Positions 1 to 64,000 of a stretch of DNA of 64,000 nucleotides are shown here, in pieces. Position 1 is the first letter of the stretch. Each line of letters starts with the position of its first letter. Under the pieces are notes generated by a model. The model did no database searches. It worked only from the letters and a program-made list of their open reading frames with translations, and had not been told where the DNA came from. Source of the stretch: a virus. A program made the translations under genes and the position numbers. The stretch is from positions 19,673 through 83,672 of the IMG/VR virus record IMGVR_UViG_3300020220_003517; one strand, 5' to 3'.

Positions 1-202
1 AATAATTGGAACTTCATGGATGGGTCACCGCGATGCTATCTTACAGTTTGAAAAATCTTATACTGAACTGATTGAAGAATCTTTAAGCCAGAATTTAATG
101 GACCAAGATCAATCATTTTTAACAGTTGCATATTTAAGAAACCCAGAAATCTGCAAAGTTTACAAAGGTACTTGGGCAGATGCACTAAATCTATGGTCAT
201 GA
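1..202 (+). CDS. 3' end of a glycosyltransferase-like (HtrL/YibB-type) protein, partial
   Basis: The frame is open from the left edge of the window and stops at 200-202, so only the last 66 or so residues are visible. Visible features are the start GTSWMGHRDAI, a central DQDQSFL and a following NPEICKVYKGTW. This pattern (a Gly-rich turn, then D-Q, then a P and an aromatic end) is reminiscent of the C-terminal part of HtrL/YibB-type glycan proteins, but too little is present for a firm call. Its stop overlaps the start of the downstream methyltransferase by ATGA, so the two are probably translated together and may act on the same glycan or nucleotide-sugar substrate. Confidence 0.45.
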   Translation, partial: IIGTSWMGHRDAILQFEKSYTELIEESLSQNLMDQDQSFLTVAYLRNPEICKVYKGTWADALNLWS

Positions 203-798
203 AGGTAAGATATTTTGAACATACATATTATTCTGACTTAGGAGAAAAACCTGTGCTTGTTGACTTAGGTGCTTGTACGGGAGAATTCACAGCGCACTTT
301 TTAAAAGAATACCCAGACGGTTATTCTTTTATGATAGAACCGCTTGACAGAAACTTTAATGTTATTGTGCCAATTGAAGGTCGCTCGGAAAAAGTACTAG
401 GAGCTGTTGTCGGTAAAGAAGTTGATACTGTCACTTTTTATGAAGATGTAAACTCAACTCAAGGAGGTTCAGCAACAGTAAATTACTTTTCTGGAGTACC
501 TCATACAGTTAAAGGCTACACTCTTAAACAAATTTTTGATAAGTTTGATAAAATAGACTTAGTTAAAGTTGATATTGAAGGCGCTGAATGGGATATGTTT
601 ATACTAGCCGACAATGAAACTCTAAAGAAACCTGACCAATACACAGTAGAATTCCATGACTTTTTAGATCCTGCTTTAAGAATTAAAACATTTGAGTGCA
701 TACAAAAGTTAACATATTTAGGATATAAACACGAGGCAATAGGTACTAACTGGCGCCATGGAAGTCCTTATTATGATGTTTTATTTCATAAAAGATAA
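199..798 (+). CDS. FkbM-family SAM-dependent methyltransferase
   Basis: A 199-residue protein with the hallmarks of FkbM methyltransferases: the SAM-binding segment VLVDLGACTGEFT near residues 20-32, an acidic IEP soon after, and the characteristic VKVDIEGAEWDMF in the middle. The family transfers methyl groups from S-adenosylmethionine, usually to sugars or small molecules. I start it at the ATG at 199 because that ATG overlaps the stop of the upstream gene (ATGA); an in-frame ATG at 172 would lie inside that gene. The target is unknown. In phages, FkbM enzymes often sit with glycosyltransferases, as here, suggesting modification of a virion or host glycan. The family assignment is strong and the role is inferred. 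Confidence 0.85.
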   Translation: MKVRYFEHTYYSDLGEKPVLVDLGACTGEFTAHFLKEYPDGYSFMIEPLDRNFNVIVPIEGRSEKVLGAVVGKEVDTVTFYEDVNSTQGGSATVNYFSGVPHTVKGYTLKQIFDKFDKIDLVKVDIEGAEWDMFILADNETLKKPDQYTVEFHDFLDPALRIKTFECIQKLTYLGYKHEAIGTNWRHGSPYYDVLFHKR

Positions 799-806
799 AT
801 TGTTAA

Positions 807-830
807 TAACTTTGCAAACAAAAGTTTGCA
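807..830 (+). promoter_or_regulatory. Hairpin overlapping a Bacteroidota-like -7 element
   Basis: Two things overlap in the 79-base gap. TAACTTTG (807-814) fits the Bacteroidota primary-sigma -7 consensus TAnnTTTG, although no good -33 TTG is visible about 20 bases upstream. A perfect 7-bp inverted repeat with an AAAA loop (tgcaaac/gtttgca, 813-830) follows at once. It may be a weak terminator for the methyltransferase gene or an operator over a promoter for the lipoprotein gene. Both readings are inference. Confidence 0.3.
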
Positions 831-877
831 TTAGTCAAAACTATTGGTTAATTTTATACCATAATTAAATAATCAAT

Positions 878-1132
878 ATGAGAAAACTATTTCTATCCAT
901 TTTTGCTGTTGCTGCTTTAGTTTCATGCTCAGTAAAACAACCCGAAGGCGTTATTCATCGTTGCGTAGTTACTGAGGTGACTGCTAAAGACAAGTACTCT
1001 TTTATACCTGATGGTAAGTATTACACAATCTCCACTGACTGCGGTTACAAACTCACAAGCAGAACCAGCGTAGAAGTTGGAGACACCATTGATGTTCTTG
1101 TCGTTGATGCTAAGAACTATTTTCACAAGTAA
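878..1132 (+). CDS. Small predicted lipoprotein
   Basis: An 84-residue protein with a typical lipoprotein signal: positive MRK, a hydrophobic stretch to about residue 15, and a lipobox ALVSC with the lipidated Cys at position 17. The mature part is about 67 residues, probably beta-rich, with one further Cys pair (HRC, DCG) that could form a disulfide in the periplasm. No family recognised. It begins a run of envelope-directed genes (lipoprotein, single-span membrane protein, exported transglycosylase). A role in superinfection exclusion or envelope remodelling is possible but not shown. The ATG follows an A/T-rich leader without Shine-Dalgarno. Confidence 0.75.
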   Translation: MRKLFLSIFAVAALVSCSVKQPEGVIHRCVVTEVTAKDKYSFIPDGKYYTISTDCGYKLTSRTSVEVGDTIDVLVVDAKNYFHK

Positions 1133-1157
1133 GTATATAATCATAAATTAACCAATC

Positions 1158-1538
1158 ATGAAAGTAAACGAGAAAGTAAGTCATCAAGATGGCACGGTTA
1201 CCGAAAGGGAACTAACAATCGAATTTGAGAAAGGAATTTCTCAAGTTGCCTGGACTCTCTGTCCAACTAATGAAGAACCGTTCTCAGTAAAAATCTTAAA
1301 GTCAGGTTGGCAAGATCATGGTTTACCCATGTATCATGTACTTACCGAGTGGGGTTCTTACGAAGAAACATCTTATTCTCACTTAAACCAAGAACAGCTT
1401 TTTGAGAGATACCCTGAGTTTAAAGCAATTTTAGACAACCACTTTCAGGATATCATAGTATCCGCTGAGGAATTTCAATCAATGCCTAATGACGGTGAAA
1501 TAGGCAGATACATCCGTCGCAACTCAGTTAGTAAATAA
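1158..1538 (+). CDS. Hypothetical protein, 126 aa
   Basis: A 126-residue soluble, acidic protein with no signal peptide, membrane segment or motif I recognise. It is rich in Glu and aromatic residues and contains LTEWGSYEETSYSHL in the middle. It lies 25 bases after the lipoprotein gene and 25 bases before the membrane protein gene on the same strand, so it is probably co-transcribed with them. The leader is A/T-rich (aattaaccaatc) without Shine-Dalgarno. Function unknown. Confidence 0.65.
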   Translation: MKVNEKVSHQDGTVTERELTIEFEKGISQVAWTLCPTNEEPFSVKILKSGWQDHGLPMYHVLTEWGSYEETSYSHLNQEQLFERYPEFKAILDNHFQDIIVSAEEFQSMPNDGEIGRYIRRNSVSK

Positions 1539-1563
1539 TCATAAATCTGTAAATTTAATCATC

Positions 1564-1884
1564 ATGGAAACACTTAACGAAAAAGTAAGCACAGTCTTAC
1601 AAAAGTCTGGGCGAGTTTTAACAATCTCAGCCTTAGTAGCAATCGCAATCGTAGGTTCTTATTACTACGGCAAGTTCAAGAATTCTCCTGAGTCTACAAA
1701 ACCCACAATGCAAATTCAGCCGTCGATCAAGCTGAAAGATGTATCTATCGCAGTCAATGAAAGAAACGAAGTACTTATCATTGACCGCAAGACTGGTGAA
1801 TATATGACATACCAAGACTCAGTAGGTCTTGCTATTTTCAATATGTACGCCGGGAGATTGTACACTGCTAACGCCGGGAAATAA
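1564..1884 (+). CDS. Single-span membrane protein, 106 aa
   Basis: A 106-residue protein with one membrane segment at about residues 19-35 (LTISALVAIAIVGSYYYG), a short cytoplasmic N-terminus and a probable periplasmic domain of about 65 residues. The remainder has a small beta-like pattern (VLIIDRKTGEYMTY). No family recognised. Its TAA overlaps the ATG of the following transglycosylase gene (TAATG), so the two are probably translationally coupled. That makes it a candidate partner or anchor for the transglycosylase at the inner membrane; this is inference from context. Confidence 0.65.
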   Translation: METLNEKVSTVLQKSGRVLTISALVAIAIVGSYYYGKFKNSPESTKPTMQIQPSIKLKDVSIAVNERNEVLIIDRKTGEYMTYQDSVGLAIFNMYAGRLYTANAGK

Positions 1885-2423
1885 TGAAACCTGTGTTTCA
1901 AATCTTAACGTCCGCGGCGGTCATCTTTTTATGTACTGCCGTAATGCTTGCCGACTTCAATGATAGCACCAAGGTGAAAAAAGAAACCTCGCTAAATCTT
2001 CCTCCGCTTACTGTTGTTGACAAGAATAGTCCTCCGTCTATTCAAATGGCGTACTACATTCAAAAGTATGCGAATGAATATGAAGTTCCAATTAACTATG
2101 CTTTTGGAGTTGCTTACGCAGAAACTCGCTATGAAGGGCCATACCAATGGTCATATAACCCACATCAAGTTTCTTGTGCTGGAGCAGTCGGTCCTATGCA
2201 AATCATGCCAACTACTGGAAAAGAAAGTTGGAAAGATCGCACTGTTACTCGTGAAATGCTACTAAGTGACATTGAGTTTAATGTTCGCACAAGTATGAAA
2301 TTACTTCGTACTCTTCATAACAGATACGGTGATTGGAAGACTGTATTTGGTTGCTATAATACCGGGCGCCCTTGTGTTAATGATTATGCGATTAAAGTCT
2401 ATAACTTTTCACCCTCATTCTAA
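1884..2423 (+). CDS. Exported lytic transglycosylase (SLT fold)
   Basis: A 179-residue protein with an N-terminal hydrophobic segment (residues 5-23) that acts as a signal peptide or anchor, then a lysozyme-like transglycosylase domain. Visible family motifs are the catalytic Glu in AYAETRY (about residue 79), AVGPMQIMP in the middle and FGCYNTG near the end. Such enzymes cleave the MurNAc-GlcNAc bond and form anhydro-MurNAc. Because the gene sits with envelope proteins rather than with tail genes, it may act on the host wall during infection or lysis, in addition to the endolysin at 5161. The start overlaps the previous stop. The fold is confident and the timing unknown. Confidence 0.82.
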   Translation: MKPVFQILTSAAVIFLCTAVMLADFNDSTKVKKETSLNLPPLTVVDKNSPPSIQMAYYIQKYANEYEVPINYAFGVAYAETRYEGPYQWSYNPHQVSCAGAVGPMQIMPTTGKESWKDRTVTREMLLSDIEFNVRTSMKLLRTLHNRYGDWKTVFGCYNTGRPCVNDYAIKVYNFSPSF

Positions 2424-2479
2424 CCCATCTAAGAACTTTTTAACTCCATTGAATATAAAACCATATAAAGCAAAAACAC

Positions 2480-3613
2480 ATGAATAATCAGGAAACAATC
2501 CAAAAAATCGAAGAGCAGGTAAACCCTATTCTTGAGCGAATGGTAGACCGCGAGGTAACTACGTTCCAAATTAAAGATCTTGACATTGATAATGGGATCT
2601 ACTTAAATGAAATGCCTATTCGCGGCAAAGCATTTGGAACTGTTATGTCAACTCTTAAAGTTCGTAACAACTTTACCGAGTTTGCTAACAAAATGGCACC
2701 TCAAGATTGGGACATGGTCTCTAAGAAACTTAAATCTGCTGAAGCTGAAACTAAACTTTTTGCTAAAGTGGTTAAAGATGACCAAGGTAACGAAGAGATT
2801 GTTCATGTCTACAAACACAACGAATCTAAAAAGGTGTCTGATGATGCAAGCATTCCACAATACTTTAATTGGATAAAAGAATCCCTCACAAATTCGGAGA
2901 CAGATTACTCGCTTAAGTCTTTAAACTTTAATTCTCAAACTGACATGTTTGACTTAGTACTTCTTAACGAAACTGATCGCGTAGATGTATTTGGTACTGA
3001 CCTTGATGTTTGGAAGACGGGTGATCGTTTTACATTCAGCGGTTTGCGCTTTGACTACGCCCCATTCTTTGAGCGCTTAGTTTGCTCAAACGGAAACACT
3101 GCTTATCAGTATGGGTTTGGCGCTAACATTGCACATGCAAAATTCAACAACAAGAGAATTCAAAGCGTCATCGAGAAAAACTTGATGTTTGCTAATGAAG
3201 GTCTGCCTGAACAACTTTCTCAGGCGGTTCAACACCTTAAGAATAACAACGTTTCTATTGCTGAGTTTGAGCAATTCCGCAAATTCTTTGAAGCTCGTAA
3301 TGAAAACGAAAAATACGATGCTCTTATTCACCGTTTCTTTAATGATCAATACTTCTACAAAGCATACGGTCTAAACATTGCTGAGAAATCACGCAAATGG
3401 AAAACTACTGCTAACACCGGAATCAACGCTTATGATTTCTTTAACATGCTAACCTACATCGCTTCCCACCCACAAGATGTTAGAATGGACCGCGAACACC
3501 GTCGTGAACTACAATTACAAGCTTCTAACATTCTCTTTAAGAAAGAACTTGATTTGGAGGACATTGCTACTAGCGTGCATATTGATTATCCACGATTGGC
3601 TGCAATGAACTAA
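2480..3613 (+). CDS. DUF932-like phage/plasmid protein
   Basis: A 377-residue soluble protein. The centre has a motif block FSGLRFDYAPFFERLVCSNGNTAY, similar to the R-x-V-C-x-N-G core of DUF932 (phage/plasmid-like) proteins, and the later segment NAYDFFNMLTYIASH resembles the conserved Asn/helix region near their C-terminus. The function of this family is not established; members are common on phages and conjugative elements. The gene stands alone, with a 56-base A-rich leader containing tgaatataaaac, and is followed by a strong terminator, so it forms its own transcription unit. The family match is by motif only. Confidence 0.6.
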   Translation: MNNQETIQKIEEQVNPILERMVDREVTTFQIKDLDIDNGIYLNEMPIRGKAFGTVMSTLKVRNNFTEFANKMAPQDWDMVSKKLKSAEAETKLFAKVVKDDQGNEEIVHVYKHNESKKVSDDASIPQYFNWIKESLTNSETDYSLKSLNFNSQTDMFDLVLLNETDRVDVFGTDLDVWKTGDRFTFSGLRFDYAPFFERLVCSNGNTAYQYGFGANIAHAKFNNKRIQSVIEKNLMFANEGLPEQLSQAVQHLKNNNVSIAEFEQFRKFFEARNENEKYDALIHRFFNDQYFYKAYGLNIAEKSRKWKTTANTGINAYDFFNMLTYIASHPQDVRMDREHRRELQLQASNILFKKELDLEDIATSVHIDYPRLAAMN

Positions 3614-3635
3614 ATCTTGATTAAGTGTTGCCCTG

Positions 3636-3662
3636 AAACCTCTGCTGTAGCAGAGGTTTTTT
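3636..3662 (+). terminator. Rho-independent terminator after the DUF932-like gene
   Basis: A 10-bp perfect stem (aaacctctgc/gcagaggttt) with a 4-base loop, followed by a run of T. It closes the 2480-3613 gene and directly precedes a late-promoter-like motif, so it separates two transcription units. Confidence 0.9.
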
Positions 3663-3665
3663 AGC

Positions 3666-3675
3666 GATATATACT
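3666..3675 (+). promoter_or_regulatory. Putative phage late promoter (GATATATACT)
   Basis: Copy of the recurrent GATATATAC motif, placed right after a terminator and only 2 bases before the ATG of the 3678 gene. It extends to ...ACTAT, like the T4 late consensus TATAAATACTATT. A transcript from it would be almost leaderless. Confidence 0.6.
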
Positions 3676-3677
3676 AT

Positions 3678-3869
3678 ATGAAAAAACGAGTACCTACGTT
3701 TGAAGATTTTATCGGCGACTTGGAGACAAGAAAACTCAGAAAACTCGCTGATCGCGAAGAAGAGAAAGACGGTGACGAGCTGTTCTTAGACCCTGATACG
3801 CAAAATCCTACTTACTACGGTGACGATGAAGAGACAGCTACTGCTGCTTATCCGTTTGGAGGAATATGA
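3678..3869 (+). CDS. Small protein with capsid-targeting-like N-terminus (GD type)
   Basis: A 63-residue, highly charged protein starting MKKRVPTFEDFIGD, which matches the shared N-terminal peptide of eleven proteins here (K-x-F-E-x-F-I/L-x-E/D) and resembles the T4 capsid-targeting sequence MKTYQEFIAE. The predicted cut would follow Asp14 (I-G-D), a variant of the L/I-x-E site. The remaining 49 residues are acidic and probably unfolded, with no domain. It follows a terminator and a late-promoter-like motif and overlaps the next gene, which carries the same kind of N-terminus. A packaged internal protein is inferred, not demonstrated. Confidence 0.7.
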   Translation: MKKRVPTFEDFIGDLETRKLRKLADREEEKDGDELFLDPDTQNPTYYGDDEETATAAYPFGGI

Positions 3870-4057
3870 AAAAACCTATAAAAACATTTGAAGAATTCAT
3901 AGGTGACTTGCATGACAAGCATGTTATGAAAAAAGGCAAAAAGTACGCACATGGAAAAGAAGTCTTTTCCATAGACACAAATGAACCTGGCAAAGAATAC
4001 GACCAAGAGAAAGACGGCAGTGATCAAATCAATCGTTCTACTGTCCAAAGGTATTAA
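3866..4057 (+). CDS. Small protein with capsid-targeting-like N-terminus (GD type)
   Basis: A 63-residue protein starting MKKPIKTFEEFIGD, near-identical in its first 14 residues to its upstream neighbour although the rest differs, so the shared head is a module. The body is basic then acidic (HDKHVMKKGKKYAHGKE, then a Glu/Asp-rich tail) with no recognised domain. The ATG overlaps the previous stop (ATGA). A GGAGG precedes the ATG but is only 3 bases away and is part of the upstream coding sequence, so I do not count it as a ribosome-binding site. Probable packaged internal protein by analogy with T4. Confidence 0.7.
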   Translation: MKKPIKTFEEFIGDLHDKHVMKKGKKYAHGKEVFSIDTNEPGKEYDQEKDGSDQINRSTVQRY

Positions 4058-4068
4058 AAAAAACTTTA

Positions 4069-4683
4069 ATGCAGATAAACGTTTACAGTGATCACGGTGT
4101 AAGAGTATCTACTCCGTTGATATGGCAAGATTTTTTTGAAAGTTACTTGCCACACGCACAAGTTCATTATGTTTCAGCAAAAGACATTCTTCAAGGAAAC
4201 CCTGATGCAATACTCTTCCCTGGGGGTTCTGCTAGCATCTTTGCCCGGACTCTGGGAAAAAGAAGATTAAGTAAGATCACTGAATGGGTTAAAAATGGAG
4301 GCCGTTACATAGGCGTTTGCGCGGGTGCATATCTTGCATCAACTACATATTCTTGGTCTCTTGGAATTTCACCTGTAAGTATACATCGCAGGTGGAAAAG
4401 AGGTCATCATACTGTTAAGATACTAGTAGGATCGGAGTATCGTGACGTTGATTATTTTAACGGTCCGGTGTTTGAACAGTGGAAAAATGTGGACATTATT
4501 GCTCGTTACATGGATGACATACCTGATACAGACGGTTTACATGACATGCCTACAACTCCAGCTATTATAAAGAATCGATGCGGTAATGGCAAAGTTCTTT
4601 TACTTAGCCCTCACTTAGAAAAAACTCAAGATCTCAAAGAATTCTTAGAATCACTTTTACTATCTTTTTTGAATGATAAATAA
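4069..4683 (+). CDS. BPL_N-type class I glutamine amidotransferase-like protein
   Basis: A 204-residue protein matching the N-terminal domain of biotin-protein ligases (BPL_N, glutamine-amidotransferase fold). It begins with a strand QINVYSDHGV, then AILFPGGSAS, the nucleophile-elbow IGVCAGAYLAS with the candidate catalytic Cys at about residue 84, and DVDYFNGPVF typical of BPL_N. The C-terminal third has VLLLSPHLE, where the class I triad His is expected. The real reaction of stand-alone BPL_N proteins is not established. It has no capsid-targeting peptide but sits 11 bases after two genes that do. Fold confident, substrate unknown. Confidence 0.75.
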   Translation: MQINVYSDHGVRVSTPLIWQDFFESYLPHAQVHYVSAKDILQGNPDAILFPGGSASIFARTLGKRRLSKITEWVKNGGRYIGVCAGAYLASTTYSWSLGISPVSIHRRWKRGHHTVKILVGSEYRDVDYFNGPVFEQWKNVDIIARYMDDIPDTDGLHDMPTTPAIIKNRCGNGKVLLLSPHLEKTQDLKEFLESLLLSFLNDK

Positions 4684-4703
4684 ACAAATTAAAAAAGAAC
4701 ATA

Positions 4704-4790
4704 GTGAAGAGAAAAATTTTAGAAATTTGTAGAAGAATACATAAGCAAAATAAATTCTTTGCTGTAACATCTAAAATAACTTCTGTATGA
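4704..4790 (+). CDS. Possible 28-aa basic leader ORF
   Basis: A short GTG-started frame (MKRKILEICRRIHKQ...) that ends one base before the ATG of the holin candidate. The composition (Lys/Arg/Ile-rich) and the close placement are what one would expect of a tiny coupled gene, but the start is GTG, no motif supports it, and chance cannot be excluded. If not coding, the 108-base gap holds only A/T-rich leader sequence. Confidence 0.25.
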   Translation: MKRKILEICRRIHKQNKFFAVTSKITSV

Positions 4791-4791
4791 A

Positions 4792-5148
4792 ATGAAACTA
4801 AAAATGATCGCAAGTTTGGAAAAGTTTTCCATCGCGCAGATGACATCAAATGCCAACGGTAAAACTTCTGGCTCTGGAACTATGGGCGTAATTATTTGTA
4901 CTGTTGGAACTCTATGCTTTTTCTTAGGTTGCATTGACAAAATGTTTATCGGAAAAGACATTGATATCATAACGCAAGCCATCATATTTGTTGGCATCGG
5001 TGCTGCTCTTCTTGGGTACAGAAAATCAAAAGACGTATCAGGGGACATCGAAATCGCAAAATTGGAAAACGGTGCTCATGAAAACCAAATTTGTGATTGC
5101 CCCGAAGATTGCACTTGCGGTAACTGTGATCGTTGCCAACCAAAATAA
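4792..5148 (+). CDS. Two-span membrane protein with Cys-rich tail, holin candidate
   Basis: A 118-residue protein with two membrane segments at about residues 32-48 (GVIICTVGTLCFFLGC) and 62-78 (IITQAIIFVGIGAALLGY), a short loop between them and a hydrophilic C-terminal tail. The size, the two-span hairpin and the position 12 bases upstream of the endolysin gene suggest a class II-like holin that would release the endolysin. The tail ends with a cluster of six Cys (CDCPEDCTCGNCDRC), unusual for a holin and suggesting metal or redox binding. A second ATG at 4804 (MIASLEKF) is an alternative start. Role inferred from context. Confidence 0.55.
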   Translation: MKLKMIASLEKFSIAQMTSNANGKTSGSGTMGVIICTVGTLCFFLGCIDKMFIGKDIDIITQAIIFVGIGAALLGYRKSKDVSGDIEIAKLENGAHENQICDCPEDCTCGNCDRCQPK

Positions 5149-5160
5149 ACTCACTAATCT

Positions 5161-5985
5161 ATGTTAATTAAGAAAGGATCTACAGGAGGCGATGTTAAAC
5201 TCTTACAAGAAAAACTTGGTTTAACCGCAGACGGTTCGTTTGGACCAAAAACTGAAACAGCGGTTATTGCTTGGCAAAAGAAAAATGGCTTAACACCAGA
5301 CGGAATAATTACATCAGGCAATGTCAGTTGGAAGTTAATGTTTGGTACACCGGAATTGCCGCCATTTACATCTACTGAATCAACTGGTCTAAAGATTAAT
5401 GAACTCAAAGGTCACATATCTGATGCGGTTCTTGCGCAAATTCCTGAAACTGCTGCTAAATTTGGAATTACTACTAATTTACGTCTTGCGCACTTCTTGT
5501 CACAATGCGCTCATGAAAGTGGAAACTTTAAGGCAACTAGTGAAAACTTAAACTATTCTTCTAAAGGTTTACAAGCAACTTTTGGCAAGTACTTCCCGGG
5601 AAACCTTGCTGACTTATACGCAAAACAACCTGAGAAGATAGCTTCACGAGTTTATGCCAACAGAATGGGAAATGGCGATGAAAAATCACGAGACGGGTAT
5701 AAGTTTCGCGGTAGAGGTTATATACAACTGACTGGTAAAAGCAATTACGAGTCCTTTACAAAATTCATCGGAGAAGATTGTGTTTCTAATCCTGATTTGG
5801 TAGCAACAAAATACCCGCTTGCTTCTGCTGCCTTTTTCTTTAACAACAATAAACTTTGGTCTATTTGTGATAGAGGTGCAACAGTAGCAGATATCACCGC
5901 TGTTACAAAGCGTGTGAATGGTGGAACCAACGGCCTTGACGATAGAATTAAACACTTTAACGAGTACTGGAGTTTACTTAAATGA
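5161..5985 (+). CDS. Endolysin: peptidoglycan-binding domain plus GH19 chitinase-like domain
   Basis: A 274-residue lysin. Residues 1-60 form a PG_binding_1 repeat (IKKGSTGGDVKLLQEKLGL, then FGPKTETAVIAWQKKNGLTPDG). Residues 90-270 are a GH19 chitinase-like domain with the catalytic Glu in CAHESGNF (about residue 119), the conserved FRGRGYIQLTG, NPDLVATKYPLASAAFF and VTKRVNGGTNG. Phage GH19 enzymes cut the glycan strand of peptidoglycan. There is no signal peptide, so release must depend on a holin, for which the preceding gene is the candidate. The ATG has an A-rich leader without Shine-Dalgarno. Family assignment is firm. Confidence 0.9.
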   Translation: MLIKKGSTGGDVKLLQEKLGLTADGSFGPKTETAVIAWQKKNGLTPDGIITSGNVSWKLMFGTPELPPFTSTESTGLKINELKGHISDAVLAQIPETAAKFGITTNLRLAHFLSQCAHESGNFKATSENLNYSSKGLQATFGKYFPGNLADLYAKQPEKIASRVYANRMGNGDEKSRDGYKFRGRGYIQLTGKSNYESFTKFIGEDCVSNPDLVATKYPLASAAFFFNNNKLWSICDRGATVADITAVTKRVNGGTNGLDDRIKHFNEYWSLLK

Positions 5986-6008
5986 AACACTTAAAACTAA
6001 AGTCCTAG
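5982..6008 (+). pseudogene. Remnant of a capsid-targeting-type gene start
   Basis: Directly at the endolysin stop lies ATGAAACACTTAAAACT, identical over 17 bases to the start of the gene at 6860 (MKHLKL...). Here the frame runs MKHLKLKS and then hits TAG. It looks like the leftover start of a lost capsid-targeting gene, or a recombination scar between such genes. It may also be chance in AT-rich DNA. Confidence 0.4.
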
Positions 6009-6034
6009 TAGGAATACCTGAATAAATAAAAATT

Positions 6035-6841
6035 ATGAAATACGTTAAAACATTTGAAAGTTACATCCTAGAAGATTCGATGGAGATTCATGGAAGAGGT
6101 GATGTTATTCCTTTAAGTAAAGTTAACAAGAAAGCTGCTGATGCCTCAATTGGCAGAGGTGGTAAAGACGGTGATAAGAGAGATGATGCAGTTGCTGGGA
6201 AGAAAGTAAGCGTTCCTGTTAAAAATCTTCAAGCTGCCCAAACAGAGATTATCGCGGAAAAGGCTATTGGAATGGCTATTGGAACAATGCTAAACACAAA
6301 ACCTGCAAAAATTGGTGGTGATTTAGGTTCAATCGTTTCTAAAGACAATTTTATTATGGATGGTCATCATCGTTGGGCTGCTACATTTCTTTGCGATCCA
6401 AGCGGAAAAGTTGAAGCAACACAAATTGACTTACCTGGAGTATCCTTAGTATCTGCATTAAACACAATTACCGTTGGTATGTTTAATCGCGGTGGTAACT
6501 ACGGAGACGGAGACATTAAAGATTTTACCGGAAGAAACATTGGAAATCTTTTGGATAACTTTTTAGAGAACGGAATTCAAGGAAAGTTTCCTATTACACC
6601 TGAGCAAGTTAAAGAAAGCTTGAGTAATATGCCAGGAGCAGGTGGGGACTACGAAAAGGGTAAAGAGATTATGATGAAAAACGCTGACGCGTTGCCTAAG
6701 CAAATCATGCCAGGGGCCCCAGCACGAGTAGAAATGCCTGTAATTGGGCCGGACGAAGTTGAGAAAGTAAAACGAATGTTAGCTAATGGTGAGATTGATC
6801 TGACAAAACCATACAGCACCGACGTAAACAAAGAATTGTAA
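6035..6841 (+). CDS. ParB-like (sulfiredoxin-fold) protein with capsid-targeting-like N-terminus
   Basis: A 268-residue protein starting MKYVKTFESYILE, with a predicted cut after Glu13. Residues about 60-125 carry a ParB-like core: a long helix around IIAEKAIGMAIGTML, then NFIMDGHHRWAATFL at about residues 103-117, the G-H-H-R signature of ParB/sulfiredoxin-like proteins, some of which bind or nick DNA or use nucleotides. The rest has a Gly-rich middle (FNRGGNYGDGD) and a helical Pro-rich C-terminus, unrecognised. The leader contains aataaataaaaatt. If the N-terminus acts as in T4, this protein would enter the host with the DNA and could act on it early. Domain call by motif. Confidence 0.68.
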   Translation: MKYVKTFESYILEDSMEIHGRGDVIPLSKVNKKAADASIGRGGKDGDKRDDAVAGKKVSVPVKNLQAAQTEIIAEKAIGMAIGTMLNTKPAKIGGDLGSIVSKDNFIMDGHHRWAATFLCDPSGKVEATQIDLPGVSLVSALNTITVGMFNRGGNYGDGDIKDFTGRNIGNLLDNFLENGIQGKFPITPEQVKESLSNMPGAGGDYEKGKEIMMKNADALPKQIMPGAPARVEMPVIGPDEVEKVKRMLANGEIDLTKPYSTDVNKEL

Positions 6842-6859
6842 CATGAAAGCGCAACTCCT

Positions 6860-7321
6860 ATGAAACACTTAAAACTTTTTGAACAGTGGCTGTATGAAAA
6901 GAAACCTGCAGGCGCCCCTGAATGGAAAGATAGCGATGCACCTGATGCAGAAGGACGTTTTAGAGATTTAGGCATTGAGGATCTTGCTGCTTGGCTAATT
7001 AAGACTCGTAAAAAAGATCTTAAAAAGATTAGCGGTAGTCTTACACAGCAGGTCGTCTTTAACCGCAATGATGATCCTGAATACGCAGAGAAAATGGAAA
7101 AAGTTCGTAAAGAGGTGTACAAGCAGCTTGGTCGAGAAGACTTACTTGACGAAAAAGAATCTCCTTATGATGAAGATACTCTTAAGAAGTATCAAAAGGA
7201 ATACGAAGACGGTAAAGACATACCATTCGGTATAAGAGTCTCATTGATCGCGCAAGGCATGATACCCCGAGAAGGTGGACCAGATAAAGGCAAGAAAGTC
7301 AAGTCCCCAGACTACAAGTGA
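6860..7321 (+). CDS. Charged protein with capsid-targeting-like N-terminus, 153 aa
   Basis: A 153-residue protein starting MKHLKLFEQWLYE, predicted cut after Glu13 (L-Y-E). The body is rich in Lys, Glu and Asp, with helical segments (EGRFRDLGIEDLAAWLIKTRKK; YAEKMEKVRKEVYKQLG) and a C-terminal IPFGIRVSLIAQGMIPREGG. I recognise no domain. It follows the ParB-like gene by 18 bases, and the first 17 bases of the gene are identical to the remnant at 5982. Likely another packaged internal protein, by analogy. The start is set by the shared peptide. Confidence 0.68.
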   Translation: MKHLKLFEQWLYEKKPAGAPEWKDSDAPDAEGRFRDLGIEDLAAWLIKTRKKDLKKISGSLTQQVVFNRNDDPEYAEKMEKVRKEVYKQLGREDLLDEKESPYDEDTLKKYQKEYEDGKDIPFGIRVSLIAQGMIPREGGPDKGKKVKSPDYK

Positions 7322-7330
7322 GATATATAC
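7322..7330 (+). promoter_or_regulatory. Putative phage late promoter (GATATATAC)
   Basis: Exact copy of the recurrent motif in the gap between 7321 and 7363, 32 bases before the ATG. It begins directly after the stop codon of the previous gene. Confidence 0.6.
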
Positions 7331-7362
7331 TCTGAAAATATAAACTATAAAACACAGTATAC

Positions 7363-7587
7363 ATGGCACATTGGGCTGTAAGAGTAAAAACCTCTGAGGA
7401 GGACATGGAAACTGGAAAGATTCGCAGTAAGTCTGAAACTTTCTTAGTAAGAGCAGAAACTATGGAAGAATCTCAACGTAAAGTTCGAGAGTACTTTCGT
7501 GGAATGACTATTGATTACGAACTTCGCGCCGTTAGCAAGAGTAACATAATGGGTTACATTGATAACGACGGTAATGCAACAGAATGA
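7363..7587 (+). CDS. DUF4494-like small protein
   Basis: A 74-residue protein with the layout of DUF4494, a small family seen in Bacteroidota and their phages: a first strand with Trp (AHWAVRVKTS), METGKIRSKSETFLVRAETMEES in the middle and a final strand block (YELRAVSKSNIMGYI). The function of the family is unknown. It has its own late-promoter-like motif 32 bases upstream. No capsid-targeting peptide is present. The family match is by eye. Confidence 0.55.
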   Translation: MAHWAVRVKTSEEDMETGKIRSKSETFLVRAETMEESQRKVREYFRGMTIDYELRAVSKSNIMGYIDNDGNATE

Positions 7588-7649
7588 CATTAGAAAAACT
7601 TTAAAACAAATTATATTGGTTACCCAATAAGAAAATATAAAAACATACT

Positions 7650-8543
7650 ATGGGTCTTCTAGATTACGAATCTTTCTTGAATGAATCTGTTAATGAATCT
7701 GTTAATGCACAAAACATTTTTCAGTTCTTAACACAGTATATAGGATCAAGCGGTGCTAAGGCTGGGGCAACAATTTCTTATAGTGATATCTTGAAAGATA
7801 AGAAGTTTGCTGCTGATGACGGGCCTCTTTTGAATGAAGCAAACTTTTTTCATACGTTTGTTACAAATCTTGGAACAAACGCTAAAGATACAGCAGTAGG
7901 TGGAATTAGAACTTCAACAATAGCTGAACATATAGTTGAAAAAGTATTAGGCGGGCAACAAACTAATCCTACGGCTGTTGGAGCAGCAGGCGCTGATTCG
8001 ATTTTTTCTGACGTAAGTAAAGGAGATGAAAAGATATCAGTAAAAGCTTCTAAAAAGGCTGGTTTTTCTGGTGTATTAAGTATGTCTGCAATTAAAATTA
8101 ATCAGATATTAAGTATTCTTTTTTCAAATGGCTTATCTTCTACCATGGATAAAGACAAGCCTGAACAATTTAAGAAACTTAAAGAAAACACTCCACCTGA
8201 CGCTATGTCAGGAAAGTATTCAATTGCTGCTGTTTATACTAGTGGCGAAAGCTGCGTAATTGAAAAAACTTCCCCAATAGACGCAAAAACTCTTTGGGAT
8301 AATTGTGTTGCAACATTTAATACAAATCAGCCATTAGATAGCAAGTATTGGGAATCTCTCGACAGTGCAAAAAAGCTTTCTACTCTTGGTTTTTCTGTTG
8401 GCGAAACTTATACTATTGCAGGTCTTTCAGAAAAAGAAATTAATGATTTAGCAAACGTAAGAAACGTAATACTAAAGAAAATTGAAGTATTACCTACAGC
8501 CGAACTAAAAGACATTGCAGATTACAAAAAAATAAATTACTAA
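7650..8543 (+). CDS. Candidate PD-(D/E)XK nuclease with capsid-targeting-like N-terminus
   Basis: A 297-residue protein starting MGLLDYESFLNE, a shortened form of the shared peptide with predicted cut after Glu12 (L-N-E|S). Residues about 90-135 show a restriction-endonuclease-like pattern: Glu in AEHIVEKVLGG, then GADSIFSD (about residues 114-121) and KISVKAS (about 127-133), fitting E...D...(D/E)-x-K with the second acid less clear (GDEKISVK). Most of the rest is helical and unrecognised. The leader holds aaaatataaaaacatact. A nuclease delivered with the phage DNA could attack the host chromosome or competing DNA. The nuclease call is tentative. Confidence 0.6.
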   Translation: MGLLDYESFLNESVNESVNAQNIFQFLTQYIGSSGAKAGATISYSDILKDKKFAADDGPLLNEANFFHTFVTNLGTNAKDTAVGGIRTSTIAEHIVEKVLGGQQTNPTAVGAAGADSIFSDVSKGDEKISVKASKKAGFSGVLSMSAIKINQILSILFSNGLSSTMDKDKPEQFKKLKENTPPDAMSGKYSIAAVYTSGESCVIEKTSPIDAKTLWDNCVATFNTNQPLDSKYWESLDSAKKLSTLGFSVGETYTIAGLSEKEINDLANVRNVILKKIEVLPTAELKDIADYKKINY

Positions 8544-8558
8544 CAAAAAACCAATAAC

Positions 8559-8753
8559 ATGGATCAAATCATCGCGTATTGTCTAAAGACAAAACAAAAG
8601 GAAGAAATGCACGAAGCTGTAATTTCTCGAACTTCTAAAGGCGGTTATATCGCAAAAGGTGTAACTAAGGACGGTCACAAGATGGCGCTTATTCTTTCAA
8701 AAGCTAATGCTGAATTGGCGGTAGAAAAAGGACTCGCTAAATTAGAAGACTAA
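8559..8753 (+). CDS. Small hypothetical protein, DUF5679-like pattern without Cys
   Basis: A 64-residue protein. Its layout AYCLKTKQKEEMHEAVI...GGYIAKGVTKDGHKM recalls the small zinc-ribbon family DUF5679 (CVKCRxKxEM...G...G.CPxCG), but all Cys but one are missing, so no metal site would form. It lies 15 bases after the nuclease-like gene on the same strand. The leader is A-rich (aaaaaaccaataac). Function unknown and family link weak. Confidence 0.55.
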   Translation: MDQIIAYCLKTKQKEEMHEAVISRTSKGGYIAKGVTKDGHKMALILSKANAELAVEKGLAKLED

Positions 8754-8851
8754 AAAACTTTGTGGAAGACACGCTAAGTCAAAGACTACAAACAACAAGA
8801 ATTCGAAGAATTACGTTAAAAAGTACAAAGGCCAAGGCCGGTAAAAAAGAT

Positions 8852-8998
8852 ATGGAAATTACATTGATAGTTACTATAATCGTGGCTGTGATAACCGCGA
8901 TCGTAGGTCCAGCATTGGTTGAGTATATTAAGGCAAAGATGAAAGGCCGTAGCGAAAATGAAGATACTATGTATCGTGAGATGGAATTGACATACTGA
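8852..8998 (+). CDS. Small membrane protein, possible N-terminal half of a split gene
   Basis: A 48-residue frame from the ATG at 8852, with a membrane segment in its first 20 residues (MEITLIVTIIVAVITAIVGP), then VEYIKAKMKGRSENED. A GTG at 8762 in the same frame would add 30 basic residues; I prefer 8852 because the hydrophobic segment begins there. The stop at 8996-8998 lies where a second frame, open from 8980, continues with a soluble domain. Related phage proteins as I know them join a short N-terminal membrane anchor to such a domain, so the two frames may be one gene broken or programmed to shift by -1. Confidence 0.5.
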   Translation: MEITLIVTIIVAVITAIVGPALVEYIKAKMKGRSENEDTMYREMELTY

Positions 8999-9045
8999 TA
9001 AACGAACAGTTAGAATATCTTATCAAAGAGATTGATTGTGATAGA

Positions 9046-9471
9046 GTGTGGATCGCGCAATTTCATAACGGGGGACACTATTACACTTCTGGGGTTTCTA
9101 TCAAAAAGTTTAGCATATTTTATGAAACCGTATCAATAGGAGTTTCTACCATTAGGGAAAAGTTTCAAAACATACCGACAAGCTTCTTTAGCAGAAGTCT
9201 CAAAGAGATTCACGATAATGATTATCTTTGCATTGACAACATGGCAGACGAAATACGCCCAACATTTGGGTTAAGAGACACGGCAGAAGGCACAGGATGT
9301 AGATCCGTATTCATAGCATCTCTCAAAACTCCTAGCGGCAAACTTCACGGCTCGCTGGGCGTCGAATTTGTAAAAGAAGCAAGAGTTTTTACAAAAGATC
9401 AACAAGAGTTGATCTTAGACACGGCTGCTTATATTTCGGGAACAATGGGATTGATACACAAGTTCAAATAA
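9046..9471 (+). CDS. GAF-like soluble domain protein, possible C-terminal half of a split gene
   Basis: From the GTG at 9046 this encodes 141 residues, but the frame is open back to 8980 and the extra stretch (INEQLEYLIKEIDCDR) looks coding, so the GTG is probably not the real start. The core has VWIAQFHNGGHYYTSG near the start, CIDNMADEIRP in the middle and SVFIASLKTPSGKLHGSLGVEFV near the end, a pattern like a GAF sensor domain. No usual start codon lies between 8980 and 9046. This suggests a -1 frameshift joining it to the membrane segment at 8852, an unusual start, or a sequencing error. Confidence 0.55.
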   Translation: MWIAQFHNGGHYYTSGVSIKKFSIFYETVSIGVSTIREKFQNIPTSFFSRSLKEIHDNDYLCIDNMADEIRPTFGLRDTAEGTGCRSVFIASLKTPSGKLHGSLGVEFVKEARVFTKDQQELILDTAAYISGTMGLIHKFK

Positions 9472-9480
9472 GATATATAG
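9472..9480 (+). promoter_or_regulatory. Putative phage late promoter (GATATATAG)
   Basis: One-base variant of the GATATATAC motif, overlapping the end of the previous gene and 19 bases before the ATG at 9500, a capsid-targeting-type gene. Confidence 0.5.
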
Positions 9481-9499
9481 TCAAAATAACTCTTTAAAG

Positions 9500-9829
9500 A
9501 TGGCATACATTAAACTTTTCGAAGAATTCTTAAATGAGAATTTAAATGAAGGAAAGAAAATTACCGTTATCACTTACGGTAATAAACAACATACATACAC
9601 CGATAAAGATATTCAAGAATTCATTAAGGATCCTAACATATCGGCAGACAATCTTCCAAGTTGGTTGTATGGTGCTGGATTAAGAGGAGCCAATGGATTT
9701 CCTAGAAAACCTAAGCAAGTCGTAGATTATCTTAAATTAATCCTTAAACATAAAGGGAATGTTACAATCAATGTAGCATCAGATAAACCTAGTTATCAAC
9801 ATTCTATCGTTTTTGAATCTAGTATATAA
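9500..9829 (+). CDS. Small protein with capsid-targeting-like N-terminus, 109 aa
   Basis: A 109-residue protein starting MAYIKLFEEFLNE, predicted cut after Glu13 (L-N-E|N), with a second near-match NLNE right after it. The mature part has a small beta start (KKITVITYGNKQHTYTDKDI), a helix around IQEFIKD, a Gly-rich turn (YGAGLRGANGFPRK) and a final strand pair. I recognise no family. It has its own late-promoter-like motif and is followed by two hairpins, so it is probably a single-gene late unit. Packaged internal protein inferred. Confidence 0.7.
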   Translation: MAYIKLFEEFLNENLNEGKKITVITYGNKQHTYTDKDIQEFIKDPNISADNLPSWLYGAGLRGANGFPRKPKQVVDYLKLILKHKGNVTINVASDKPSYQHSIVFESSI

Positions 9830-9840
9830 AGTAGGACCGG

Positions 9841-9858
9841 AGTTTGTTACGACAAACT
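9841..9858 (+). other. Stable RNA hairpin with UACG tetraloop
   Basis: Perfect 7-bp inverted repeat (agtttgt/acaaact) with a TACG loop, a UNCG-type tetraloop in RNA. It lies 11 bases after the 9829 stop and 4 bases before a second, GC-rich hairpin. Probably part of a double-hairpin 3' end that protects or terminates the transcript. Confidence 0.5.
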
Positions 9859-9862
9859 TGAG

Positions 9863-9895
9863 ACCCGGAGATTTCGCTATCGTCCGGGTTTCTTT
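9863..9895 (+). terminator. Rho-independent terminator
   Basis: A 7-bp GC-rich stem (acccgga/tccgggt) around a 13-base loop that can pair further (gat/atc), followed by a T-rich tract (ttcttt). It ends the unit holding the 9500 gene. Confidence 0.75.
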
Positions 9896-9924
9896 ATGCA
9901 GAAAACTCTTTACAAACATGTGAA

Positions 9925-9933
9925 TATAAATAT
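9925..9933 (+). promoter_or_regulatory. Possible late promoter (TATAAATAT)
   Basis: This copy matches the T4 late core TATAAATA exactly. It lies between the terminator and the ATG at 9950, where a new promoter is expected. It differs from the commoner GATATATAC form in this window. Confidence 0.4.
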
Positions 9934-9949
9934 ATCAAAGGATATCACA

Positions 9950-10216
9950 ATGGAACAAAACAACGAAAAAGAATTAGAACAAGCAAAGGAAAATCTTAAA
10001 CTTATGCTTGAAGCACAAAAAAATATCAAGTATGAAGATTGGGATAACATCATTATACAATTAATGGACGGTGACAAAGCTGTTCTTAATACTCGTATGA
10101 TGCGTCAAGATCTTGAAGCAATCGGCAACTTGCATAATCAATCACGAGCAGATATTTTTGAATTGCTTGTAGCTGCAATGGAAACAGAAATCGCTAACAA
10201 GGAAGGAAGCAACTAA
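9950..10216 (+). CDS. Hypothetical helical protein, 88 aa
   Basis: An 88-residue acidic, helix-rich protein (EQAKENLKLMLEAQKN; RQDLEAIGNLHNQSRADIFELLVAAME). I start it at the ATG at 9950, not the in-frame ATG at 9896, because 9896 lies in the T-tract of the terminator and a promoter-like TATAAATAT lies between the two. No family recognised. The next gene follows after one base, so the two are co-transcribed. Confidence 0.65.
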   Translation: MEQNNEKELEQAKENLKLMLEAQKNIKYEDWDNIIIQLMDGDKAVLNTRMMRQDLEAIGNLHNQSRADIFELLVAAMETEIANKEGSN

Positions 10217-10217
10217 C

Positions 10218-10547
10218 ATGCCGTTTCATAAAGATTTCAGTACATTAGCTGGTACAGGGACTTTTGACATTGAAGTTCCTAAATGGACATCACCGCTTGT
10301 CATAGAGTATGGGTATGAACACATAAACCGTATACTTTACATGTACTGGCGAGTGCAAGGAACTTATCATACATTTAAGATATCAACAATAGACATACTT
10401 CACTTAGCGGACAATGATTATGAAGGGCATATTCAAAAATTTCTTCAAGGCTTTAGGAATGAATATATCGGATGGATCCACCAAGGACTTCCAGAGCCCT
10501 GGATGCAAGAATACCATGAAGAATACAAACATTTCATCGAATTTTAG
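10218..10547 (+). CDS. Hypothetical protein, 109 aa
   Basis: A 109-residue protein with alternating strands in the first half (TFDIEVPKWTSPLVIEYGY; RILYMYWRVQGTYHTFKIS) and helices at the end, rich in Tyr, His and Trp. No membrane segment, signal or known motif. It follows the 9950 gene by one base and ends before a late-promoter-like motif. Function unknown. Confidence 0.65.
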   Translation: MPFHKDFSTLAGTGTFDIEVPKWTSPLVIEYGYEHINRILYMYWRVQGTYHTFKISTIDILHLADNDYEGHIQKFLQGFRNEYIGWIHQGLPEPWMQEYHEEYKHFIEF

Positions 10548-10553
10548 TGATGA

Positions 10554-10563
10554 AATATATACT
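10554..10563 (+). promoter_or_regulatory. Putative phage late promoter (AATATATACT)
   Basis: Copy of the ATATATACT core in the 28-base gap before the ATG at 10576, so the transcript leader would be very short. Confidence 0.55.
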
Positions 10564-10575
10564 AAAACAAATAAA

Positions 10576-11133
10576 ATGACAGAGACTACACAAAAAACAT
10601 TTCAATGGCTTAAAGGAGAAAAAGCCGGAGAATTCGTTAGATGGAATGGAGAAATCCATAACGACGGATACCTAAACTTTTTAATCTTTGAAGACGGATC
10701 TCGTGCTAATGAAGAGCTACTAGGTGATTACTTTATTGAAGTAGCGGGTGAACATGACGGTTTTGTAGACATTGAAATGATGAAACCACAGCCTACTTTT
10801 CAACCTTTACCTCAGCAACATAATCCGCCATTGCAAAGGGTTAACGCCTCAGCAGATAAACCTTTTGAACCAAATAATCGCGCGCCAGAAAACCCAATAT
10901 CACGTCTTTTGCTGGACAGCAAAAAAGTTAATACCAAAATTAAACTAGATCTTGAACTTGACATTCCGTCAAGTGAGTTGATGAAAGTTTTAGCAGATTC
11001 TTACGAAGAAGGTGAAGAACATGTATTAGAGTTCTTAGCAAGTACTATAAGTGTTATGCGCATGGAAGCAGCAAAACAAATTTGGTCAGATATTAAAAAG
11101 AAACAAAAATCTAATAAAAATGAAACAACCTAA
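10576..11133 (+). CDS. Hypothetical protein, 185 aa
   Basis: A 185-residue protein. The first 70 residues look like a small beta domain (AGEFVRWNGEI; LNFLIFEDGSRANEELLGDYFIEV), then a Pro/Gln-rich linker (PQPTFQPLPQQHNPPLQR), then an acidic helical C-terminal part ending in a Lys/Asn tail. I use the ATG at 10576 rather than the upstream in-frame ATG at 10414, which lies inside the preceding gene and before the promoter-like motif. The two-part layout with a flexible linker suggests an adaptor, but no family is recognised. Its end overlaps the Nudix start by 14 bases. Confidence 0.65.
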   Translation: MTETTQKTFQWLKGEKAGEFVRWNGEIHNDGYLNFLIFEDGSRANEELLGDYFIEVAGEHDGFVDIEMMKPQPTFQPLPQQHNPPLQRVNASADKPFEPNNRAPENPISRLLLDSKKVNTKIKLDLELDIPSSELMKVLADSYEEGEEHVLEFLASTISVMRMEAAKQIWSDIKKKQKSNKNETT

Positions 11134-11659
11134 AGTATTACACGAAGACAAGTGGTTCGACGTAGTAGACATTGACGGGCATGTTGGTATAAGATCTAAA
11201 CATATGTCAGTCGCAGTTTTACCTTTTACCGTAGAAGCAAACGGCATGATAGAAAACATTGGTTTGCTTCATGAGTATAATCAATTTCGTGAAGGGAATC
11301 ATTGTGATACGCTTATTACAGGCACCGTTGAGTACGAAGATGATAGTTTGCTATTTACCGCCAAGAGAGAACTCCTAGAAGAAAGCGGTATTGATATGAT
11401 TGATGATGCGGAAAAATGGATCTTTTTAGGCACAATCTACCCATCTAAAGATAGCGATAAGGTAATACCAATCTTTGCAGTAGATGTGTCTGGTAAAGAC
11501 ATTAATAAACCACAGAAAGACGGATCAAAAAAGGAGAGATTGTCAGAATTTAATCTTGTTAGAGTCGGTGACGGCTTAATCTCAGATGAAGGATTGGTCC
11601 TTAGTGCATTCTTGAGATTGTTCAATTATATGTACGCAAAATCAATGAATTATGTATAA
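11120..11659 (+). CDS. Nudix hydrolase
   Basis: A 179-residue protein with a recognisable Nudix box at about residues 67-90: a Gly-Thr-Val start, then the diagnostic RELLEESGI. The box fits G-x5-E-x7-R-E-U-x-E-E-x-G-U with small spacing differences in its first half. The upstream strand AVLPFTVEANGMIENIGLLHEYNQF and the downstream IPIFAVDVSG agree with an ADP-ribose or NDP-sugar pyrophosphatase-like fold. Such enzymes cleave nucleoside diphosphates linked to another group; phage members may clear ADP-ribose or oxidised nucleotides. The start at 11120 overlaps the previous gene. Substrate not predictable. Confidence 0.8.
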   Translation: MKQPKVLHEDKWFDVVDIDGHVGIRSKHMSVAVLPFTVEANGMIENIGLLHEYNQFREGNHCDTLITGTVEYEDDSLLFTAKRELLEESGIDMIDDAEKWIFLGTIYPSKDSDKVIPIFAVDVSGKDINKPQKDGSKKERLSEFNLVRVGDGLISDEGLVLSAFLRLFNYMYAKSMNYV

Positions 11660-11999
11660 TCATAAACAACGTCGTGAAATGGAGAAAAACTTAGGTCTCC
11701 TTAAAGAATATCAGAGCAAAAGTGAAGCTGAAAAATCTGAGATTCGCAAAAAGAAGCGTGAAGCCGGAAACCAGATTCACTTAAGAAATCTTCAAGAAGT
11801 TGAAAATTCTAGAATCCAAGCAGAAGCTGATCGTGATGCAGAGATCATACAGCGTTTAATGAAAGAGGGTAAATCTTTTGAAGAAGCTGAATTGCATGTC
11901 AAGAAAAACCGTGAATTTGCTGAAAAACGCGCTCTTAAGCTTGCTGAAAGAAGACTAAGGCAAGAAGAAAGATCACGCCTTAAAAATAACACACAATAG
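11652..11999 (+). CDS. Highly charged coiled-coil protein, 115 aa
   Basis: A 115-residue protein made almost entirely of Lys, Arg, Glu and Ala in heptad-like order (MEKNLGLLKEYQSKSEAEK; RALKLAERRLRQEERSRL), so a long helix or coiled coil. No enzyme motif. The ATG overlaps the end of the Nudix gene. It might be a structural or nucleic-acid-binding helper; function unknown. Confidence 0.65.
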   Translation: MYNHKQRREMEKNLGLLKEYQSKSEAEKSEIRKKKREAGNQIHLRNLQEVENSRIQAEADRDAEIIQRLMKEGKSFEEAELHVKKNREFAEKRALKLAERRLRQEERSRLKNNTQ

Positions 12000-12001
12000 A
12001 A

Positions 12002-12475
12002 GTGAATTTGTATCTTACCTTTGATGATAGAAACAAGATTAAGAAGTGTTTCTTAAATCTTAGAAAGTATCTTATAGTTAACAGTGATGAGGTAATAGAA
12101 CAGATGGGATTTGATAAAGAATCTTTAGATGTATGTTCAGGATTCATAGTTAATGAAGAGATTCGCAAAATGATTGTAGAAGGTGCCAACAGTAAAAAGT
12201 TATTGGGCGTTGTCTACAGCAATCCCGAGTTTAATGATGAAATCATACGGGAGGTAATACATTTTTCCCAAGACATTCGTGGAATAGAAAGTATTATATT
12301 TTTAACCGATAAGTGGTTAAAAGAAGAGTACTATGAACTCTTCGAAGAAGTTTTGTTTTACCCGACAATAAAAAAGGTTCACATGATTAATTGCGAACCT
12401 GTGCCAGTAGTTTGGTTGGATTCTTTAGAAAAAGTGGATCGGAAGCTCTTCCTCGATAAGAGAACAATCTCTTAA
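12002..12475 (+). CDS. Hypothetical protein, 157 aa
   Basis: A 157-residue protein starting with GTG two bases after the previous stop. It has alternating helices and strands (KKLLGVVYSNPEF; IESIIFLTDKW; TIKKVHMINCEPVPVVWLDSLEKV) that suggest an alpha/beta fold of Rossmann or P-loop type, but no nucleotide-binding loop is visible. Its 3' end overlaps the convergent CapA-like gene by 51 bases. No terminator hairpin is visible at this junction. Function unknown. Confidence 0.6.
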   Translation: MNLYLTFDDRNKIKKCFLNLRKYLIVNSDEVIEQMGFDKESLDVCSGFIVNEEIRKMIVEGANSKKLLGVVYSNPEFNDEIIREVIHFSQDIRGIESIIFLTDKWLKEEYYELFEEVLFYPTIKKVHMINCEPVPVVWLDSLEKVDRKLFLDKRTIS

Positions 12476-13489
12476 AGTTTTACGAATTCTTTCCAGTTCT
12501 TCAAGAAGTTCATCTCGCTGTTTAACAGAAACCCAATCATAGTTACCACCTTCAAGCGTAGCGATAGGAATAACATAGTAGTGGTTATTACTTTCGTTCT
12601 TAACGGTTGCTATCGGTAAGAAGGTATATCTTATATTTGAAAACCCATCACAAGACATTATCATAATGCACCCGCAGTTAGTAGTATAATGAGGAGGGTT
12701 CCACATGGTAGAAAAGAAATTTCCAAGTGAATAGACAATGATCTTTCCCTCTTCAAGAATTTCTGCACCTTGAAAGTAATGCGGATGTCCACCAATAACT
12801 ACGTCAGCGCCAAAATTACTTACGGAAGCCAAGAACTCTCGTTGCTCGCTGGTGCTTGTTCGTTCGAGTTCTCTTGCATTACTTTTTCTAGATGATTGAT
12901 GGACTCCAACAAAGACAAGTTCAGATCTCTCCTTCGCCAGATTAATCGTTTCCTGAGCTTGGGTTTTAGAGTAAAAATTGATGAGGTTTGTTGGTGTTTC
13001 TGGGGTATTAATTCCTTTGTAAATTGGGTCTTTCTTCGTTTCATTAATAAATTGTGTATAGTTTAGAAAAGATAATTTATGACCTTTTAAGTCAGCATCG
13101 AATGTTCTGCGAATTTTTGGTAAAGGATTAGTTCCTACGTAATTTATACCAAATTCATCCAGTATTTCAATAGTCCTTTCAACTCCTTTTGTTCCAAAAT
13201 CATAGCAGTGGTTGTTCGCAGTAAACACAAGATTCACAAAACTACTTAGGTCATCCGCTAACAGATCATTCGTTGAAAATTTAGGATAACTGCTCGTTTC
13301 TCCACTAAAAGTTGTTTCAAGATTTCCTACAACATAATCAGTGGAATACAGAAACGGCTTTATGAATTGGAATGGTTCATCATTGACAACTGACATAAGT
13401 GCGGAGTCTTCACACATTATGTCTCCAAGAAAAGCTATCTTAAAGACGCCTTTTTCTTTGCTGAACTTATCGAACGGTAAAACGTGCAT
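12425..13489 (-). CDS. CapA-like protein (PGA_cap, metallophosphoesterase fold)
   Basis: A 354-residue protein with the order of motifs of the bacterial capsule-synthesis CapA family: FLGDIMCED (residues 20-28), VVGNLETTFSG, VFTANNHCYDFG, a later His motif VGVHQSS, and GADVVIGGHPHYFQ followed by IVYSLGNFF. CapA takes part in poly-gamma-glutamate capsule handling. The usual H-W-G triplet is changed to H-Q-S, so activity may differ. Its ATG overlaps the stop of the upstream capsid-targeting-type gene (TAATG), putting it at the end of a five-gene minus-strand cassette. No signal peptide, so it acts in the cytoplasm or virion. Phage role unknown. Confidence 0.8.
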   Translation of the reverse strand: MHVLPFDKFSKEKGVFKIAFLGDIMCEDSALMSVVNDEPFQFIKPFLYSTDYVVGNLETTFSGETSSYPKFSTNDLLADDLSSFVNLVFTANNHCYDFGTKGVERTIEILDEFGINYVGTNPLPKIRRTFDADLKGHKLSFLNYTQFINETKKDPIYKGINTPETPTNLINFYSKTQAQETINLAKERSELVFVGVHQSSRKSNARELERTSTSEQREFLASVSNFGADVVIGGHPHYFQGAEILEEGKIIVYSLGNFFSTMWNPPHYTTNCGCIMIMSCDGFSNIRYTFLPIATVKNESNNHYYVIPIATLEGGNYDWVSVKQRDELLEELERIRKTLRDCSLIEEELPIHFF

Positions 13490-13788
13490 TAGTTTTCGTC
13501 CTTTAACATTCCGCCAGTTTTCATATCTCCTTGAACTGGTACTTCAATTTTCTTCTTGCCGCCTTCGCCTTTCATATAACCAAGAATAGCTTCCATGTTG
13601 TGTTCAGCGATAGTTATCTTGTCTTGCACCCAGGCCTCAAGATCTTGGTCGTCGGTAACAAGGGATTTGATTTCTTCAGCGCTCTTTATGATTGTATCAA
13701 GAGATACTTTATACATTTTGCCTTCTGCTTCTTCATTGGTTTTGGTAGAATCACCAAGAAAGTCTTCAAACGTTTTAATGTTTTTCAT
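13489..13788 (-). CDS. Small protein with capsid-targeting-like N-terminus (GD type), 99 aa
   Basis: A 99-residue protein starting MKNIKTFEDFLGD, predicted cut after Asp13. The body is helical and charged (YKVSLDTIIKSAEEIKSLV; DLEAWVQDKITIAEHNMEAILGYM) with a Lys/Gly-rich end. I use the ATG at 13788, where the shared peptide begins, not the upstream in-frame start at 13830. Its stop overlaps the CapA-like start, suggesting that the two are made together. A helix-rich, DNA-binding-like packaged protein is possible; this is inference. Confidence 0.7.
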   Translation of the reverse strand: MKNIKTFEDFLGDSTKTNEEAEGKMYKVSLDTIIKSAEEIKSLVTDDQDLEAWVQDKITIAEHNMEAILGYMKGEGGKKKIEVPVQGDMKTGGMLKDEN

Positions 13789-13813
13789 ATTAATTCTTTT
13801 TTTAGTACCTACT

Positions 13814-14125
13814 TCAAGACTCTTGCGCAATCATTGCAGTGATGATGTTTCCGTTAATAGTCTTAAACTGTTTCCAATAACGGATTGCCAAATCACCGAT
13901 ATGTTTTTCTGATGGTTTAGACACACGGTCCCCGCCGTCTGCTTCTGCTGCTTTGTTCCATGCAGCAATAGAATCGTCAACACACTTAATAACGTGTGAC
14001 ATATCTGTGCAAGGCTCGCTCATCCAGGCTTCTGCTTGTCCAGAAGTGTCTTCCGCGTAGTCAGACCAGTATGCAAGGCCGTTTGCCTCATTGAGGAAGT
14101 TTTCAAAGGTTTTTAGGTGTTTCAT
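13814..14125 (-). CDS. Small protein with capsid-targeting-like N-terminus, 103 aa
   Basis: A 103-residue protein starting MKHLKTFENFLNE, predicted cut after Glu13 with Ala next, the same P1-P1' pair as in T4 internal proteins (E|A). The mature part has Trp-rich helices (LAYWSDYAED; QAEAWMSEPC; SIAAWNKAAEADGG; LAIRYWKQF). No family recognised. I start it at 14125, ignoring an in-frame extension to 14152. It follows the 14140 gene by 14 bases on the minus strand. Confidence 0.72.
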   Translation of the reverse strand: MKHLKTFENFLNEANGLAYWSDYAEDTSGQAEAWMSEPCTDMSHVIKCVDDSIAAWNKAAEADGGDRVSKPSEKHIGDLAIRYWKQFKTINGNIITAMIAQES

Positions 14126-14139
14126 CTTATTATGTTTTT

Positions 14140-14481
14140 TTATAGTGCCCATCCCATGCTTGCACCGTGTGAACCATAGAAATCATCGACTGCGCTGAAA
14201 ACGAAAGTTAGACCTGAGTTATCTTTTCCAGGTTTAAGCAGTAGAACTTCCGAGCCGTGCGGGTCTGTAGTCCACTCGTACTTTACACGGGCTGCGCCCT
14301 TTTCACTTTTAATTGCTTTTTCAATTGCATCTTTATCTACACCTTTATCAAAGGAGATCTGGAATTCATCTTGGTACGGCTTATCAAAAGGAGGAAGGAT
14401 AAAGTTGATATTCTTTAGTTTAGATGTATCAAAAGCCAGGGCTTCATTTAAGAAGTTTTCAAATGTGTGTATGTGCTTCAT
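14140..14481 (-). CDS. Small protein with capsid-targeting-like N-terminus, 113 aa
   Basis: A 113-residue protein starting MKHIHTFENFLNE, predicted cut after Glu13 with Ala next. The mature part looks like a small alpha/beta domain: NINFILPPFDKPYQDEFQISF, the helix DKDAIEKAIKSEKG, strands RVKYEWTTDPHGSEVLLL and LTFVFSAVDDFYG. No family recognised. Second gene of the minus-strand cassette, with short gaps on both sides. Confidence 0.72.
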   Translation of the reverse strand: MKHIHTFENFLNEALAFDTSKLKNINFILPPFDKPYQDEFQISFDKGVDKDAIEKAIKSEKGAARVKYEWTTDPHGSEVLLLKPGKDNSGLTFVFSAVDDFYGSHGASMGWAL

Positions 14482-14496
14482 TATGTTAGAATTTTT

Positions 14497-14718
14497 TTAG
14501 ATATCTGCTCCACCGTCTGAAGCAACGGAATCATCGGATGCGACGTCGTCATCGTCGTCATCGTCGTCATCGCTAACTTCTGCTGCATCGATTTCTTCTT
14601 CTTTTTCTTCTTCTTGTTCACCGCCAGCTTCAGCACGAAGATTCTTCTTAACAAGATCTTTTTCCAATTCATCAGCTTCTACCAAAAAGTCGGAAAAATT
14701 TAATACTCTTCTATTCAT
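14497..14718 (-). CDS. Polyacidic protein with capsid-targeting-like N-terminus, 73 aa
   Basis: A 73-residue protein starting MNRRVLNFSDFLVE, predicted cut after Glu14 with Ala next. The rest is very acidic: a Glu run (EEEKEEEID), then nine Asp in a row, then Ser/Asp repeats. The Asp run is coded by a 9-bp DNA repeat. Such a tail could mimic DNA, bind cations, or act like the acidic cores of phage scaffolds. It is the first gene of the minus-strand cassette, with a late-promoter-like motif upstream. Confidence 0.7.
   Translation of the reverse strand: MNRRVLNFSDFLVEADELEKDLVKKNLRAEAGGEQEEEKEEEIDAAEVSDDDDDDDDDVASDDSVASDGGADI
14545..14571. repeat. 9-bp tandem repeat, three copies
   Basis: gtcgtcatc repeated three times without change (plus-strand reading), coding nine Asp on the minus strand. 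Repeats of this type can change copy number by slippage in steps of three residues. Confidence 0.9.
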
Positions 14719-14735
14719 AGTTTGTCTGTATTTTA

Positions 14736-14747
14736 GACTATATATTC
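14736..14747 (-). promoter_or_regulatory. Putative late promoter of the minus-strand cassette
   Basis: On the minus strand this reads GAATATATAGTC, a variant of the shared motif, 17 bases before the ATG at 14718. Together with the plus-strand copy at 14773 it makes an 81-base divergent promoter region. Confidence 0.5.
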
Positions 14748-14772
14748 ATGGTTAAGAATTGTATATGAAGGT

Positions 14773-14781
14773 GATATATAC
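14773..14781 (+). promoter_or_regulatory. Putative phage late promoter (GATATATAC)
   Basis: Exact copy of the motif, 18 bases before the first gene of the tail/baseplate run. It probably drives the 14800-22 kb structural operon. Confidence 0.65.
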
Positions 14782-14799
14782 CTAAAATAAGTGTAATAA

Positions 14800-17082
14800 A
14801 TGGGTAACGGAAAAAAATCGAAAGGGCCTACGGGGAAAGCAAATGGGACTCCGAGAGACTCTGGACTTTCCGGAGGCTCACCACCGTATAGCGGGCCAAA
14901 AGACCCACCGTATAAAGTTGCTGTTAAGTCTGTCGGTCCCGACGTATACACTATGAAGTTGGGTCCAGACGGTCCACTGGTTGAAACCCAGCCAAATGGA
15001 GCAACCGGGCAAGCAGGGTGGGTTTTGAATTATGGACTTACTTTTGATGACGCTTATAGCAAACTTGAAGCTGTATATGGGACAGGAACAGTTTATCCGC
15101 CACAGCCTGCGGCGGGTGAAGAGGGCACAGAACCCAGTACAAACGACGGAAGTGCTCCAGGTTTAACAGGAGGCCCAAATACTACTTTACCTTTTGACCC
15201 TCGCTTAATTTTTAATGTAGCTGATGACGGTTCTGTTGTTTACAGCTTTTGCACATCCGAAGATATTCAATCGACTTTAACCGAAGGTTTCGTAGTATCT
15301 GTGCCAAGTGCAACGGCCGGAAACACCGGACCTGTTAGTGCATCAAATCCTGAGGTGACTCCAAAGCAAATGAAAGATCTGGCACCTGAACATTGGGGTG
15401 TACCTTCATTAATGAACTACAATGCTTACATTAATTTGCAGGCTGCTGCTGGTAAATTAGGAAATAAGTATTTGATAGATCGTGAAAATCAGCCGCGTTT
15501 TTATGACGTAACAGCAAATGTGCAAAATCCTAATTCAGGATCTACAGGTAGTGGTGCTGTTTCAGGATTAACAACTGACCTAACAGTTTCACAACTTGTT
15601 GAATGGTGTGAAAGACCAGGTAATACAAAATTTCCATACCGATACCAAGACTTTGTTTTCTTAAAGTATTGGAAAAAGATCCCTCTTAACTATATGATTA
15701 CTTTGCGTCGTTATACATTTCCTTGTATTGACAACGTTTCATCGGTATCTGAAGCAAAAGGAGAGATACCAAAGGACAAAATAACGCCAGCTGCTACAGC
15801 TATAACTTTTTTAGGCGAGGACCCTGGAAATAAAATATCAACTATACTTGGGCCTATCAGCGCTGGTCTTAAATGGAAAGAAGTTAAAGCAGATGTTTGG
15901 GAAGTTAGCTTTAGCGGGTCCCCAGGAACAGCAAATGGTCCCGCTCCGGGTTTAGCTACCGTTCTTGGTTACTTAGCGGGTGGTGCCAATGCAGCCAAAC
16001 CTTCTGTAGGTGGTGGGCCACCGCCTGATCCGTACAACAACGGCCCTTATGCTAACAAAATACTTGGTCCTGTTACCGTGATTGATAGCACAAAGGCTCG
16101 TGAGCGAGGTATTACATTCAAACACGAGATTAAGTTACAGTTTGAGTATGTCGCAAGAAGTATTGGAGGTATAAACTCCAAAGCAGCTATACTTGACATA
16201 CTTGGAAATTTAATGTTACTTACATATAATGAAGCAACTTTCTGGGGTGGTATGAACCGCTATATGCCAGCGGCTGCTCAAGGTGGTATTCCTCCTTTTT
16301 TAGGAGGAAGCGAAGGTAGAGATGCCTGGATGAGAGGTGACGTTGACGGATTCTTTAATGCGCTTGGTAAACAATTTGCTAAAGCGATAGAAAATGTGGG
16401 TGAAATGTTTCAAAAATTCTTTGATGATCCTATTGGTGGACTAAAATCAATCGCAGCAGGAGCGCTGAGTGGACACATGTTAATGAATACTACTTCGGGA
16501 TCAGGATTCATGCAGGGAATGCACTCCCTCTTAACGGGTAATCCTGTTGGAGAATGGCACTTAACTGTAGGTAATCCTCTTAACCCGATGATGATGGTTG
16601 GTAATCTTATCTGTACGGGTATAGAAATCAGTTTTAACGAAGAGCTTGGCCCAGATGATTTTCCTACTGAGTTAAAAGCAACAATTTCACTTGAACACGG
16701 AATGCCCAGAGATAGAGCTGGTATAGAATCTATGTTTAACAAAGGATCGGGTAGAATTTATTCAGTTCCTAAAGGATATGAAAATAGTTTTTCATCATTT
16801 AATCAGAGTGCTGTTGATTCTTCTACAGGCGGTTCAACAACTGGTCCTAACCCTTGGGGAGAAAGCAGTGGAATTAAGAAAAACAGTAACGGGAAAGGCA
16901 GGGGTGGAGCTAAAGGATACTATAATGGTGGAAGAAGCGGGTATTCAGGAAAAAACCCACTCCTTGGAGATCCACGCGAAATTGACAACATTATAGGATA
17001 CTATAAGCAATCAGTAATACCAAGGTTAAAAAATACATATAACGCAACTGTCGCAGCTGGTGTAAAATGGATGTCAAAATAA
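14800..17082 (+). CDS. Tail-tube or baseplate structural protein, gp48/gp54-like candidate
   Basis: A 760-residue protein with a low-complexity Gly/Pro/Lys start (GKKSKGPTGKANG) and a Gly/Ser-rich tail. The middle has IPLNYMITLRRYTFPC and a long helical block FKHEIKLQFEYVARSIGG. Near residue 580 comes WHLTVGNPLNPMMMVGN, then FNEELGPDDFPTELKATISLEHG and MFNKGSGRIY, a pattern I associate with baseplate tube-cap proteins of T4-type phages. It opens the structural operon, 18 bases after a late-promoter motif, and the gp53-like gene follows. A virion role is well supported by context; the exact T4 counterpart is uncertain. Confidence 0.65.
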   Translation: MGNGKKSKGPTGKANGTPRDSGLSGGSPPYSGPKDPPYKVAVKSVGPDVYTMKLGPDGPLVETQPNGATGQAGWVLNYGLTFDDAYSKLEAVYGTGTVYPPQPAAGEEGTEPSTNDGSAPGLTGGPNTTLPFDPRLIFNVADDGSVVYSFCTSEDIQSTLTEGFVVSVPSATAGNTGPVSASNPEVTPKQMKDLAPEHWGVPSLMNYNAYINLQAAAGKLGNKYLIDRENQPRFYDVTANVQNPNSGSTGSGAVSGLTTDLTVSQLVEWCERPGNTKFPYRYQDFVFLKYWKKIPLNYMITLRRYTFPCIDNVSSVSEAKGEIPKDKITPAATAITFLGEDPGNKISTILGPISAGLKWKEVKADVWEVSFSGSPGTANGPAPGLATVLGYLAGGANAAKPSVGGGPPPDPYNNGPYANKILGPVTVIDSTKARERGITFKHEIKLQFEYVARSIGGINSKAAILDILGNLMLLTYNEATFWGGMNRYMPAAAQGGIPPFLGGSEGRDAWMRGDVDGFFNALGKQFAKAIENVGEMFQKFFDDPIGGLKSIAAGALSGHMLMNTTSGSGFMQGMHSLLTGNPVGEWHLTVGNPLNPMMMVGNLICTGIEISFNEELGPDDFPTELKATISLEHGMPRDRAGIESMFNKGSGRIYSVPKGYENSFSSFNQSAVDSSTGGSTTGPNPWGESSGIKKNSNGKGRGGAKGYYNGGRSGYSGKNPLLGDPREIDNIIGYYKQSVIPRLKNTYNATVAAGVKWMSK

Positions 17083-17093
17083 TTAAGTAGACT

Positions 17094-17717
17094 ATGCCGA
17101 TTGAATTTAACGTAACACAGAATACTAAACCCGAAATTAAAGACAAAAAAACAAATGAGTTTTATATTGACTTTATTCATAGAGACCTTAATGTTGACCC
17201 TTCAAACGGGCCAAAGGGTATAAAGTACTACCTAGTTACTGATGAAACTGCAATGAGAATAGACTTAATATCCAAAGCAATGTACGGTAACATGGATATG
17301 ATTGAAAAAATTCTTAAGTTTAATGACATAAGTAACCCTCTTGCTATCAATACTGGTGATCTTCTTGTTATATATGACCCAATCAGTCTAAACAAAAACT
17401 TTAGAAATGAAGAAAACCAGGCAGAAAAAATTAAAGATGTTCGTAAACAATATCTTTCCCCTGAAAAAGGTTCCCAGCTTGACCCTAAACTTAAAGAGTT
17501 TGAAAAAAGAAATAAAAAACCTGGTGAAAAATCCGCGCAAGAAAATGCTTTACCTCCTAACTACGCTGACTTTGGGGATAAAGAAATACAATTAAGAAAC
17601 GGTAAACTCTACTTCGGCCCTAATGTTACAAAGAGCAAAGAAGCTTGTGAAGAACCAATTTCTAAAAGTGAATTCTTAGCAAGGCTAGTTAAAAACCGAC
17701 TAAATAATAACAAGTAA
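17094..17717 (+). CDS. Baseplate wedge protein, gp53-like with LysM domain
   Basis: A 207-residue protein whose N-terminal half has a LysM-like fold: YYLVTDETAMRIDLISKAMYGN then the helix MIEKILKFNDISNPLAINTGDLLVIYD. T4 gp53 also carries a LysM-like domain and sits in the baseplate wedge. The C-terminal half is charged and helical. The gene lies between two baseplate genes, and its stop overlaps the next start (TAATG), so it is coupled to the hub gene. The gp53 call follows from domain and position. Confidence 0.7.
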   Translation: MPIEFNVTQNTKPEIKDKKTNEFYIDFIHRDLNVDPSNGPKGIKYYLVTDETAMRIDLISKAMYGNMDMIEKILKFNDISNPLAINTGDLLVIYDPISLNKNFRNEENQAEKIKDVRKQYLSPEKGSQLDPKLKEFEKRNKKPGEKSAQENALPPNYADFGDKEIQLRNGKLYFGPNVTKSKEACEEPISKSEFLARLVKNRLNNNK

Positions 17718-19309
17718 TGGCAGATAACTTTGTTAACCCGTTTTTTATTGAACCGCCGGAGAATCCTAATCAAATTAGAAACACTAATCAAGAAGAGTGC
17801 ATAATTAGGTCTTTGCTAAAACCTACGATAGAGGTTGATGATATGATAATTGAAGATGCATTCCAAGGAACTTCTGAAAATCTTTATGACCAAAAGGGTG
17901 TTGAATCTGGTTATCAAATTCAGAACGATATAGGCACTTCATATCCGTTTATTATGATTAACGCGGTAGTTTTTAACACAGGTGACATTTACGATTTTGA
18001 GATAGATTCAACAGGATTCTTGCCTGCTCTTAGATTAGAAATTGTATTAGACTCGACTAAAACAGGTTTTAAGTTTACATCTGTGCCAAAAGACGGTGAT
18101 TTAGTTAATGTTTTTATTAGAGCCAAGTCTGACGCATTTAAGCCTATCAGAAATGATTTCTTAATAACACGAGTTGATATATCGCCAGGTGTGTCACAAG
18201 GGCAAGGTGGGACACTTACTATCTTTGGCGAACTTTTCGTTCCGCATATACACGATGAAGTGTTAAAGTCATATAGTGGAACAACCTTTGAAGTTTTACA
18301 AAAAGTTGCAGGAGACTTGGGGTTAGGTTTTGCTACCAACGAATCTTTTACTAATGATTCACAAGTCTGGCTATGCACAGGTGATACATTGCATAATTTC
18401 ATTAAGCATGTTGCCAACCACGCTTGGAAAAATGAACAATCTTTTTACAAGGTCTTTATTGATAACTATTATCACTTAAACTTTGTAAATGTTAACCCAC
18501 AGGTTGCTGGTGATGGTAAGATTGAAGTTGCTCTTTTAGACGTAACACAATTTAGGGATTTGTATAATGATAAAGATAACATGGTAGAAAATTCTCAGAC
18601 AACTACAGCCAAAATGTTAACTGACATACAATCTTTAAGAGACACAAACATGTTCATAAAACAGTATGGCGTTGAGAATAATTCATCAGCGGTTTCTAAG
18701 AAGTGGGGTTACAAAAGTTTTTCGCAAATCTTTGACTATCAAAGTTTGCAGTTTTGGAACATATTTGTTGATCCGCTAGTTACCGAAGGCGCGAATGAAA
18801 AAAAGATATTGCTAAAGGGGCGGTCCTTTAAGAAATTACCGGACGGTACGTCCGAAGAAACATATTGGAAAACACAATATAAGAGGTATTGGCAAGGTAT
18901 TCAATATGAAGATGTTCATGACAAGTACTACTATTCAGAACTATGGAATACTCGTAATAACGAAGAGCTAGAAAAATTGTATTTGATAGCTCACGTAGAA
19001 CGCTGGAACCCAAACATATATCGTGGAGAAAAGATACCTGTTCTTGTTTACTCACAAGACAACGTAAACGCAAGAAGGCAGAATGCTACCCCTAACGAAG
19101 TCTCCGATGTAATGGATGTCGGTTCTGAGGCAAACATGGTTGCCAATCAGATTTACAGCGGTTTTTACATGGTAGACGGCATAAAGATTACATATTCAAT
19201 GTTACCTACTTCAACTAACTTCATATCCAATAATAAAGCTATCGTCCCATCTTACACCGAGATCTTTTACTTAAAGAGAAGAGAATGGCCAGTACCTGGA
19301 ACAGGTTAA
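17717..19309 (+). CDS. Baseplate hub protein, gp27/gpD-like
   Basis: A 530-residue protein. The N-terminal half is beta-rich, as in tube-like hub proteins. The middle has TTFEVLQKVAGDLGLGFATNES, then WLCTGDTLHNFIKHVANHAWKNEQSFYKVFIDNYY, the pattern of gp27/gpD hub proteins (helix bundle plus fold with Trp and Tyr). The C-terminal third ends in EIFYLKRREWPVPGTG. In T4 the gp27 trimer holds the gp5 spike; here the spike gene is two genes downstream. Confident hub call by pattern and order. Confidence 0.75.
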   Translation: MADNFVNPFFIEPPENPNQIRNTNQEECIIRSLLKPTIEVDDMIIEDAFQGTSENLYDQKGVESGYQIQNDIGTSYPFIMINAVVFNTGDIYDFEIDSTGFLPALRLEIVLDSTKTGFKFTSVPKDGDLVNVFIRAKSDAFKPIRNDFLITRVDISPGVSQGQGGTLTIFGELFVPHIHDEVLKSYSGTTFEVLQKVAGDLGLGFATNESFTNDSQVWLCTGDTLHNFIKHVANHAWKNEQSFYKVFIDNYYHLNFVNVNPQVAGDGKIEVALLDVTQFRDLYNDKDNMVENSQTTTAKMLTDIQSLRDTNMFIKQYGVENNSSAVSKKWGYKSFSQIFDYQSLQFWNIFVDPLVTEGANEKKILLKGRSFKKLPDGTSEETYWKTQYKRYWQGIQYEDVHDKYYYSELWNTRNNEELEKLYLIAHVERWNPNIYRGEKIPVLVYSQDNVNARRQNATPNEVSDVMDVGSEANMVANQIYSGFYMVDGIKITYSMLPTSTNFISNNKAIVPSYTEIFYLKRREWPVPGTG

Positions 19310-19319
19310 AATATATACT
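19310..19319 (+). promoter_or_regulatory. Putative phage late promoter (AATATATACT)
   Basis: Motif directly after the hub gene stop and only 3 bases before the ATG at 19323, so a transcript from it would be leaderless or nearly so, as at 3666. Confidence 0.55.
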
Positions 19320-19322
19320 AAT

Positions 19323-21368
19323 ATGTACTACACTAACAAAATTACAAAAGGGTTTTTAACTGGCGGGGGCCAGTGGTTACCATCTCCATCTCGCCCCGAA
19401 AAATTTGATGAGGAGATTAGTAGATGGCAAGACTACGAAGACCCTACTTACATGGGCTTCTACTTTAGAATTATCCCAGACGGATATTATGATCCAACTA
19501 ACATGGACATGGATGTAATGCCGATGGGCTTATTTATGAAGTATGATGAAAATTACAATAAGGCCAATGATACGGAGAAAGGCCTTGGTGATGGGTATAC
19601 AAACTTACCTGATGGCGCTGAAAGCTTTTTAAGAAGGCGAGGCGAGTATTACCGCGCTGGCATGATTCGAGAATTTAGAGAGGGTTTTATGAAAGTATCC
19701 ACATACGAGCCATGGACATTCGAAAAAGTTGAAGGATTAGCTGACTTATGGAGAGTTGACCCAAAAAACCCTTATCGCGCAAAAGAAAAGAAAATTATAT
19801 TTGATTGCCATGAAAGCATTTCAATGAAGATGACGTATCTTATTGATTGTTATCGAAAAGCTTCATATGATTTCTCTAACATGCGTCATATGTTACCCGA
19901 TAACCAAAGATACTTTTCAATGGACTTGTGGGTCACTGAAATACGCCATATTAAGCGTCCGAATACTGCGGCTGATCCTAAGGGGCTCTCACCAAATTCT
20001 TTTTTCAACACAGGTTCGTTTATTAGGTTCAGATTAGACTATTGTGAATTTGACTTTTTGACTGAAGAAACTGTAGGTTATTTGGCAGATGTCGCAAGAT
20101 ACGCGAGTGATAAACCAGCACACGTAAAAATACCAATTAAGATTGGAGCGATTCGTGAAGTCAATAACTATGGTATGATGGGTGGACTTATCGCAGACAC
20201 TTTTTACAATTACCAGCGAGGAAAAGACACGATGTATTCATCATTTAATAAAACAACCAGCATACAGGGGGAACCAGAGGGAGATGGTGTAACAAGAGGT
20301 GACGATGTTGAAAAATTCTCGCGTGACTTACAAACTTTGTCTTATAATAACGTTGATGGCTTTAAAGATCTTAGATCACTGCTCTTTTCAGCTGCGACGC
20401 CGCCATTTTTTACGGCGGGGGAAACAGAATGGAGAGAGGGGCAAAGCGTCGGGAAAAGGACAGAGGATAAACAATTTAGTTTTGGCGTGGGGAACAAAAA
20501 TAATGGAACTGAAAACAAAGCACCAGGAAAACAAGGGTTTGAATCAAAAGTATATAATGCACAAGGCGAGCTGGTAGATAGAGTAAACACTTCACTTAAT
20601 GCACAAAACATTCAGTTAGGTGGGGCACCTGCACAAGAAACCAATCTTGCTGGAGAAAATGCATTAGGTGAAAATTTACTTGTACCACCATCTGGCACTT
20701 TGATAGAACGTAACTTAGGAAGCGTTGATGTAGGATCAAGAGCTCGTGCATTGGCTGGAAATTTGCTTAGAGGCGCATTTCTTGGTAATGTTTATGGTTT
20801 ATCTTTAACCACACTTGTAGGTGAACTACAAGGGATTCTGAATAACCCCGTAGCCGCCCTGCAAGGTTTATTAAGTAAATTTGCAAAGTCCCCTAAAGAA
20901 GCTTCTACAATGGCGGATAACATTAACTTAGATGGTGCTGATATTGAACTTCTAAAAGGCTTTATTGGAGACATAAAAGAGATACAATCAGTAACAGCTG
21001 GTACATCTTTAGAGAATGCCACGCTTGGAGAACTTGTAAGATTAGAACCACCTAAAGCTACTACACCAAATCCTCGAAAAGAAGATTTGCTATCATCGGG
21101 TAAGACATCACTGTTACAGTCTGACCTTGGTAGAATCTTATTTGGTTCATCCCCAGTTGCTGCGCAAGCTGTAGCAAAAGCACAGCTTGAAGGACCTGTA
21201 TCTACTATAGATGCTAGTCTTGATACCTCAATCGTTACTTTAGAAGGTGATAAGATTGATAGTGATTCAACTCCTAAACCAGCTAATGTTAACCTTGAAA
21301 GCCAAGGGTCATCTTTAAAATCTACTGGTTTAGGTAACATTGGTTTTTCTAATAAAAGTCGCAAATAA
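19323..21368 (+). CDS. Tail-tube-fold baseplate protein (tube cap/initiator candidate)
   Basis: A 681-residue protein. Residues 1-310 hold a folded region with a tube-protein-like block: KIIFDCHESISMKMTYLIDCYRKA, then DNQRYFSMDLWVTEIRHIKR and FRLDYCEFDFLTEE. T4 gp48, gp54 and the tail tube gp19 share such a fold. The rest (about 320-681) is Gln/Gly/Ala-rich with small hydrophobic helices (LRGAFLGNVYGLSLTTLVGEL) and probably extended. It lies between the hub and spike genes. A near-leaderless promoter motif precedes it. The role as tube cap or initiator is inference. Confidence 0.65.
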   Translation: MYYTNKITKGFLTGGGQWLPSPSRPEKFDEEISRWQDYEDPTYMGFYFRIIPDGYYDPTNMDMDVMPMGLFMKYDENYNKANDTEKGLGDGYTNLPDGAESFLRRRGEYYRAGMIREFREGFMKVSTYEPWTFEKVEGLADLWRVDPKNPYRAKEKKIIFDCHESISMKMTYLIDCYRKASYDFSNMRHMLPDNQRYFSMDLWVTEIRHIKRPNTAADPKGLSPNSFFNTGSFIRFRLDYCEFDFLTEETVGYLADVARYASDKPAHVKIPIKIGAIREVNNYGMMGGLIADTFYNYQRGKDTMYSSFNKTTSIQGEPEGDGVTRGDDVEKFSRDLQTLSYNNVDGFKDLRSLLFSAATPPFFTAGETEWREGQSVGKRTEDKQFSFGVGNKNNGTENKAPGKQGFESKVYNAQGELVDRVNTSLNAQNIQLGGAPAQETNLAGENALGENLLVPPSGTLIERNLGSVDVGSRARALAGNLLRGAFLGNVYGLSLTTLVGELQGILNNPVAALQGLLSKFAKSPKEASTMADNINLDGADIELLKGFIGDIKEIQSVTAGTSLENATLGELVRLEPPKATTPNPRKEDLLSSGKTSLLQSDLGRILFGSSPVAAQAVAKAQLEGPVSTIDASLDTSIVTLEGDKIDSDSTPKPANVNLESQGSSLKSTGLGNIGFSNKSRK

Positions 21369-21399
21369 AATATAAAACTATTAAAGCTAAAAACTAAAA

Positions 21400-22233
21400 A
21401 TGGCAAGTACTCTTGAAAAAAGATATTTATCCCAAGGTTCATTTGTAGGACGAGTAGTTGATAATGATGACCCAAATCGTGAAGGGCGTTGTAGAATCAT
21501 GGTGTTTGGAGTCTTTGACTTTGAAGAACCTGTATATGACAAAAACAATAAACCTATACCCGGGCAGACTAAAAGAACAGAATTGAAAAAAGAAGACATT
21601 CCGTGGGCGTATCCTAAAAATAACAATTTCTTTGCGGGTGGTGAAGGAGGGTTTGGTAATTTAAGTGTGCCTAAGATAGGAGCAATCGTATCAGTAAATT
21701 TTTGTGATGGTAACATTTATTCACCCGAGTATTCTTCTATCATAAACATAAACACTGATATGCAGGCTGCTATCAGCGCTTCATATCTAAACAGTCATGT
21801 GTTTGGCTGGGACCAAGATGAAGAGTTAAAAGTATACTACACACCAGATATCGGTATGGAGATATCTTTAAAAGATTCACATATAACGATAAACCCTGAT
21901 ACAAGTATAACTATAGAGCATTCGGGTAGTGAAAGCATAATTGAACTTGTAGGACCTAACATAAACATCACATGTAATTCAAGCATCAATCTAGCTTCTA
22001 ACTCTCTAATCAGAGCAGAATCTACAGAAGTTGCCATGAATGGCTCAGCAGTTACAAAACTTGGGCCAGCTCCTACATATTCAGCCGTTCTTGCTGAACC
22101 GCTATGGGCATTTCTAAAATCTCTTGCTACTGCGGTTGACGGCAAGTTGCCTTCAACCCCTGGAGTTTATAGTTCGCAGGCTTCTGCGTTTGAACAGTTG
22201 TCTACATCTAAAAACGTTAAAGTAAGTTCATAA
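21400..22233 (+). CDS. Baseplate spike protein, gp5/gpV-like, without lysozyme domain
   Basis: A 277-residue protein. Residues 12-120 are the OB-fold of spike proteins: GSFVGRVVDNDDPNREGRCRIMVFG, IPWAYP, then LSVPKIGAIVSVNFCDGN. Residues 145-205 are a repeat-rich beta-helix (ITINPDTSITIEHSG; INITCNSSINLASNSLI), as in gp5C/gpV needles. T4 gp5 has a lysozyme domain between these parts; here none is present, so wall digestion during entry must come from another protein or is not needed. The C-terminal part is helical, possibly for the next gene's product. The start of the next gene overlaps (TAATG). Confidence 0.82.
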   Translation: MASTLEKRYLSQGSFVGRVVDNDDPNREGRCRIMVFGVFDFEEPVYDKNNKPIPGQTKRTELKKEDIPWAYPKNNNFFAGGEGGFGNLSVPKIGAIVSVNFCDGNIYSPEYSSIININTDMQAAISASYLNSHVFGWDQDEELKVYYTPDIGMEISLKDSHITINPDTSITIEHSGSESIIELVGPNINITCNSSINLASNSLIRAESTEVAMNGSAVTKLGPAPTYSAVLAEPLWAFLKSLATAVDGKLPSTPGVYSSQASAFEQLSTSKNVKVSS

Positions 22234-25200
22234 TGGATGAATTAAAAAAAGGGTGCGACTGCTGCGATGAACTATCTGATGATGCCAAAAGTGTATTAAA
22301 TGAAATAAGTTCTCTTCTTGACCCCAACGCAGGTAAGAATGCTAACGGCAGTGCTAACGGCAGTGCTAACGGCAGTGCTAACGGCAGTGCGCAAGATGAC
22401 GCAGATAACTGTATTAAGGCATTCGCAAAGAAAGCACTGCCCGCAGTAGAAAACCCTAATGACAAAGATCGCATTTTAAAGTTATTAGAAGCAATCAATT
22501 CAGCTTTGAGTGGTGCTATTAGTGATATTGTAAGTTTAACCAAAGAAGTTTTTTCGATTGACTTTGCTTCCTTAGATACTTCAAAAATACAAGCCGCTGC
22601 TAATTCAGTAAATAATCTATCTGACAATCCTACGATTGATGTAAGTAAAGTACTTCCCGGTCTTGACACTAGTAAAATGAAAGATGTCAAGATTTCTCTG
22701 ACTGTTCCGGCTATCACGCTGAACAAGTCTATCAATATGGGACCGGTTTCAATAAACTTGCGTTTTGCAATATCTACAAAAGAAGTTTCATGGGGGCCAG
22801 CTATCGACACAAACTTCAGTACTCCTAAGAAAGCTCTTGATGCTCTTAAAAATGATAAGATAAAATCTCTACTAACGCCTTCTGTTGGAAAGTCGTTAGA
22901 GGAATTAAAAGAAATAGCAAAAAAGGAGGTTAAAGATATTGCTATTCTAACAGAACTTTTAGCAGCTACTAACGCAGATATGTTTTTTGAGATATTGGAA
23001 AGGGAGGGAATTAATCTATACATAGAAGAAAACCTTGGTGATATTGCAGAAAAAATCTATAAAGACAATCTAAAAGCGGCTAAAGCGATTAAGAAAAACT
23101 TAAACAAAAAAGTTGGCAATTCGTTGGTTAAAGATCTTAAAGAAGTTGGTAAAATGGACTTGTGTGGAAAGAGACCTTCAAAAACCAAGAAATTTTCTAC
23201 TGATGAAGTAGAAGAAGCGATACCTTGTGTTGTTCCCATTGAACCAGAGATACCTCTTGCAAACATAAAAGAAGTAGAGGATTTAATCAACGGTTTAAGT
23301 TTACCTAATCCTGAAGATGAACTAAATAAAATAAAAAACATGATGGCTTGTATAAAGAAAGCGCAAGACATTATGAATGAGTGTGGTAAGAAAAAAGTTA
23401 ATGCTATAAACAGATACTATGCGTTTAAAGAAGTGGCTCTTTTACACGACTTGAATCACAAGTATGTATCAGAAAGAGCTACCACAAATAACTTATTGAA
23501 TCCGCCGTTTATTGCGATAGCAAAAGAGAAGTCGTCTATAGAATCTCAGCTAGCGGATGTTACCGCAAAGCTGTTATCAACTAATTTATCCGCCGTAGAA
23601 ACAGAAAATTTGAATGCACAAAAAAATGATTTGGATCAATCATTAATTTCTTTACAAGAAGATTTTCAGAGTTCCGTAGACAACTTTAATGCTGGCCTTG
23701 AAGCTGAAATAAAAGATGAATTTGACATTGCAGAATTTAATACATATGATTTTGAAGATTATGTAGAAAAGGCTCGAAAAAAAGTAAAAAGAACTACAAA
23801 TGCTTTATCTAATCTTACAGGATTTAAAGATAACGGCAAGTCACTTGAACTGATTGTTACAAATCCCGAAATTAAAGGCAGGCTAGACTTTTTGCTAGCG
23901 CAATCTTTAAATGGCGCGCAAGACACAATTTTTGACGGTTATCTTAAAGTTGATAACTATACATTTGTACCAGGAGAGGGACTACCAAGGACTGGTTTTT
24001 TAGAAAACGGACTTTGGAGAAAATACTATTCTCCTAACCGTATAGATGACCTGTTTACATGGAAAGAACAAGGATACACAGGACCTAAACCACAATATGA
24101 TGATCAGGGAAATGCTTTAGGTGCAAAGTCTACAGTAGAAATCAAGTCAGGCGACGGTTCTACCATAGTTCAAGAAGTACCAACTTCTGTAAAGAATTGC
24201 AACGTAGATCTAGCGATTGCTATTCCATTTATTGAAAATTTAGAAGAACTTACGAGAGGTAAAATAAACTCTTTAGCGAATCAAATACTTACTAGCTCTG
24301 ATGCCAAGCCTTACATAAAAAAAATTAGGTTTTATGCAAGGTTAGAAGCAAAGCTATCTTTTTATGATATGATAAGTTCTACCGATTTTTCTAGTATTAG
24401 CGTATCAAATTTTGAATCTTTTAATCCTGACAAGTTTATAAATGAATTAGACATTTCAAACAGATTTCTTAATAAATTACAAAAAGAGCTAAACTTTTTC
24501 GTTAAGACGATAGAAGAATGCAATACTTGTATAGAAGAGCAGAAAAAAGCTATTACTGCATGTGCAGAAAAGGCAGGAGGCGGTGATAGTTCACCTGGTA
24601 CTGAAAAGAAATGCAAAGATCTTTTAGGAAGTGATCCTCTGGGTCTTAAAGGATCCAATGGCTGCCCCGATTACAAAAAGAATTGTTATTGGCGTGAATA
24701 TACCAAGATTATGCAGATAGTAAGTCTTATGCCGATACCTGACTTGATGTTCTTAAATAAAAGATTATTTAGATATTACCCAGTAGCTTTACAGATACCC
24801 GTTCCGGCCCCTATCCCTTCACTTGCACTTGGAATACCCGACCCTGTCATAAGCATTCCCCTGCCATTCTTGTGGGTTCATCTCTTAACTTTGCATACAT
24901 CAGTTGGTACTTTTGTGTTTTGGATTGGCGCAGCAGGGGGGATCATTCCTAATGTCTATGTAATGTTCATTGATGAAAAGCAACAAACTATTTTTGCTGT
25001 TACTCTCACAGGACCTAGTAAGATTCCGGATCCTTCTTTGGGAATTACCGAGTTTGACGAAAAAAGTCTTCTTGAGTTATTACCAGGTCTTGATACTACA
25101 TTAAAAATTAATCTTACACAATTTCCGGGTAACCTATTTACAGGATCCACAAGACTTGATGTAAACAAACCAGATTCATCGAAAACTGTCATTGATAGCA

Positions 25201-26819
25201 TAAAAGGTAAGATTAAGAAATCTGTAGATGAACTAGTTATACCTGACCCACCTGTCTTTGGAGGATTTTCCCCCACTGCTTTGCGGATGAAAGACTTAAT
25301 TAAGAATGCTTTAAAGTTTACTAACTGCGATAATGTAGAAGCAATTAAGTTGTCACTAAAAACTATTATAGAGCTTTTAATTGCAAGTTTGGATGGACTT
25401 GATGTACCAGGAATAAAAATACCGCGTGACTCAAAGGGCATGATGATGGAGCTTCCCAGTGCGATTGCTATGCTTGACACTATTAATTCTTTGTTGAGTA
25501 TTCTTAAGACAGCTCCGGATAAAGCAAAGAAGCTTCTTAAAGAAATAGGATTAAGTATAAACAACCCTTTTGATGTTACTGCTAAATTAAAGGAACTGGT
25601 TAGAGCCAATACATCGTATGCTGCATCGATAGAAATCTTTTCTGAGTTCGACACAAAGATTGACGCACTTGAAGCTGAAGTAGATTTAGGAAGTCCTGAA
25701 GAAGCGGCTAAGAAGAGATTAGATTTAGTTAAAGATCTTTTAAAGAAGCAGATAGAAGATGCAATTAAAGATATAACCCCTGAGAAATTGGGTTTTGTTT
25801 CATCTGCAGATATCTTGGTATCTTTGCCCGAGCCGTGTTATACTAACGTTTCAATCCCCCCTCTTAACCCTGGAATATCTCTTGCTTTGGAAGCAATTAA
25901 GAATATACCCAACATTATTCTGGGTCTTAATGATGACTTGATACTAAAAGCACTTAGTAAAATTATTGACTTTGCTGTTCAGCTGCCTTCTGCTGAAGAA
26001 TTATTTCAGCTTGGAATTAACTTGTTTTTGGACTTAATACCCCCTCTTGTTATCCCTATCGATATAAGTGTTTCTCTTCTTAAAGAGATTAAGATAGCTT
26101 TAAAAAACTTCATCGCATCATTTACCGTAAGATTGCCTAAAGTTGGTCTTCCTATACAAATAGAAATCCCTGGGACAAAAATTCTTTTTATCATAAAAAA
26201 GGCGTTAAAAGATTTCTTATCTTCTTTTAACGAGTTTGCGAACTGTTACATAAATCAAATATGCAAAAACTTAGGTACTTCTGCTGTTGCATCAAAGATT
26301 GCCGTTATTTTGAATATCATAAAGCTATTGTTTAGCGTGAGTCTTGAACAAATATCAGGACCGGACATAAAAGCATTTTTGTTTTCTTTGCTAGAGACGA
26401 TAGCATTTCCAGCGCTGGATGTTTTAGGTACACTTATAGACGCTGCTTCTAATCTTAAATCTCCATTTTTATCAATCATATCTCAATTCGTTACACCTGA
26501 TCCTCCTAAACCAGAAGGGCCATTTTTTGAACTTAACCCCAAGTTAATAAAAGATTATGTAGATCCTATCATAAAAGGTGCTGCTTCGTTTACAAGCGAA
26601 AACATACCTTTTCCTGTAATACTTCTTGGGTGTGCTTTTCCAGCAACTCGAATTGCGCTTACAAAAATTCATCCATCGAAACCAAAAGAAGTCTTACCTG
26701 CATGGGAAGGGCTTTCGACAAAAAACTTTCCATTCATCATCTGGCTTGACCAGCTTGTCGCCACAGCACAAAGGAACGCTTTGTTAGGAAATAGCTATGT
26801 GGCACCATACTTTGCGTAA
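22233..26819 (+). CDS. Very large tail/baseplate protein, 1528 aa
   Basis: A 1528-residue protein coupled to the spike gene (TAATG). It starts with a Cys pair (GCDCCDEL), a Gly/Asn/Ser-Ala repeat segment (about residues 37-52) from a DNA repeat, and long helical regions. At about 830-930 is a hydrophobic Pro-rich block (YYPVALQIPVPAPIPSLALG; PLPFLWVHLLTLHTS; FWIGAAGGIIP) that could be a membrane-active or buried segment; helices fill the rest. I recognise no family. Size and place (after the spike, before the promoter of the S1-like gene) suggest a virion protein of the hub, perhaps a tape-measure-like or injected protein. Function inferred only from context. Confidence 0.6.
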   Translation: MDELKKGCDCCDELSDDAKSVLNEISSLLDPNAGKNANGSANGSANGSANGSAQDDADNCIKAFAKKALPAVENPNDKDRILKLLEAINSALSGAISDIVSLTKEVFSIDFASLDTSKIQAAANSVNNLSDNPTIDVSKVLPGLDTSKMKDVKISLTVPAITLNKSINMGPVSINLRFAISTKEVSWGPAIDTNFSTPKKALDALKNDKIKSLLTPSVGKSLEELKEIAKKEVKDIAILTELLAATNADMFFEILEREGINLYIEENLGDIAEKIYKDNLKAAKAIKKNLNKKVGNSLVKDLKEVGKMDLCGKRPSKTKKFSTDEVEEAIPCVVPIEPEIPLANIKEVEDLINGLSLPNPEDELNKIKNMMACIKKAQDIMNECGKKKVNAINRYYAFKEVALLHDLNHKYVSERATTNNLLNPPFIAIAKEKSSIESQLADVTAKLLSTNLSAVETENLNAQKNDLDQSLISLQEDFQSSVDNFNAGLEAEIKDEFDIAEFNTYDFEDYVEKARKKVKRTTNALSNLTGFKDNGKSLELIVTNPEIKGRLDFLLAQSLNGAQDTIFDGYLKVDNYTFVPGEGLPRTGFLENGLWRKYYSPNRIDDLFTWKEQGYTGPKPQYDDQGNALGAKSTVEIKSGDGSTIVQEVPTSVKNCNVDLAIAIPFIENLEELTRGKINSLANQILTSSDAKPYIKKIRFYARLEAKLSFYDMISSTDFSSISVSNFESFNPDKFINELDISNRFLNKLQKELNFFVKTIEECNTCIEEQKKAITACAEKAGGGDSSPGTEKKCKDLLGSDPLGLKGSNGCPDYKKNCYWREYTKIMQIVSLMPIPDLMFLNKRLFRYYPVALQIPVPAPIPSLALGIPDPVISIPLPFLWVHLLTLHTSVGTFVFWIGAAGGIIPNVYVMFIDEKQQTIFAVTLTGPSKIPDPSLGITEFDEKSLLELLPGLDTTLKINLTQFPGNLFTGSTRLDVNKPDSSKTVIDSIKGKIKKSVDELVIPDPPVFGGFSPTALRMKDLIKNALKFTNCDNVEAIKLSLKTIIELLIASLDGLDVPGIKIPRDSKGMMMELPSAIAMLDTINSLLSILKTAPDKAKKLLKEIGLSINNPFDVTAKLKELVRANTSYAASIEIFSEFDTKIDALEAEVDLGSPEEAAKKRLDLVKDLLKKQIEDAIKDITPEKLGFVSSADILVSLPEPCYTNVSIPPLNPGISLALEAIKNIPNIILGLNDDLILKALSKIIDFAVQLPSAEELFQLGINLFLDLIPPLVIPIDISVSLLKEIKIALKNFIASFTVRLPKVGLPIQIEIPGTKILFIIKKALKDFLSSFNEFANCYINQICKNLGTSAVASKIAVILNIIKLLFSVSLEQISGPDIKAFLFSLLETIAFPALDVLGTLIDAASNLKSPFLSIISQFVTPDPPKPEGPFFELNPKLIKDYVDPIIKGAASFTSENIPFPVILLGCAFPATRIALTKIHPSKPKEVLPAWEGLSTKNFPFIIWLDQLVATAQRNALLGNSYVAPYFA
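22341..22388 (+). repeat. 12-bp tandem repeat, four perfect copies
   Basis: gctaacggcagt repeated four times, coding A-N-G-S units near the start of the 1528-aa protein. In-frame, so copy number can change without breaking the gene; probably a flexible linker. Confidence 0.92.
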
Positions 26820-26830
26820 AGAACTTGTAT

Positions 26831-26839
26831 GATATATAC
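26831..26839 (+). promoter_or_regulatory. Putative phage late promoter (GATATATAC)
   Basis: Exact copy, 14 bases before the S1-like gene start and after the stop of the 1528-aa protein. It suggests separate late expression of the S1-like/amidoligase pair and following genes. Confidence 0.62.
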
Positions 26840-26853
26840 AAAAATCTAAAATA

Positions 26854-28050
26854 ATGAATACACAAAAAAACAAACAAGAAATTGATTGGGACAGACTCGA
26901 ATCTGGTAAACGCAGAAAACCTAATCCTGAAATCTTAGCAAAGTATGGTGCTAAGAATTACTGCTTAGAACCATACGCACTAGATCTTTATGAGAAAATG
27001 ATTCTTGGACAAGAAATCTTAAGTAAAGAACTTAGAGAAGGTGAGACAAGGAGAATCATTGCTGTTAGAGCAGCTAATAAGAATGAGGTGCATGTAATAC
27101 TAGGCGGGCTGATTGATGGGATAGTAGATCTTAAAAGAGAAAAAGGCTACTTAAACACAATTAACATGGATTCTGAAGGTTTTTCAGAGTATTTGAGTAC
27201 CGAAGAAGGGCAAAACTACTTCTTAAACCAGGAAATACAAGCCACCGTTGAGCAAGTTGAACCTTACGTTAAAGTTTCAATTTCAAGAGGGATGGAAGAA
27301 AAGATTAAAAGTGAATTTGTCAAGCAAATTGCTAAACCAACATCGGCTTACATTGGTAAGATTCTTGAAAAGAATGGAGGCGGTTTTATCATATTTGTTG
27401 CGGGTATCAAAGGATTTTTGCCAGGGTCACTCGCTGCTACAAATATCGTAAGAGATTTTGACAGTATGATAGGAAGAGAGATTCCTGTCGTTGTAGAAGA
27501 TTATTTACGCGAAAGTAATACATTTGTATTCTCGTATAAGAAATATGTGAGTATGATATTGCCTAGCAAAATTAGTGAGTTAGAGACCGACAAAATGTAT
27601 ACCGGAAGCGTTACTGGAGTTGCAAAGTACGGTGTATTCGTTGAGTTTGATGAGATATTCACGGGTCTATTGCACACAAGCAAAATGACTCCAGAGATGA
27701 AGAAGAAGTTTACTGACCGTGAGATCACGGCTGGAAATGAATTAACTTTTTGGATCAAAGAGATCACACCTGACAAGAAAATTATTCTTACAGATGAAGA
27801 TCCCACGGCTAAAAGATTAGAACTTGAAGAGTTTAAAGAAAAAAATCTTGGAACTATTCGGGGTGGTGAAGTTATTTCAATTCAGCCGTTTGGTACATTG
27901 GTTAAGTTACAAAAAGATATCTGCGGAATGATTTCTCAAAAAGAAATCAAAACAAAGAAAAAGAACTTTACGGTTGGAGACACAGTAATGGTCTCGATTG
28001 ATAGAGTTCACAACGACAAAATTTTCTTATCATTGCCAAATGAAGGTTAA
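26854..28050 (+). CDS. Ribosomal protein S1-like protein with S1 (OB-fold) repeats
   Basis: A 398-residue protein built from S1-type RNA-binding repeats, at least two clear and up to four. The clearest is about residues 245-315: MYTGSVTGVAKYGVFVEFDE, FTGLLHTSKM, then GNELTFWIKEITPDKKIILT. Others are about 145-215 (SAYIGKILEKNGGGFIIFV, KGFLPGSLAA), about 330-395 (GEVISIQPFGTLVKL; GDTVMVSIDRVHNDKIFLS) and a worn copy near 60-125. Bacterial S1 binds mRNA on the 30S subunit. Here it could favour phage mRNAs, which lack Shine-Dalgarno, or act as an RNA chaperone. It sits between baseplate genes, with its own late promoter motif, so a virion role cannot be excluded. Domain call firm, role inferred. 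Confidence 0.85.
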   Translation: MNTQKNKQEIDWDRLESGKRRKPNPEILAKYGAKNYCLEPYALDLYEKMILGQEILSKELREGETRRIIAVRAANKNEVHVILGGLIDGIVDLKREKGYLNTINMDSEGFSEYLSTEEGQNYFLNQEIQATVEQVEPYVKVSISRGMEEKIKSEFVKQIAKPTSAYIGKILEKNGGGFIIFVAGIKGFLPGSLAATNIVRDFDSMIGREIPVVVEDYLRESNTFVFSYKKYVSMILPSKISELETDKMYTGSVTGVAKYGVFVEFDEIFTGLLHTSKMTPEMKKKFTDREITAGNELTFWIKEITPDKKIILTDEDPTAKRLELEEFKEKNLGTIRGGEVISIQPFGTLVKLQKDICGMISQKEIKTKKKNFTVGDTVMVSIDRVHNDKIFLSLPNEG

Positions 28051-29464
28051 AAAGAATTACACTAAGACTGAGGTTCTTGACAGCGCCCGTTGCGGATTCG
28101 AGTTTGAGTTTTACAGCTCGATGGATGTGTTTGAAACCGCTAAAGACATCGCAAAATTTGTAAAAAGAAGGGTAGTAGTGCCTCTTGCATTAAGTTCTAT
28201 AACAGAACCTAAGCCTCTTTATCACTCTCCAGTAGCTCCTACTGCTGACATATTTAAACTAGAACCTGATTATTCAGGTGGTAAGAGTATGTGTGAGTTA
28301 GTCACTGGACCGATGAAATACAAAGATGCTCGCAACGTCTTAATTAAAGTCTTTGAATGGATCAGCAGTAATGGCTATACTAACGAAAGGTGTTCTATAC
28401 ACGTAAACATTAGTATTGATGAAAATGCGGTCCCTACCCGTTTTACTATTCCTAACATCAACATACCTAAGTTTATCTTATCTTTTGATGAGAAAAAGAT
28501 ATATGACATCTTTCCTAAAAGAGAAGGGAGTGTTTATGCTAGAAGTATTAAGTCTCTAAGACCTAACAGAGTACTTTTTTATTCTCCTACATTAGAAGAA
28601 TTTAGTCGCGCCACCCTAACTCTTCCAGCTGACGAAAAGTACTATGGAGTTAACTTCTTGAAGGCGGAAAAGGGTTATCTGGAATATCGTTACCTTGGTG
28701 GTAAAGATTATGAAAAGACGACAAAGAAAATTCTTGACTTGGTCGATTACTTTATTCTTCATTTATATGATACGTTAAACTTTGAAGGATTTACTGACAA
28801 AGAAAAGGCGGACTTTAAAAAAATGACGGCCATTGACGAAAAGGTGTATAAATCTTTTGTTAAATACGAAGTTTTCCAAAAAGCGTTTCCTGGAATAGAA
28901 GTTGGGGTTGATATGAACGCAGACCCACAAGTACTGGAATCTATGTGGGTTAACATTCGAGAAAAACTATTTGATCTTATAATTACAGGAAAGATGAAGA
29001 AAGGCGCCTTTAATTATGACAAAGAAATTGGACGTTTTCAATTAAAGGACACCAAGTTGCGTAACTGCAAGTTAACTGACATGGAATTTATTAACTGCGA
29101 ACTTGAAGGTGTTATTCATAGAGCATGGTTTTATGATTGTAAAATTAAGAACTCAAGGATACAAGACGGTAATTTTGTAAAAGGAAATACCGTTGATTTT
29201 AGTAAAATTTCTGAATGCGAGCTTCATATTGATAATAAGCTTAATGACTGTTTTATAGAAAACAAGAAAAACATCATTAACTGTCAAGTTAACCGCGGTG
29301 TTATTCGAAACGGCGAAATTGGAAAACTTGCAAAAATTTCCAAAGAAACTATGATTGTTGAAGGTCAACCAATCGAAACAGGGAATTCGGGTGGTAATAC
29401 ATTTCAAGATGCTGCACAAGACGAAAAGAATAGAGAAAAGAATAAAGAATCCAAGAAAAAATAA
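28040..29464 (+). CDS. Amidoligase-like (COOH-NH2 ligase) protein fused to pentapeptide-like repeats
   Basis: A 474-residue protein. I start it at the ATG at 28040, which overlaps the S1-like stop, since the residues before it belong to that gene's frame. Residues 16-130 match amidoligases: RCGFEFEFY (E-x-E metal/ATP site), EPDYSGGKSMCELVTGPM, then CSIHVNISID (the H-V-N/H site). These ATP-grasp-related enzymes form amide or peptide bonds. After residue 330 comes a beta-helix-like, pentapeptide-type repeat (KLRNCKLTDMEFINCELEG; CKIKNSRIQDGNF). The fusion suggests a modifying enzyme with a DNA-mimic or protein-binding tail. It may ligate glutamate or a peptide onto a phage or host target; this is inference. 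Confidence 0.72.
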   Translation: MKVKKNYTKTEVLDSARCGFEFEFYSSMDVFETAKDIAKFVKRRVVVPLALSSITEPKPLYHSPVAPTADIFKLEPDYSGGKSMCELVTGPMKYKDARNVLIKVFEWISSNGYTNERCSIHVNISIDENAVPTRFTIPNINIPKFILSFDEKKIYDIFPKREGSVYARSIKSLRPNRVLFYSPTLEEFSRATLTLPADEKYYGVNFLKAEKGYLEYRYLGGKDYEKTTKKILDLVDYFILHLYDTLNFEGFTDKEKADFKKMTAIDEKVYKSFVKYEVFQKAFPGIEVGVDMNADPQVLESMWVNIREKLFDLIITGKMKKGAFNYDKEIGRFQLKDTKLRNCKLTDMEFINCELEGVIHRAWFYDCKIKNSRIQDGNFVKGNTVDFSKISECELHIDNKLNDCFIENKKNIINCQVNRGVIRNGEIGKLAKISKETMIVEGQPIETGNSGGNTFQDAAQDEKNREKNKESKKK

Positions 29465-29476
29465 CCCTTATGAGTA

Positions 29477-29605
29477 GTGGCAAGAGCAAAAAAAGAAAAA
29501 CAGGGAATGCCTCGCAACCGGCGCACTATGGCAAAGAACTTAAAAAGAATTCTTAAAAATGAAGCTATTCTCAAAAAACTGAAAGCTGAATATGAAACAC
29601 ATTAA
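29477..29605 (+). CDS. Possible 42-aa basic protein
   Basis: A GTG-started frame of 42 residues (MARAKKEKQG..., then KNLKRILKNEAILKKLKAEY), strongly basic and helical, lying in the 127-base gap and overlapping the next start by 14 bases. Internal ATGs at 29507 and 29528 are alternative starts. A second short frame (29470-29556, 28 aa, MSSGKSKKRK) overlaps it and cannot both be right. Either or neither may be coding. Confidence 0.35.
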   Translation: MARAKKEKQGMPRNRRTMAKNLKRILKNEAILKKLKAEYETH

Positions 29606-29936
29606 AACATTTGAGAACTTTTTGAATGAAGGGCACTTGGACTTTAAGATTCAAAAATCACTACAATTAGGTGGTGTAACTTTCGAGTTTAATGAAGAGC
29701 TTACCGATGAAGACGATGATAATCGTTTTGATTTTGTTCAAGTTTACTATGCAGACGAAAGAAGAAACGGGAATGAGTGGGTGATTAAAGTAGGAACTAC
29801 TGGTGAAGGTAATTACATCTTGGAAATTATTGAAGACGAGAAAGTAGTTTTTACTCATGAATATCCCAAAAATCAACGCGCATACTTTGATCAAGATTGC
29901 ATGAATAGCCTTGGTTTTTTACCTGAATTAGATTAA
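29592..29936 (+). CDS. Small protein with capsid-targeting-like N-terminus, 114 aa
   Basis: A 114-residue protein starting MKHIKTFENFLNE, the best example of the shared peptide, predicted cut after Glu13 with Gly next. The mature part is a small beta-rich acidic domain: GVTFEFNEELTDEDDDNRF, VIKVGTTGEGNYILEIIEDEKVVFTHEY. No family recognised. It lies in the structural operon, 8 bases before a structural gene, far from the other members, so the family is spread over more than 25 kb. Confidence 0.72.
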   Translation: MKHIKTFENFLNEGHLDFKIQKSLQLGGVTFEFNEELTDEDDDNRFDFVQVYYADERRNGNEWVIKVGTTGEGNYILEIIEDEKVVFTHEYPKNQRAYFDQDCMNSLGFLPELD

Positions 29937-29943
29937 TCTTTAT

Positions 29944-30675
29944 ATGACTAGAGAAGAATTAATAGAACTGATAAATAATGAAATCACCGCAAGTGGTGCT
30001 CTTCCTTATTCCATTCCTGCAAGGGAAGCTGAACGCATAGTTGACCAAGCTCTAAATTGGTTCTATATTAATTACGGGCCAGCTGTAGAAACACAGTATT
30101 ATGTAATACAGCGTCAATGGTTTAGCGATCCTGAGTTTAAAAAGACTCGTAGCATATTACTCCCTGATTGTGTAGTCAGCGTGTTTGAGTGCCGAGAAAT
30201 CTCAGGCGGTGGAAGATTAGGAACGATTGATAGAGACTTTAGTGATAACCGACTTCTTGCTGCTGAAATTTACCTTGCACCATTTGCTTCTGATGATTTG
30301 GTATTACGTACTGCACAGTATTCTTATTGGGATCTTACTAAAGCGTTTATACTTGAGAGAGTAAGGTACGACTTTAACTTGAATACACATCGCTTAAAGA
30401 TTTTAGGTCGAGATCCAAGGAAGAATCTTTTCATAAATACTTACGTTAAGATACAAGAAAACAAACTTTACGATGACTGGTTTTTCCAAAGATATGTAAC
30501 TGCGCAAGGTAAAATATCGCTCGGAAGAATACTTGGAATGTTTCAATTTAATCTTCCCGGTGGAATTACTATAGACGGTAGTAAAATGACCGATGAAGGG
30601 AAAGAAGAAATTGAACAGCTCAAAACAAAAATAGACGAAGAGAACAGCCCAGACTGGTTCTACATATTTCATTGA
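29944..30675 (+). CDS. Virion structural protein, unrecognised, 243 aa
   Basis: A 243-residue soluble protein. The start has helices (MTREELIELINNEI; AREAERIVDQALNWFYINYGPAVET), followed by strands (YYVIQRQWF; ILLPDCVVSVFECREIS), helices (YWDLTKAFILERVRYDF) and strands (HRLKILGRDP, FINTYVKIQ). The layout resembles phage neck or head-tail completion proteins, but I cannot name one. It starts 8 bases after a capsid-targeting-type gene and ends one base before the gp25-like gene, so it belongs to the wedge operon. Confidence 0.6.
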   Translation: MTREELIELINNEITASGALPYSIPAREAERIVDQALNWFYINYGPAVETQYYVIQRQWFSDPEFKKTRSILLPDCVVSVFECREISGGGRLGTIDRDFSDNRLLAAEIYLAPFASDDLVLRTAQYSYWDLTKAFILERVRYDFNLNTHRLKILGRDPRKNLFINTYVKIQENKLYDDWFFQRYVTAQGKISLGRILGMFQFNLPGGITIDGSKMTDEGKEEIEQLKTKIDEENSPDWFYIFH

Positions 30676-30676
30676 T

Positions 30677-31039
30677 ATGTTAAAGGAAATATACTGTCGA
30701 AATATAAACGACCCGCAGTACAATTACAAGCAACTAGAGACGCACAATCCTATAGAAGCTCTCTTAACCAAACTTCGTATGATTCTTTTTACTAATCGCG
30801 GTGAAGTACTTGGTATGCCTGACATCGGGTTAGATCTTGAATATCATCTATTCGAATTAAACTTTAATGCATTTCAGCTACAACAAAACTTTTTTGGCCA
30901 AGTATCAAAGTATGTGCCCGAATCTCAGTACTATAACTTAGACCTGCAGGTTAATTTTGTGCCCGGGACAGTAAGAGACATTGCTTACATAGATATATAC
31001 ATAGACGGCAGGAAATACCTTGGCGTACTAGCTAAATAA
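30677..31039 (+). CDS. Baseplate wedge protein, gp25-like
   Basis: A 120-residue protein matching the gp25/GPW family: helix NPIEALLTKLRMILFTNRGEVLGMPDIGLDLEYHLFE with the conserved G-E-...-P-x-x-G at about residues 43-52, then strands NLDLQVNFVPG and YIDIYIDGRKYLGV. gp25 joins sheath to wedge in contractile tails. The ATG follows the previous stop by one base. A GATATATAC motif lies in its 3' part, 49 bases before the gp6-like start. Confidence 0.82.
   Translation: MLKEIYCRNINDPQYNYKQLETHNPIEALLTKLRMILFTNRGEVLGMPDIGLDLEYHLFELNFNAFQLQQNFFGQVSKYVPESQYYNLDLQVNFVPGTVRDIAYIDIYIDGRKYLGVLAK
30992..31000 (+). promoter_or_regulatory. Late-promoter motif inside the gp25-like gene
   Basis: Exact GATATATAC inside coding sequence (residues DIYID region), 49 bases upstream of the gp6-like ATG. 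It could be an internal promoter or a chance match. Confidence 0.3.
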
Positions 31040-31048
31040 AGAATTGGA

Positions 31049-32743
31049 ATGGCATTAGAAATCTTTAAGTACAACAGAATACGATACGATGAATTAGCCG
31101 CTGATGCACAAAATTATCTCGTAAGAACTTTTGCGCAAGTAGGAGATGTATTTAGCCCAGCAAGTGCGTATGGTCAACTTTTAGGTGTAATGATAGATCT
31201 AGGTAAACTTATCTTTTATTACGTAGAAGATGGAATTACTGAGATGAACATATTTACTGCTACTCGCGATGTATCTATTCGCAGTCTTGCGCGTATTTCT
31301 GGACATAACCCTTCTAGGGCGGTCGCTGCGACAGGTACGATTAATCTTACATACAACGGCAATCCTATTGATATTTATGGCAACACGGTTATCATACCAA
31401 ATTACACACGATTGTTAGATAATTCGACGGGTCTTTCTTATACTATTACTACTGATGTAGAAGAAATAAGAATGAATCTTACTGGTAAAAATACTATAGA
31501 GGTAAAGGTTACACAAGGCTCTGTTGAGGCTCAAACTGTAACCGGTACTGGATTGCCTTTACAATCATACGCAATCAATCCTAAGAAGAATGCGCAAATC
31601 GACAACTTCTTTGTTAAGGTATATGTAAATTCTGAAGAGTGGAAACAATATGATTCTGTTTATGATATGCCGTACGAAGCTAAAGGCGTAGTAATAAAAA
31701 CCGGAATAAGTGGAGGATTAGACCTATACTTTGGAAACGGGTTCTTTGGCGCTCCACCGCCTATAGGTTCATCAATCAGGGTTGAGTATCTGACTACAGC
31801 TGGAAACGCTGGTAATATAGTAGAAGATGATGCGCAATTTGCTTTTGATGAAGCGGTTTATGATTTGCTAGGTAACTCGCTAAAAATTGATGAAGTGATT
31901 GACATTTCGATTAACAAATCTATAATGTTTGGGTCTGACGCAGAACCTATCTATTTAACGCGAGTTCTTGCTCCAAAAACTAGCCGTTCTTATGTGTTAG
32001 CCAACGCTGATTCTTACGTGTATTTCTTACAAAAGTTTAACATCTTTAGTGTTATAGATGCATTTAGCTCACTTGATGACGATGACATTACAGATGACAA
32101 TGTAGTTTATCTTTTCTTGATACCAGATGTTAATAAGAGAAAGCCCACGAATGGCGATTATTTCACCGTGCCTTATTCTCTTTTTTTGCTATCAGATGAA
32201 GAAAAGCAAAAAATTTATGATTACGTTGAACAAAGCGGACAAAAGATTCTAACTACGGTTGTTAAGATCATTGATCCCGTTGTTAAAAGATACGTGATCA
32301 ATATAAATATATCTGCGTTTGAAGGGTATAGCAAAGAAACTATATCCCAGCAAGTAATTTCTAAATGTAGCGAGTACTTCTTAAATAATCGCAGGCGCGA
32401 TAAGATACCTAAGTCTGACTTAATTTCAATTATTGAAAATGTCCCAGGAGTAGATTCAGTTAATCTTTGGTTTGTTTCTGAAGAAAATGAAGTTTATAAG
32501 AGCGATCCTGCTAACATAAATAAACCGGACATCGGTATAGATTCTTTTGGGGATGTGGTGATAGGCAGAGGAGAATACGCTCTTATTCGCGGTGGTTGGG
32601 AGGCAAGGAATGGATATTTCTATCATGACACATCTGATCAATCTAAACCTGGTAGTATCAACATTGCTTACGGAAAAAGTACTTCTAAATCTCTTAACAT
32701 GGACATTCACAGAATTAACATTGAAAATATAAAGTATACGTAA
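31049..32743 (+). CDS. Baseplate wedge protein, gp6/gpJ-like
   Basis: A 564-residue protein with the N-terminal gp6/J layout: a helix with YDELAADAQNYLVRTFAQVG, then TEMNIFTATRDVSIRSLARISGHNPSRAVAATGTINLTYNG, the region where J proteins change from helices to beta domain. The C-terminal part (YVINININISAFEGYS; LISIIENVPGVDSVNLWFV) agrees with the late domain of gpJ. gp6 forms the inner wedge ring in T4. It follows the gp25-like gene by 9 bases, the usual order. Good confidence. Confidence 0.8.
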   Translation: MALEIFKYNRIRYDELAADAQNYLVRTFAQVGDVFSPASAYGQLLGVMIDLGKLIFYYVEDGITEMNIFTATRDVSIRSLARISGHNPSRAVAATGTINLTYNGNPIDIYGNTVIIPNYTRLLDNSTGLSYTITTDVEEIRMNLTGKNTIEVKVTQGSVEAQTVTGTGLPLQSYAINPKKNAQIDNFFVKVYVNSEEWKQYDSVYDMPYEAKGVVIKTGISGGLDLYFGNGFFGAPPPIGSSIRVEYLTTAGNAGNIVEDDAQFAFDEAVYDLLGNSLKIDEVIDISINKSIMFGSDAEPIYLTRVLAPKTSRSYVLANADSYVYFLQKFNIFSVIDAFSSLDDDDITDDNVVYLFLIPDVNKRKPTNGDYFTVPYSLFLLSDEEKQKIYDYVEQSGQKILTTVVKIIDPVVKRYVININISAFEGYSKETISQQVISKCSEYFLNNRRRDKIPKSDLISIIENVPGVDSVNLWFVSEENEVYKSDPANINKPDIGIDSFGDVVIGRGEYALIRGGWEARNGYFYHDTSDQSKPGSINIAYGKSTSKSLNMDIHRINIENIKYT

Positions 32744-32744
32744 G

Positions 32745-33017
32745 ATGGAAAATAAACCGCGAAGGGGTGCATACTTAACAAGACAGAGCTACTATCAATA
32801 CACTTATCATCAGTATGATGATCTTAAGCACACTGGCTATGATTGGAGAAATAATTCTATCAAAAGATCTGTTTCATTCTACCTTCTTAGTGATCCCAAG
32901 AGAGAGGCAATCATCGTTGAATTACAAAAATTCATTGCGTATATTATGGACTACGCAAGTAACATAAAGAAATCCTTTAATTACACCGTAGATAAGAACT
33001 ATAAGTACTTAAATTAA
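32745..33017 (+). CDS. Hypothetical small structural protein, 90 aa
   Basis: A 90-residue basic, Tyr-rich protein (YLTRQSYYQYTYHQYDDL; SVSFYLLSDPKREAIIVELQKFIAYIMDYASNIK). The Tyr-rich start and helical end suggest a small structural adaptor. It sits between the gp6-like gene (one-base gap) and the giant wedge gene (TAATG overlap), so it is probably a baseplate part. No family recognised. Confidence 0.6.
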   Translation: MENKPRRGAYLTRQSYYQYTYHQYDDLKHTGYDWRNNSIKRSVSFYLLSDPKREAIIVELQKFIAYIMDYASNIKKSFNYTVDKNYKYLN

Positions 33018-36000
33018 TGCTGTTAGTAAACAAATTAAGACTATTTGATAAGAAGGGTAACAGCTTATCTCCAACAGAGTCAAAGTCGATTGTTGTTACG
33101 GTTGTCGATCCCGGAGACATAAAGGGAAACGGCGCACTTATTAATGCGTATACCGATTTTGAAGGCAGAATTATTTATGTAGAGATTTTGGCCGGTGGGC
33201 AAGGATACAATCCCGGAAGTTACTTAAGATTTGAAGATGCACAAACTGAAGCGATATGGAATACTGATCCTATTGATCTAACTCTTTCAGTTAGTGGAGA
33301 AATTACAAGTTTTAATGTAACTTATCCATTAGAAAACAAAGGGTTTTCATACATTTCATCTTTCTTATTTACCAACCATTTTCTTGAGCCGATTTCAACG
33401 GGTTTAGTATCAACCGATCAATTATTCATTGTTGAAAATGTATATGACTCCAATGGAAACGATTCATATACATATCCAAGATCAGATGAATACAGCCCTA
33501 TTGATGTTGTGAGTTATTCAGCCAATGGTACAAGTGCTTCTATAAAGATTGCTACTATTACTGTGACGGGCAATGTTTTGGCCTCAAAACTCAGTAAAAT
33601 ATGGGGAATCCCTCCTGGAATAATATCTACTCTTGAGATTGGAATGTTTGTAACTGGTGGAGTCTTGACCCAACCCTCTTTTATAACAGAAATAGACACA
33701 ACGTACAACACAGTAACTATCAGTACGGATTTATCAGCTGGTAATGTAACATTAGAGTTTTTTAAGCCTCATAATCTACGCGTAGGTAATACTATACGCA
33801 TTTTTGATACGTTCGGATCTACTTCATTAGACGGAAGACATGATTTGGTAAAAGTTTCTCCAACCGAACTTACCTTTGAATCTGCTCAGATTATTCCTAC
33901 TACTTCAACGGGTACAATGAAATTTGGAGTTATTCCAATATATCGTGCATACATAGAAGAGAATAGTGATAAAGAATTTTTCTTGTTTGACGTAGTCTAC
34001 AATGAAGATTACCCAACAGTAGAAAAAATAAATGATTTTTTCTTTGAGTTTAATGACCCACAAGAAAGTGCGGCGCCTGATACATTTCCAATAGGGAATT
34101 CTACTTATCAAAGAACTGTTCATCAAAGAATTCCACAAGAAGCCTTTGCTCTTAACATTGGTTTAAGATCTGATATTGAAGGTGTTTACGCGGCGCAGAT
34201 TAACATTGATGATGTTACTTATGAAACACCTATAAGAATCTTTCTTGGTCTATATGAAGGAGAAACCGTCGCAGAAGATGAAAGATTAGGCTTGCTTCTA
34301 CAAAACTTTGGTCGTGATGTTGATTACGAACAAGAGCTCATACTCAGAAAATCTGATATAAACGAAGATTTAACAGATAACTTGCTTCTTAACGCCAAGA
34401 GAAAAGAAATGTTGCTTGAAGGCAACAATATCTGGCCCTATGTAGGATCTTATAAAGGATTGGTTAACATACTTAACTGGTTTGGTTATTATGACATTCG
34501 TGTTAAAGAATACTTCTTAAATGTTAACCAAGATGACGAGTATTTTGGTAAGTACAGGCAAGTACAAATTCCTTTTCAACTAGACACAAAAGGCGACACC
34601 AAGAAAGAAATTTCTTTAGTACCTAGTAAACACTATAAGAAAACTAGTAGATTTGGTTTATTTTATGACATCATAAAAGATAAAGGTGTATTTGATACAT
34701 TTGGCGTGCCTCTTACGCAAGATGCTTTTGATTATACTAACGAAGAAGTCTTAGTTAAACTATTTGCATTAAAGAGATACTTAAAAGAAAAATTCTTGCC
34801 TCTTAACTCAAAAATAGTTGATATTACAGGTGAAGGTGTTTATTATGATAGATACTCAATAAATTCTTGGAATGATCCAAGTAATTACTTTAATGTAGAT
34901 CTTACTCGTCAGATCGACTTTGATGCTGAAAAGAAATCGATTGAAATAGAAAGTACTATTTCTTTTGATTCAGATGAAACTCTGCCTTCGCCGCCATACT
35001 TTGATTTATTAGAAGAATATACAAATAAGTATAACATAAACGGTGCGCTTATTGCAACTTCAGGTGGACCTTACTGGGGTGAAATACCTCAAGTATCTTT
35101 TCCCGGACAAGCATACCAGCAAGCAACCGGGTACGCAAAGATGCGTGCATATTCTTTAGGAATCATTGCTCCACTTACACCAAGTGGTACGGGTTATCAG
35201 CCTGGAGATGTCATTACGTTAAGCGGTGGTGTATATGAAGTGCCGATAAGAATCACGGTTAATGTTGTAGGCCCTAACGGAGAAGTGACCAACTTTGCGA
35301 TTCAAGCAGGATTGCACCAAGGTTCTAATTATTCCGCCTTACCTACAGCAGGGTTTTTTCAGGCAAGCGTTTTTAGAATCTCAGGAACACAGTACGTAAC
35401 TGCATCAGCTCAAGGTTTTAATTGCTTATCAACAGACATTCCTTTCGAAATCGAAAGCATTGGTTTTACTACAAAAGGCTTAAAGTATAGCAACATACCA
35501 ACTGTTGACATTTTACCAAATATAGGTTCTTCTATCAACTTAGACCTGGTAACAGTGAATAATTCGCCGATTGGCTATCTTAATGATAACGCACCAATCT
35601 TTGGCTTTATTAATGTTGCAGGTTCACCTGTGGGTGCACCTCTTGACTTAAAAACTCAGTTTGACATTACATGGAACGAAGTCCCATACACATGGAACTC
35701 ACTTGGTGGAGGAAGCGATGCAGTACTTAAAGGATATGTGAGTGAATTGCCTTTAGGTTCTGGACAGTTGCTGGCCGTTGAAATAGTTAGTCCTGGCAAC
35801 GTTTATAGATATGCCCCAACTTTTGTTGTAGGAGGTGGAGACGGAACTGGCGGCGAAGTCTGCGGTTTATCTGCGCCCGCTGAATTAAGAAACGGACAAC
35901 TAAAAATTCTCAACTTTACCGTAACTGCTGTTGCAGGAAACGTTTTAGACTTGACTCCATTGTTGCCTGTTGTTGGTAGCAACGCTGTTAGCCCAAACAG

Positions 36001-39000
36001 AATAATAAAAGGTCCAGGCATTCCTGAAGGCACGATTGTAAGTGGCGTGATCCAACCTTTTTCACAAGTTGTTCTTTCTAAGTTCGATGGTTCTCCGGTT
36101 GTGATTACTACTGTTGCTGGTGATGAAATTGAAATTCACGAAGGTGTAAGTGTTACTAACCCAGGCATTGGTTATACTTCAGTACCAACTATTTCACCTA
36201 AAGGTGGGCATGTTGGAAACTTATATACATGGGATGAATTAGGTAGAGGTGATTTCTATCAGATGGAATGGAAAGTTACTCTGACTGCACCAGAAAATCC
36301 TATTCATCAGTTCAATTATGTCTCAGGAATTAAACCTATAGACGATTTAATCAATCACCAACTTATACTTCCATATGTAGGTAAGTACACAGTTGAAATG
36401 ATTGCTTATGATACAGATAACAACTTCATAAATGAGATAAAGAATAACTTTATCGACGTAATACTCCCAGAAGCTACTTATGCTTATGTAGCAAAATACG
36501 CTAATGGCTATGAAGATAGCTGGGAGGGTTATTACCAGGCACCTATACCGGAGTTCGAACCTAATCCTGTTGATCTTCAGCCTGTTATACCGGATGATAT
36601 TCGCTACACATGGGAAAACGCATTTGGGCGCTGGGTGAATCCCATATTCACCATGACGACGTGGGATTCTTCTCAAGTAAGATGGGATAGTTTAGAGACT
36701 GGAAACTTAGATGGTGTAAACAAATATAACTACCCTATAAAGTTACCTATCGAAGTTATTCAGGTTTCGCCTGAAGATAATGTCGAAGGTGCAGTTATTT
36801 CTTATACTGATTCTACTACTACTCCTTCTACGCTTAACCCAACAATAATCGTTTCCGGTCAAAGACCTTACCCGGAAATAGAACCTGCAATTAACCCTAA
36901 TGATTGGGTATTCATTAGACGTGATGATGTTACATATCAGCTAGAAGTCCTGAATGCAAATTATGCAACACCAGGTCAAACTGAAATTGAACTTACAAGT
37001 ACGCCTCCATCTGCTTTTACCAACAGCCCTACTACATGGCAAGTGTTAAGAGAAATTGGAGGAACCATTGTTCTTGATGGCAATCAAATCTATAATGCTG
37101 TTACAAACCCCACTGGAATAGTTATTGGTGATTATATTAGACTTTTTGGTCATGATGAGATACCTGTAAGATTCCGTAAGCAGATCATAAACAAAGACAC
37201 GCTTCCTTTACCAGGTCAGCCTAATAGTATCACCATTGACGGTGGTGCTTCAGATCCAGTTTATTCCAAGGGCGGTGAGTTAGGAATGATATACCAGTAT
37301 AGAGGCACTGATGTAGCAAACGGTAATCTAAATTGGGACACTAACCCTGTAAATTCTACTTGGGTTATAGAACCAAGTGTATCAAACGACCCTCTCGTAA
37401 ACGATCATATTGGAAAACTTTACATATTAAGCGCAACAGCAGGTCCAGGTGTTCCGGGTTGTTTGCCAGCCAATCCAACTGGAGAACTTACTCCCGGTTT
37501 TTCTGTCATATCAATCTACCTGATAGACCCTGTTAGCGGTAATTCATATGAACAGCGGTTAAGAACGACACATGTATTCTTTGACACAAGCAACACAGGT
37601 CACCCTTTCGATATTTGGGGCGGTTTACCTCCTGGATATGACGGAGTACACGTAATCGATTTTGTTGCTCTTGATGGAGGGAGCATCAACGGACTCACAG
37701 CACATCTAGCAGCTACACAAGCCGCTGGTTCAAGTATTTGGTTAGAGTATGAGTATAACGAGTTTCCAACTAGATCTTATCTTTTTCAGAATTCTGGCCC
37801 TAACGCTGAAATTTTTATGGACTTTAACATGTACCCGTCAAGTGGAGACTTTAATAGCGCCCTTGCGGCAGAATTTGCTGTCACCACAACTGGCGAAGGT
37901 TGGTATTACGATCACGGTATTGTTTCTGGCGATTACAGCCTTCTTGTAACTAATACAGGTTACTGGAGAAACGGACTTGGCACAATACTCACCCTTGACG
38001 ATGAAGAATCCGAGCTATTAAGAAGTTCTTCTTCTTTCTATGTAATGCAAAGAAAGTTTGATGAAGACTTTGCTGAAAGAAGAATTGGGACGCTTGTTCA
38101 ACAATGGCAAAATTACAGATCTGTTACATGGAAAGAATCTTACTATCATACATGGGATACTTTAGACTTTCAAGAAAGAATTGCATGTGATTTTACAATC
38201 ACGGGTGTTGACCAAAATGGAAACATCCAATTTAATAATGATCCTACGTTTTATTTTCAGGGCATAGTTGGTGGTATGTCTAATGGAGAAAAATTTTCTC
38301 AAGCTCTTTATGAATTACGAGCAACAGACAACCCTGGGTTATCTAGATTCGAATATGAATTGCTCGGTGAAGAAAATGTAGACAAAGAAAAAATTACTGG
38401 AACCTTAAACACATATGATCACCCTGATTTAATTATTCAACCTACAGTAGTAACCTCACCTTCTGCGGGAGATGTGATCATCTCCGAATTTACTGGCCCT
38501 GCTGCTGAAATTCAAACATATCCTTTTATAGGTGTTACACCCAATGATATTAAAATGGTTAACCCGTTACCTAAGAAACTTAGTTTTGTAGGCAATCTTA
38601 AAAACGGGTCAGCTATAATATCCAAGATTACTGGCCTTAACGAAAATGAAATATACGTAGGAGAGATAATATCTGGACCGGGGTTGCCTACTTCGCCAGC
38701 TTTTCCCGCAAGAATCGTTGAAATCAATTCTTATCAAGGCAGTGTTAATACTCTTAAACTTGACATTGCTTCAACTGTAACTCAGGTTAATTGTTCATTT
38801 GATGTGGAGTGGTTTTCAAATGAACAAGTTGACTTTACATTAGTTTTCCAAAATGCCACTAACTTAAAAATACACGCGGTTGCAGCAACTCCTTCTACTG
38901 ACCATTTAGGCTGGTTAATAGGTCAAAACGGTATTAGTTTTGAAGACCCGCTTAACCTCGTAAACACTCCGATTTGTCACACATACCCTCTAAAAAATGT

Positions 39001-39556
39001 GGCAAAACACTTTGGTTACGGACCAGGGCTTGTAGGCGCGTTTGAAGGAGGACTAAAAGAATTCTTAATGACAAGCAGATACTATCAAATTTATCAACAT
39101 GAAGGTCTTAACCCTCTTTCCTTGCCAGGAGGCTGGTATCCTGCTGCTGACTTACCACTTCAATACAGTTTTACTATGAATCCGCCACCGCCGGCGTTGC
39201 CTGTTTGGGACAATGATTTAGTAGCAGAAGCTCAATCAAATCGTTTGCCGTATGAATCTGCGATAGGAGGTGCTTGGCGATGGGAGGATACCTACATTGG
39301 AATTGAACCAGTTAAATTACCCTCCGGGACTACAGTTTATTTTTCTTCTGATGCTAGTAGAATTGCTGGAAAAACTAGTTTCTATTGGAAACTTTCCAAT
39401 GAAAATAGTACCTTGGTAGAATTGACTGATTCTGAAATGATGTTTACATTTGATCGTCCTGGCAAATTTACGTTAGAATTAGAAATTACTGATACCAATG
39501 GCAATAAGAAGAATTACACAAGAAATGACTTTTTAACCATCTATGAGAATTCGTAA
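33017..39556 (+). CDS. Giant baseplate wedge protein, gp7-like position, PKD-like domains, 2179 aa
   Basis: A 2179-residue protein coupled to the previous gene (TAATG). The N-terminal half is beta-rich. At about residues 450-530 is a helical signature NIWPYVGSYKGLVNILNWFGYYDIRVKEYFLN, then a long series of beta modules with Gly-rich loops. At about 1100-1170 and at the end (FYWKLSNENSTLVELTDSEMMFTFDRPGKFTLELEITD) are PKD-like domains, common in extracellular phage proteins. Position after gp6 suits gp7, but the protein is about twice the size of T4 gp7. A virion role is confident; the gp7 equivalence is inference. Confidence 0.68.
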   Translation: MLLVNKLRLFDKKGNSLSPTESKSIVVTVVDPGDIKGNGALINAYTDFEGRIIYVEILAGGQGYNPGSYLRFEDAQTEAIWNTDPIDLTLSVSGEITSFNVTYPLENKGFSYISSFLFTNHFLEPISTGLVSTDQLFIVENVYDSNGNDSYTYPRSDEYSPIDVVSYSANGTSASIKIATITVTGNVLASKLSKIWGIPPGIISTLEIGMFVTGGVLTQPSFITEIDTTYNTVTISTDLSAGNVTLEFFKPHNLRVGNTIRIFDTFGSTSLDGRHDLVKVSPTELTFESAQIIPTTSTGTMKFGVIPIYRAYIEENSDKEFFLFDVVYNEDYPTVEKINDFFFEFNDPQESAAPDTFPIGNSTYQRTVHQRIPQEAFALNIGLRSDIEGVYAAQINIDDVTYETPIRIFLGLYEGETVAEDERLGLLLQNFGRDVDYEQELILRKSDINEDLTDNLLLNAKRKEMLLEGNNIWPYVGSYKGLVNILNWFGYYDIRVKEYFLNVNQDDEYFGKYRQVQIPFQLDTKGDTKKEISLVPSKHYKKTSRFGLFYDIIKDKGVFDTFGVPLTQDAFDYTNEEVLVKLFALKRYLKEKFLPLNSKIVDITGEGVYYDRYSINSWNDPSNYFNVDLTRQIDFDAEKKSIEIESTISFDSDETLPSPPYFDLLEEYTNKYNINGALIATSGGPYWGEIPQVSFPGQAYQQATGYAKMRAYSLGIIAPLTPSGTGYQPGDVITLSGGVYEVPIRITVNVVGPNGEVTNFAIQAGLHQGSNYSALPTAGFFQASVFRISGTQYVTASAQGFNCLSTDIPFEIESIGFTTKGLKYSNIPTVDILPNIGSSINLDLVTVNNSPIGYLNDNAPIFGFINVAGSPVGAPLDLKTQFDITWNEVPYTWNSLGGGSDAVLKGYVSELPLGSGQLLAVEIVSPGNVYRYAPTFVVGGGDGTGGEVCGLSAPAELRNGQLKILNFTVTAVAGNVLDLTPLLPVVGSNAVSPNRIIKGPGIPEGTIVSGVIQPFSQVVLSKFDGSPVVITTVAGDEIEIHEGVSVTNPGIGYTSVPTISPKGGHVGNLYTWDELGRGDFYQMEWKVTLTAPENPIHQFNYVSGIKPIDDLINHQLILPYVGKYTVEMIAYDTDNNFINEIKNNFIDVILPEATYAYVAKYANGYEDSWEGYYQAPIPEFEPNPVDLQPVIPDDIRYTWENAFGRWVNPIFTMTTWDSSQVRWDSLETGNLDGVNKYNYPIKLPIEVIQVSPEDNVEGAVISYTDSTTTPSTLNPTIIVSGQRPYPEIEPAINPNDWVFIRRDDVTYQLEVLNANYATPGQTEIELTSTPPSAFTNSPTTWQVLREIGGTIVLDGNQIYNAVTNPTGIVIGDYIRLFGHDEIPVRFRKQIINKDTLPLPGQPNSITIDGGASDPVYSKGGELGMIYQYRGTDVANGNLNWDTNPVNSTWVIEPSVSNDPLVNDHIGKLYILSATAGPGVPGCLPANPTGELTPGFSVISIYLIDPVSGNSYEQRLRTTHVFFDTSNTGHPFDIWGGLPPGYDGVHVIDFVALDGGSINGLTAHLAATQAAGSSIWLEYEYNEFPTRSYLFQNSGPNAEIFMDFNMYPSSGDFNSALAAEFAVTTTGEGWYYDHGIVSGDYSLLVTNTGYWRNGLGTILTLDDEESELLRSSSSFYVMQRKFDEDFAERRIGTLVQQWQNYRSVTWKESYYHTWDTLDFQERIACDFTITGVDQNGNIQFNNDPTFYFQGIVGGMSNGEKFSQALYELRATDNPGLSRFEYELLGEENVDKEKITGTLNTYDHPDLIIQPTVVTSPSAGDVIISEFTGPAAEIQTYPFIGVTPNDIKMVNPLPKKLSFVGNLKNGSAIISKITGLNENEIYVGEIISGPGLPTSPAFPARIVEINSYQGSVNTLKLDIASTVTQVNCSFDVEWFSNEQVDFTLVFQNATNLKIHAVAATPSTDHLGWLIGQNGISFEDPLNLVNTPICHTYPLKNVAKHFGYGPGLVGAFEGGLKEFLMTSRYYQIYQHEGLNPLSLPGGWYPAADLPLQYSFTMNPPPPALPVWDNDLVAEAQSNRLPYESAIGGAWRWEDTYIGIEPVKLPSGTTVYFSSDASRIAGKTSFYWKLSNENSTLVELTDSEMMFTFDRPGKFTLELEITDTNGNKKNYTRNDFLTIYENS

Positions 39557-40907
39557 TAATGCACCCGAGATTTACTCAAACTTTCAAGACCAGGTCTTAA
39601 GATCTCCGTCTATAGAAGATGGTAACGTTCCTAGCGGAGAATTGCAAGGAAAGATTTTTACATCTGAACTCACAAGCGCAGATGACTATAGCGTTTCGTA
39701 TGAAGCTTCTCTTCTTACAGCACCAACTTCTCAAATAAGTGTAACTGGCGAATTAAGTACTTTTACTTTTATCGTTGAGTATGATGCCACGCTAGAAACT
39801 TCAGCTACGAATCCTGGACTTTACGGATCAAACATAATTAAAGACGGTGATACTTTTGTAGTTAAGAGTTCTACACACGATTGGGTTAGAGGATATATCG
39901 CAAAAGTTACTGACATATCATTTACAATCGCTGGCAGTACTTATAGCTACACATATACATTAACTTGTGTAATTACGCAAGGTCAGCCTTTAGATATGGA
40001 ATCAGGAGATGTGTTTGCTTGGAACCGGCGACTGTTCCAAGACCCAAGCACTTTTAATAATGCTGTTCCACCAATTAACCTAAGCGTTTCGCACGACAGA
40101 AATACAGGTGACTTATATTTTTACTGGGATGACGTTAATCAGGAGAGCCGAAAGTATAGAATCATGGCCAGAGATGTTTCTGACCCAACCAATTACTTTG
40201 TGTATAATGTGACGGGTTTAGATCAGAACCCTGATATTTCTTTAACACCTTTTGTTGGTGGTGGTGGAATCACAACAATTAAGATAAATAGAACAGCAGG
40301 CAATATAGCCGGCCCAAAACTGCTTGACATAAAAGGAACAGGAACTGGTGGATTAGCGTCTATGATACCCGACATTGATGGCAATTTAACTATTAATGAA
40401 TTTACAGTTTATGATGCAACAGTAGGTACTAATCAAATATATGTTTATTCACAAAAAACAATAGCTCAATATCCTAACGGAAATCCGACGTGGCCTGCTC
40501 CGTATTTGTTTTCTTACATTGACGGACTGCCCGTTCTTTTAGGTACCAGCGATTTTTATGTAGACAATAAAACATTTCCTGTTCCTGGTAATGGTCGTTA
40601 TCTTAGGTTAGACGTAAGAAGAGCTGACGGTGGTTTAATTAACATAACACCTGCATGGAGAAGTTCTATTCTTAATACTAAGATTAAAACACACGATGGT
40701 ATTCTTAAGTCAAGTGGTGGTTCTTATACAGGTAAAGTAATTGCTTTTCCTAAAAAGACACAAGAAAGAGCTCGTTTTTATGCAGACCCAAATTATTGGG
40801 GTTCATTCTCGTCAGGTACTACTTGGGCCTTTTCAGTATCCGCAATTTACGACGAGATAAATAAACTATACACAGAATGGTCAACAGAAGAATACGTAAA
40901 GTTCTAA
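39543..40907 (+). CDS. Virion structural protein with fibronectin-like domain, 454 aa
   Basis: A 454-residue beta-rich protein overlapping the giant wedge gene by 14 bases. The middle (NLSVSHDRNTGDLYFYWDDV, YRIMARDVSDPTNYFVYNV) looks like a fibronectin type III-like domain, followed by Gly/Thr-rich strands and an end with RARFYADPNYWGSFSSGTT. Such proteins are found in outer baseplate and fibre attachments. Its 3' end overlaps the HAD gene by 31 bases. Exact role unknown. Confidence 0.6.
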   Translation: MRIRNNAPEIYSNFQDQVLRSPSIEDGNVPSGELQGKIFTSELTSADDYSVSYEASLLTAPTSQISVTGELSTFTFIVEYDATLETSATNPGLYGSNIIKDGDTFVVKSSTHDWVRGYIAKVTDISFTIAGSTYSYTYTLTCVITQGQPLDMESGDVFAWNRRLFQDPSTFNNAVPPINLSVSHDRNTGDLYFYWDDVNQESRKYRIMARDVSDPTNYFVYNVTGLDQNPDISLTPFVGGGGITTIKINRTAGNIAGPKLLDIKGTGTGGLASMIPDIDGNLTINEFTVYDATVGTNQIYVYSQKTIAQYPNGNPTWPAPYLFSYIDGLPVLLGTSDFYVDNKTFPVPGNGRYLRLDVRRADGGLINITPAWRSSILNTKIKTHDGILKSSGGSYTGKVIAFPKKTQERARFYADPNYWGSFSSGTTWAFSVSAIYDEINKLYTEWSTEEYVKF

Positions 40908-41461
40908 AAGAGGCAACGATTAAAGGTAGTCGTGCAGAGAAGTTAGCGATTTTTGACCTTGATGACACCCTCATAATTTCAGCGGCAAAGATTAAAGTTC
41001 TTGACCCTAAAAAAGGTCGAGTTCTAAAGGAAATGACACCCGCTGAGTTTAATCACTTTGTTCATACAAACCCAAAGCAAACGCTATCTTTTGAAGAGTT
41101 TGAAGATGCTGATATCCTTAGAAAGAGTACTTTCATTACTCACGTCATGGACGAACTTCTAAAATTTTACAACAGCGGCATACATGTATCAATAGTTACC
41201 GCAAGGTCAAGCTCTTCTCTAATTCGCAATTTTTTCCTGGAGAATGGCATCGACATTCACACCGATTTAGTTATTGCTGTAAATGATCCTAAGTATGGCT
41301 TTAAGGGAAATATCGCGGAAAAGAAGAAAGAAGCTATTCATCGCTTTGTAGAAGAAGGATATAATGATTTCATATTCTTTGATGATAATGACGATAACTT
41401 AGCTCTTGCTAAGGAGATTGAAACGGAAAAAGATGTTAAAGTACAAACAGTTAAAGTATAA
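40877..41461 (+). CDS. HAD-superfamily phosphatase
   Basis: A 194-residue protein with HAD motifs: LAIFDLDDTLI (motif I, both Asp present, about residues 24-34), VSIVTARSSSS (motif II, Thr), then a long helix and FIFFDDNDDN (motif IV, double Asp). No clear cap domain, so it may act on large substrates such as nucleic-acid ends, like the phosphatase half of polynucleotide kinase, or on nucleotides. The ATG at 40877 overlaps the structural gene by 31 bases; a later Met would lose motif I. First gene of the non-structural island. Confidence 0.78.
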   Translation: MVNRRIRKVLKEATIKGSRAEKLAIFDLDDTLIISAAKIKVLDPKKGRVLKEMTPAEFNHFVHTNPKQTLSFEEFEDADILRKSTFITHVMDELLKFYNSGIHVSIVTARSSSSLIRNFFLENGIDIHTDLVIAVNDPKYGFKGNIAEKKKEAIHRFVEEGYNDFIFFDDNDDNLALAKEIETEKDVKVQTVKV

Positions 41462-41464
41462 CAC

Positions 41465-41719
41465 ATGGCTCTTAAACACATAGCAGAAGGTTGGTTCAAC
41501 AGCTTTCTTAATGCAGTAAATTTATTAGATCCCGAGATTAAAGTGCTTGGAGAATCTAGAATGTCAATCTGCGCAACTTGCCCACTTCGGCAAGGTTTAA
41601 TATGTTCCACAGAAAAACACGGTATTAAACCTAATGGAGATTTCTTCAATGGTTGCGGATGTCAAATCGACAAAAAGGTGCTGTGTGTAGAATGTAGATG
41701 CCCAGGAGAAAAGTGGTAA
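41465..41719 (+). CDS. Small Cys-rich, probably zinc-binding protein
   Basis: An 84-residue protein. After a helical start (IAEGWFNSFLNAVNLL) come Cys motifs: SICATCPLR, LICS, GCGCQI, then LCVECRCPGEKW. Seven to eight Cys suggest one or two zinc sites. The ending C-P-x-x-K-W recurs in small phage and Bacteroidota proteins of unknown role. It is 3 bases after the HAD gene and 12 before phoH, so all three are likely one unit. Possible regulatory or DNA/RNA-binding role, unproven. Confidence 0.65.
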   Translation: MALKHIAEGWFNSFLNAVNLLDPEIKVLGESRMSICATCPLRQGLICSTEKHGIKPNGDFFNGCGCQIDKKVLCVECRCPGEKW

Positions 41720-41731
41720 AAAACAAATTAT

Positions 41732-42460
41732 ATGGCTAAAAGGAGATCAACATCAAACAACGAAATATATGATTCGTTAACTCCACAACAGAGGTTACTT
41801 ACTCGTTTGGATATCTCTTTAAGATGTAAGACCGAGAATCAAAAGAAATTTGCTAAACAGATAAATCATAATCAGATCATTATATGCGCTGGCCCAGCGG
41901 GAACGGGAAAAACATACGTTGCTTGTGCAGAATCTCTTCGCCTATTAGCAAAAGGTGAATTTAAGAAAATCATTGTTGCTAAAAGTGTTACCGTTCTTGA
42001 AGGAGAAGACATCGGTTTCTTAAAAGGTACTCTTAAAGAAAAAATGGAACCCATTATGATATCATTTATGGATAACTTTTACAAGATCATAGGAAAGCCT
42101 CTTACCGATGAACTTATACATCATGAACTAATAGAGATCACCCCACTTGCTTATATACGCGGTCGTTCTATTGATGATACATTTATTATTGTTGATGAAG
42201 CACAAAACATTACCATGAAAAACATGCGATCCACTATGACAAGAATTGGTGATCGCTCCAAAATGATAATCATGGGCGACACCAAGCAGATTGACTTAAA
42301 CAAGAAAAGTTCCAGCTCGTTAGCTAGAATCGTTAAAATGTTTGTTAATGTTTATGATATCGGAGTAGTAGAATTCGAAAGAGCTGATATCGTAAGAAAC
42401 CCTCTTATTATTAAAATAGACGAGATATTCGACGAAGAAGAAGAAAAAGGAAATCAATAA
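41732..42460 (+). CDS. phoH: PhoH-like ATPase
   Basis: A 242-residue protein matching PhoH: Walker A GPAGTGKT at about residues 54-61, the core VTVLEGEDIGFLKGTLKEKMEPIM that is typical of PhoH, AYIRGRSIDDTFIIVDEAQN with Walker B at 150-157, and MIIMGDTKQID. PhoH proteins are ATPases, some linked to RNA or DNA helicase activity, and are very common in large phages. The 3' end overlaps the convergent SET gene by 7 bases, without a visible terminator. Confidence 0.92.
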   Translation: MAKRRSTSNNEIYDSLTPQQRLLTRLDISLRCKTENQKKFAKQINHNQIIICAGPAGTGKTYVACAESLRLLAKGEFKKIIVAKSVTVLEGEDIGFLKGTLKEKMEPIMISFMDNFYKIIGKPLTDELIHHELIEITPLAYIRGRSIDDTFIIVDEAQNITMKNMRSTMTRIGDRSKMIIMGDTKQIDLNKKSSSSLARIVKMFVNVYDIGVVEFERADIVRNPLIIKIDEIFDEEEEKGNQ

Positions 42461-42876
42461 TTTACTTTCTTAACGTAAGGTTTCTTTTTCCACCAGTCTT
42501 CTCCATAGCTAACTAATACTTGTTCACCTGCGTTAATTTCTCGCAAAGTTTCAATAGTCATAAAAGAATTTTTAAAGTCAGCAAGAAACCTTACGTTATT
42601 GTTATCGCTATGATTGTATACAGCAGTCCACCCTAACATTAAGCCAAAGTTGCCTTGCCACTCTAATACGTATTGATCTATTTGAAAATTCTCTATAGAA
42701 ATTCCTTGTGCTTGACAAATAGAAAATGCAAGATTTACCGGACTGCTAGGATAAACTATAACAGGTGCAACTTCGATAAGCACATTTGCTTCAATGTTGT
42801 TATTTGCGAATACGCCCCACCCATTAATCTCGGGCATGTATTTAGTTTCTAACCTGCTATCAATAAAAGGTTTCAT
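42454..42876 (-). CDS. SET-domain protein (paralogue 2)
   Basis: A 140-residue single-domain SET protein: NGWGVFANNN (G-x-G near residues 16-20), a central W-x-G region, TAVYNHSDNNNVRF (the NHS motif), then INAGEQVLVSYGEDWW, the final E-x-x-x-x-Y that shapes the lysine channel. It is clearly paralogous to the upstream gene. I choose the ATG at 42876 because it overlaps the stop of that gene (TAATG) and lines up with the start of the paralogue; the longer in-frame start at 42918 would lie inside it. SET enzymes methylate lysine; the target is unknown. Confidence 0.8.
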   Translation of the reverse strand: MKPFIDSRLETKYMPEINGWGVFANNNIEANVLIEVAPVIVYPSSPVNLAFSICQAQGISIENFQIDQYVLEWQGNFGLMLGWTAVYNHSDNNNVRFLADFKNSFMTIETLREINAGEQVLVSYGEDWWKKKPYVKKVNY

Positions 42877-43304
42877 TAAAGGTTTACCTTTGTGATATAC
42901 CCTTTTTCCGCAAACCAAACGTCTGAATAATAGACAAGAACTTGCTGACCAGGGTTTATATCTTTAATTGTCACTATACCTATTAGATTCTTTTCATGTT
43001 CCCCAACAAACATTGCGTTATTGTTATCGCTGTGATTGTATAAGCCAACCCATCCAAGAGGGCAAGCAAGATTATCTCCCCATCGTAATGTGTATTGATC
43101 TAGCATCAAATCCTTGTTGGGTATACCGTCTGCTTGACATGCCCATATCGCTATATCAATCAATTTTTTAGGTATAAGAATCACGGGAGATATTTCTATC
43201 AATTCTCCTTCTTTAATTAGGTCAGTGGTAAATACACCCCAACCATTAATCTCTGGTATTTGACGTAGCTCCAGCCTCTTATCTATGAAAGGACTATTTT
43301 TCAC
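42876..43304 (-). CDS. SET-domain protein (paralogue 1)
   Basis: A 142-residue SET protein: INGWGVFTTD (residues 19-28), VGLYNHSDNNNAMF with N90-H91-S92, and INPGQQVLVYYSDVWF at the end. It starts with GTG at 43304, overlapping the previous gene by 11 bases, and its stop overlaps paralogue 2. The two share the PFID-x-RLE start, the G-W-G core, LDQY, LGW and NHSDNNN, so they arose by duplication. Phage SET proteins might modify host or virion proteins; no substrate can be read from sequence. Confidence 0.8.
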   Translation of the reverse strand: MKNSPFIDKRLELRQIPEINGWGVFTTDLIKEGELIEISPVILIPKKLIDIAIWACQADGIPNKDLMLDQYTLRWGDNLACPLGWVGLYNHSDNNNAMFVGEHEKNLIGIVTIKDINPGQQVLVYYSDVWFAEKGYITKVNL

Positions 43305-43557
43305 AATCAGATTTCATTTCTTCTGGAAAGTCAGGTATTTTGCTCCAGATAAACTTTGGAGCTTTTCCACAGGTTTTGCAAAGAACTATCTCGGCTGGTA
43401 CCATCTCTTCTTTGCCAGTTGGACTTAATAGTGGAGATAATCTCTTAAAAAGAAAAGCTTGTTCATATGCTCGTATTCCTTTTGAGCAACCTACCCATGG
43501 TAAGTCTTTGGGATTGATGTGAAGACCTGGGTCTTCTTGGTTTGTGTTTAAATTCAT
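43294..43557 (-). CDS. Small hypothetical protein with CxxC motif, 87 aa
   Basis: An 87-residue protein with an acidic end and one metal-type motif VLCKTCGKAPK near residues 58-68, plus single Cys at about 24 and near the end. The start is Asn/Pro-rich (NLNTNQEDPGLHINPKDLPWVGCSKG). It heads the minus-strand unit with the two SET genes and overlaps the first of them, so it may be a partner or the regulator of that unit. No family recognised. Confidence 0.6.
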   Translation of the reverse strand: MNLNTNQEDPGLHINPKDLPWVGCSKGIRAYEQAFLFKRLSPLLSPTGKEEMVPAEIVLCKTCGKAPKFIWSKIPDFPEEMKSDCEK

Positions 43558-43573
43558 AGTGTTATCTTAAATC

Positions 43574-43585
43574 GTCTATATACTT
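43574..43585 (-). promoter_or_regulatory. Possible promoter of the SET-gene unit
   Basis: On the minus strand this reads AAGTATATAGAC, a weak variant of the GATATATAC/G motif, 16 bases before the ATG at 43557. The divergent 104-base gap also has GAAATATAGTTC on the plus strand at 43626. Both are less convincing than the exact copies. Confidence 0.3.
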
Positions 43586-43661
43586 ATCCTTTTGGGAATT
43601 TTCCTTATTAGTTTTATTCAGATTTGAAATATAGTTCTTGCCCTGGAACTAATTTTTTCTA

Positions 43662-44378
43662 ATGAATATAAAAACAAATGAAAAAAATATGTACAGCAAG
43701 CAAAAATTAAGTTCAATGCTATTCTTTGACATTGAAACATGCGGTAAGTATGAGAACTTCAATAACCTGTTAGATAGAGACCATGAAGGTGCTCACATTT
43801 GGGAGAAGAAGTGTAGCAGATTAAATTACGGAGATCCGGCGCAAGGTTGGCAAGATAAAGTATCTCTTTTCCCAGAGTTCGGGCGAATAGTTTGCTTATC
43901 ATATGGAGTTTGGAAAAACGGAGAAATGGCTGTTAGCACTATCATGGAAGAAGACGAAGATAAAATGATGAAACTTATCGCCAACTTGTTTCATAAAGCT
44001 GGTGCAAGCGGGCTTATTCCAACAGGTTGGAATATCAAAAACTTTGATGTTCCTTGGGTGCAAAGAAAGCTCTTAATGCACGGAATTACAATCCCACAAG
44101 CAATATCCACGTATGAGAAAAAACCCTGGGAAGTAAATATCATGGATCTAAAAGAAATGTGGAAATCATTTTCAAATCTAGATGTTACTTTTGAAGAAGC
44201 TGCTTACGGAATGGGTGTTCCTTCTCCTAAGGACGATATTGACGGAAGTCAAGTACATAAAGAATACTGGAAAGGCAATACTGAAAGAATTAAAACATAT
44301 TGTGAAAAGGATGTTAAGACAATGATTCTTATGTGTGAAAAGTTATACAACATTTATTCACCCACAGTATTAGTATAA
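43662..44378 (+). CDS. DEDDy 3'-5' exonuclease (DnaQ/PolB-exo type)
   Basis: A 238-residue protein with exonuclease motifs: SMLFFDIETCG (Exo I, D-x-E, about residues 19-27), TGWNIKNFDVPWVQRK (Exo II, Asp near 133), and YCEKDVKTMI (Exo III, Tyr/Asp near 221). The Tyr three before the last Asp-type spacing fits the DEDDy group (predicted PolB-like exonucleases). It removes nucleotides from 3' ends, and in phages it may take part in repair or DNA turnover. An in-frame ATG at 43689 (MYSKQKL) is an alternative start. Its stop overlaps the glycosylase start (TAATG). Confidence 0.82.
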   Translation: MNIKTNEKNMYSKQKLSSMLFFDIETCGKYENFNNLLDRDHEGAHIWEKKCSRLNYGDPAQGWQDKVSLFPEFGRIVCLSYGVWKNGEMAVSTIMEEDEDKMMKLIANLFHKAGASGLIPTGWNIKNFDVPWVQRKLLMHGITIPQAISTYEKKPWEVNIMDLKEMWKSFSNLDVTFEEAAYGMGVPSPKDDIDGSQVHKEYWKGNTERIKTYCEKDVKTMILMCEKLYNIYSPTVLV

Positions 44379-45214
44379 TGCCAGAATTAGCAGAGATAAA
44401 AATAATGTCCGACTTCATTAATCAGGTTGTGTCGCAAGATACTTTCTTTGAGTCTATGGAAAAGTCGCCGGTTTCAAAAGTTAAGACAGAAGATAACCCT
44501 TTCGCTGGAGGTGTATTTACTATTCGTGCAAAATCACGAGGTAAAGAACTGATGCTTCACATGGAAATGGTTGGAGGAGGGCTTGAAGGCGCTGTTACAA
44601 AAAATCTACTTATGACTATGGGAATGAGTGGTTCTTGGATATATATGCGAGGAGATAGCCCAAACCTGGAAAAAGCTCTTAAGCACGGTCACTTGAGATT
44701 TAAGACTACTACAGGAAACTGGCTAATCATGTATGATATACGCCGTTTTGCAAAGTGGAAATGGAGCGACGGTTGGGGCGGTGGTCGCGGTCCTTGCCCT
44801 TTTAGTGAGTTTAACGAGTTTCAGTACAAGATACTAAGTGATTGGCAAAATAGTAAGAAGCTTAACAAGCCTCTTTACGAAATCCTGATGGACCAAGGAT
44901 ACTTTAACGGTGTGGGCAATTACTTACGGGCAGAAATCCTTTATAGGTTAGACATTGATCCGTTTCAGCCTATGAACATCATTTCTCTTAACATGCTACA
45001 TGAACTTATAGCAACGACTCATACGTGTGTAAAAGAAGCTTATGTACTAGGAGGCGGGCAACTAAGAGATTGGAAAAACCCAGCGGGAGTAGATGCCGCT
45101 AACTTTGATGAATGGGTTCGCTGCTATGGAAAACTAGCTTCAAGAATGGACAAGAACGGTAGAAGGTTTTGGTATGACCCAAAGTGGGAGAATAGCGAAC
45201 ACTTAACACGGTAA
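44378..45214 (+). CDS. Fpg/Nei-type DNA glycosylase-lyase, zincless
   Basis: A 278-residue protein starting MPELAEIK: P2 is the catalytic Schiff-base residue and E3 the acid of the Fpg/Nei family. Other marks are RGKELMLHM in the first domain, LIMYDIRRFAKWKW, and the H2TH part LMDQGYFNGVGNYLRAEILYR. The C-terminus (GKLASRMDKNGRRFWYDPKW) keeps the finger Arg but has no Cys pairs, so the zinc finger is replaced by a zincless version, as in NEIL1. It removes oxidised bases from DNA. It is coupled to the exonuclease gene, forming a small repair unit. Confidence 0.88.
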   Translation: MPELAEIKIMSDFINQVVSQDTFFESMEKSPVSKVKTEDNPFAGGVFTIRAKSRGKELMLHMEMVGGGLEGAVTKNLLMTMGMSGSWIYMRGDSPNLEKALKHGHLRFKTTTGNWLIMYDIRRFAKWKWSDGWGGGRGPCPFSEFNEFQYKILSDWQNSKKLNKPLYEILMDQGYFNGVGNYLRAEILYRLDIDPFQPMNIISLNMLHELIATTHTCVKEAYVLGGGQLRDWKNPAGVDAANFDEWVRCYGKLASRMDKNGRRFWYDPKWENSEHLTR

Positions 45215-45223
45215 ATGTAGAGT

Positions 45224-45232
45224 GATATATAC
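45224..45232 (+). promoter_or_regulatory. Putative phage late promoter (GATATATAC)
   Basis: Exact copy, 26 bases before the ATG at 45259. It restarts structural transcription after the repair island. Confidence 0.65.
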
Positions 45233-45258
45233 AACAACGGAAAAAATAGACTAATACA

Positions 45259-46095
45259 ATGGCAGTAATTACGGTTACAGAAATCTTAGGCGGCGACAAT
45301 CTTGCTGGCTCAAGAATCACAATTAATGACAATTTTAAGAAAATTACTAACGCAATCAATACGCTTGAAACAAGACTTGACACATCTTTCGTACCAGGCG
45401 GTTCTTTAAACGTTGGTAACGCTCTTATTAAAAAATACACAAACCCGACATCGGCGCAGATCTTTGACTGCGAAGCTACCGGGCAATTTCAAGGAAACTT
45501 AAACGTTCTTCTTGATGCAAGTGTTACACAAAGCATAAGTGCAGGACTTGATATCACAGCTGGAAGAAATGTTAACTTTACAGGTTCTTCCGGATCTGGT
45601 ACTTTCTTGTCATCTATCTTCTCAGAATTTAGAAAAGGATTTGCTATAACGCAGTTAGGCGCTCAAACAGCCGCAGCTCCTACTCTTAACCCGCAGACGC
45701 TCACTCCAGCTGGCGCTACTTCAAGACCCTTGACCGCTTCTTTAGTAGGATACAGCGTATTACGTCTTGACTTGAGCACATATAACTCTGCAACTTCAGA
45801 TAACTGCGAAGAGATTAGTTTGCCTGCAGTAGGTGTAGGTGCAACACTTGGTCAAGTAATCACAATTATCATCGACCAGGTTTCTCCTGCTGCTATTGGA
45901 GGCGGTTTCAAAATATCAAATACAAACTTTGATCCAGGATATACATTACCTATCGCAATTGGTGTCAACCTTTTTGGAACTGATGATGCAAGAATTAAGA
46001 AAGTTGCTGTTACACTTTTTGCTGACGCCGCTGGCTGGAGAGTTCTTAACATTGCTCAGCCAAACGTAGGTGCTACACCTGACGTAACTTACTAA
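45259..46095 (+). CDS. Fibre or baseplate protein with conserved virion-attachment head, 278 aa
   Basis: A 278-residue protein. The head ITVTEILGGDNLAGSRITIN then DNFKKITNAINTLE is similar to the head of the last fibre (59475: LTIQQILESDSISSLVAKLN, ANFQTIAAS), which suggests a common attachment motif. Next are a Gly/Thr/Asn-rich beta part (SISAGLDITAGRNVNFTGSSGSGTF) and a final domain (ITIIIDQVSPAAIGGG; VTLFADAAGWRVLNIA). A short fibre or adhesin part is likely. It has its own late promoter motif. Confidence 0.65.
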   Translation: MAVITVTEILGGDNLAGSRITINDNFKKITNAINTLETRLDTSFVPGGSLNVGNALIKKYTNPTSAQIFDCEATGQFQGNLNVLLDASVTQSISAGLDITAGRNVNFTGSSGSGTFLSSIFSEFRKGFAITQLGAQTAAAPTLNPQTLTPAGATSRPLTASLVGYSVLRLDLSTYNSATSDNCEEISLPAVGVGATLGQVITIIIDQVSPAAIGGGFKISNTNFDPGYTLPIAIGVNLFGTDDARIKKVAVTLFADAAGWRVLNIAQPNVGATPDVTY

Positions 46096-46110
46096 AAAAC
46101 AAAGCCCTAA

Positions 46111-48264
46111 ATGATAGCGCCACTAATAAAGCCTATCCGCCTACAAGGTGGTACATTCTATACATTTTCTTCAGCGTCTGAAGATCTTGGGATGACGTTT
46201 AATAGCTCAGAGAAAAAGTTTAAGTTCTCTAAATTTGCTCTATTAAACATTCCTAATATCAACAATCCGCAAAACGGAGAAAATACGATTGGTCTGTCAA
46301 ATACGCCAGGTGCGTTTACTGAAATAGACGGGTCTAAATCTCTTAACGATTACTTTGGAGAGTCTTTCCAAAACTACTGCCTAAACTTGGAAGCAATCAT
46401 GAGTTCGGATCCTAACTATGACCCAACGGTAGACAGAACGATTTCAGAAAGGGTTTTCTTTAAGTGGCTAAAAGAAATTGGAGCCATTCGTTTTCGTGAA
46501 GCGGTTGCCGGGGAAACAAGTTCTGCTATCTACGGTGTAAGATGGGTCGAAGAAGACGATAGTAATTCTTACAAGAAAGTTGTAAGATACATTGGAGACA
46601 TTAACATTCTTAATAGCGTTCGCAATAACTTCAACGCGTTCAGCGAAGTTTACATATACATACCAACATCACACGGTAATACACCAACAGTTTTATACAA
46701 TGCAATAAGCGATGCAAACTATGGACCAAACAGAATCTTTACAAATGATCCCATCAACCCTCTTGCTGCTGAATACTTATACGGACGCGATGCTACTTCT
46801 GTTCAGCCAGCTGGCTTGAGCACCTTTGCCTTTTATGACAGTGACACAAACACTTTTACCGTGTCTGACCCATTTGGTGCAACCGCAGATTATTACTATT
46901 ATGAGCCAATATCGGGTTCTTATATTCAACAAGGCAACCCAGGGTTTCAATGGTGGTTTTCTAACCCGATAGCAAATTCTTACTATACAGAGGCCGCATC
47001 TTTCGGTGATGCAACTAATGATAAGTTTAAGATTGAAAGTATCAACAAGTCTGTTGAATATAAGAGAAGTCGTTTAGATGGTATATCACTTGAAATGGAT
47101 CCCGCTGTATACGCAGGTATTCAAAATGCTGCTGCTGGGTTAACTGACTTTGGTCCTTTTAACGAAACGGCCGCTGCTCAAACTTTTGACTTCAACGCAG
47201 TATTAGTTTATTACGATCTGTATGATCCTGCTAACCCAAGCAACAGTACAACCAACTTATTTGGGGTACTATTTCTTGACAACGTTGATCTTATATCAAC
47301 GGGAGGGGGATACATACCAAGATTAACTAAGTATAAACCAAATTCTCTAACAGGAGAAAATGGTAACTCCTATGCTTTTAGAATCAATCTTAAGTTTGAT
47401 GTTAACACACAGGATACCGCAGTCGAGACAAGTATAAATGACTATAACCCGTTCTCACTTCAACTATACATGGAAGCGCTGAACGAAATGAACAGTGCAG
47501 TTGGCATCTTGCTCTCTAACAACGAGCAGATAAACATTCTTAATGCAAAGTTTTTGGATCTGCAAAACTTTATTCTTACAAATGAGGACGCAGAACAAAT
47601 TAAATTAAAACTAGCAGAACTTGAAGATAGCGTAGGTGATAATGCAACGATCTTTGCTAATACATCCAACTTGTTAAACCTTATTCAGCAAAACTACCAA
47701 GAGATACAAAACATTTACACTGGACAAACCTCTGTTCAAATGTCATATAACTTAGGTGTCATAAATGCTGGACAGGGTATTTTTATTGATCAATCACAAG
47801 CAGGATCTTTATCGATAGTAAATACCAATCAAACATTTAACATCGGCCCAAACCCTCTTGTAGACATATCGGGTTATTTCTTAGCAAACCCTACTAATTA
47901 CTCATATGTTCATAAATTAGAAGACTTCTCAAACTATCTAAAGATGACGGACGGTAGTCCCGGCGCAGCGTACATCGTAGACAGAGATGTTATCGTATAT
48001 GTTGACGATACAACTAAGAGATGGCAAAAAGGCCAGACTATGAGAATATCATTCTTGAATGGTCTAGATCTTGACAATACCAACGGACAATTCAACTTTA
48101 TCATATACTCTGACGCTGCTGACAGGTTAAACACAGGTTTTCCGTATTCAGCACAGATTGGGTTCTTAACTTATCTTGACTTTGAAACGAAAAATAATGT
48201 TCCAACAATCGAATTGGTCTGCATAAATCCTGATACATACCAATTTGCTGTTGACATATTCTAA
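46111..48264 (+). CDS. Virion structural protein, 717 aa
   Basis: A 717-residue beta-rich protein in the fibre/baseplate operon, with a coiled-coil segment at about residues 455-545 (MEALNEMNSAVGILLSNN, INILNAKFLDLQNFIL, IKLKLAELEDSVGD, LLNLIQQNYQEIQNIY), typical of trimeric fibre stems. The first part is Tyr/Asn-rich (GATADYYYYEPISGSYIQQ) and the end is a small beta domain. I recognise no family. It is 15 bases after the 45259 gene. Confidence 0.62.
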   Translation: MIAPLIKPIRLQGGTFYTFSSASEDLGMTFNSSEKKFKFSKFALLNIPNINNPQNGENTIGLSNTPGAFTEIDGSKSLNDYFGESFQNYCLNLEAIMSSDPNYDPTVDRTISERVFFKWLKEIGAIRFREAVAGETSSAIYGVRWVEEDDSNSYKKVVRYIGDINILNSVRNNFNAFSEVYIYIPTSHGNTPTVLYNAISDANYGPNRIFTNDPINPLAAEYLYGRDATSVQPAGLSTFAFYDSDTNTFTVSDPFGATADYYYYEPISGSYIQQGNPGFQWWFSNPIANSYYTEAASFGDATNDKFKIESINKSVEYKRSRLDGISLEMDPAVYAGIQNAAAGLTDFGPFNETAAAQTFDFNAVLVYYDLYDPANPSNSTTNLFGVLFLDNVDLISTGGGYIPRLTKYKPNSLTGENGNSYAFRINLKFDVNTQDTAVETSINDYNPFSLQLYMEALNEMNSAVGILLSNNEQINILNAKFLDLQNFILTNEDAEQIKLKLAELEDSVGDNATIFANTSNLLNLIQQNYQEIQNIYTGQTSVQMSYNLGVINAGQGIFIDQSQAGSLSIVNTNQTFNIGPNPLVDISGYFLANPTNYSYVHKLEDFSNYLKMTDGSPGAAYIVDRDVIVYVDDTTKRWQKGQTMRISFLNGLDLDNTNGQFNFIIYSDAADRLNTGFPYSAQIGFLTYLDFETKNNVPTIELVCINPDTYQFAVDIF

Positions 48265-48278
48265 AATAGGAATAACGC

Positions 48279-51200
48279 ATGGCAACTACACAGAATAGTT
48301 TTTCTACGATTCTGGCGAACTTCATAAAAGTGTATAACAATTCGCTGGATACTTTGCAAACAATACAAAAAGCAACGATATCTAATAGCGATACCGTAAC
48401 AGTCGATGTGAATAACACTGACGGGACTACGACCACATATTCTGTCCCTTCTTTTGGCTATCTTAAAAGTAGCATTGACAGGATAGATGCTACTATATCA
48501 AAGCTGCTTGGTTTTGACGGAAGTGAAGCATTTATTAGAATGCCCGACGGCACATTTAAGAGAATTTACCAATCGGTTGCACTAAGAAACCCAAATCCTG
48601 TTACTAATCTGGTTACACCTTCAAAGTTCATTGCCGAAAATAACTGGTTCTTTGAGAGCATGATGACACCAGCTCTTAAAGTTACTTTTGATATTACGCC
48701 TTACGTTCCACAACAAGAGTCGAAAATCTTTGTTAAACGTCACATTCTTAAACTTGACACCGAAGCAAAGCTGCAATACTTTAACAATAACTTAAAAGGT
48801 AAAAGTGACATTGACTATGTTAGTTTTATGATAGATATGCAAACACAAAACATTGCATTCTTCATAGACGAAAGTGTAAACGATATGCCTCTTAGCATCG
48901 TCCGTTACACAGGTAACTTTACTTTGGTAAACTTTGAAGATCGCAAAGTAACATTTGCTGACGGCACAAGTTCAACCAAGAGATGGTTCTTACTTGACAA
49001 ACTTACATACACAGATAACCTGTCCTTAACAAAGGATACTGAAACTCTTAGAACAGGAGATCGTATCTTAAAGGGAGAAACTCTATACGAAGTTATTGAG
49101 ATCGACAATTCCACAAAATGCATTCGTCTAAAAAGGCTTAACGGCTTCGATCCGCTAGTTGTTGGAGAATCCGTCTCGGTTTATTCTGAAACCTTCTCCC
49201 CAAAACTAGTAAACGTTGGAATTGGTTTTGACGAATATAACATTGTTTTCTTTAGAACTGTTAACGACGAGAAAAACATAATATCTATTGATTATTCTCC
49301 AGGCGTTGCATTTTATACTAATGACTTATCTACAGATACTAGTATAGGTAATGTTACCATGACTCAGTTTTACCAAGAAAACGTTCTTGACTTTGGTAAC
49401 ATATTGCTATCTGCTGCTAAAGAGGGCAAAATTTCAGCAGTCGACGGCATCACTCCTGACGCACCTACCCTAAATGATTCTAACTTTAAAGTAGTTATGG
49501 TCAATGATCATAAACTTGACCAATCAGAAGTTGAGAGCATTCGTAAAAAACAAGCTGATAAAGTAACTCTTCAATCAGAGATTAAAGAATTGGAAAAATC
49601 GATTAATGTCAAAAAGGAGGAACTGAACTCTAAACAATTCAATAGCCCAACAGAAAGACGAGCTGTTAAGAACGAACTAGACAGTTTAATTAGAGAAAGA
49701 ACTATCAAATCTTCTCTCTATGCATCAATCGTCCAAGAACTTGCAGTTATTGCACAGGCAAAACCAGCTGCACTAGACGGTCCTAAGTATAGAATACGCG
49801 GATTCTTTGGCGTACCTAACCCCAAGCGTTCTCCTAAAACCGGTAACCAAGAAGTGATACAATTCATAACATATTACCGTTATGTTCGCCCAGACGGTAG
49901 TCAAGGAGATGTTAAACAATTCGACTTTACTGACCAAAATGGTCAAACGAAGAGAGGTACATATTCCAATCTTGTAGAATCTAAAAGTGAAATACGAAAA
50001 AAAGTATACAACATCGCAACTGGTAAATATGAGTGGGCCTCTGAAAACGTAGAAAACGCTGACTCAGTAAACATAAATCAGGTTGACATTCCTATCAGCA
50101 AAGGCGAAAAGGTAGAATTATTTGTTAAGAGTGTGTCAGAAGCTGGTTGGCCAGAAAACCCACTACTATCAGAACCATCGGCTACGATTACGATAGAATT
50201 TCCTATCGATTTATTTACAGAAGATGAGGCAAGTCTTGCTCTATCACAAGCAAGCAAGGAGATCGTGAATGTAGAGCTTGAGAATAACTTAGCAGCTAAA
50301 GGATTAGATATCCATTTATCATCTTCTTTTAATTCGCTAGAAAAGTACTACGCACACGACGCGGATGTGGTAGCCTCTAATTTTTATACGCAAGAAGGGA
50401 AAGTAATATCTCTGTATGAAAAACTCCAAGAACTTCAAAAACGTATCGCTTCATTAGAAGATCGCCTCGATAAAGTGGCTGGGACACTTATGGTCTACAT
50501 AATCGACCCAAGCAATAACAGCAAAATAGCTGTAAGTAACTCAACAGTAATCGATCTTTTTGCCGGTTACTACTTAGACTACGTAACATTGTTGCCTCCT
50601 AACGAGAGACGTGGAGCAATTGTGAATAGAGTATATCAGATCGCAATACAGAATAGCGAAGCAACGCCGCTACAATTAGTTTCAAGATTCCCAGGTGGGA
50701 TAGGCGGCTCTTTACCGACATCTTTGACTACAGTACCGTCCTTTCTTCCTAACTCACCATATGACCCTAACATCTTGTTTCCAACGGTCAATGACAGCGA
50801 TTTCACCGTATTTAGAAAATATGACCAGGTCCCAATAGTTCAAACTTCTATAAATGCAGAAGACACAAATAACTCAAACAAATTTGCTACTGCGTATTAC
50901 CAAAGCGGACAGTCAACGGGGCAGTATGTATGGTCAAGGTATACTGACGTAGGATTAGTTAAGTCTTTATACAAAGAAGCTCCTACGAGAACCCTTTTAC
51001 CCGACTTTACACCTGGTACCACTCAAGCGTGGATATGGGACGGGCAACCCATTTTGCCGGGCGGGATACCGCTAGGACCAGGTAGCGAAACTGTATTCTG
51101 CTTTCATACGGATCACCCTGACTTGTACCCGTCAACAACCTCTCTTGGCATTACATTTCAAGCGGCTAACTTACAATTACCTACAGTCAGCATAGATCCT

Positions 51201-51851
51201 TCTACCGGGTATGCTGTTGCGCCCGAAGCAGTTGGTGCATTCAGGCATGCGGCTTTGGTAAATTCAATGGCAAGCAATGGTGTGCCTTCTGCACAATTAA
51301 GCTATAGGCAATCTTTTTTACAAAATGTTGGGCCTGCTCCTTTTACTACGTCTTATGCTGTCACAAACCCTTCTGAGCTTCCTGACAAGTTTGGATTCTT
51401 ATCTAATGACAGATTCTTGATAGGATCTAACACCGTAGGCTCTTATTTATTTCTTGGCCCAAGTGTGTTTAATCAATTAAACGTAAAAGGTATTGATGCT
51501 CGTTCGACGAAAACTGTTGAAATTGGAGATGAAAACGCAATCATCATACCTGTTGTCTTTCAGTACAGAATGGAAGATTACTATGGAACTTCGGGTGGCG
51601 CTGGTGCCGGCATAGTTGGTGGGTTTAACCCATCGGTTACTGTACCACCTAAAAACTTAACATATATTAGAAGAATCGGCGTTGACATATACGCACAAGA
51701 CGAACCAGCATTTTCTTTTGACATTCAAGTATCGGCTGTCTATAAGAAATCTTCTTTAAGTCAAGTGATTGCTACTGCTACCCCAACGGTTAACAAACAA
51801 TTACAAAACATTGTCTATACAAAAGAAACTATTAAAACTCTTCAGTCGTAA
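48279..51851 (+). CDS. Large virion structural protein, 1190 aa
   Basis: A 1190-residue protein. The start has a conserved-looking helix block (SFSTILANFIKVYNNSLDTLQ; YLKSSIDRIDATISKLLGFDG), then beta domains, a coiled coil at about 410-475 (VESIRKKQADKVTLQSEIK, ELEKSINVKKEELNSK), a second near 720-740 (ISLYEKLQELQKRIASLEDRL), and a fibronectin-like stretch in between. The C-terminus is beta-rich. It is likely a long baseplate or fibre subunit. No family name can be given. Its stop overlaps the next start (TAATG). Confidence 0.62.
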   Translation: MATTQNSFSTILANFIKVYNNSLDTLQTIQKATISNSDTVTVDVNNTDGTTTTYSVPSFGYLKSSIDRIDATISKLLGFDGSEAFIRMPDGTFKRIYQSVALRNPNPVTNLVTPSKFIAENNWFFESMMTPALKVTFDITPYVPQQESKIFVKRHILKLDTEAKLQYFNNNLKGKSDIDYVSFMIDMQTQNIAFFIDESVNDMPLSIVRYTGNFTLVNFEDRKVTFADGTSSTKRWFLLDKLTYTDNLSLTKDTETLRTGDRILKGETLYEVIEIDNSTKCIRLKRLNGFDPLVVGESVSVYSETFSPKLVNVGIGFDEYNIVFFRTVNDEKNIISIDYSPGVAFYTNDLSTDTSIGNVTMTQFYQENVLDFGNILLSAAKEGKISAVDGITPDAPTLNDSNFKVVMVNDHKLDQSEVESIRKKQADKVTLQSEIKELEKSINVKKEELNSKQFNSPTERRAVKNELDSLIRERTIKSSLYASIVQELAVIAQAKPAALDGPKYRIRGFFGVPNPKRSPKTGNQEVIQFITYYRYVRPDGSQGDVKQFDFTDQNGQTKRGTYSNLVESKSEIRKKVYNIATGKYEWASENVENADSVNINQVDIPISKGEKVELFVKSVSEAGWPENPLLSEPSATITIEFPIDLFTEDEASLALSQASKEIVNVELENNLAAKGLDIHLSSSFNSLEKYYAHDADVVASNFYTQEGKVISLYEKLQELQKRIASLEDRLDKVAGTLMVYIIDPSNNSKIAVSNSTVIDLFAGYYLDYVTLLPPNERRGAIVNRVYQIAIQNSEATPLQLVSRFPGGIGGSLPTSLTTVPSFLPNSPYDPNILFPTVNDSDFTVFRKYDQVPIVQTSINAEDTNNSNKFATAYYQSGQSTGQYVWSRYTDVGLVKSLYKEAPTRTLLPDFTPGTTQAWIWDGQPILPGGIPLGPGSETVFCFHTDHPDLYPSTTSLGITFQAANLQLPTVSIDPSTGYAVAPEAVGAFRHAALVNSMASNGVPSAQLSYRQSFLQNVGPAPFTTSYAVTNPSELPDKFGFLSNDRFLIGSNTVGSYLFLGPSVFNQLNVKGIDARSTKTVEIGDENAIIIPVVFQYRMEDYYGTSGGAGAGIVGGFNPSVTVPPKNLTYIRRIGVDIYAQDEPAFSFDIQVSAVYKKSSLSQVIATATPTVNKQLQNIVYTKETIKTLQS

Positions 51852-54800
51852 TGCCAATAACACCAAATATACCATCTTTCTATAAGATAGATGTAGAGAG
51901 GGAGGTAGTTTTACAAGGTAAGACTACTACATTCATATCAATAATTAGGAATGATGCTACCCTGTTTGGTCCTATATTACCAAATGAAGACTTATACATA
52001 ATAGGTTTTCCCCAGGCGTATACATTTGAGCAAAGAGCTGAGATCGTTGTAGACAGCACTGCGCCTTTGGTTTTTCCAGCTTTGACGCAAACCATTTCAT
52101 TTTCTGATGTATCTCCACTAAATAATCAAACGCCTTCATTTAATCGCGTATCGGAAGAACTTGTTGTTAGAAACTGGTGGGACCTAGATCCGTCCTTAAC
52201 CGTCGCAGACGCTCCTGTTAAAGTAATTTCATATGCACCCGGTGTAATAGTAGTTGAGACGTCATCAGGAACGCTTTTTTCGGCGCCTGTCCCAGTTTCC
52301 ACTGTTTTAAAGTTAGGTGTGTTTGTAGAGCAAGACGGACAAAACTTTAAGATAAATGCAGCACCGGCTGACGACTTAGCAAGAGCTGACTACTCAGCTA
52401 CTGACGCCAACGTTCTTTACACATACCAGATAACTTATCCAAACCCATTCGATGGAACTACCTGGTCTGGTAACTATGGAGATGAAACGGGATTCATAAC
52501 AAGAAAGAAAGCATTTTGGACTAAAGTAGAACATCAAGGCATTACACCCACAAACGGAAACGAAGAAACTAACGGTGCTACTTTTCGAATAGACTATGAC
52601 GGTGCAAATGACGCTCACTTAAAGATTAATTTTTTGATATTTAAGTCTGACGCTACTCCACCTCCCGAATCCGCTCCGTATGATCCGGTTAACTATCCTC
52701 AAAATGCATTTTTATCAACCCCGCCGTTTGGTTTTAAGTCAGGCGACGTCAGCGCCTCTGTTCCGTACAGTACTGATGCTGATTACCAGGAGATTCATAT
52801 CTTTGGTTATCCGGACGATTATGCTAGACCTAGCAGAGATAACGCTGCGATAGATTACCCTATACTTGACCCGTTATACGATGATAGATCTTCTTATGGT
52901 TTACTTAAGACCAATCCTAAGCTTTCGGGAAACGTAAAACTTACAGTTGACTCAAAAGGTGATATTTGGTTAAACTCTTTTGATGCAAACCAAGAGCTAT
53001 CAGAAGCTTCTTATAAAAAGTTTGCGGTTAACCCTAACTCCACATACCAAAAGAGTTTGTACGATTTCTTTAAGAAAGGACAAACTCCCGCAGACATTGT
53101 TTTTGACCTACATGAATACGATGACCAGTACTTAAACACAAAACAATCATATTCACAGCAGTTTGATAACTTTTACAATTACGGTGTAGAGCAACTTAAG
53201 AGCAAGTTTTACGATGAAAACTTTACCTTCTTAGCACCTATCTGGTTAAGAAAGAATCTACCAGACTATTTTGTAATTTTAAGAGTTGATCACCCAATTA
53301 ACCCTGATACTTATATCCCGTGGGTTAATTTAGAGACTACTATAAAAGATTATATGAGTGGAGCAAGAATCGTAAAAACTTTTGATTTGCGCTCTTCTTC
53401 TAAAATAGGTACTTACATTCGTAACTTGGTAAACGATCCTCGTTGGAAAGAAAGACCGCTCGAATTTAGCTGGGACTCTAGTACTCCCACATATTGGTCT
53501 GGTGCGGTTTACACAGAGGGTACACTTTCAGCAAAAGGAGAACTTATACATGACTACATAGAACAAGACAGGTTAATTAAAGAATTTGAAGACTTCGTAA
53601 CAGGAGGTTTTCAAAGAAATAATATCATTAGTACAAACTTGCTCAACTTGGAGTTTTTGTTTGATGATGAAGAAGCACCGCTATACAGCATTAATCGTTA
53701 CATTGGTTTTTATGTAACAGAAAATCAATTGGCGGAATTCGAAATTGAACCCACAGTTCTTGGAAAGATTAGCGGTCAGACGCCACTTCCAAAACCTGAG
53801 GTAGACGGGCAGCCTTATAGCATTAAACCTTTTGTACAAACAAACGCAAACGGTATTCAAATACCTGTTCATTACTATCACAATACAGCATTTGTGAATA
53901 ACACCTCGATAGTCCCTTCTTATCAAGGGGAGGTGCTTGGCAAGTTTCCTCTTCCTGCAATGGTGGATGATCCTCTTAGACTATTTTATGTAAGAGACCG
54001 AGATAACATATTTAAGAAAGTAAGAAAACTCACAGAGGTCGATTACGGTAGTCCGCTGTCTCCAGATTATGTTAGAGCAACTCAGCTTGAATTGTTTGAC
54101 ACACAAGAAAATATAAGCTCTTATGGTGGAGTTGCAGACATTGTTTCACAATTTCCCGCAACCCTTCTTGATAGCGGGCATGCGCAACTAAGATTGCATT
54201 TACTAGATCAATTTGGTACAGGATGTATAGCTAACGACGAAGAACTAATCTTTGAAGTTAAGAATTACAACAACCCGGACAGCTCATATACTTATTATAC
54301 ACAAGTCACAAACTTTGTAGCAGGGACTTCTTTAACTTTAGCGTATTTCATAGATCAGAACGTGATTCAGACAACTGCGCCTTTTACCCAATTGGCACCA
54401 GGTTTGGACGTAACGATATCAGTAACTACTACGGCTAATCTGGTTGTAGGTCAAAGTCTTTACATAGTACAAGGCGGTTATTATTCAGTAACGGCAATTC
54501 CGACTGCTTCCACCGTCACAATTAAGAATTTAGGGAATCCTGGAAATGCCGCACCAGCTACAGTTATAGTAGCTGGTAAATTGACCGGAAGCGCGCTGGG
54601 TGGTATCGCAACATACAACTTAAACCCTCTTGATACATACCTATCAATCGACAACTATGTGAAACTTAATCTTGTAGATTTTTCCACAGGATACTCACTT
54701 TACGATGCTTGGCGCATTGAATTAGATGCCCCGAGTATTCAAAAATTTATCTTAAACGGCACTAACGAAGTGGACGCAGAATACACACCCCAGTATCAGC

Positions 54801-57800
54801 AGTTTCGTTGGAGGCTGCAAGCAAACGGTTTAGGACTTCAGCCGGGTGATGCTTGGGACTATCCTTTACTTGACCCAAATGGAGTTGATTATGTTTCCAA
54901 TTTTAGTAACGAAGGAAGACTTGACCAGGTAGCAAAAGCAATAGTAAAGTGTGTAAATTCATTCGGGAATTTACCAGTACAAGCATGGTCAGACGGAACT
55001 GAAGTATACATGAGATCCAATCTTTTGCACGAAGAAGGCAACTCTATTCAGTTTAAGCGAGTATTGCAAGGTAATAGCTACTATGCAAATGTTGGTTTTT
55101 ATGAAGTAGGAAACGTTGATAGAGGGAATGAATTAAAAGTACAAACCTTACAAATTACTCCTACAACAACTTCGGATACCTATGATATTGAAGCAAAAGT
55201 ACTGCAAGAACCTGACCAAATAACCAACACGTCATATTTTGTGCAAGTAACGCGCGATAACTTCTCTACTAACATTCTTATTCGCTTAGGCATAAATGCT
55301 AGTACGTGGGCTCTTGCAACATCAACCGGTACGCCATTCATTTTTAACATTCCTACTAAAGACGAGTTCTTTGTTGACAATTCTATACCAATTACATTTA
55401 ATCTTAAGAAAATACCTATAGGAACAACAGGTCAGTTATTTATACCACAAACTTCTTCATCAGAGGTTCAGCAATACTTTGTAGGAGGGCAAAAACGTTT
55501 AAGAAACCGCGCCAGAATTGAATTTCTAAACGGACAAAATTACTACCAAAACAAAAAAGTAATCAGAAAAGGAAACACAACCAGTGGTTCGCCAATAGTT
55601 ACTATAGACTCGACTGGTTTATATGTAGGGAATCCAATCATTGGTAGTGGTATACCTAACGGCGCAAAAATTATTGATGTTAACGTTGGAAGTGTCGTGA
55701 TGAACGTGAACTCGACCGAAACAGCGTCAGGCGTAAAAATTACAGCCGGGGAACTAAGTATTCTAAATGATAACAAAATTAACCAACAGTGGTACCAATC
55801 GCTAAAAAGCGTTTTCAGCAGAATGAAAGGGTGGGAGGTTCAGGGCAAGTATGTTTATTCTTTACCATATCTTGACCAACCTACATATGATGCAGAAAAT
55901 TATTTGTCAGGTTTTAAGAACTATAAGGACTATTCAATTATTCAGCTAGACAAGTATGACCAAGAGTTTTATTATTCAAATGATAATAGAATAGTTGCTT
56001 ACAAAGTTTATAGACCAACTTTTGGAATCTTCTCAATCTTTCCAATCAAAGAATTTGACTTTGACTTTTTATTTTCTGAGTATTCTTATACACCAACTTT
56101 GGAGATACTGAAATACTTCTTTAGTGAAGAAGCTCTTGATAACGAATACATAGAACTTGACCTCTTTAATAACTACAAAGTAGAACAGTTTAACGGCGCC
56201 GGATCTGCGGATACTTCTTCTTTTGATTTAGATGTTGAGGCATACGATGTAGAAACTGATATATGGACAATGGTGGAGTCTTTACAAAACGTATCCGGTA
56301 GTTCGGAATTTTTGTTTAACACATTTTATCCTTTATATGACTATGACATGGTGTCAGGCCAACCCGATGGCTATCCTTACTTGGCTCCGGATCCGACTAA
56401 CGCCAACACTTCACTGGAAGTCCAATCTAGAGCAGCTGGTTTTAGAAATTTTGATAGAAGATACCTGGTAAAACTTGACCCAGACACTAATGAGTCAGTT
56501 GTGTTTTATCCCGAAAAGTTTCGTGTTAAATATAGACAAACAGGTGTATCAACAGCAGAAAAAATAGTTATCACCAACTATAACTATGAAAACGATAAAG
56601 ACGTTAAGCTGTTCAATGGCTTTGCGGGTATACAAGACATAACAAGTCTAAATGACGCGCAGACTATTGAAAACTTAAAGCAAAACGGGCAGTTTATAGA
56701 AGCGCTTACTTATCAGCTATTGCTATCAGAATATGATCGATTAAGAGAGAACTTTACCAAAGATTGGGCTGTTAGGTCAAAAACTGTGCCATACATTAAC
56801 AAGTGGGTGCAAGAAGGGACTGATGCACGAGATAATTACTATAGACTAGATACATCTTTAGGCTTTGGTTTAAGCAATCTTTCACCAAGTTCTGTTGTAG
56901 ATTTTGCTGAACCTTCTGTACTAACGCATGAATTTCCATATCTTGATGCAATACCACAAGATTACCCAAAAGAAAGTCTCGAATCTTCTAGATCTTACTT
57001 CTTTGAAAAACTAGACACTACTGTCTGGAGAGGTAGAACCTGGTATGACTTAATTACAAGTAACGTTGAAAATGATTGGTTCTCCAAATACTTTTCCTTG
57101 GGATACCCATCTGAAGCATTTTTTGGTGGAAATAAGATACCAAAATCACGCGATGAAAGATATACTTTCTTTATTTACAACACCGGAACAGGAAAGTCGC
57201 AAACTTTGTTTAGAGGTGCAAAGATTGAAATAACTCAGTATGAAGCTGGACCTAACATAACTACCTCACTTTCTACACCTATACCGAATAGCACAGATTT
57301 TGAAGGATATAAGTTTTCAGCTATTGCTAGATTCTTACCGTATGAACCTTTTACGATTGAGAAGCCGGTTGATATTGAAGTTCTAAAAAATGATAAGTTT
57401 AAGACTATCACAATGATCTTTTCAATTAAAGTAAAAGATTATAGAACACAAAGTGGGCACATAGATTATGCGCTACAGTATTTTGCGAACGATGTTCTTA
57501 AAAATTCAAATCAAAATCAATTAAAGTATGATTTAGCGGTTGGGACGCTATCTAGCTCTATGTTAAGAAACTTTTTGCCTTATGATGGTACGTATACCAC
57601 TTACCTAAATCCTTACACCCCTAATGCGGTAATGAGGCCAAGACAAGGGTTTTTAGGCGGAGGCTATATTCAACTGGGTGACAAAAAAATTGGCGGTTTA
57701 GTTGATTACACTCCCACCGTTTCACCTGAGTGGAATGCACCTATCCCTCCAGGGCAAAACACAAAGGCTCAGTTGTTTATGAACTTTAATAGTGTTGATC

Positions 57801-59440
57801 CTGTGACATACCAATTTAGTCTATTAAATGAAATTACCACTATAAATAATGATTACCGAGTACCTGATTCTCCTTACCCTTTTATACAGGACACATCTCT
57901 TACCGGTTCCATCTGGGCAAAAGAATTTGGGTATGATGGGTATGAATTTAACATACACTCAGTTTTGTATAAACAGAATTCTAGCAGTGAAATCTATACA
58001 TTTTGGAATTTCTTAGATAGCCAAGACAGGGTAGACATTCTTACACTTAGCAGTATCTCTATCGGAAGTGCTAAAAAGTATAGCAGATTTAGAACAAACA
58101 TTACTTCCACAGGTGTTCTGCTTCAATCAGCGCTTGCGAGCCCTGCTCCTACAACCATACCTGGTAGTGTTCCGTCTAATTCAGAAGTAAACGAAACATA
58201 CTTTGTGAACGGTGGAACTGACGGTTTTCAGTCTATTAAAAACTACATAACCTTTGGAAACATACAGTCATTAATAAACACCGATAGCACTCTTATCGAA
58301 TACTATAACGTTACAGACAGCGGCAAGGTACTTGCCTATGACTATCGATTAAACATAATTAACCCGGACACGCTGGTTAAAACAAATGTTCTAAACACTG
58401 CAACAGATGAAGACAAGCCGATAGAATATCAATCAACCAGCATAATAGGCTATAACATCGTAGATACTAACGGACAAGAATTTATCACACGTCACCGCGG
58501 GTATTATGAACCAAAGACACGAGACATACTGTCATTCTGGGTTAGAGAAGATGATAGTTTCTCCAGTCACTTTGAGCTTGACTTTTTATTATCGAATACT
58601 CACATAAATGCAAAGTCATCTTTGTCAGGTCTTGTGAGAAACTACGGCATCAACAAAGTTTCTACCGGTGGAGAGGTAATGGTAATAAGTACAGGTTCTT
58701 CTTACAAGAGCTTATATCCACTGGTGGGAGAAGTCTCTGTTACTAACAAGGATTTTAATGCTTTTACAAGTTCTTGGGACAAAGATTTTTACAGAAACTA
58801 TCAAACTACCAATGACTTTACGGAAGTTTATGGGATTGCTGAAATGCAAGAGACAAAAGCATTCTTAGCATCTAAAGCCATGAACGTGCCAAAAAAATTC
58901 GACTTGCACGAGTACATAGATGGTGTAGAGTATACCTTCGAACTTGTTCAACCAGCAGCTGCTATTGGAGTAGACGCTCTTTCTTCTAATAACTCTGCAG
59001 TTCAGCAAGGAATGCCGTATTCAAACAGGCCTAAGGTAATAATAACAGTTAACATAGAAGAAAAGTTAAGAAGAGAATTACTTGCAGGTATCGACAACCC
59101 TAACAATGTAGATGAATTCACAAGATTGACCACTTTAGGAATCAGTGAATTAACATCATTATCAACCGAGGAATTACTTAATCTTAAAACTCAGTACATC
59201 AATAAGAATATAATCAACATCTACCAAGTTACCGACGTAACTTTGTATTCTTTGCAACAGCAAGGAGTAGAACTTGTGAATGGCGATCTTACAGAAGTAG
59301 AAAAATTTAGAAACGGCTATAGAGTAGACAAAGATTGTGTTGTGACTAAGTTATCCGACTTTAAATTCCAGTTAACCAAGACATTGAATCCTGCGGTGCC
59401 AGTAGGATTCACCTTCTCGGCAACTGTTAAAAGAATATGA
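51851..59440 (+). CDS. Giant virion structural protein, 2529 aa
   Basis: The largest gene of the window, a 2529-residue protein rich in Tyr, Asn, Asp and Phe with beta-type composition almost throughout. The N-terminus (SFYKIDVEREVVLQGKTTTF) and the C-terminal helical part (VNIEEKLRRELLAGIDNP; LNLKTQYINKNIINIYQVT) frame a chain of beta modules. No enzyme motif is visible. Coupled to the preceding structural gene and followed by the fibre gene. Probably a baseplate arm or long fibre base; inference from size and place. Confidence 0.62.
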   Translation: MPITPNIPSFYKIDVEREVVLQGKTTTFISIIRNDATLFGPILPNEDLYIIGFPQAYTFEQRAEIVVDSTAPLVFPALTQTISFSDVSPLNNQTPSFNRVSEELVVRNWWDLDPSLTVADAPVKVISYAPGVIVVETSSGTLFSAPVPVSTVLKLGVFVEQDGQNFKINAAPADDLARADYSATDANVLYTYQITYPNPFDGTTWSGNYGDETGFITRKKAFWTKVEHQGITPTNGNEETNGATFRIDYDGANDAHLKINFLIFKSDATPPPESAPYDPVNYPQNAFLSTPPFGFKSGDVSASVPYSTDADYQEIHIFGYPDDYARPSRDNAAIDYPILDPLYDDRSSYGLLKTNPKLSGNVKLTVDSKGDIWLNSFDANQELSEASYKKFAVNPNSTYQKSLYDFFKKGQTPADIVFDLHEYDDQYLNTKQSYSQQFDNFYNYGVEQLKSKFYDENFTFLAPIWLRKNLPDYFVILRVDHPINPDTYIPWVNLETTIKDYMSGARIVKTFDLRSSSKIGTYIRNLVNDPRWKERPLEFSWDSSTPTYWSGAVYTEGTLSAKGELIHDYIEQDRLIKEFEDFVTGGFQRNNIISTNLLNLEFLFDDEEAPLYSINRYIGFYVTENQLAEFEIEPTVLGKISGQTPLPKPEVDGQPYSIKPFVQTNANGIQIPVHYYHNTAFVNNTSIVPSYQGEVLGKFPLPAMVDDPLRLFYVRDRDNIFKKVRKLTEVDYGSPLSPDYVRATQLELFDTQENISSYGGVADIVSQFPATLLDSGHAQLRLHLLDQFGTGCIANDEELIFEVKNYNNPDSSYTYYTQVTNFVAGTSLTLAYFIDQNVIQTTAPFTQLAPGLDVTISVTTTANLVVGQSLYIVQGGYYSVTAIPTASTVTIKNLGNPGNAAPATVIVAGKLTGSALGGIATYNLNPLDTYLSIDNYVKLNLVDFSTGYSLYDAWRIELDAPSIQKFILNGTNEVDAEYTPQYQQFRWRLQANGLGLQPGDAWDYPLLDPNGVDYVSNFSNEGRLDQVAKAIVKCVNSFGNLPVQAWSDGTEVYMRSNLLHEEGNSIQFKRVLQGNSYYANVGFYEVGNVDRGNELKVQTLQITPTTTSDTYDIEAKVLQEPDQITNTSYFVQVTRDNFSTNILIRLGINASTWALATSTGTPFIFNIPTKDEFFVDNSIPITFNLKKIPIGTTGQLFIPQTSSSEVQQYFVGGQKRLRNRARIEFLNGQNYYQNKKVIRKGNTTSGSPIVTIDSTGLYVGNPIIGSGIPNGAKIIDVNVGSVVMNVNSTETASGVKITAGELSILNDNKINQQWYQSLKSVFSRMKGWEVQGKYVYSLPYLDQPTYDAENYLSGFKNYKDYSIIQLDKYDQEFYYSNDNRIVAYKVYRPTFGIFSIFPIKEFDFDFLFSEYSYTPTLEILKYFFSEEALDNEYIELDLFNNYKVEQFNGAGSADTSSFDLDVEAYDVETDIWTMVESLQNVSGSSEFLFNTFYPLYDYDMVSGQPDGYPYLAPDPTNANTSLEVQSRAAGFRNFDRRYLVKLDPDTNESVVFYPEKFRVKYRQTGVSTAEKIVITNYNYENDKDVKLFNGFAGIQDITSLNDAQTIENLKQNGQFIEALTYQLLLSEYDRLRENFTKDWAVRSKTVPYINKWVQEGTDARDNYYRLDTSLGFGLSNLSPSSVVDFAEPSVLTHEFPYLDAIPQDYPKESLESSRSYFFEKLDTTVWRGRTWYDLITSNVENDWFSKYFSLGYPSEAFFGGNKIPKSRDERYTFFIYNTGTGKSQTLFRGAKIEITQYEAGPNITTSLSTPIPNSTDFEGYKFSAIARFLPYEPFTIEKPVDIEVLKNDKFKTITMIFSIKVKDYRTQSGHIDYALQYFANDVLKNSNQNQLKYDLAVGTLSSSMLRNFLPYDGTYTTYLNPYTPNAVMRPRQGFLGGGYIQLGDKKIGGLVDYTPTVSPEWNAPIPPGQNTKAQLFMNFNSVDPVTYQFSLLNEITTINNDYRVPDSPYPFIQDTSLTGSIWAKEFGYDGYEFNIHSVLYKQNSSSEIYTFWNFLDSQDRVDILTLSSISIGSAKKYSRFRTNITSTGVLLQSALASPAPTTIPGSVPSNSEVNETYFVNGGTDGFQSIKNYITFGNIQSLINTDSTLIEYYNVTDSGKVLAYDYRLNIINPDTLVKTNVLNTATDEDKPIEYQSTSIIGYNIVDTNGQEFITRHRGYYEPKTRDILSFWVREDDSFSSHFELDFLLSNTHINAKSSLSGLVRNYGINKVSTGGEVMVISTGSSYKSLYPLVGEVSVTNKDFNAFTSSWDKDFYRNYQTTNDFTEVYGIAEMQETKAFLASKAMNVPKKFDLHEYIDGVEYTFELVQPAAAIGVDALSSNNSAVQQGMPYSNRPKVIITVNIEEKLRRELLAGIDNPNNVDEFTRLTTLGISELTSLSTEELLNLKTQYINKNIINIYQVTDVTLYSLQQQGVELVNGDLTEVEKFRNGYRVDKDCVVTKLSDFKFQLTKTLNPAVPVGFTFSATVKRI

Positions 59441-59441
59441 T

Positions 59442-59450
59442 GATATATAC
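59442..59450 (+). promoter_or_regulatory. Putative phage late promoter (GATATATAC)
   Basis: Exact copy right after the giant gene's stop and 24 bases before the ATG of the collagen-stalked fibre. Confidence 0.65.
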
Positions 59451-59474
59451 ATAAAGAATAAAAACTAAGCAGGA

Positions 59475-62400
59475 ATGTTAACAATCCAACAGATATTAGA
59501 AAGCGATAGTATTTCGTCACTTGTAGCAAAACTAAACGCAAATTTCCAAACGATAGCCGCATCAAATGGCGGACCGCAAGGTATTCGCGGCGCGCAAGGA
59601 ATCCCAGGATTGCCTGGAAAACTTGGACCAACAGGACCGACTGGTGCTACCGGCCCAACAGGAACTATCTTGGGGATCATTCCTTTTGCTTGTATACCTG
59701 GTACAGGACCTACTGCTATTGGGCCTTCCGGTACAATCGTTACTCCATACGGAACCGTTGGTCCTTGGCCTCAATCTTCATGGCAGTGGTTACAATACTA
59801 TCATGTTACAGGAGCTCAAGGAGATATTTTTATAGATCACGCCAACGACGGTTACTGGCAGTACTTAAATGCACCAGATGTGCAAGGTGCGTGTGACGGA
59901 GCCGGTGGTTATACATCAGGCGGTTACTATTCTTATCAAGGAACTGGCGCAGCATACCCTTACTTGGGTTCTACAGGAGGATGGGCAGGTGCTGGTTGGT
60001 ATTTTTACCCAGTCCCAGAAAGCGTGGATTCCTCTACGGTTTGGATCAGCGATAACACAACCTATTTAGCAACATCTCCAACGGGGCCTTATGCACAAGG
60101 GCCTTATGAAGATACAAATACTTCACCGCTAACTGTTAAAAATGCAAGGCTCCTGTCAAAATACGGAACTATTTGGGTAAGTAGCGGTAGTGATGAAAAC
60201 AACCCCGCTTCTTATGAAGATAGCGACTTAAATACACCAACTATTGGAGAGTGGGGGCATGATCCCGCTGGTTTACTTTATCCTAACCCAGGAAGAGTAA
60301 ATAGCGGTATTGATCGCTTGCTTTTCAAGATGTCGTTGGACGGCCTTCCTTACCTGTCAAATATAACCGCAAGAGGATATACTGGAGTTATTGGTCCTGA
60401 TGCAGGCAACCCGTTCCCAATGCAGCCAAACAGTATTTACCCGGACGATAGTGGTACTCAGATGCTGGGTGCATCTTACTGGGCAAATCCTGCATATGAC
60501 GTATCTTTTGAAAAATACACACCCTTGCTCTTTTTATCAGAAAGAAGGCTTGAGGATGCAGACCCAGATATAAAATTCAGTTCGCTGGGGATCTATATGT
60601 TTACCGCAGTGGGGGAAGGCGCCGAAGACAACCAGAACAAGAGCATATTCTTGTTCTCAACTCGCTATTCTCCAGACCCAACACAGATGTACGATCCGCT
60701 ATTCACACCACCATTGGATTCTGTTGATACTGAAAACTGGGGAGAGCTTATGCTTGATTTTAGAAGAATAACTGCATCAAACCAATACGTATGTTCTGTT
60801 CCAGCGGACCTACGTCTATCAAGCGATTACATTGGTGACTATTCTGGTAATTCTACATATGATGAAAGTAATAGCGATAATGTAGATAACTTAGATTTTG
60901 CATACAGAACATACCAAGGCTACATAAGTTCAATTAACGGAAAGACGTTAACGGGCGAAGGACAATACGCAGCATATTGGGAATATGGTTTAGGTGATGG
61001 TGTGCCCGGTGGAGCTGGTGGTTACACAGGAGGTATACACGATGCAGCTTCAGGTACTGCTGGTATGAGTACTCGTAAATCTTGGTACGGATCTTCGGTT
61101 TTGGATAGTGATCCGAGCGATTGGACAAACACACAAGCTGCTATCGATCAATATAACTTAATCAGGGTCGCTGGTATGATGGAACGTGGGAGAAGATTTA
61201 AAGATGAAGAAGATAAAACTCATTTCTTATCTGAACTTATATTCTACACTTCTCAATTCAGAACCCCTACTATCGATTTAGAGTATGAAGCAGGTTTAAC
61301 AAACTCACAAGTTGACCCAACTATAAATGCTCACAAAAGTTTACCCTCTCTATATGTATCACCTTATCGCAACATCGGTATAGGTACTTTCGTAGGAGAC
61401 GCTGACGCTGTTAATGACTTAGGCCCGCTTGAACCTGCTGCGCGACTACATGTACACGCTAAAGAAAACTTAAGAGAAAACGATCCAACTTTTACCTGGA
61501 ATGATTTAGGTGTAGGTACAGGTTTAAGCTCATACTTGCCTAACGAAACTTTTACAGTTGCAGCATTTAGTGGAGACTTTGGGGCTTCAAATAATCAATA
61601 TAACACAGACATCCTGATAGGTAATCTAAGATCACAAAGCGTAGAATATGTCAACCCTGCTACTTCTTATGCATCAGGTGATGTAGTTAACCACATGCAA
61701 GAGCAAGCCGGATCGACAGGGTATAACTTTTTAAGAAACGCGATTCGTACAGAATCTTGGAGAGGCAGCGATACATATGTAAATACTTTGAGATTTGGTG
61801 CGCAACCTGGTGTGATTTACACTGGCGCAGATCCAGTAAAGAATCCTATCGGTAAAAATAGTTTGGGATCATACAAAAATGAGTTCCAATTAACTATACA
61901 CCCTCTCACAACTGACAGCACTTCTACTGAACTAGAAGATTCTAACCGTTCGATTAGTGGTGTAGGTATTCATAACTTATATCCTAGAACTCGTTTACAC
62001 ATATACGGTAAAAATGCATATAATGAAGCAGAATTTGGTGAAGAACTATGGACGCCTGGCTATACTATAGCTGGCGGAAGCGCAACTGGTATTTCTGGAA
62101 CATACCCCTTCTATGGAAGTACTGCACAAAATTCTCCATCAACCAGCCAAGTAGCTATTGATTACATAGGAGATACTTACAGATACCCAGTGGGAATATA
62201 CGATTACCAATACTTTACTATTGGTTTAACAGCAAGTACATCAAGTTCTTCTCTCGTTTCTATTTCACCCAATGCTGCGGTATATCCTACAAGAGAATCT
62301 CTTTCCCCGACACGTACATTTGCTCCTTGGCCAGCAGGAGCAGCATCAAATGAAGCTTGGCCATCAACCAATCCTGCTGTCACGGTAAACGGTGCTTACA

Positions 62401-64000
62401 GACACGGAGGAACAGCTAATGCTTGGTGGGAAGCGGCTTCTTACATTGGGTTTAACATTTTCAGAGACGTTTCTGCAGCAGACGGAAACAATAACGGAGA
62501 TAATCGTGACACAACTCGCTGGGTTTTAGGAACTGACGGCGATAACGATTATGAACGCGGAAATAACGGTGCTGCTGCAATCATATCTTCACCGTACGGA
62601 GAAATTGGTTTGGTTACGATTCCAAGAGGGCGCGACGGTGGTTATGCTTATGAACAGTGGGAGCAACGCGGACTAGGAACACGAGATGTTCTTAACCAAA
62701 TGAAAATTGTTTTTGATAGAAACGGTAACATTGCCGTTGGTAACGCTGCAGGATGGGATCTTGACGCGTACCCATCATTAGACAGATTCACTGACACCGG
62801 TTACTTGCGATACACCCCAGCAACTTCAAAAGAAACCAACCCAGGTACTACCGCGGGCGCTGGTACATCTTATGCATACGCGTACTACAGCGGAACTGGT
62901 GCTTATGGCTTAATTGACTATGGGGTATCTTACCCCGAAACTCCAGCCGACTCTCCAGCTGCTAAGATAAACGCAAATGCAACGGAAAAAGAATACATAA
63001 GATTGGAAGTTGCTGCTGAAAAGGCTTGGAGTAGAAATGGCCGTTCTATTGCTCAAAATGGATACGGATATCCGCCTAACGCAACTCTATTAGTAGCAAC
63101 GCCAATAAACTACATTAAGTTTACTGCACCAATAACAGGAATAACTTCATGGCAATTAACAACAGATGATGAAGGGCGAATAGTTGATTCAAGAATAACT
63201 TTTACAAAGTCTGGGACTGTAACATCCACCAATTTTGCGGTAATTGTGTACCCTCACCCAACCGAGTTCAATAACGGTGGCCCTCAGACATACCCAGGCT
63301 ATACTGCCCCAGCTGGCGCTCTTGCTGCAGAGTGGAGCGGAATGAATAGAGATAGCGGATCGGTTAAAGGCATTACTATGGTTTTAGGGGCTACTATTGC
63401 TATCTTAATTAATACAGCAGATGAACGTGGAGACGCCAACTTAAGATTAAATAACTTTGTTTATGGAGAAGGCTTTGGGATTTCAGGCCAAGGCGCAACA
63501 GGTGGTGCTTTACCGGGCGGTCTTGGAAACTATTCTTATGAAAAAGTTAAAGAGCATAGACAAAAATCTCCTAAGTTAATCTTTACTTTCCTAGAAAAGA
63601 ATCCTGATTCTAGCAGACCCGGGTCATTAACAGAACCGTACAAAAAGGTAAATACAGTTGTGCAATCTGCCCAAAATGAATCACCTCTTCGCGAGTACTT
63701 CATACCTAAGAGCGATAACACCGGCGGAACATTCATGGTGTTTACCGATCATATGGGTAGCAAAGAACATGAAGATGGCATAGATAGACAACTAACAAGC
63801 GGGACCGGTTACACAGGAGGAAACGGCGGAGGAGGAACAACCGGTGGAAATACCGCAACTGGAAATATAGAAAAACTAATCCTAACTCAGGTGGTTACTG
63901 CTGAAATGGTTTACGGTAGAACAGGTGCATCATCGCCATATATCACAAGTCTTGCGGGTGTTACAGCTGGTTTATCGGGAGGTGAAGTGAGCGAAGATAA
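59475..64000 (+). CDS. Tail fibre with collagen-like stalk, 3' end outside the window
   Basis: The frame is open from the ATG at 59475 to the right edge, giving at least 1508 residues. The head (LTIQQILESDSISSLVAKLN, then ANFQTIAAS) resembles that of the 45259 protein. Then come eleven Gly-X-Y triplets at residues 33-65 (GPQGIRGAQGIPGLPGKLG and on), a collagen-like trimer stalk, followed by a very long Tyr/Gly/Asn-rich beta region with aromatic stretches (GGYTSGGYYSYQ) and a Gly/Thr-rich loop near the end (GYTGGNGGGGTTGGN). This is the expected layout of a host-recognition fibre. It is the last gene seen. Confidence 0.8.
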   Translation, partial: MLTIQQILESDSISSLVAKLNANFQTIAASNGGPQGIRGAQGIPGLPGKLGPTGPTGATGPTGTILGIIPFACIPGTGPTAIGPSGTIVTPYGTVGPWPQSSWQWLQYYHVTGAQGDIFIDHANDGYWQYLNAPDVQGACDGAGGYTSGGYYSYQGTGAAYPYLGSTGGWAGAGWYFYPVPESVDSSTVWISDNTTYLATSPTGPYAQGPYEDTNTSPLTVKNARLLSKYGTIWVSSGSDENNPASYEDSDLNTPTIGEWGHDPAGLLYPNPGRVNSGIDRLLFKMSLDGLPYLSNITARGYTGVIGPDAGNPFPMQPNSIYPDDSGTQMLGASYWANPAYDVSFEKYTPLLFLSERRLEDADPDIKFSSLGIYMFTAVGEGAEDNQNKSIFLFSTRYSPDPTQMYDPLFTPPLDSVDTENWGELMLDFRRITASNQYVCSVPADLRLSSDYIGDYSGNSTYDESNSDNVDNLDFAYRTYQGYISSINGKTLTGEGQYAAYWEYGLGDGVPGGAGGYTGGIHDAASGTAGMSTRKSWYGSSVLDSDPSDWTNTQAAIDQYNLIRVAGMMERGRRFKDEEDKTHFLSELIFYTSQFRTPTIDLEYEAGLTNSQVDPTINAHKSLPSLYVSPYRNIGIGTFVGDADAVNDLGPLEPAARLHVHAKENLRENDPTFTWNDLGVGTGLSSYLPNETFTVAAFSGDFGASNNQYNTDILIGNLRSQSVEYVNPATSYASGDVVNHMQEQAGSTGYNFLRNAIRTESWRGSDTYVNTLRFGAQPGVIYTGADPVKNPIGKNSLGSYKNEFQLTIHPLTTDSTSTELEDSNRSISGVGIHNLYPRTRLHIYGKNAYNEAEFGEELWTPGYTIAGGSATGISGTYPFYGSTAQNSPSTSQVAIDYIGDTYRYPVGIYDYQYFTIGLTASTSSSSLVSISPNAAVYPTRESLSPTRTFAPWPAGAASNEAWPSTNPAVTVNGAYRHGGTANAWWEAASYIGFNIFRDVSAADGNNNGDNRDTTRWVLGTDGDNDYERGNNGAAAIISSPYGEIGLVTIPRGRDGGYAYEQWEQRGLGTRDVLNQMKIVFDRNGNIAVGNAAGWDLDAYPSLDRFTDTGYLRYTPATSKETNPGTTAGAGTSYAYAYYSGTGAYGLIDYGVSYPETPADSPAAKINANATEKEYIRLEVAAEKAWSRNGRSIAQNGYGYPPNATLLVATPINYIKFTAPITGITSWQLTTDDEGRIVDSRITFTKSGTVTSTNFAVIVYPHPTEFNNGGPQTYPGYTAPAGALAAEWSGMNRDSGSVKGITMVLGATIAILINTADERGDANLRLNNFVYGEGFGISGQGATGGALPGGLGNYSYEKVKEHRQKSPKLIFTFLEKNPDSSRPGSLTEPYKKVNTVVQSAQNESPLREYFIPKSDNTGGTFMVFTDHMGSKEHEDGIDRQLTSGTGYTGGNGGGGTTGGNTATGNIEKLILTQVVTAEMVYGRTGASSPYITSLAGVTAGLSGGEVSED
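59571..59669 (+). repeat. Collagen-like Gly-X-Y repeat region
   Basis: Eleven uninterrupted Gly-X-Y triplets inside the fibre gene, with many Pro at X or Y. Forms a triple-helix stalk in phage fibres. No exact DNA repeat, so it is maintained at protein level. Confidence 0.9.

Follow-up and report, generated by a model that had tools for sequence, protein, structure and literature searches.

The question raised by this locus is why eleven small and otherwise different proteins should begin with the same short peptide. Their genes lie in a 64,000-nucleotide stretch of viral DNA (the window, positions 19673–83672 of an 83,672-base record), and a preliminary description likened their common leader to that of the internal proteins of phage T4. 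Those proteins begin with MKTYQEFIAE and are cut after Glu by the gp21 prohead protease, which recognizes an L/I-x-E site. Judging from sequence comparisons, we consider it highly probable that the leader is a T4-type capsid-targeting sequence, which would mimic a scaffold repeat, load cargo into the prohead and be cut by the protease.

The window encodes a myovirus baseplate and tail module, and the leader genes are located amid tail and lysis genes. Among named phages, its nearest relatives are of huge or jumbo size and have mostly Bacteroidota hosts, including LR756500 (462 kb), LR756501 (735 kb), the Lak phages and Sphingomonas phage PAU, as well as Tenacibaculum, Chryseobacterium and Flavobacterium phages. 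The window virus is probably a giant myophage of Bacteroidota bacteria.

All eleven open reading frames (ORFs), referred to below by their start positions, were found with their N-termini where the preliminary description had placed them. On the plus strand, the genes at 3678..3869 and 3866..4057 each encode 63 aa (MKKRVPTFEDFIGD and MKKPIKTFEEFIGD). The first product is acidic, and its D-ended leader, which may be uncleaved, is kept in the relative G005 (27921–28109, MKNIIKTYEEFIGDE). The gene at 6035..6841 (268 aa, MKYVKTFESYILE/D, where the slash marks the end of the leader) carries a ParB-like DGHHRWA domain (phrog_2859, 2.5e-9). The PAU counterpart of this domain (110202–110372) lies inside gp148, adjoining the portal, and the domain is also present in Ackermann-type phage proteins, some of which are deposited as 'structural protein'. 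The product of 6860..7321 (153 aa, MKHLKLFEQWLYE/K) has an ortholog in the relative G002 (83% identity over 139 aa), where it is fused to a C-terminal extension. The gene at 7650..8543 (297 aa, MGLLDYESFLNE/S) encodes a conserved D..IFSDV...EK[IV]SVK[AS]SK motif that, on inspection by eye, is suggestive of a PD-(D/E)XK nuclease. A PDB profile search returned no significant match for this protein and there was no Pfam match. Because its structure model is too poor for a fold search (mean pLDDT 46.6, low confidence), the nuclease suggestion is drawn from the motif. The leader gene at 9500..9829 (109 aa, MAYIKLFEEFLNE/N) is on this strand as well.

A minus-strand group consists of 13489..13788 (99 aa, MKNIKTFEDFLGD), 13814..14125 (103 aa, MKHLKTFENFLNE/A), 14140..14481 (113 aa, MKHIHTFENFLNE/A) and 14497..14718 (73 aa, MNRRVLNFSDFLVE/A, Asp/Glu-rich). 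The 14125 protein has a G002 homolog (MKHIPTFEQFVNE/G; 34%, 5.7e-9), and both 13788 and 14125 have an alternative longer ORF start upstream. The remaining gene, at 29592..29936 on the plus strand (114 aa, MKHIKTFENFLNE/G), is within a tail/baseplate operon. L005/L009 keep it in the same position (80%), and L010, L011 and L019 have a different leader gene there (MKHIQTFESFLFE, MKHIQLFEEFLNE). A BLAST comparison of the 29592 protein with named phages gave chance matches only.

When all six frames of the whole record are translated, a strict core pattern, K[TL]FE.[FYW][LI], has seven matches, each of them at the start of an ORF. A looser N-terminal pattern occurs in 7 of 176 ORFs, compared to 0.046 expected by shuffling (maximum of 3 in 5000), and the exact leader, searched as a DNA pattern in viral contigs, was found in five stretches only. 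The common N-terminus stands for the eleven ORFs, with 7650, 14718 and 3678 as only loose fits. The proposed cleavage-site ending was borne out in part: eight of the eleven leaders fit the [LI]-x-E rule, because those of 3678, 3866 and 13788 end in [LI]-G-D. Once trimmed of 14 N-terminal residues, the eleven proteins show essentially no relationship to one another, as had been claimed, and the sole hint of kinship is between 6035 and 9500 (35% over 60 aa, E about 0.004–0.01). The claim of protein-level selection also agrees with the codons, which differ in 39% of same-residue pairs, compared to 48% if they were chosen independently. This supports old conservation at the level of protein, with codons slightly short of full randomization.

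Leader conservation ends exactly after Glu. When 42 leaders of the window clade are aligned on the motif end, there are 3.7 bits of information at Glu, 0.7 bits at the next residue (S, A, G and N are preferred), and nearly none beyond. Glu is at the end in 40 of the 42 and L, I or V is two residues earlier in 41, although the pattern by which these leaders were picked itself allowed only E or D at the end and only hydrophobic residues two before. Neither the abrupt loss of signal nor the lysine, His/Tyr, Ile, Thr/Glu and Asn positions had been among these selection criteria.

We found leader families in relatives by clustering the first-16-residue peptides of each genome, with no use of the motif and with internal peptides as the control. 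This approach recovers eight leader genes in the window (12 N-terminal pairs versus 0/0 in the internal control), about 40 in LR756500 (MKYIKEYEEF[LI]xE; 335 versus 14/15), about 24 in G002 (MKHIxTFExFLNE; 127 versus 1/1) and 19–20 in PAU (MKT[LI]xxLYE[AS]; 88 versus 2/0). In LR756501, 49–52 genes meet a strict leader pattern, and a loose cluster of 109 includes noise. T4, the positive control, yielded only a few carriers (four MKT[YF]xEF starts). The leader variant differs from phage to phage. At about 20 to 50 or more genes per genome, the carrier set in relatives far exceeds what the preliminary description could see. No leader family was recovered by peptide clustering in MaF61, which also has no S77 protease match, or in the 400 of 542 kb scanned for Lak-A1, and MA9V-1 and PTm1 have an S77 protease and no large leader family. 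From the last three phages it follows that the protease does not require the leader. We also observed other widespread short motifs at protein ends in LR756501 (DPYGEExW, KRTKLIDKML). No earlier description of the shared leader was found in the open-access literature, to which the search was confined, subscription papers being outside its scope.

A common N-terminus could also be left behind, without function, by gene duplication or recombination. Paralogous expansions do exist, as 10 of 26 LR756500 leader proteins, including leucine-rich-repeat proteins, belong to one sequence family, and the 26 reduce to 17 families once the first 16 residues are removed. However, after the same trimming 22 of 22 G002 and 19 of 19 PAU leader proteins are mutually unrelated, as are the proteins of the window; moreover, divergent phages retain the leader but not the residue that follows it, which is free to vary. 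A duplication relic was ruled out by the unrelated cores and the codon divergence described above, and we assign a functionless remnant of either origin a next to negligible probability.

Capsid targeting would involve a gp21-type prohead protease. None was found in the 83.7 kb record by a search for S77 proteases, PHROG scans of its larger genes revealed no portal, head protease or major capsid protein (MCP), and the head proteins of LR756500 have no match in it. The missing protease is uninformative because the record is a fragment that lacks the head module. However, the protease is present in relatives, including LR756500 and contig G020, where the protease, leader genes and a window-like baseplate are found together. 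Contig G011 has the protease and baseplate with few leader-like genes.

The protease of these relatives is a protein of ~600–800 aa. For its N-terminal ~165 residues, gp21 is the sole significant fold match (Foldseek, 5JBL, E 5e-10, TM 0.74 on target). An invariant GELDHP aligns with T4 GELNHP (His85), and [IV]SSR aligns with T4 VSSR, such that the catalytic His and Ser positions are kept. By fold and by catalytic positions, this protein is a Peptidase S77 (gp21 family).

Leader genes are linked to the genes for head proteins. In LR756500 the portal (phrog_213, 1.9e-67), head maturation protease (phrog_207, 1.4e-40) and MCP (phrog_138, 1.3e-30) are consecutive. Viral contigs that share this module have leader genes (MKHIKLFEDFVNE and similar) directly between the protease and MCP, and directly after MCP. 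Across the MCP loci retrieved, the leader pattern is present in 28 of the 150 genes lying no more than 2.5 kb from MCP, compared to 7 of 346 beyond (p=4e-10). The 28 include at least two truncated protease ORFs whose start falls within the repeats described below, which illustrates how closely the repeats resemble the leader. In PAU, the head module (around portal, protease and MCP) holds 14 of the 19 leader genes (p=2e-10), and two of these leader proteins, gp142 and gp154, carry the depositors' label 'internal capsid protein'. In addition, an LxE/[ASTG] site, typically LINE/A, is present near the start of all 38 distinct MCPs.

The C-terminal region of the protease is long and consists of ~14-residue repeats (IxYSEY[LIV]AE) that are predicted, with low confidence, to be helical. 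In LR756501 these are 42-bp tandem repeats at the DNA level, reading [NV]DxxIxYSEYIAE. The cargo leader (IKTFENFLNE), the T4 peptide (KTYQEFIAE) and the repeat (IKYSEYIAE) share the same layout. When an LR756501 leader profile was run over internal positions, the protease/scaffold fusion ranked first in six of six proteomes (LR756501, 966 proteins; LR756500, 627; G011, 168; G020, 130; G012, 40; and part of G009, 18). The window-clade leader profile has 47 matches in 23 distinct protease C-parts, versus 5.5 +/- 2.5 in shuffled sequences, and none in the N-parts; its ranking within proteomes is weaker, with the protease placed from 1st to 27th (12/102 in G011, 27/234 in LR756500). The PAU protease has no such repeats, and protease and scaffold are separate proteins in this phage. 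The best two internal matches of the PAU leader profile among 287 genes are the C-tails of the protease (SKKLYE/SIK) and the portal (SKSLYE/SIK). Because the LYE leader of PAU recurs in these tails, leader type and head-protein site type vary together. At the level of sequence, the leader resembles one repeat of the protease C-terminal region, a resemblance that is new here.

Might the peptide instead have nothing to do with the capsid and serve as a signal for degradation or targeting, directing proteins, for example, to an intracellular compartment or to a host or phage adaptor protease? The end motifs of LR756501 indicate that such phages use peptide tags for something. However, the linkage to head operons, the matches in the protease and portal C-tails of PAU, and the match to the scaffold repeat all point to head assembly, and we regard such a signal as very unlikely.

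Capsid targeting on the T4 model, in contrast, agrees with every sequence-level test run except one: the boundary after Glu, the gp21-type protease and head-operon leader genes in relatives, the unrelated mature parts, and the two PAU proteins deposited as internal to the capsid all favor the analogy, whereas the repeat region has no homology to the T4 scaffold gp22 (hhalign probability 0.3%). These comparisons provide strong evidence for a role in head targeting and for a predicted cut after [LIV]xE. In our proposal, proteins that are otherwise unrelated carry the leader as a mark for incorporation into the inner prohead core, and together form a large, modular set of cargo. Because the scaffold-like part in relatives is made of ~14-residue, putatively helical repeats fused to the S77 protease, cargo whose leader imitates one core-scaffold repeat could co-assemble like an extra repeat. 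It is reasonably likely that such mimicry is the targeting mechanism. During maturation, a single protease would cut the scaffold, portal tail, capsid protein and leader at similar sites, removing the leader after [LIV]-x-E, and mature cargo would remain beside the DNA and be delivered to the host. We infer core binding, cleavage, packaging and injection, as well as a protease in the phage from which the window derives.

A related explanation accepts targeting to the prohead core and holds that leader proteins mainly build it, as accessory core or scaffold proteins like T4 gp67/gp68, with most of them degraded or structural rather than delivered as effectors. The leader gene directly after MCP, which is kept across many relatives (MKRVKSYNEFIAE..DEGITDI), does look structural, and the PAU leader gene gp152 was deposited as 'scaffolding'. 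However, most leader proteins are lineage-specific and unrelated to each other, and several are enzymes (polynucleotide 3'-phosphatase, nucleotidyltransferase, DUF2201 metallopeptidase-VWA), which would be odd as pure scaffolds. Core building as the main role is therefore unlikely, although core-building and delivered classes of leader protein may coexist.

Most leader carriers have no known domain. The exceptions include the polynucleotide 3'-phosphatase, DUF2201 metallopeptidase-VWA protein and leucine-rich-repeat proteins of LR756500, the nucleotidyltransferase of G002, and proteins with GNAT and cREC_REC domains. By analogy with T4 IPI and Alt, the cargo likely has early roles in anti-defence or takeover (PMC3012670, PMC5512222). 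We lean slightly towards an open-ended delivery system in huge Bacteroidota phages, in which one N-terminal scaffold repeat would turn any protein into head cargo, the repeat would co-evolve with its leader copies phage by phage, and some 50 different proteins may be delivered by the 735-kb phage.

The leader offers a route from sequence alone to candidate injected proteins of uncultured huge phages, with dozens per genome and function unassigned for nearly all. Many candidates for anti-defence and takeover functions would be expected among these tagged proteins, and the leader itself is a possible programmable packing tag for Bacteroidota phages. In the literature searched there is no clear molecular answer as to how the T4 capsid-targeting peptide is recognized; across many of the phages considered here, leader and scaffold repeat change in concert, which makes it a directly testable idea that the leader is a copy of the scaffold repeat.

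Several known systems bear comparison. The giant Salmonella phage SPN3US and phiKZ have ejection proteins and many inner-head proteins, some of which begin with propeptides that a gp21-related protease cuts off after x-x-E; however, these propeptides are mostly long (>100 residues), share no single 13-residue leader, and have an identical N-terminus in two paralogs only (PMC5694885). Polyvalent proteins, which have ParB-like and ADP-ribosyltransferase domains, are regarded as being packaged and then injected along with the DNA (Iyer et al. 2017), but are large multidomain polypeptides rather than many separate small proteins with one tag (PMC5512222). PAU is itself a relative of the window phage with leader genes in its head module, and differs in its predicted cut site (LYE versus FLNE). 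The closest parallel is T4, where IPI, IPII, IPIII and Alt likewise carry a short N-terminal [FY]-x-x-F-[LI]-x-E peptide on diverse proteins, the S77 gp21-type protease is shared with relatives of the window phage, and sets of internal-protein cargo vary between relatives (PMC3012670). In contrast to T4 with its few leader genes, the leader in relatives of the window phage is carried by dozens of proteins per genome that include enzymes, differs by phage, and resembles scaffold-like repeats fused to the protease. A system of the T4 kind, expanded several-fold, is the best-supported reading of these sequences.

Leader genes occur at the head locus itself. In many relatives, the gene directly downstream of the major capsid protein gene is a conserved leader gene in which DEG[IL][TF]D follows the leader (for example at loci L226:12872, L245, L250 and L279), and its product is likely a core protein. 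Upstream of the window start (L001, window -13714 to 202), inspection of the sequence shows a series of genes for sugar metabolism and probable glycosyltransferases, which is also present in the related contigs G002 and G005.

In the 462-kb phage LR756500, a C-terminal tail, NADDFGFxDN, is common to 14 proteins (loci L040-L063; for example at record positions 11706, 12631, 197835 and 313382). Eleven of these also carry the N-terminal leader, and therefore both ends are tagged in some cargo.

The 735-kb phage LR756501 contains 106 copies of the short motif DPYGEE[DNEI]W across approximately 90 different proteins (loci L100-L136; for example at record positions 130076, 145582, 502266 and 555792). 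Its most frequent place is right at the C-terminal end, some 10 residues before the last one, and other copies are internal or near N-termini. The motif has the look of a peptide tag used throughout the phage and read by some receptor; no mention of it was found among the open-access papers searched. A second C-terminal motif, KNxKRTKLIDKMLNE, is common to 25 small, clustered proteins (record 216519-223700, 274369-278530 and 672951-674910).

The leucine-rich-repeat leader proteins of LR756500, expanded as paralogs (record 13446, 180972, 198758 and 331856), are candidates for injected effectors that act on bacteria. An EKLDGYAL motif resembling the KxDG of nucleotidyl-transferring ligases occurs in a group of homologous leader proteins, each some 420 amino acids long (G002:17715-18986, G001:60560-61795 and LR756500:267941-269206); a Pfam search of these proteins gave no match. 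A Pfam search was likewise without a hit for the leader protein at G005:27099-27554 (L077:7102-7554). Judged by eye, its mature part (VAYHTSGTKI...PVWVTANPVFAKAYH) resembles mono-ADP-ribosyltransferases, the class of enzyme to which the packaged T4 protein Alt belongs.
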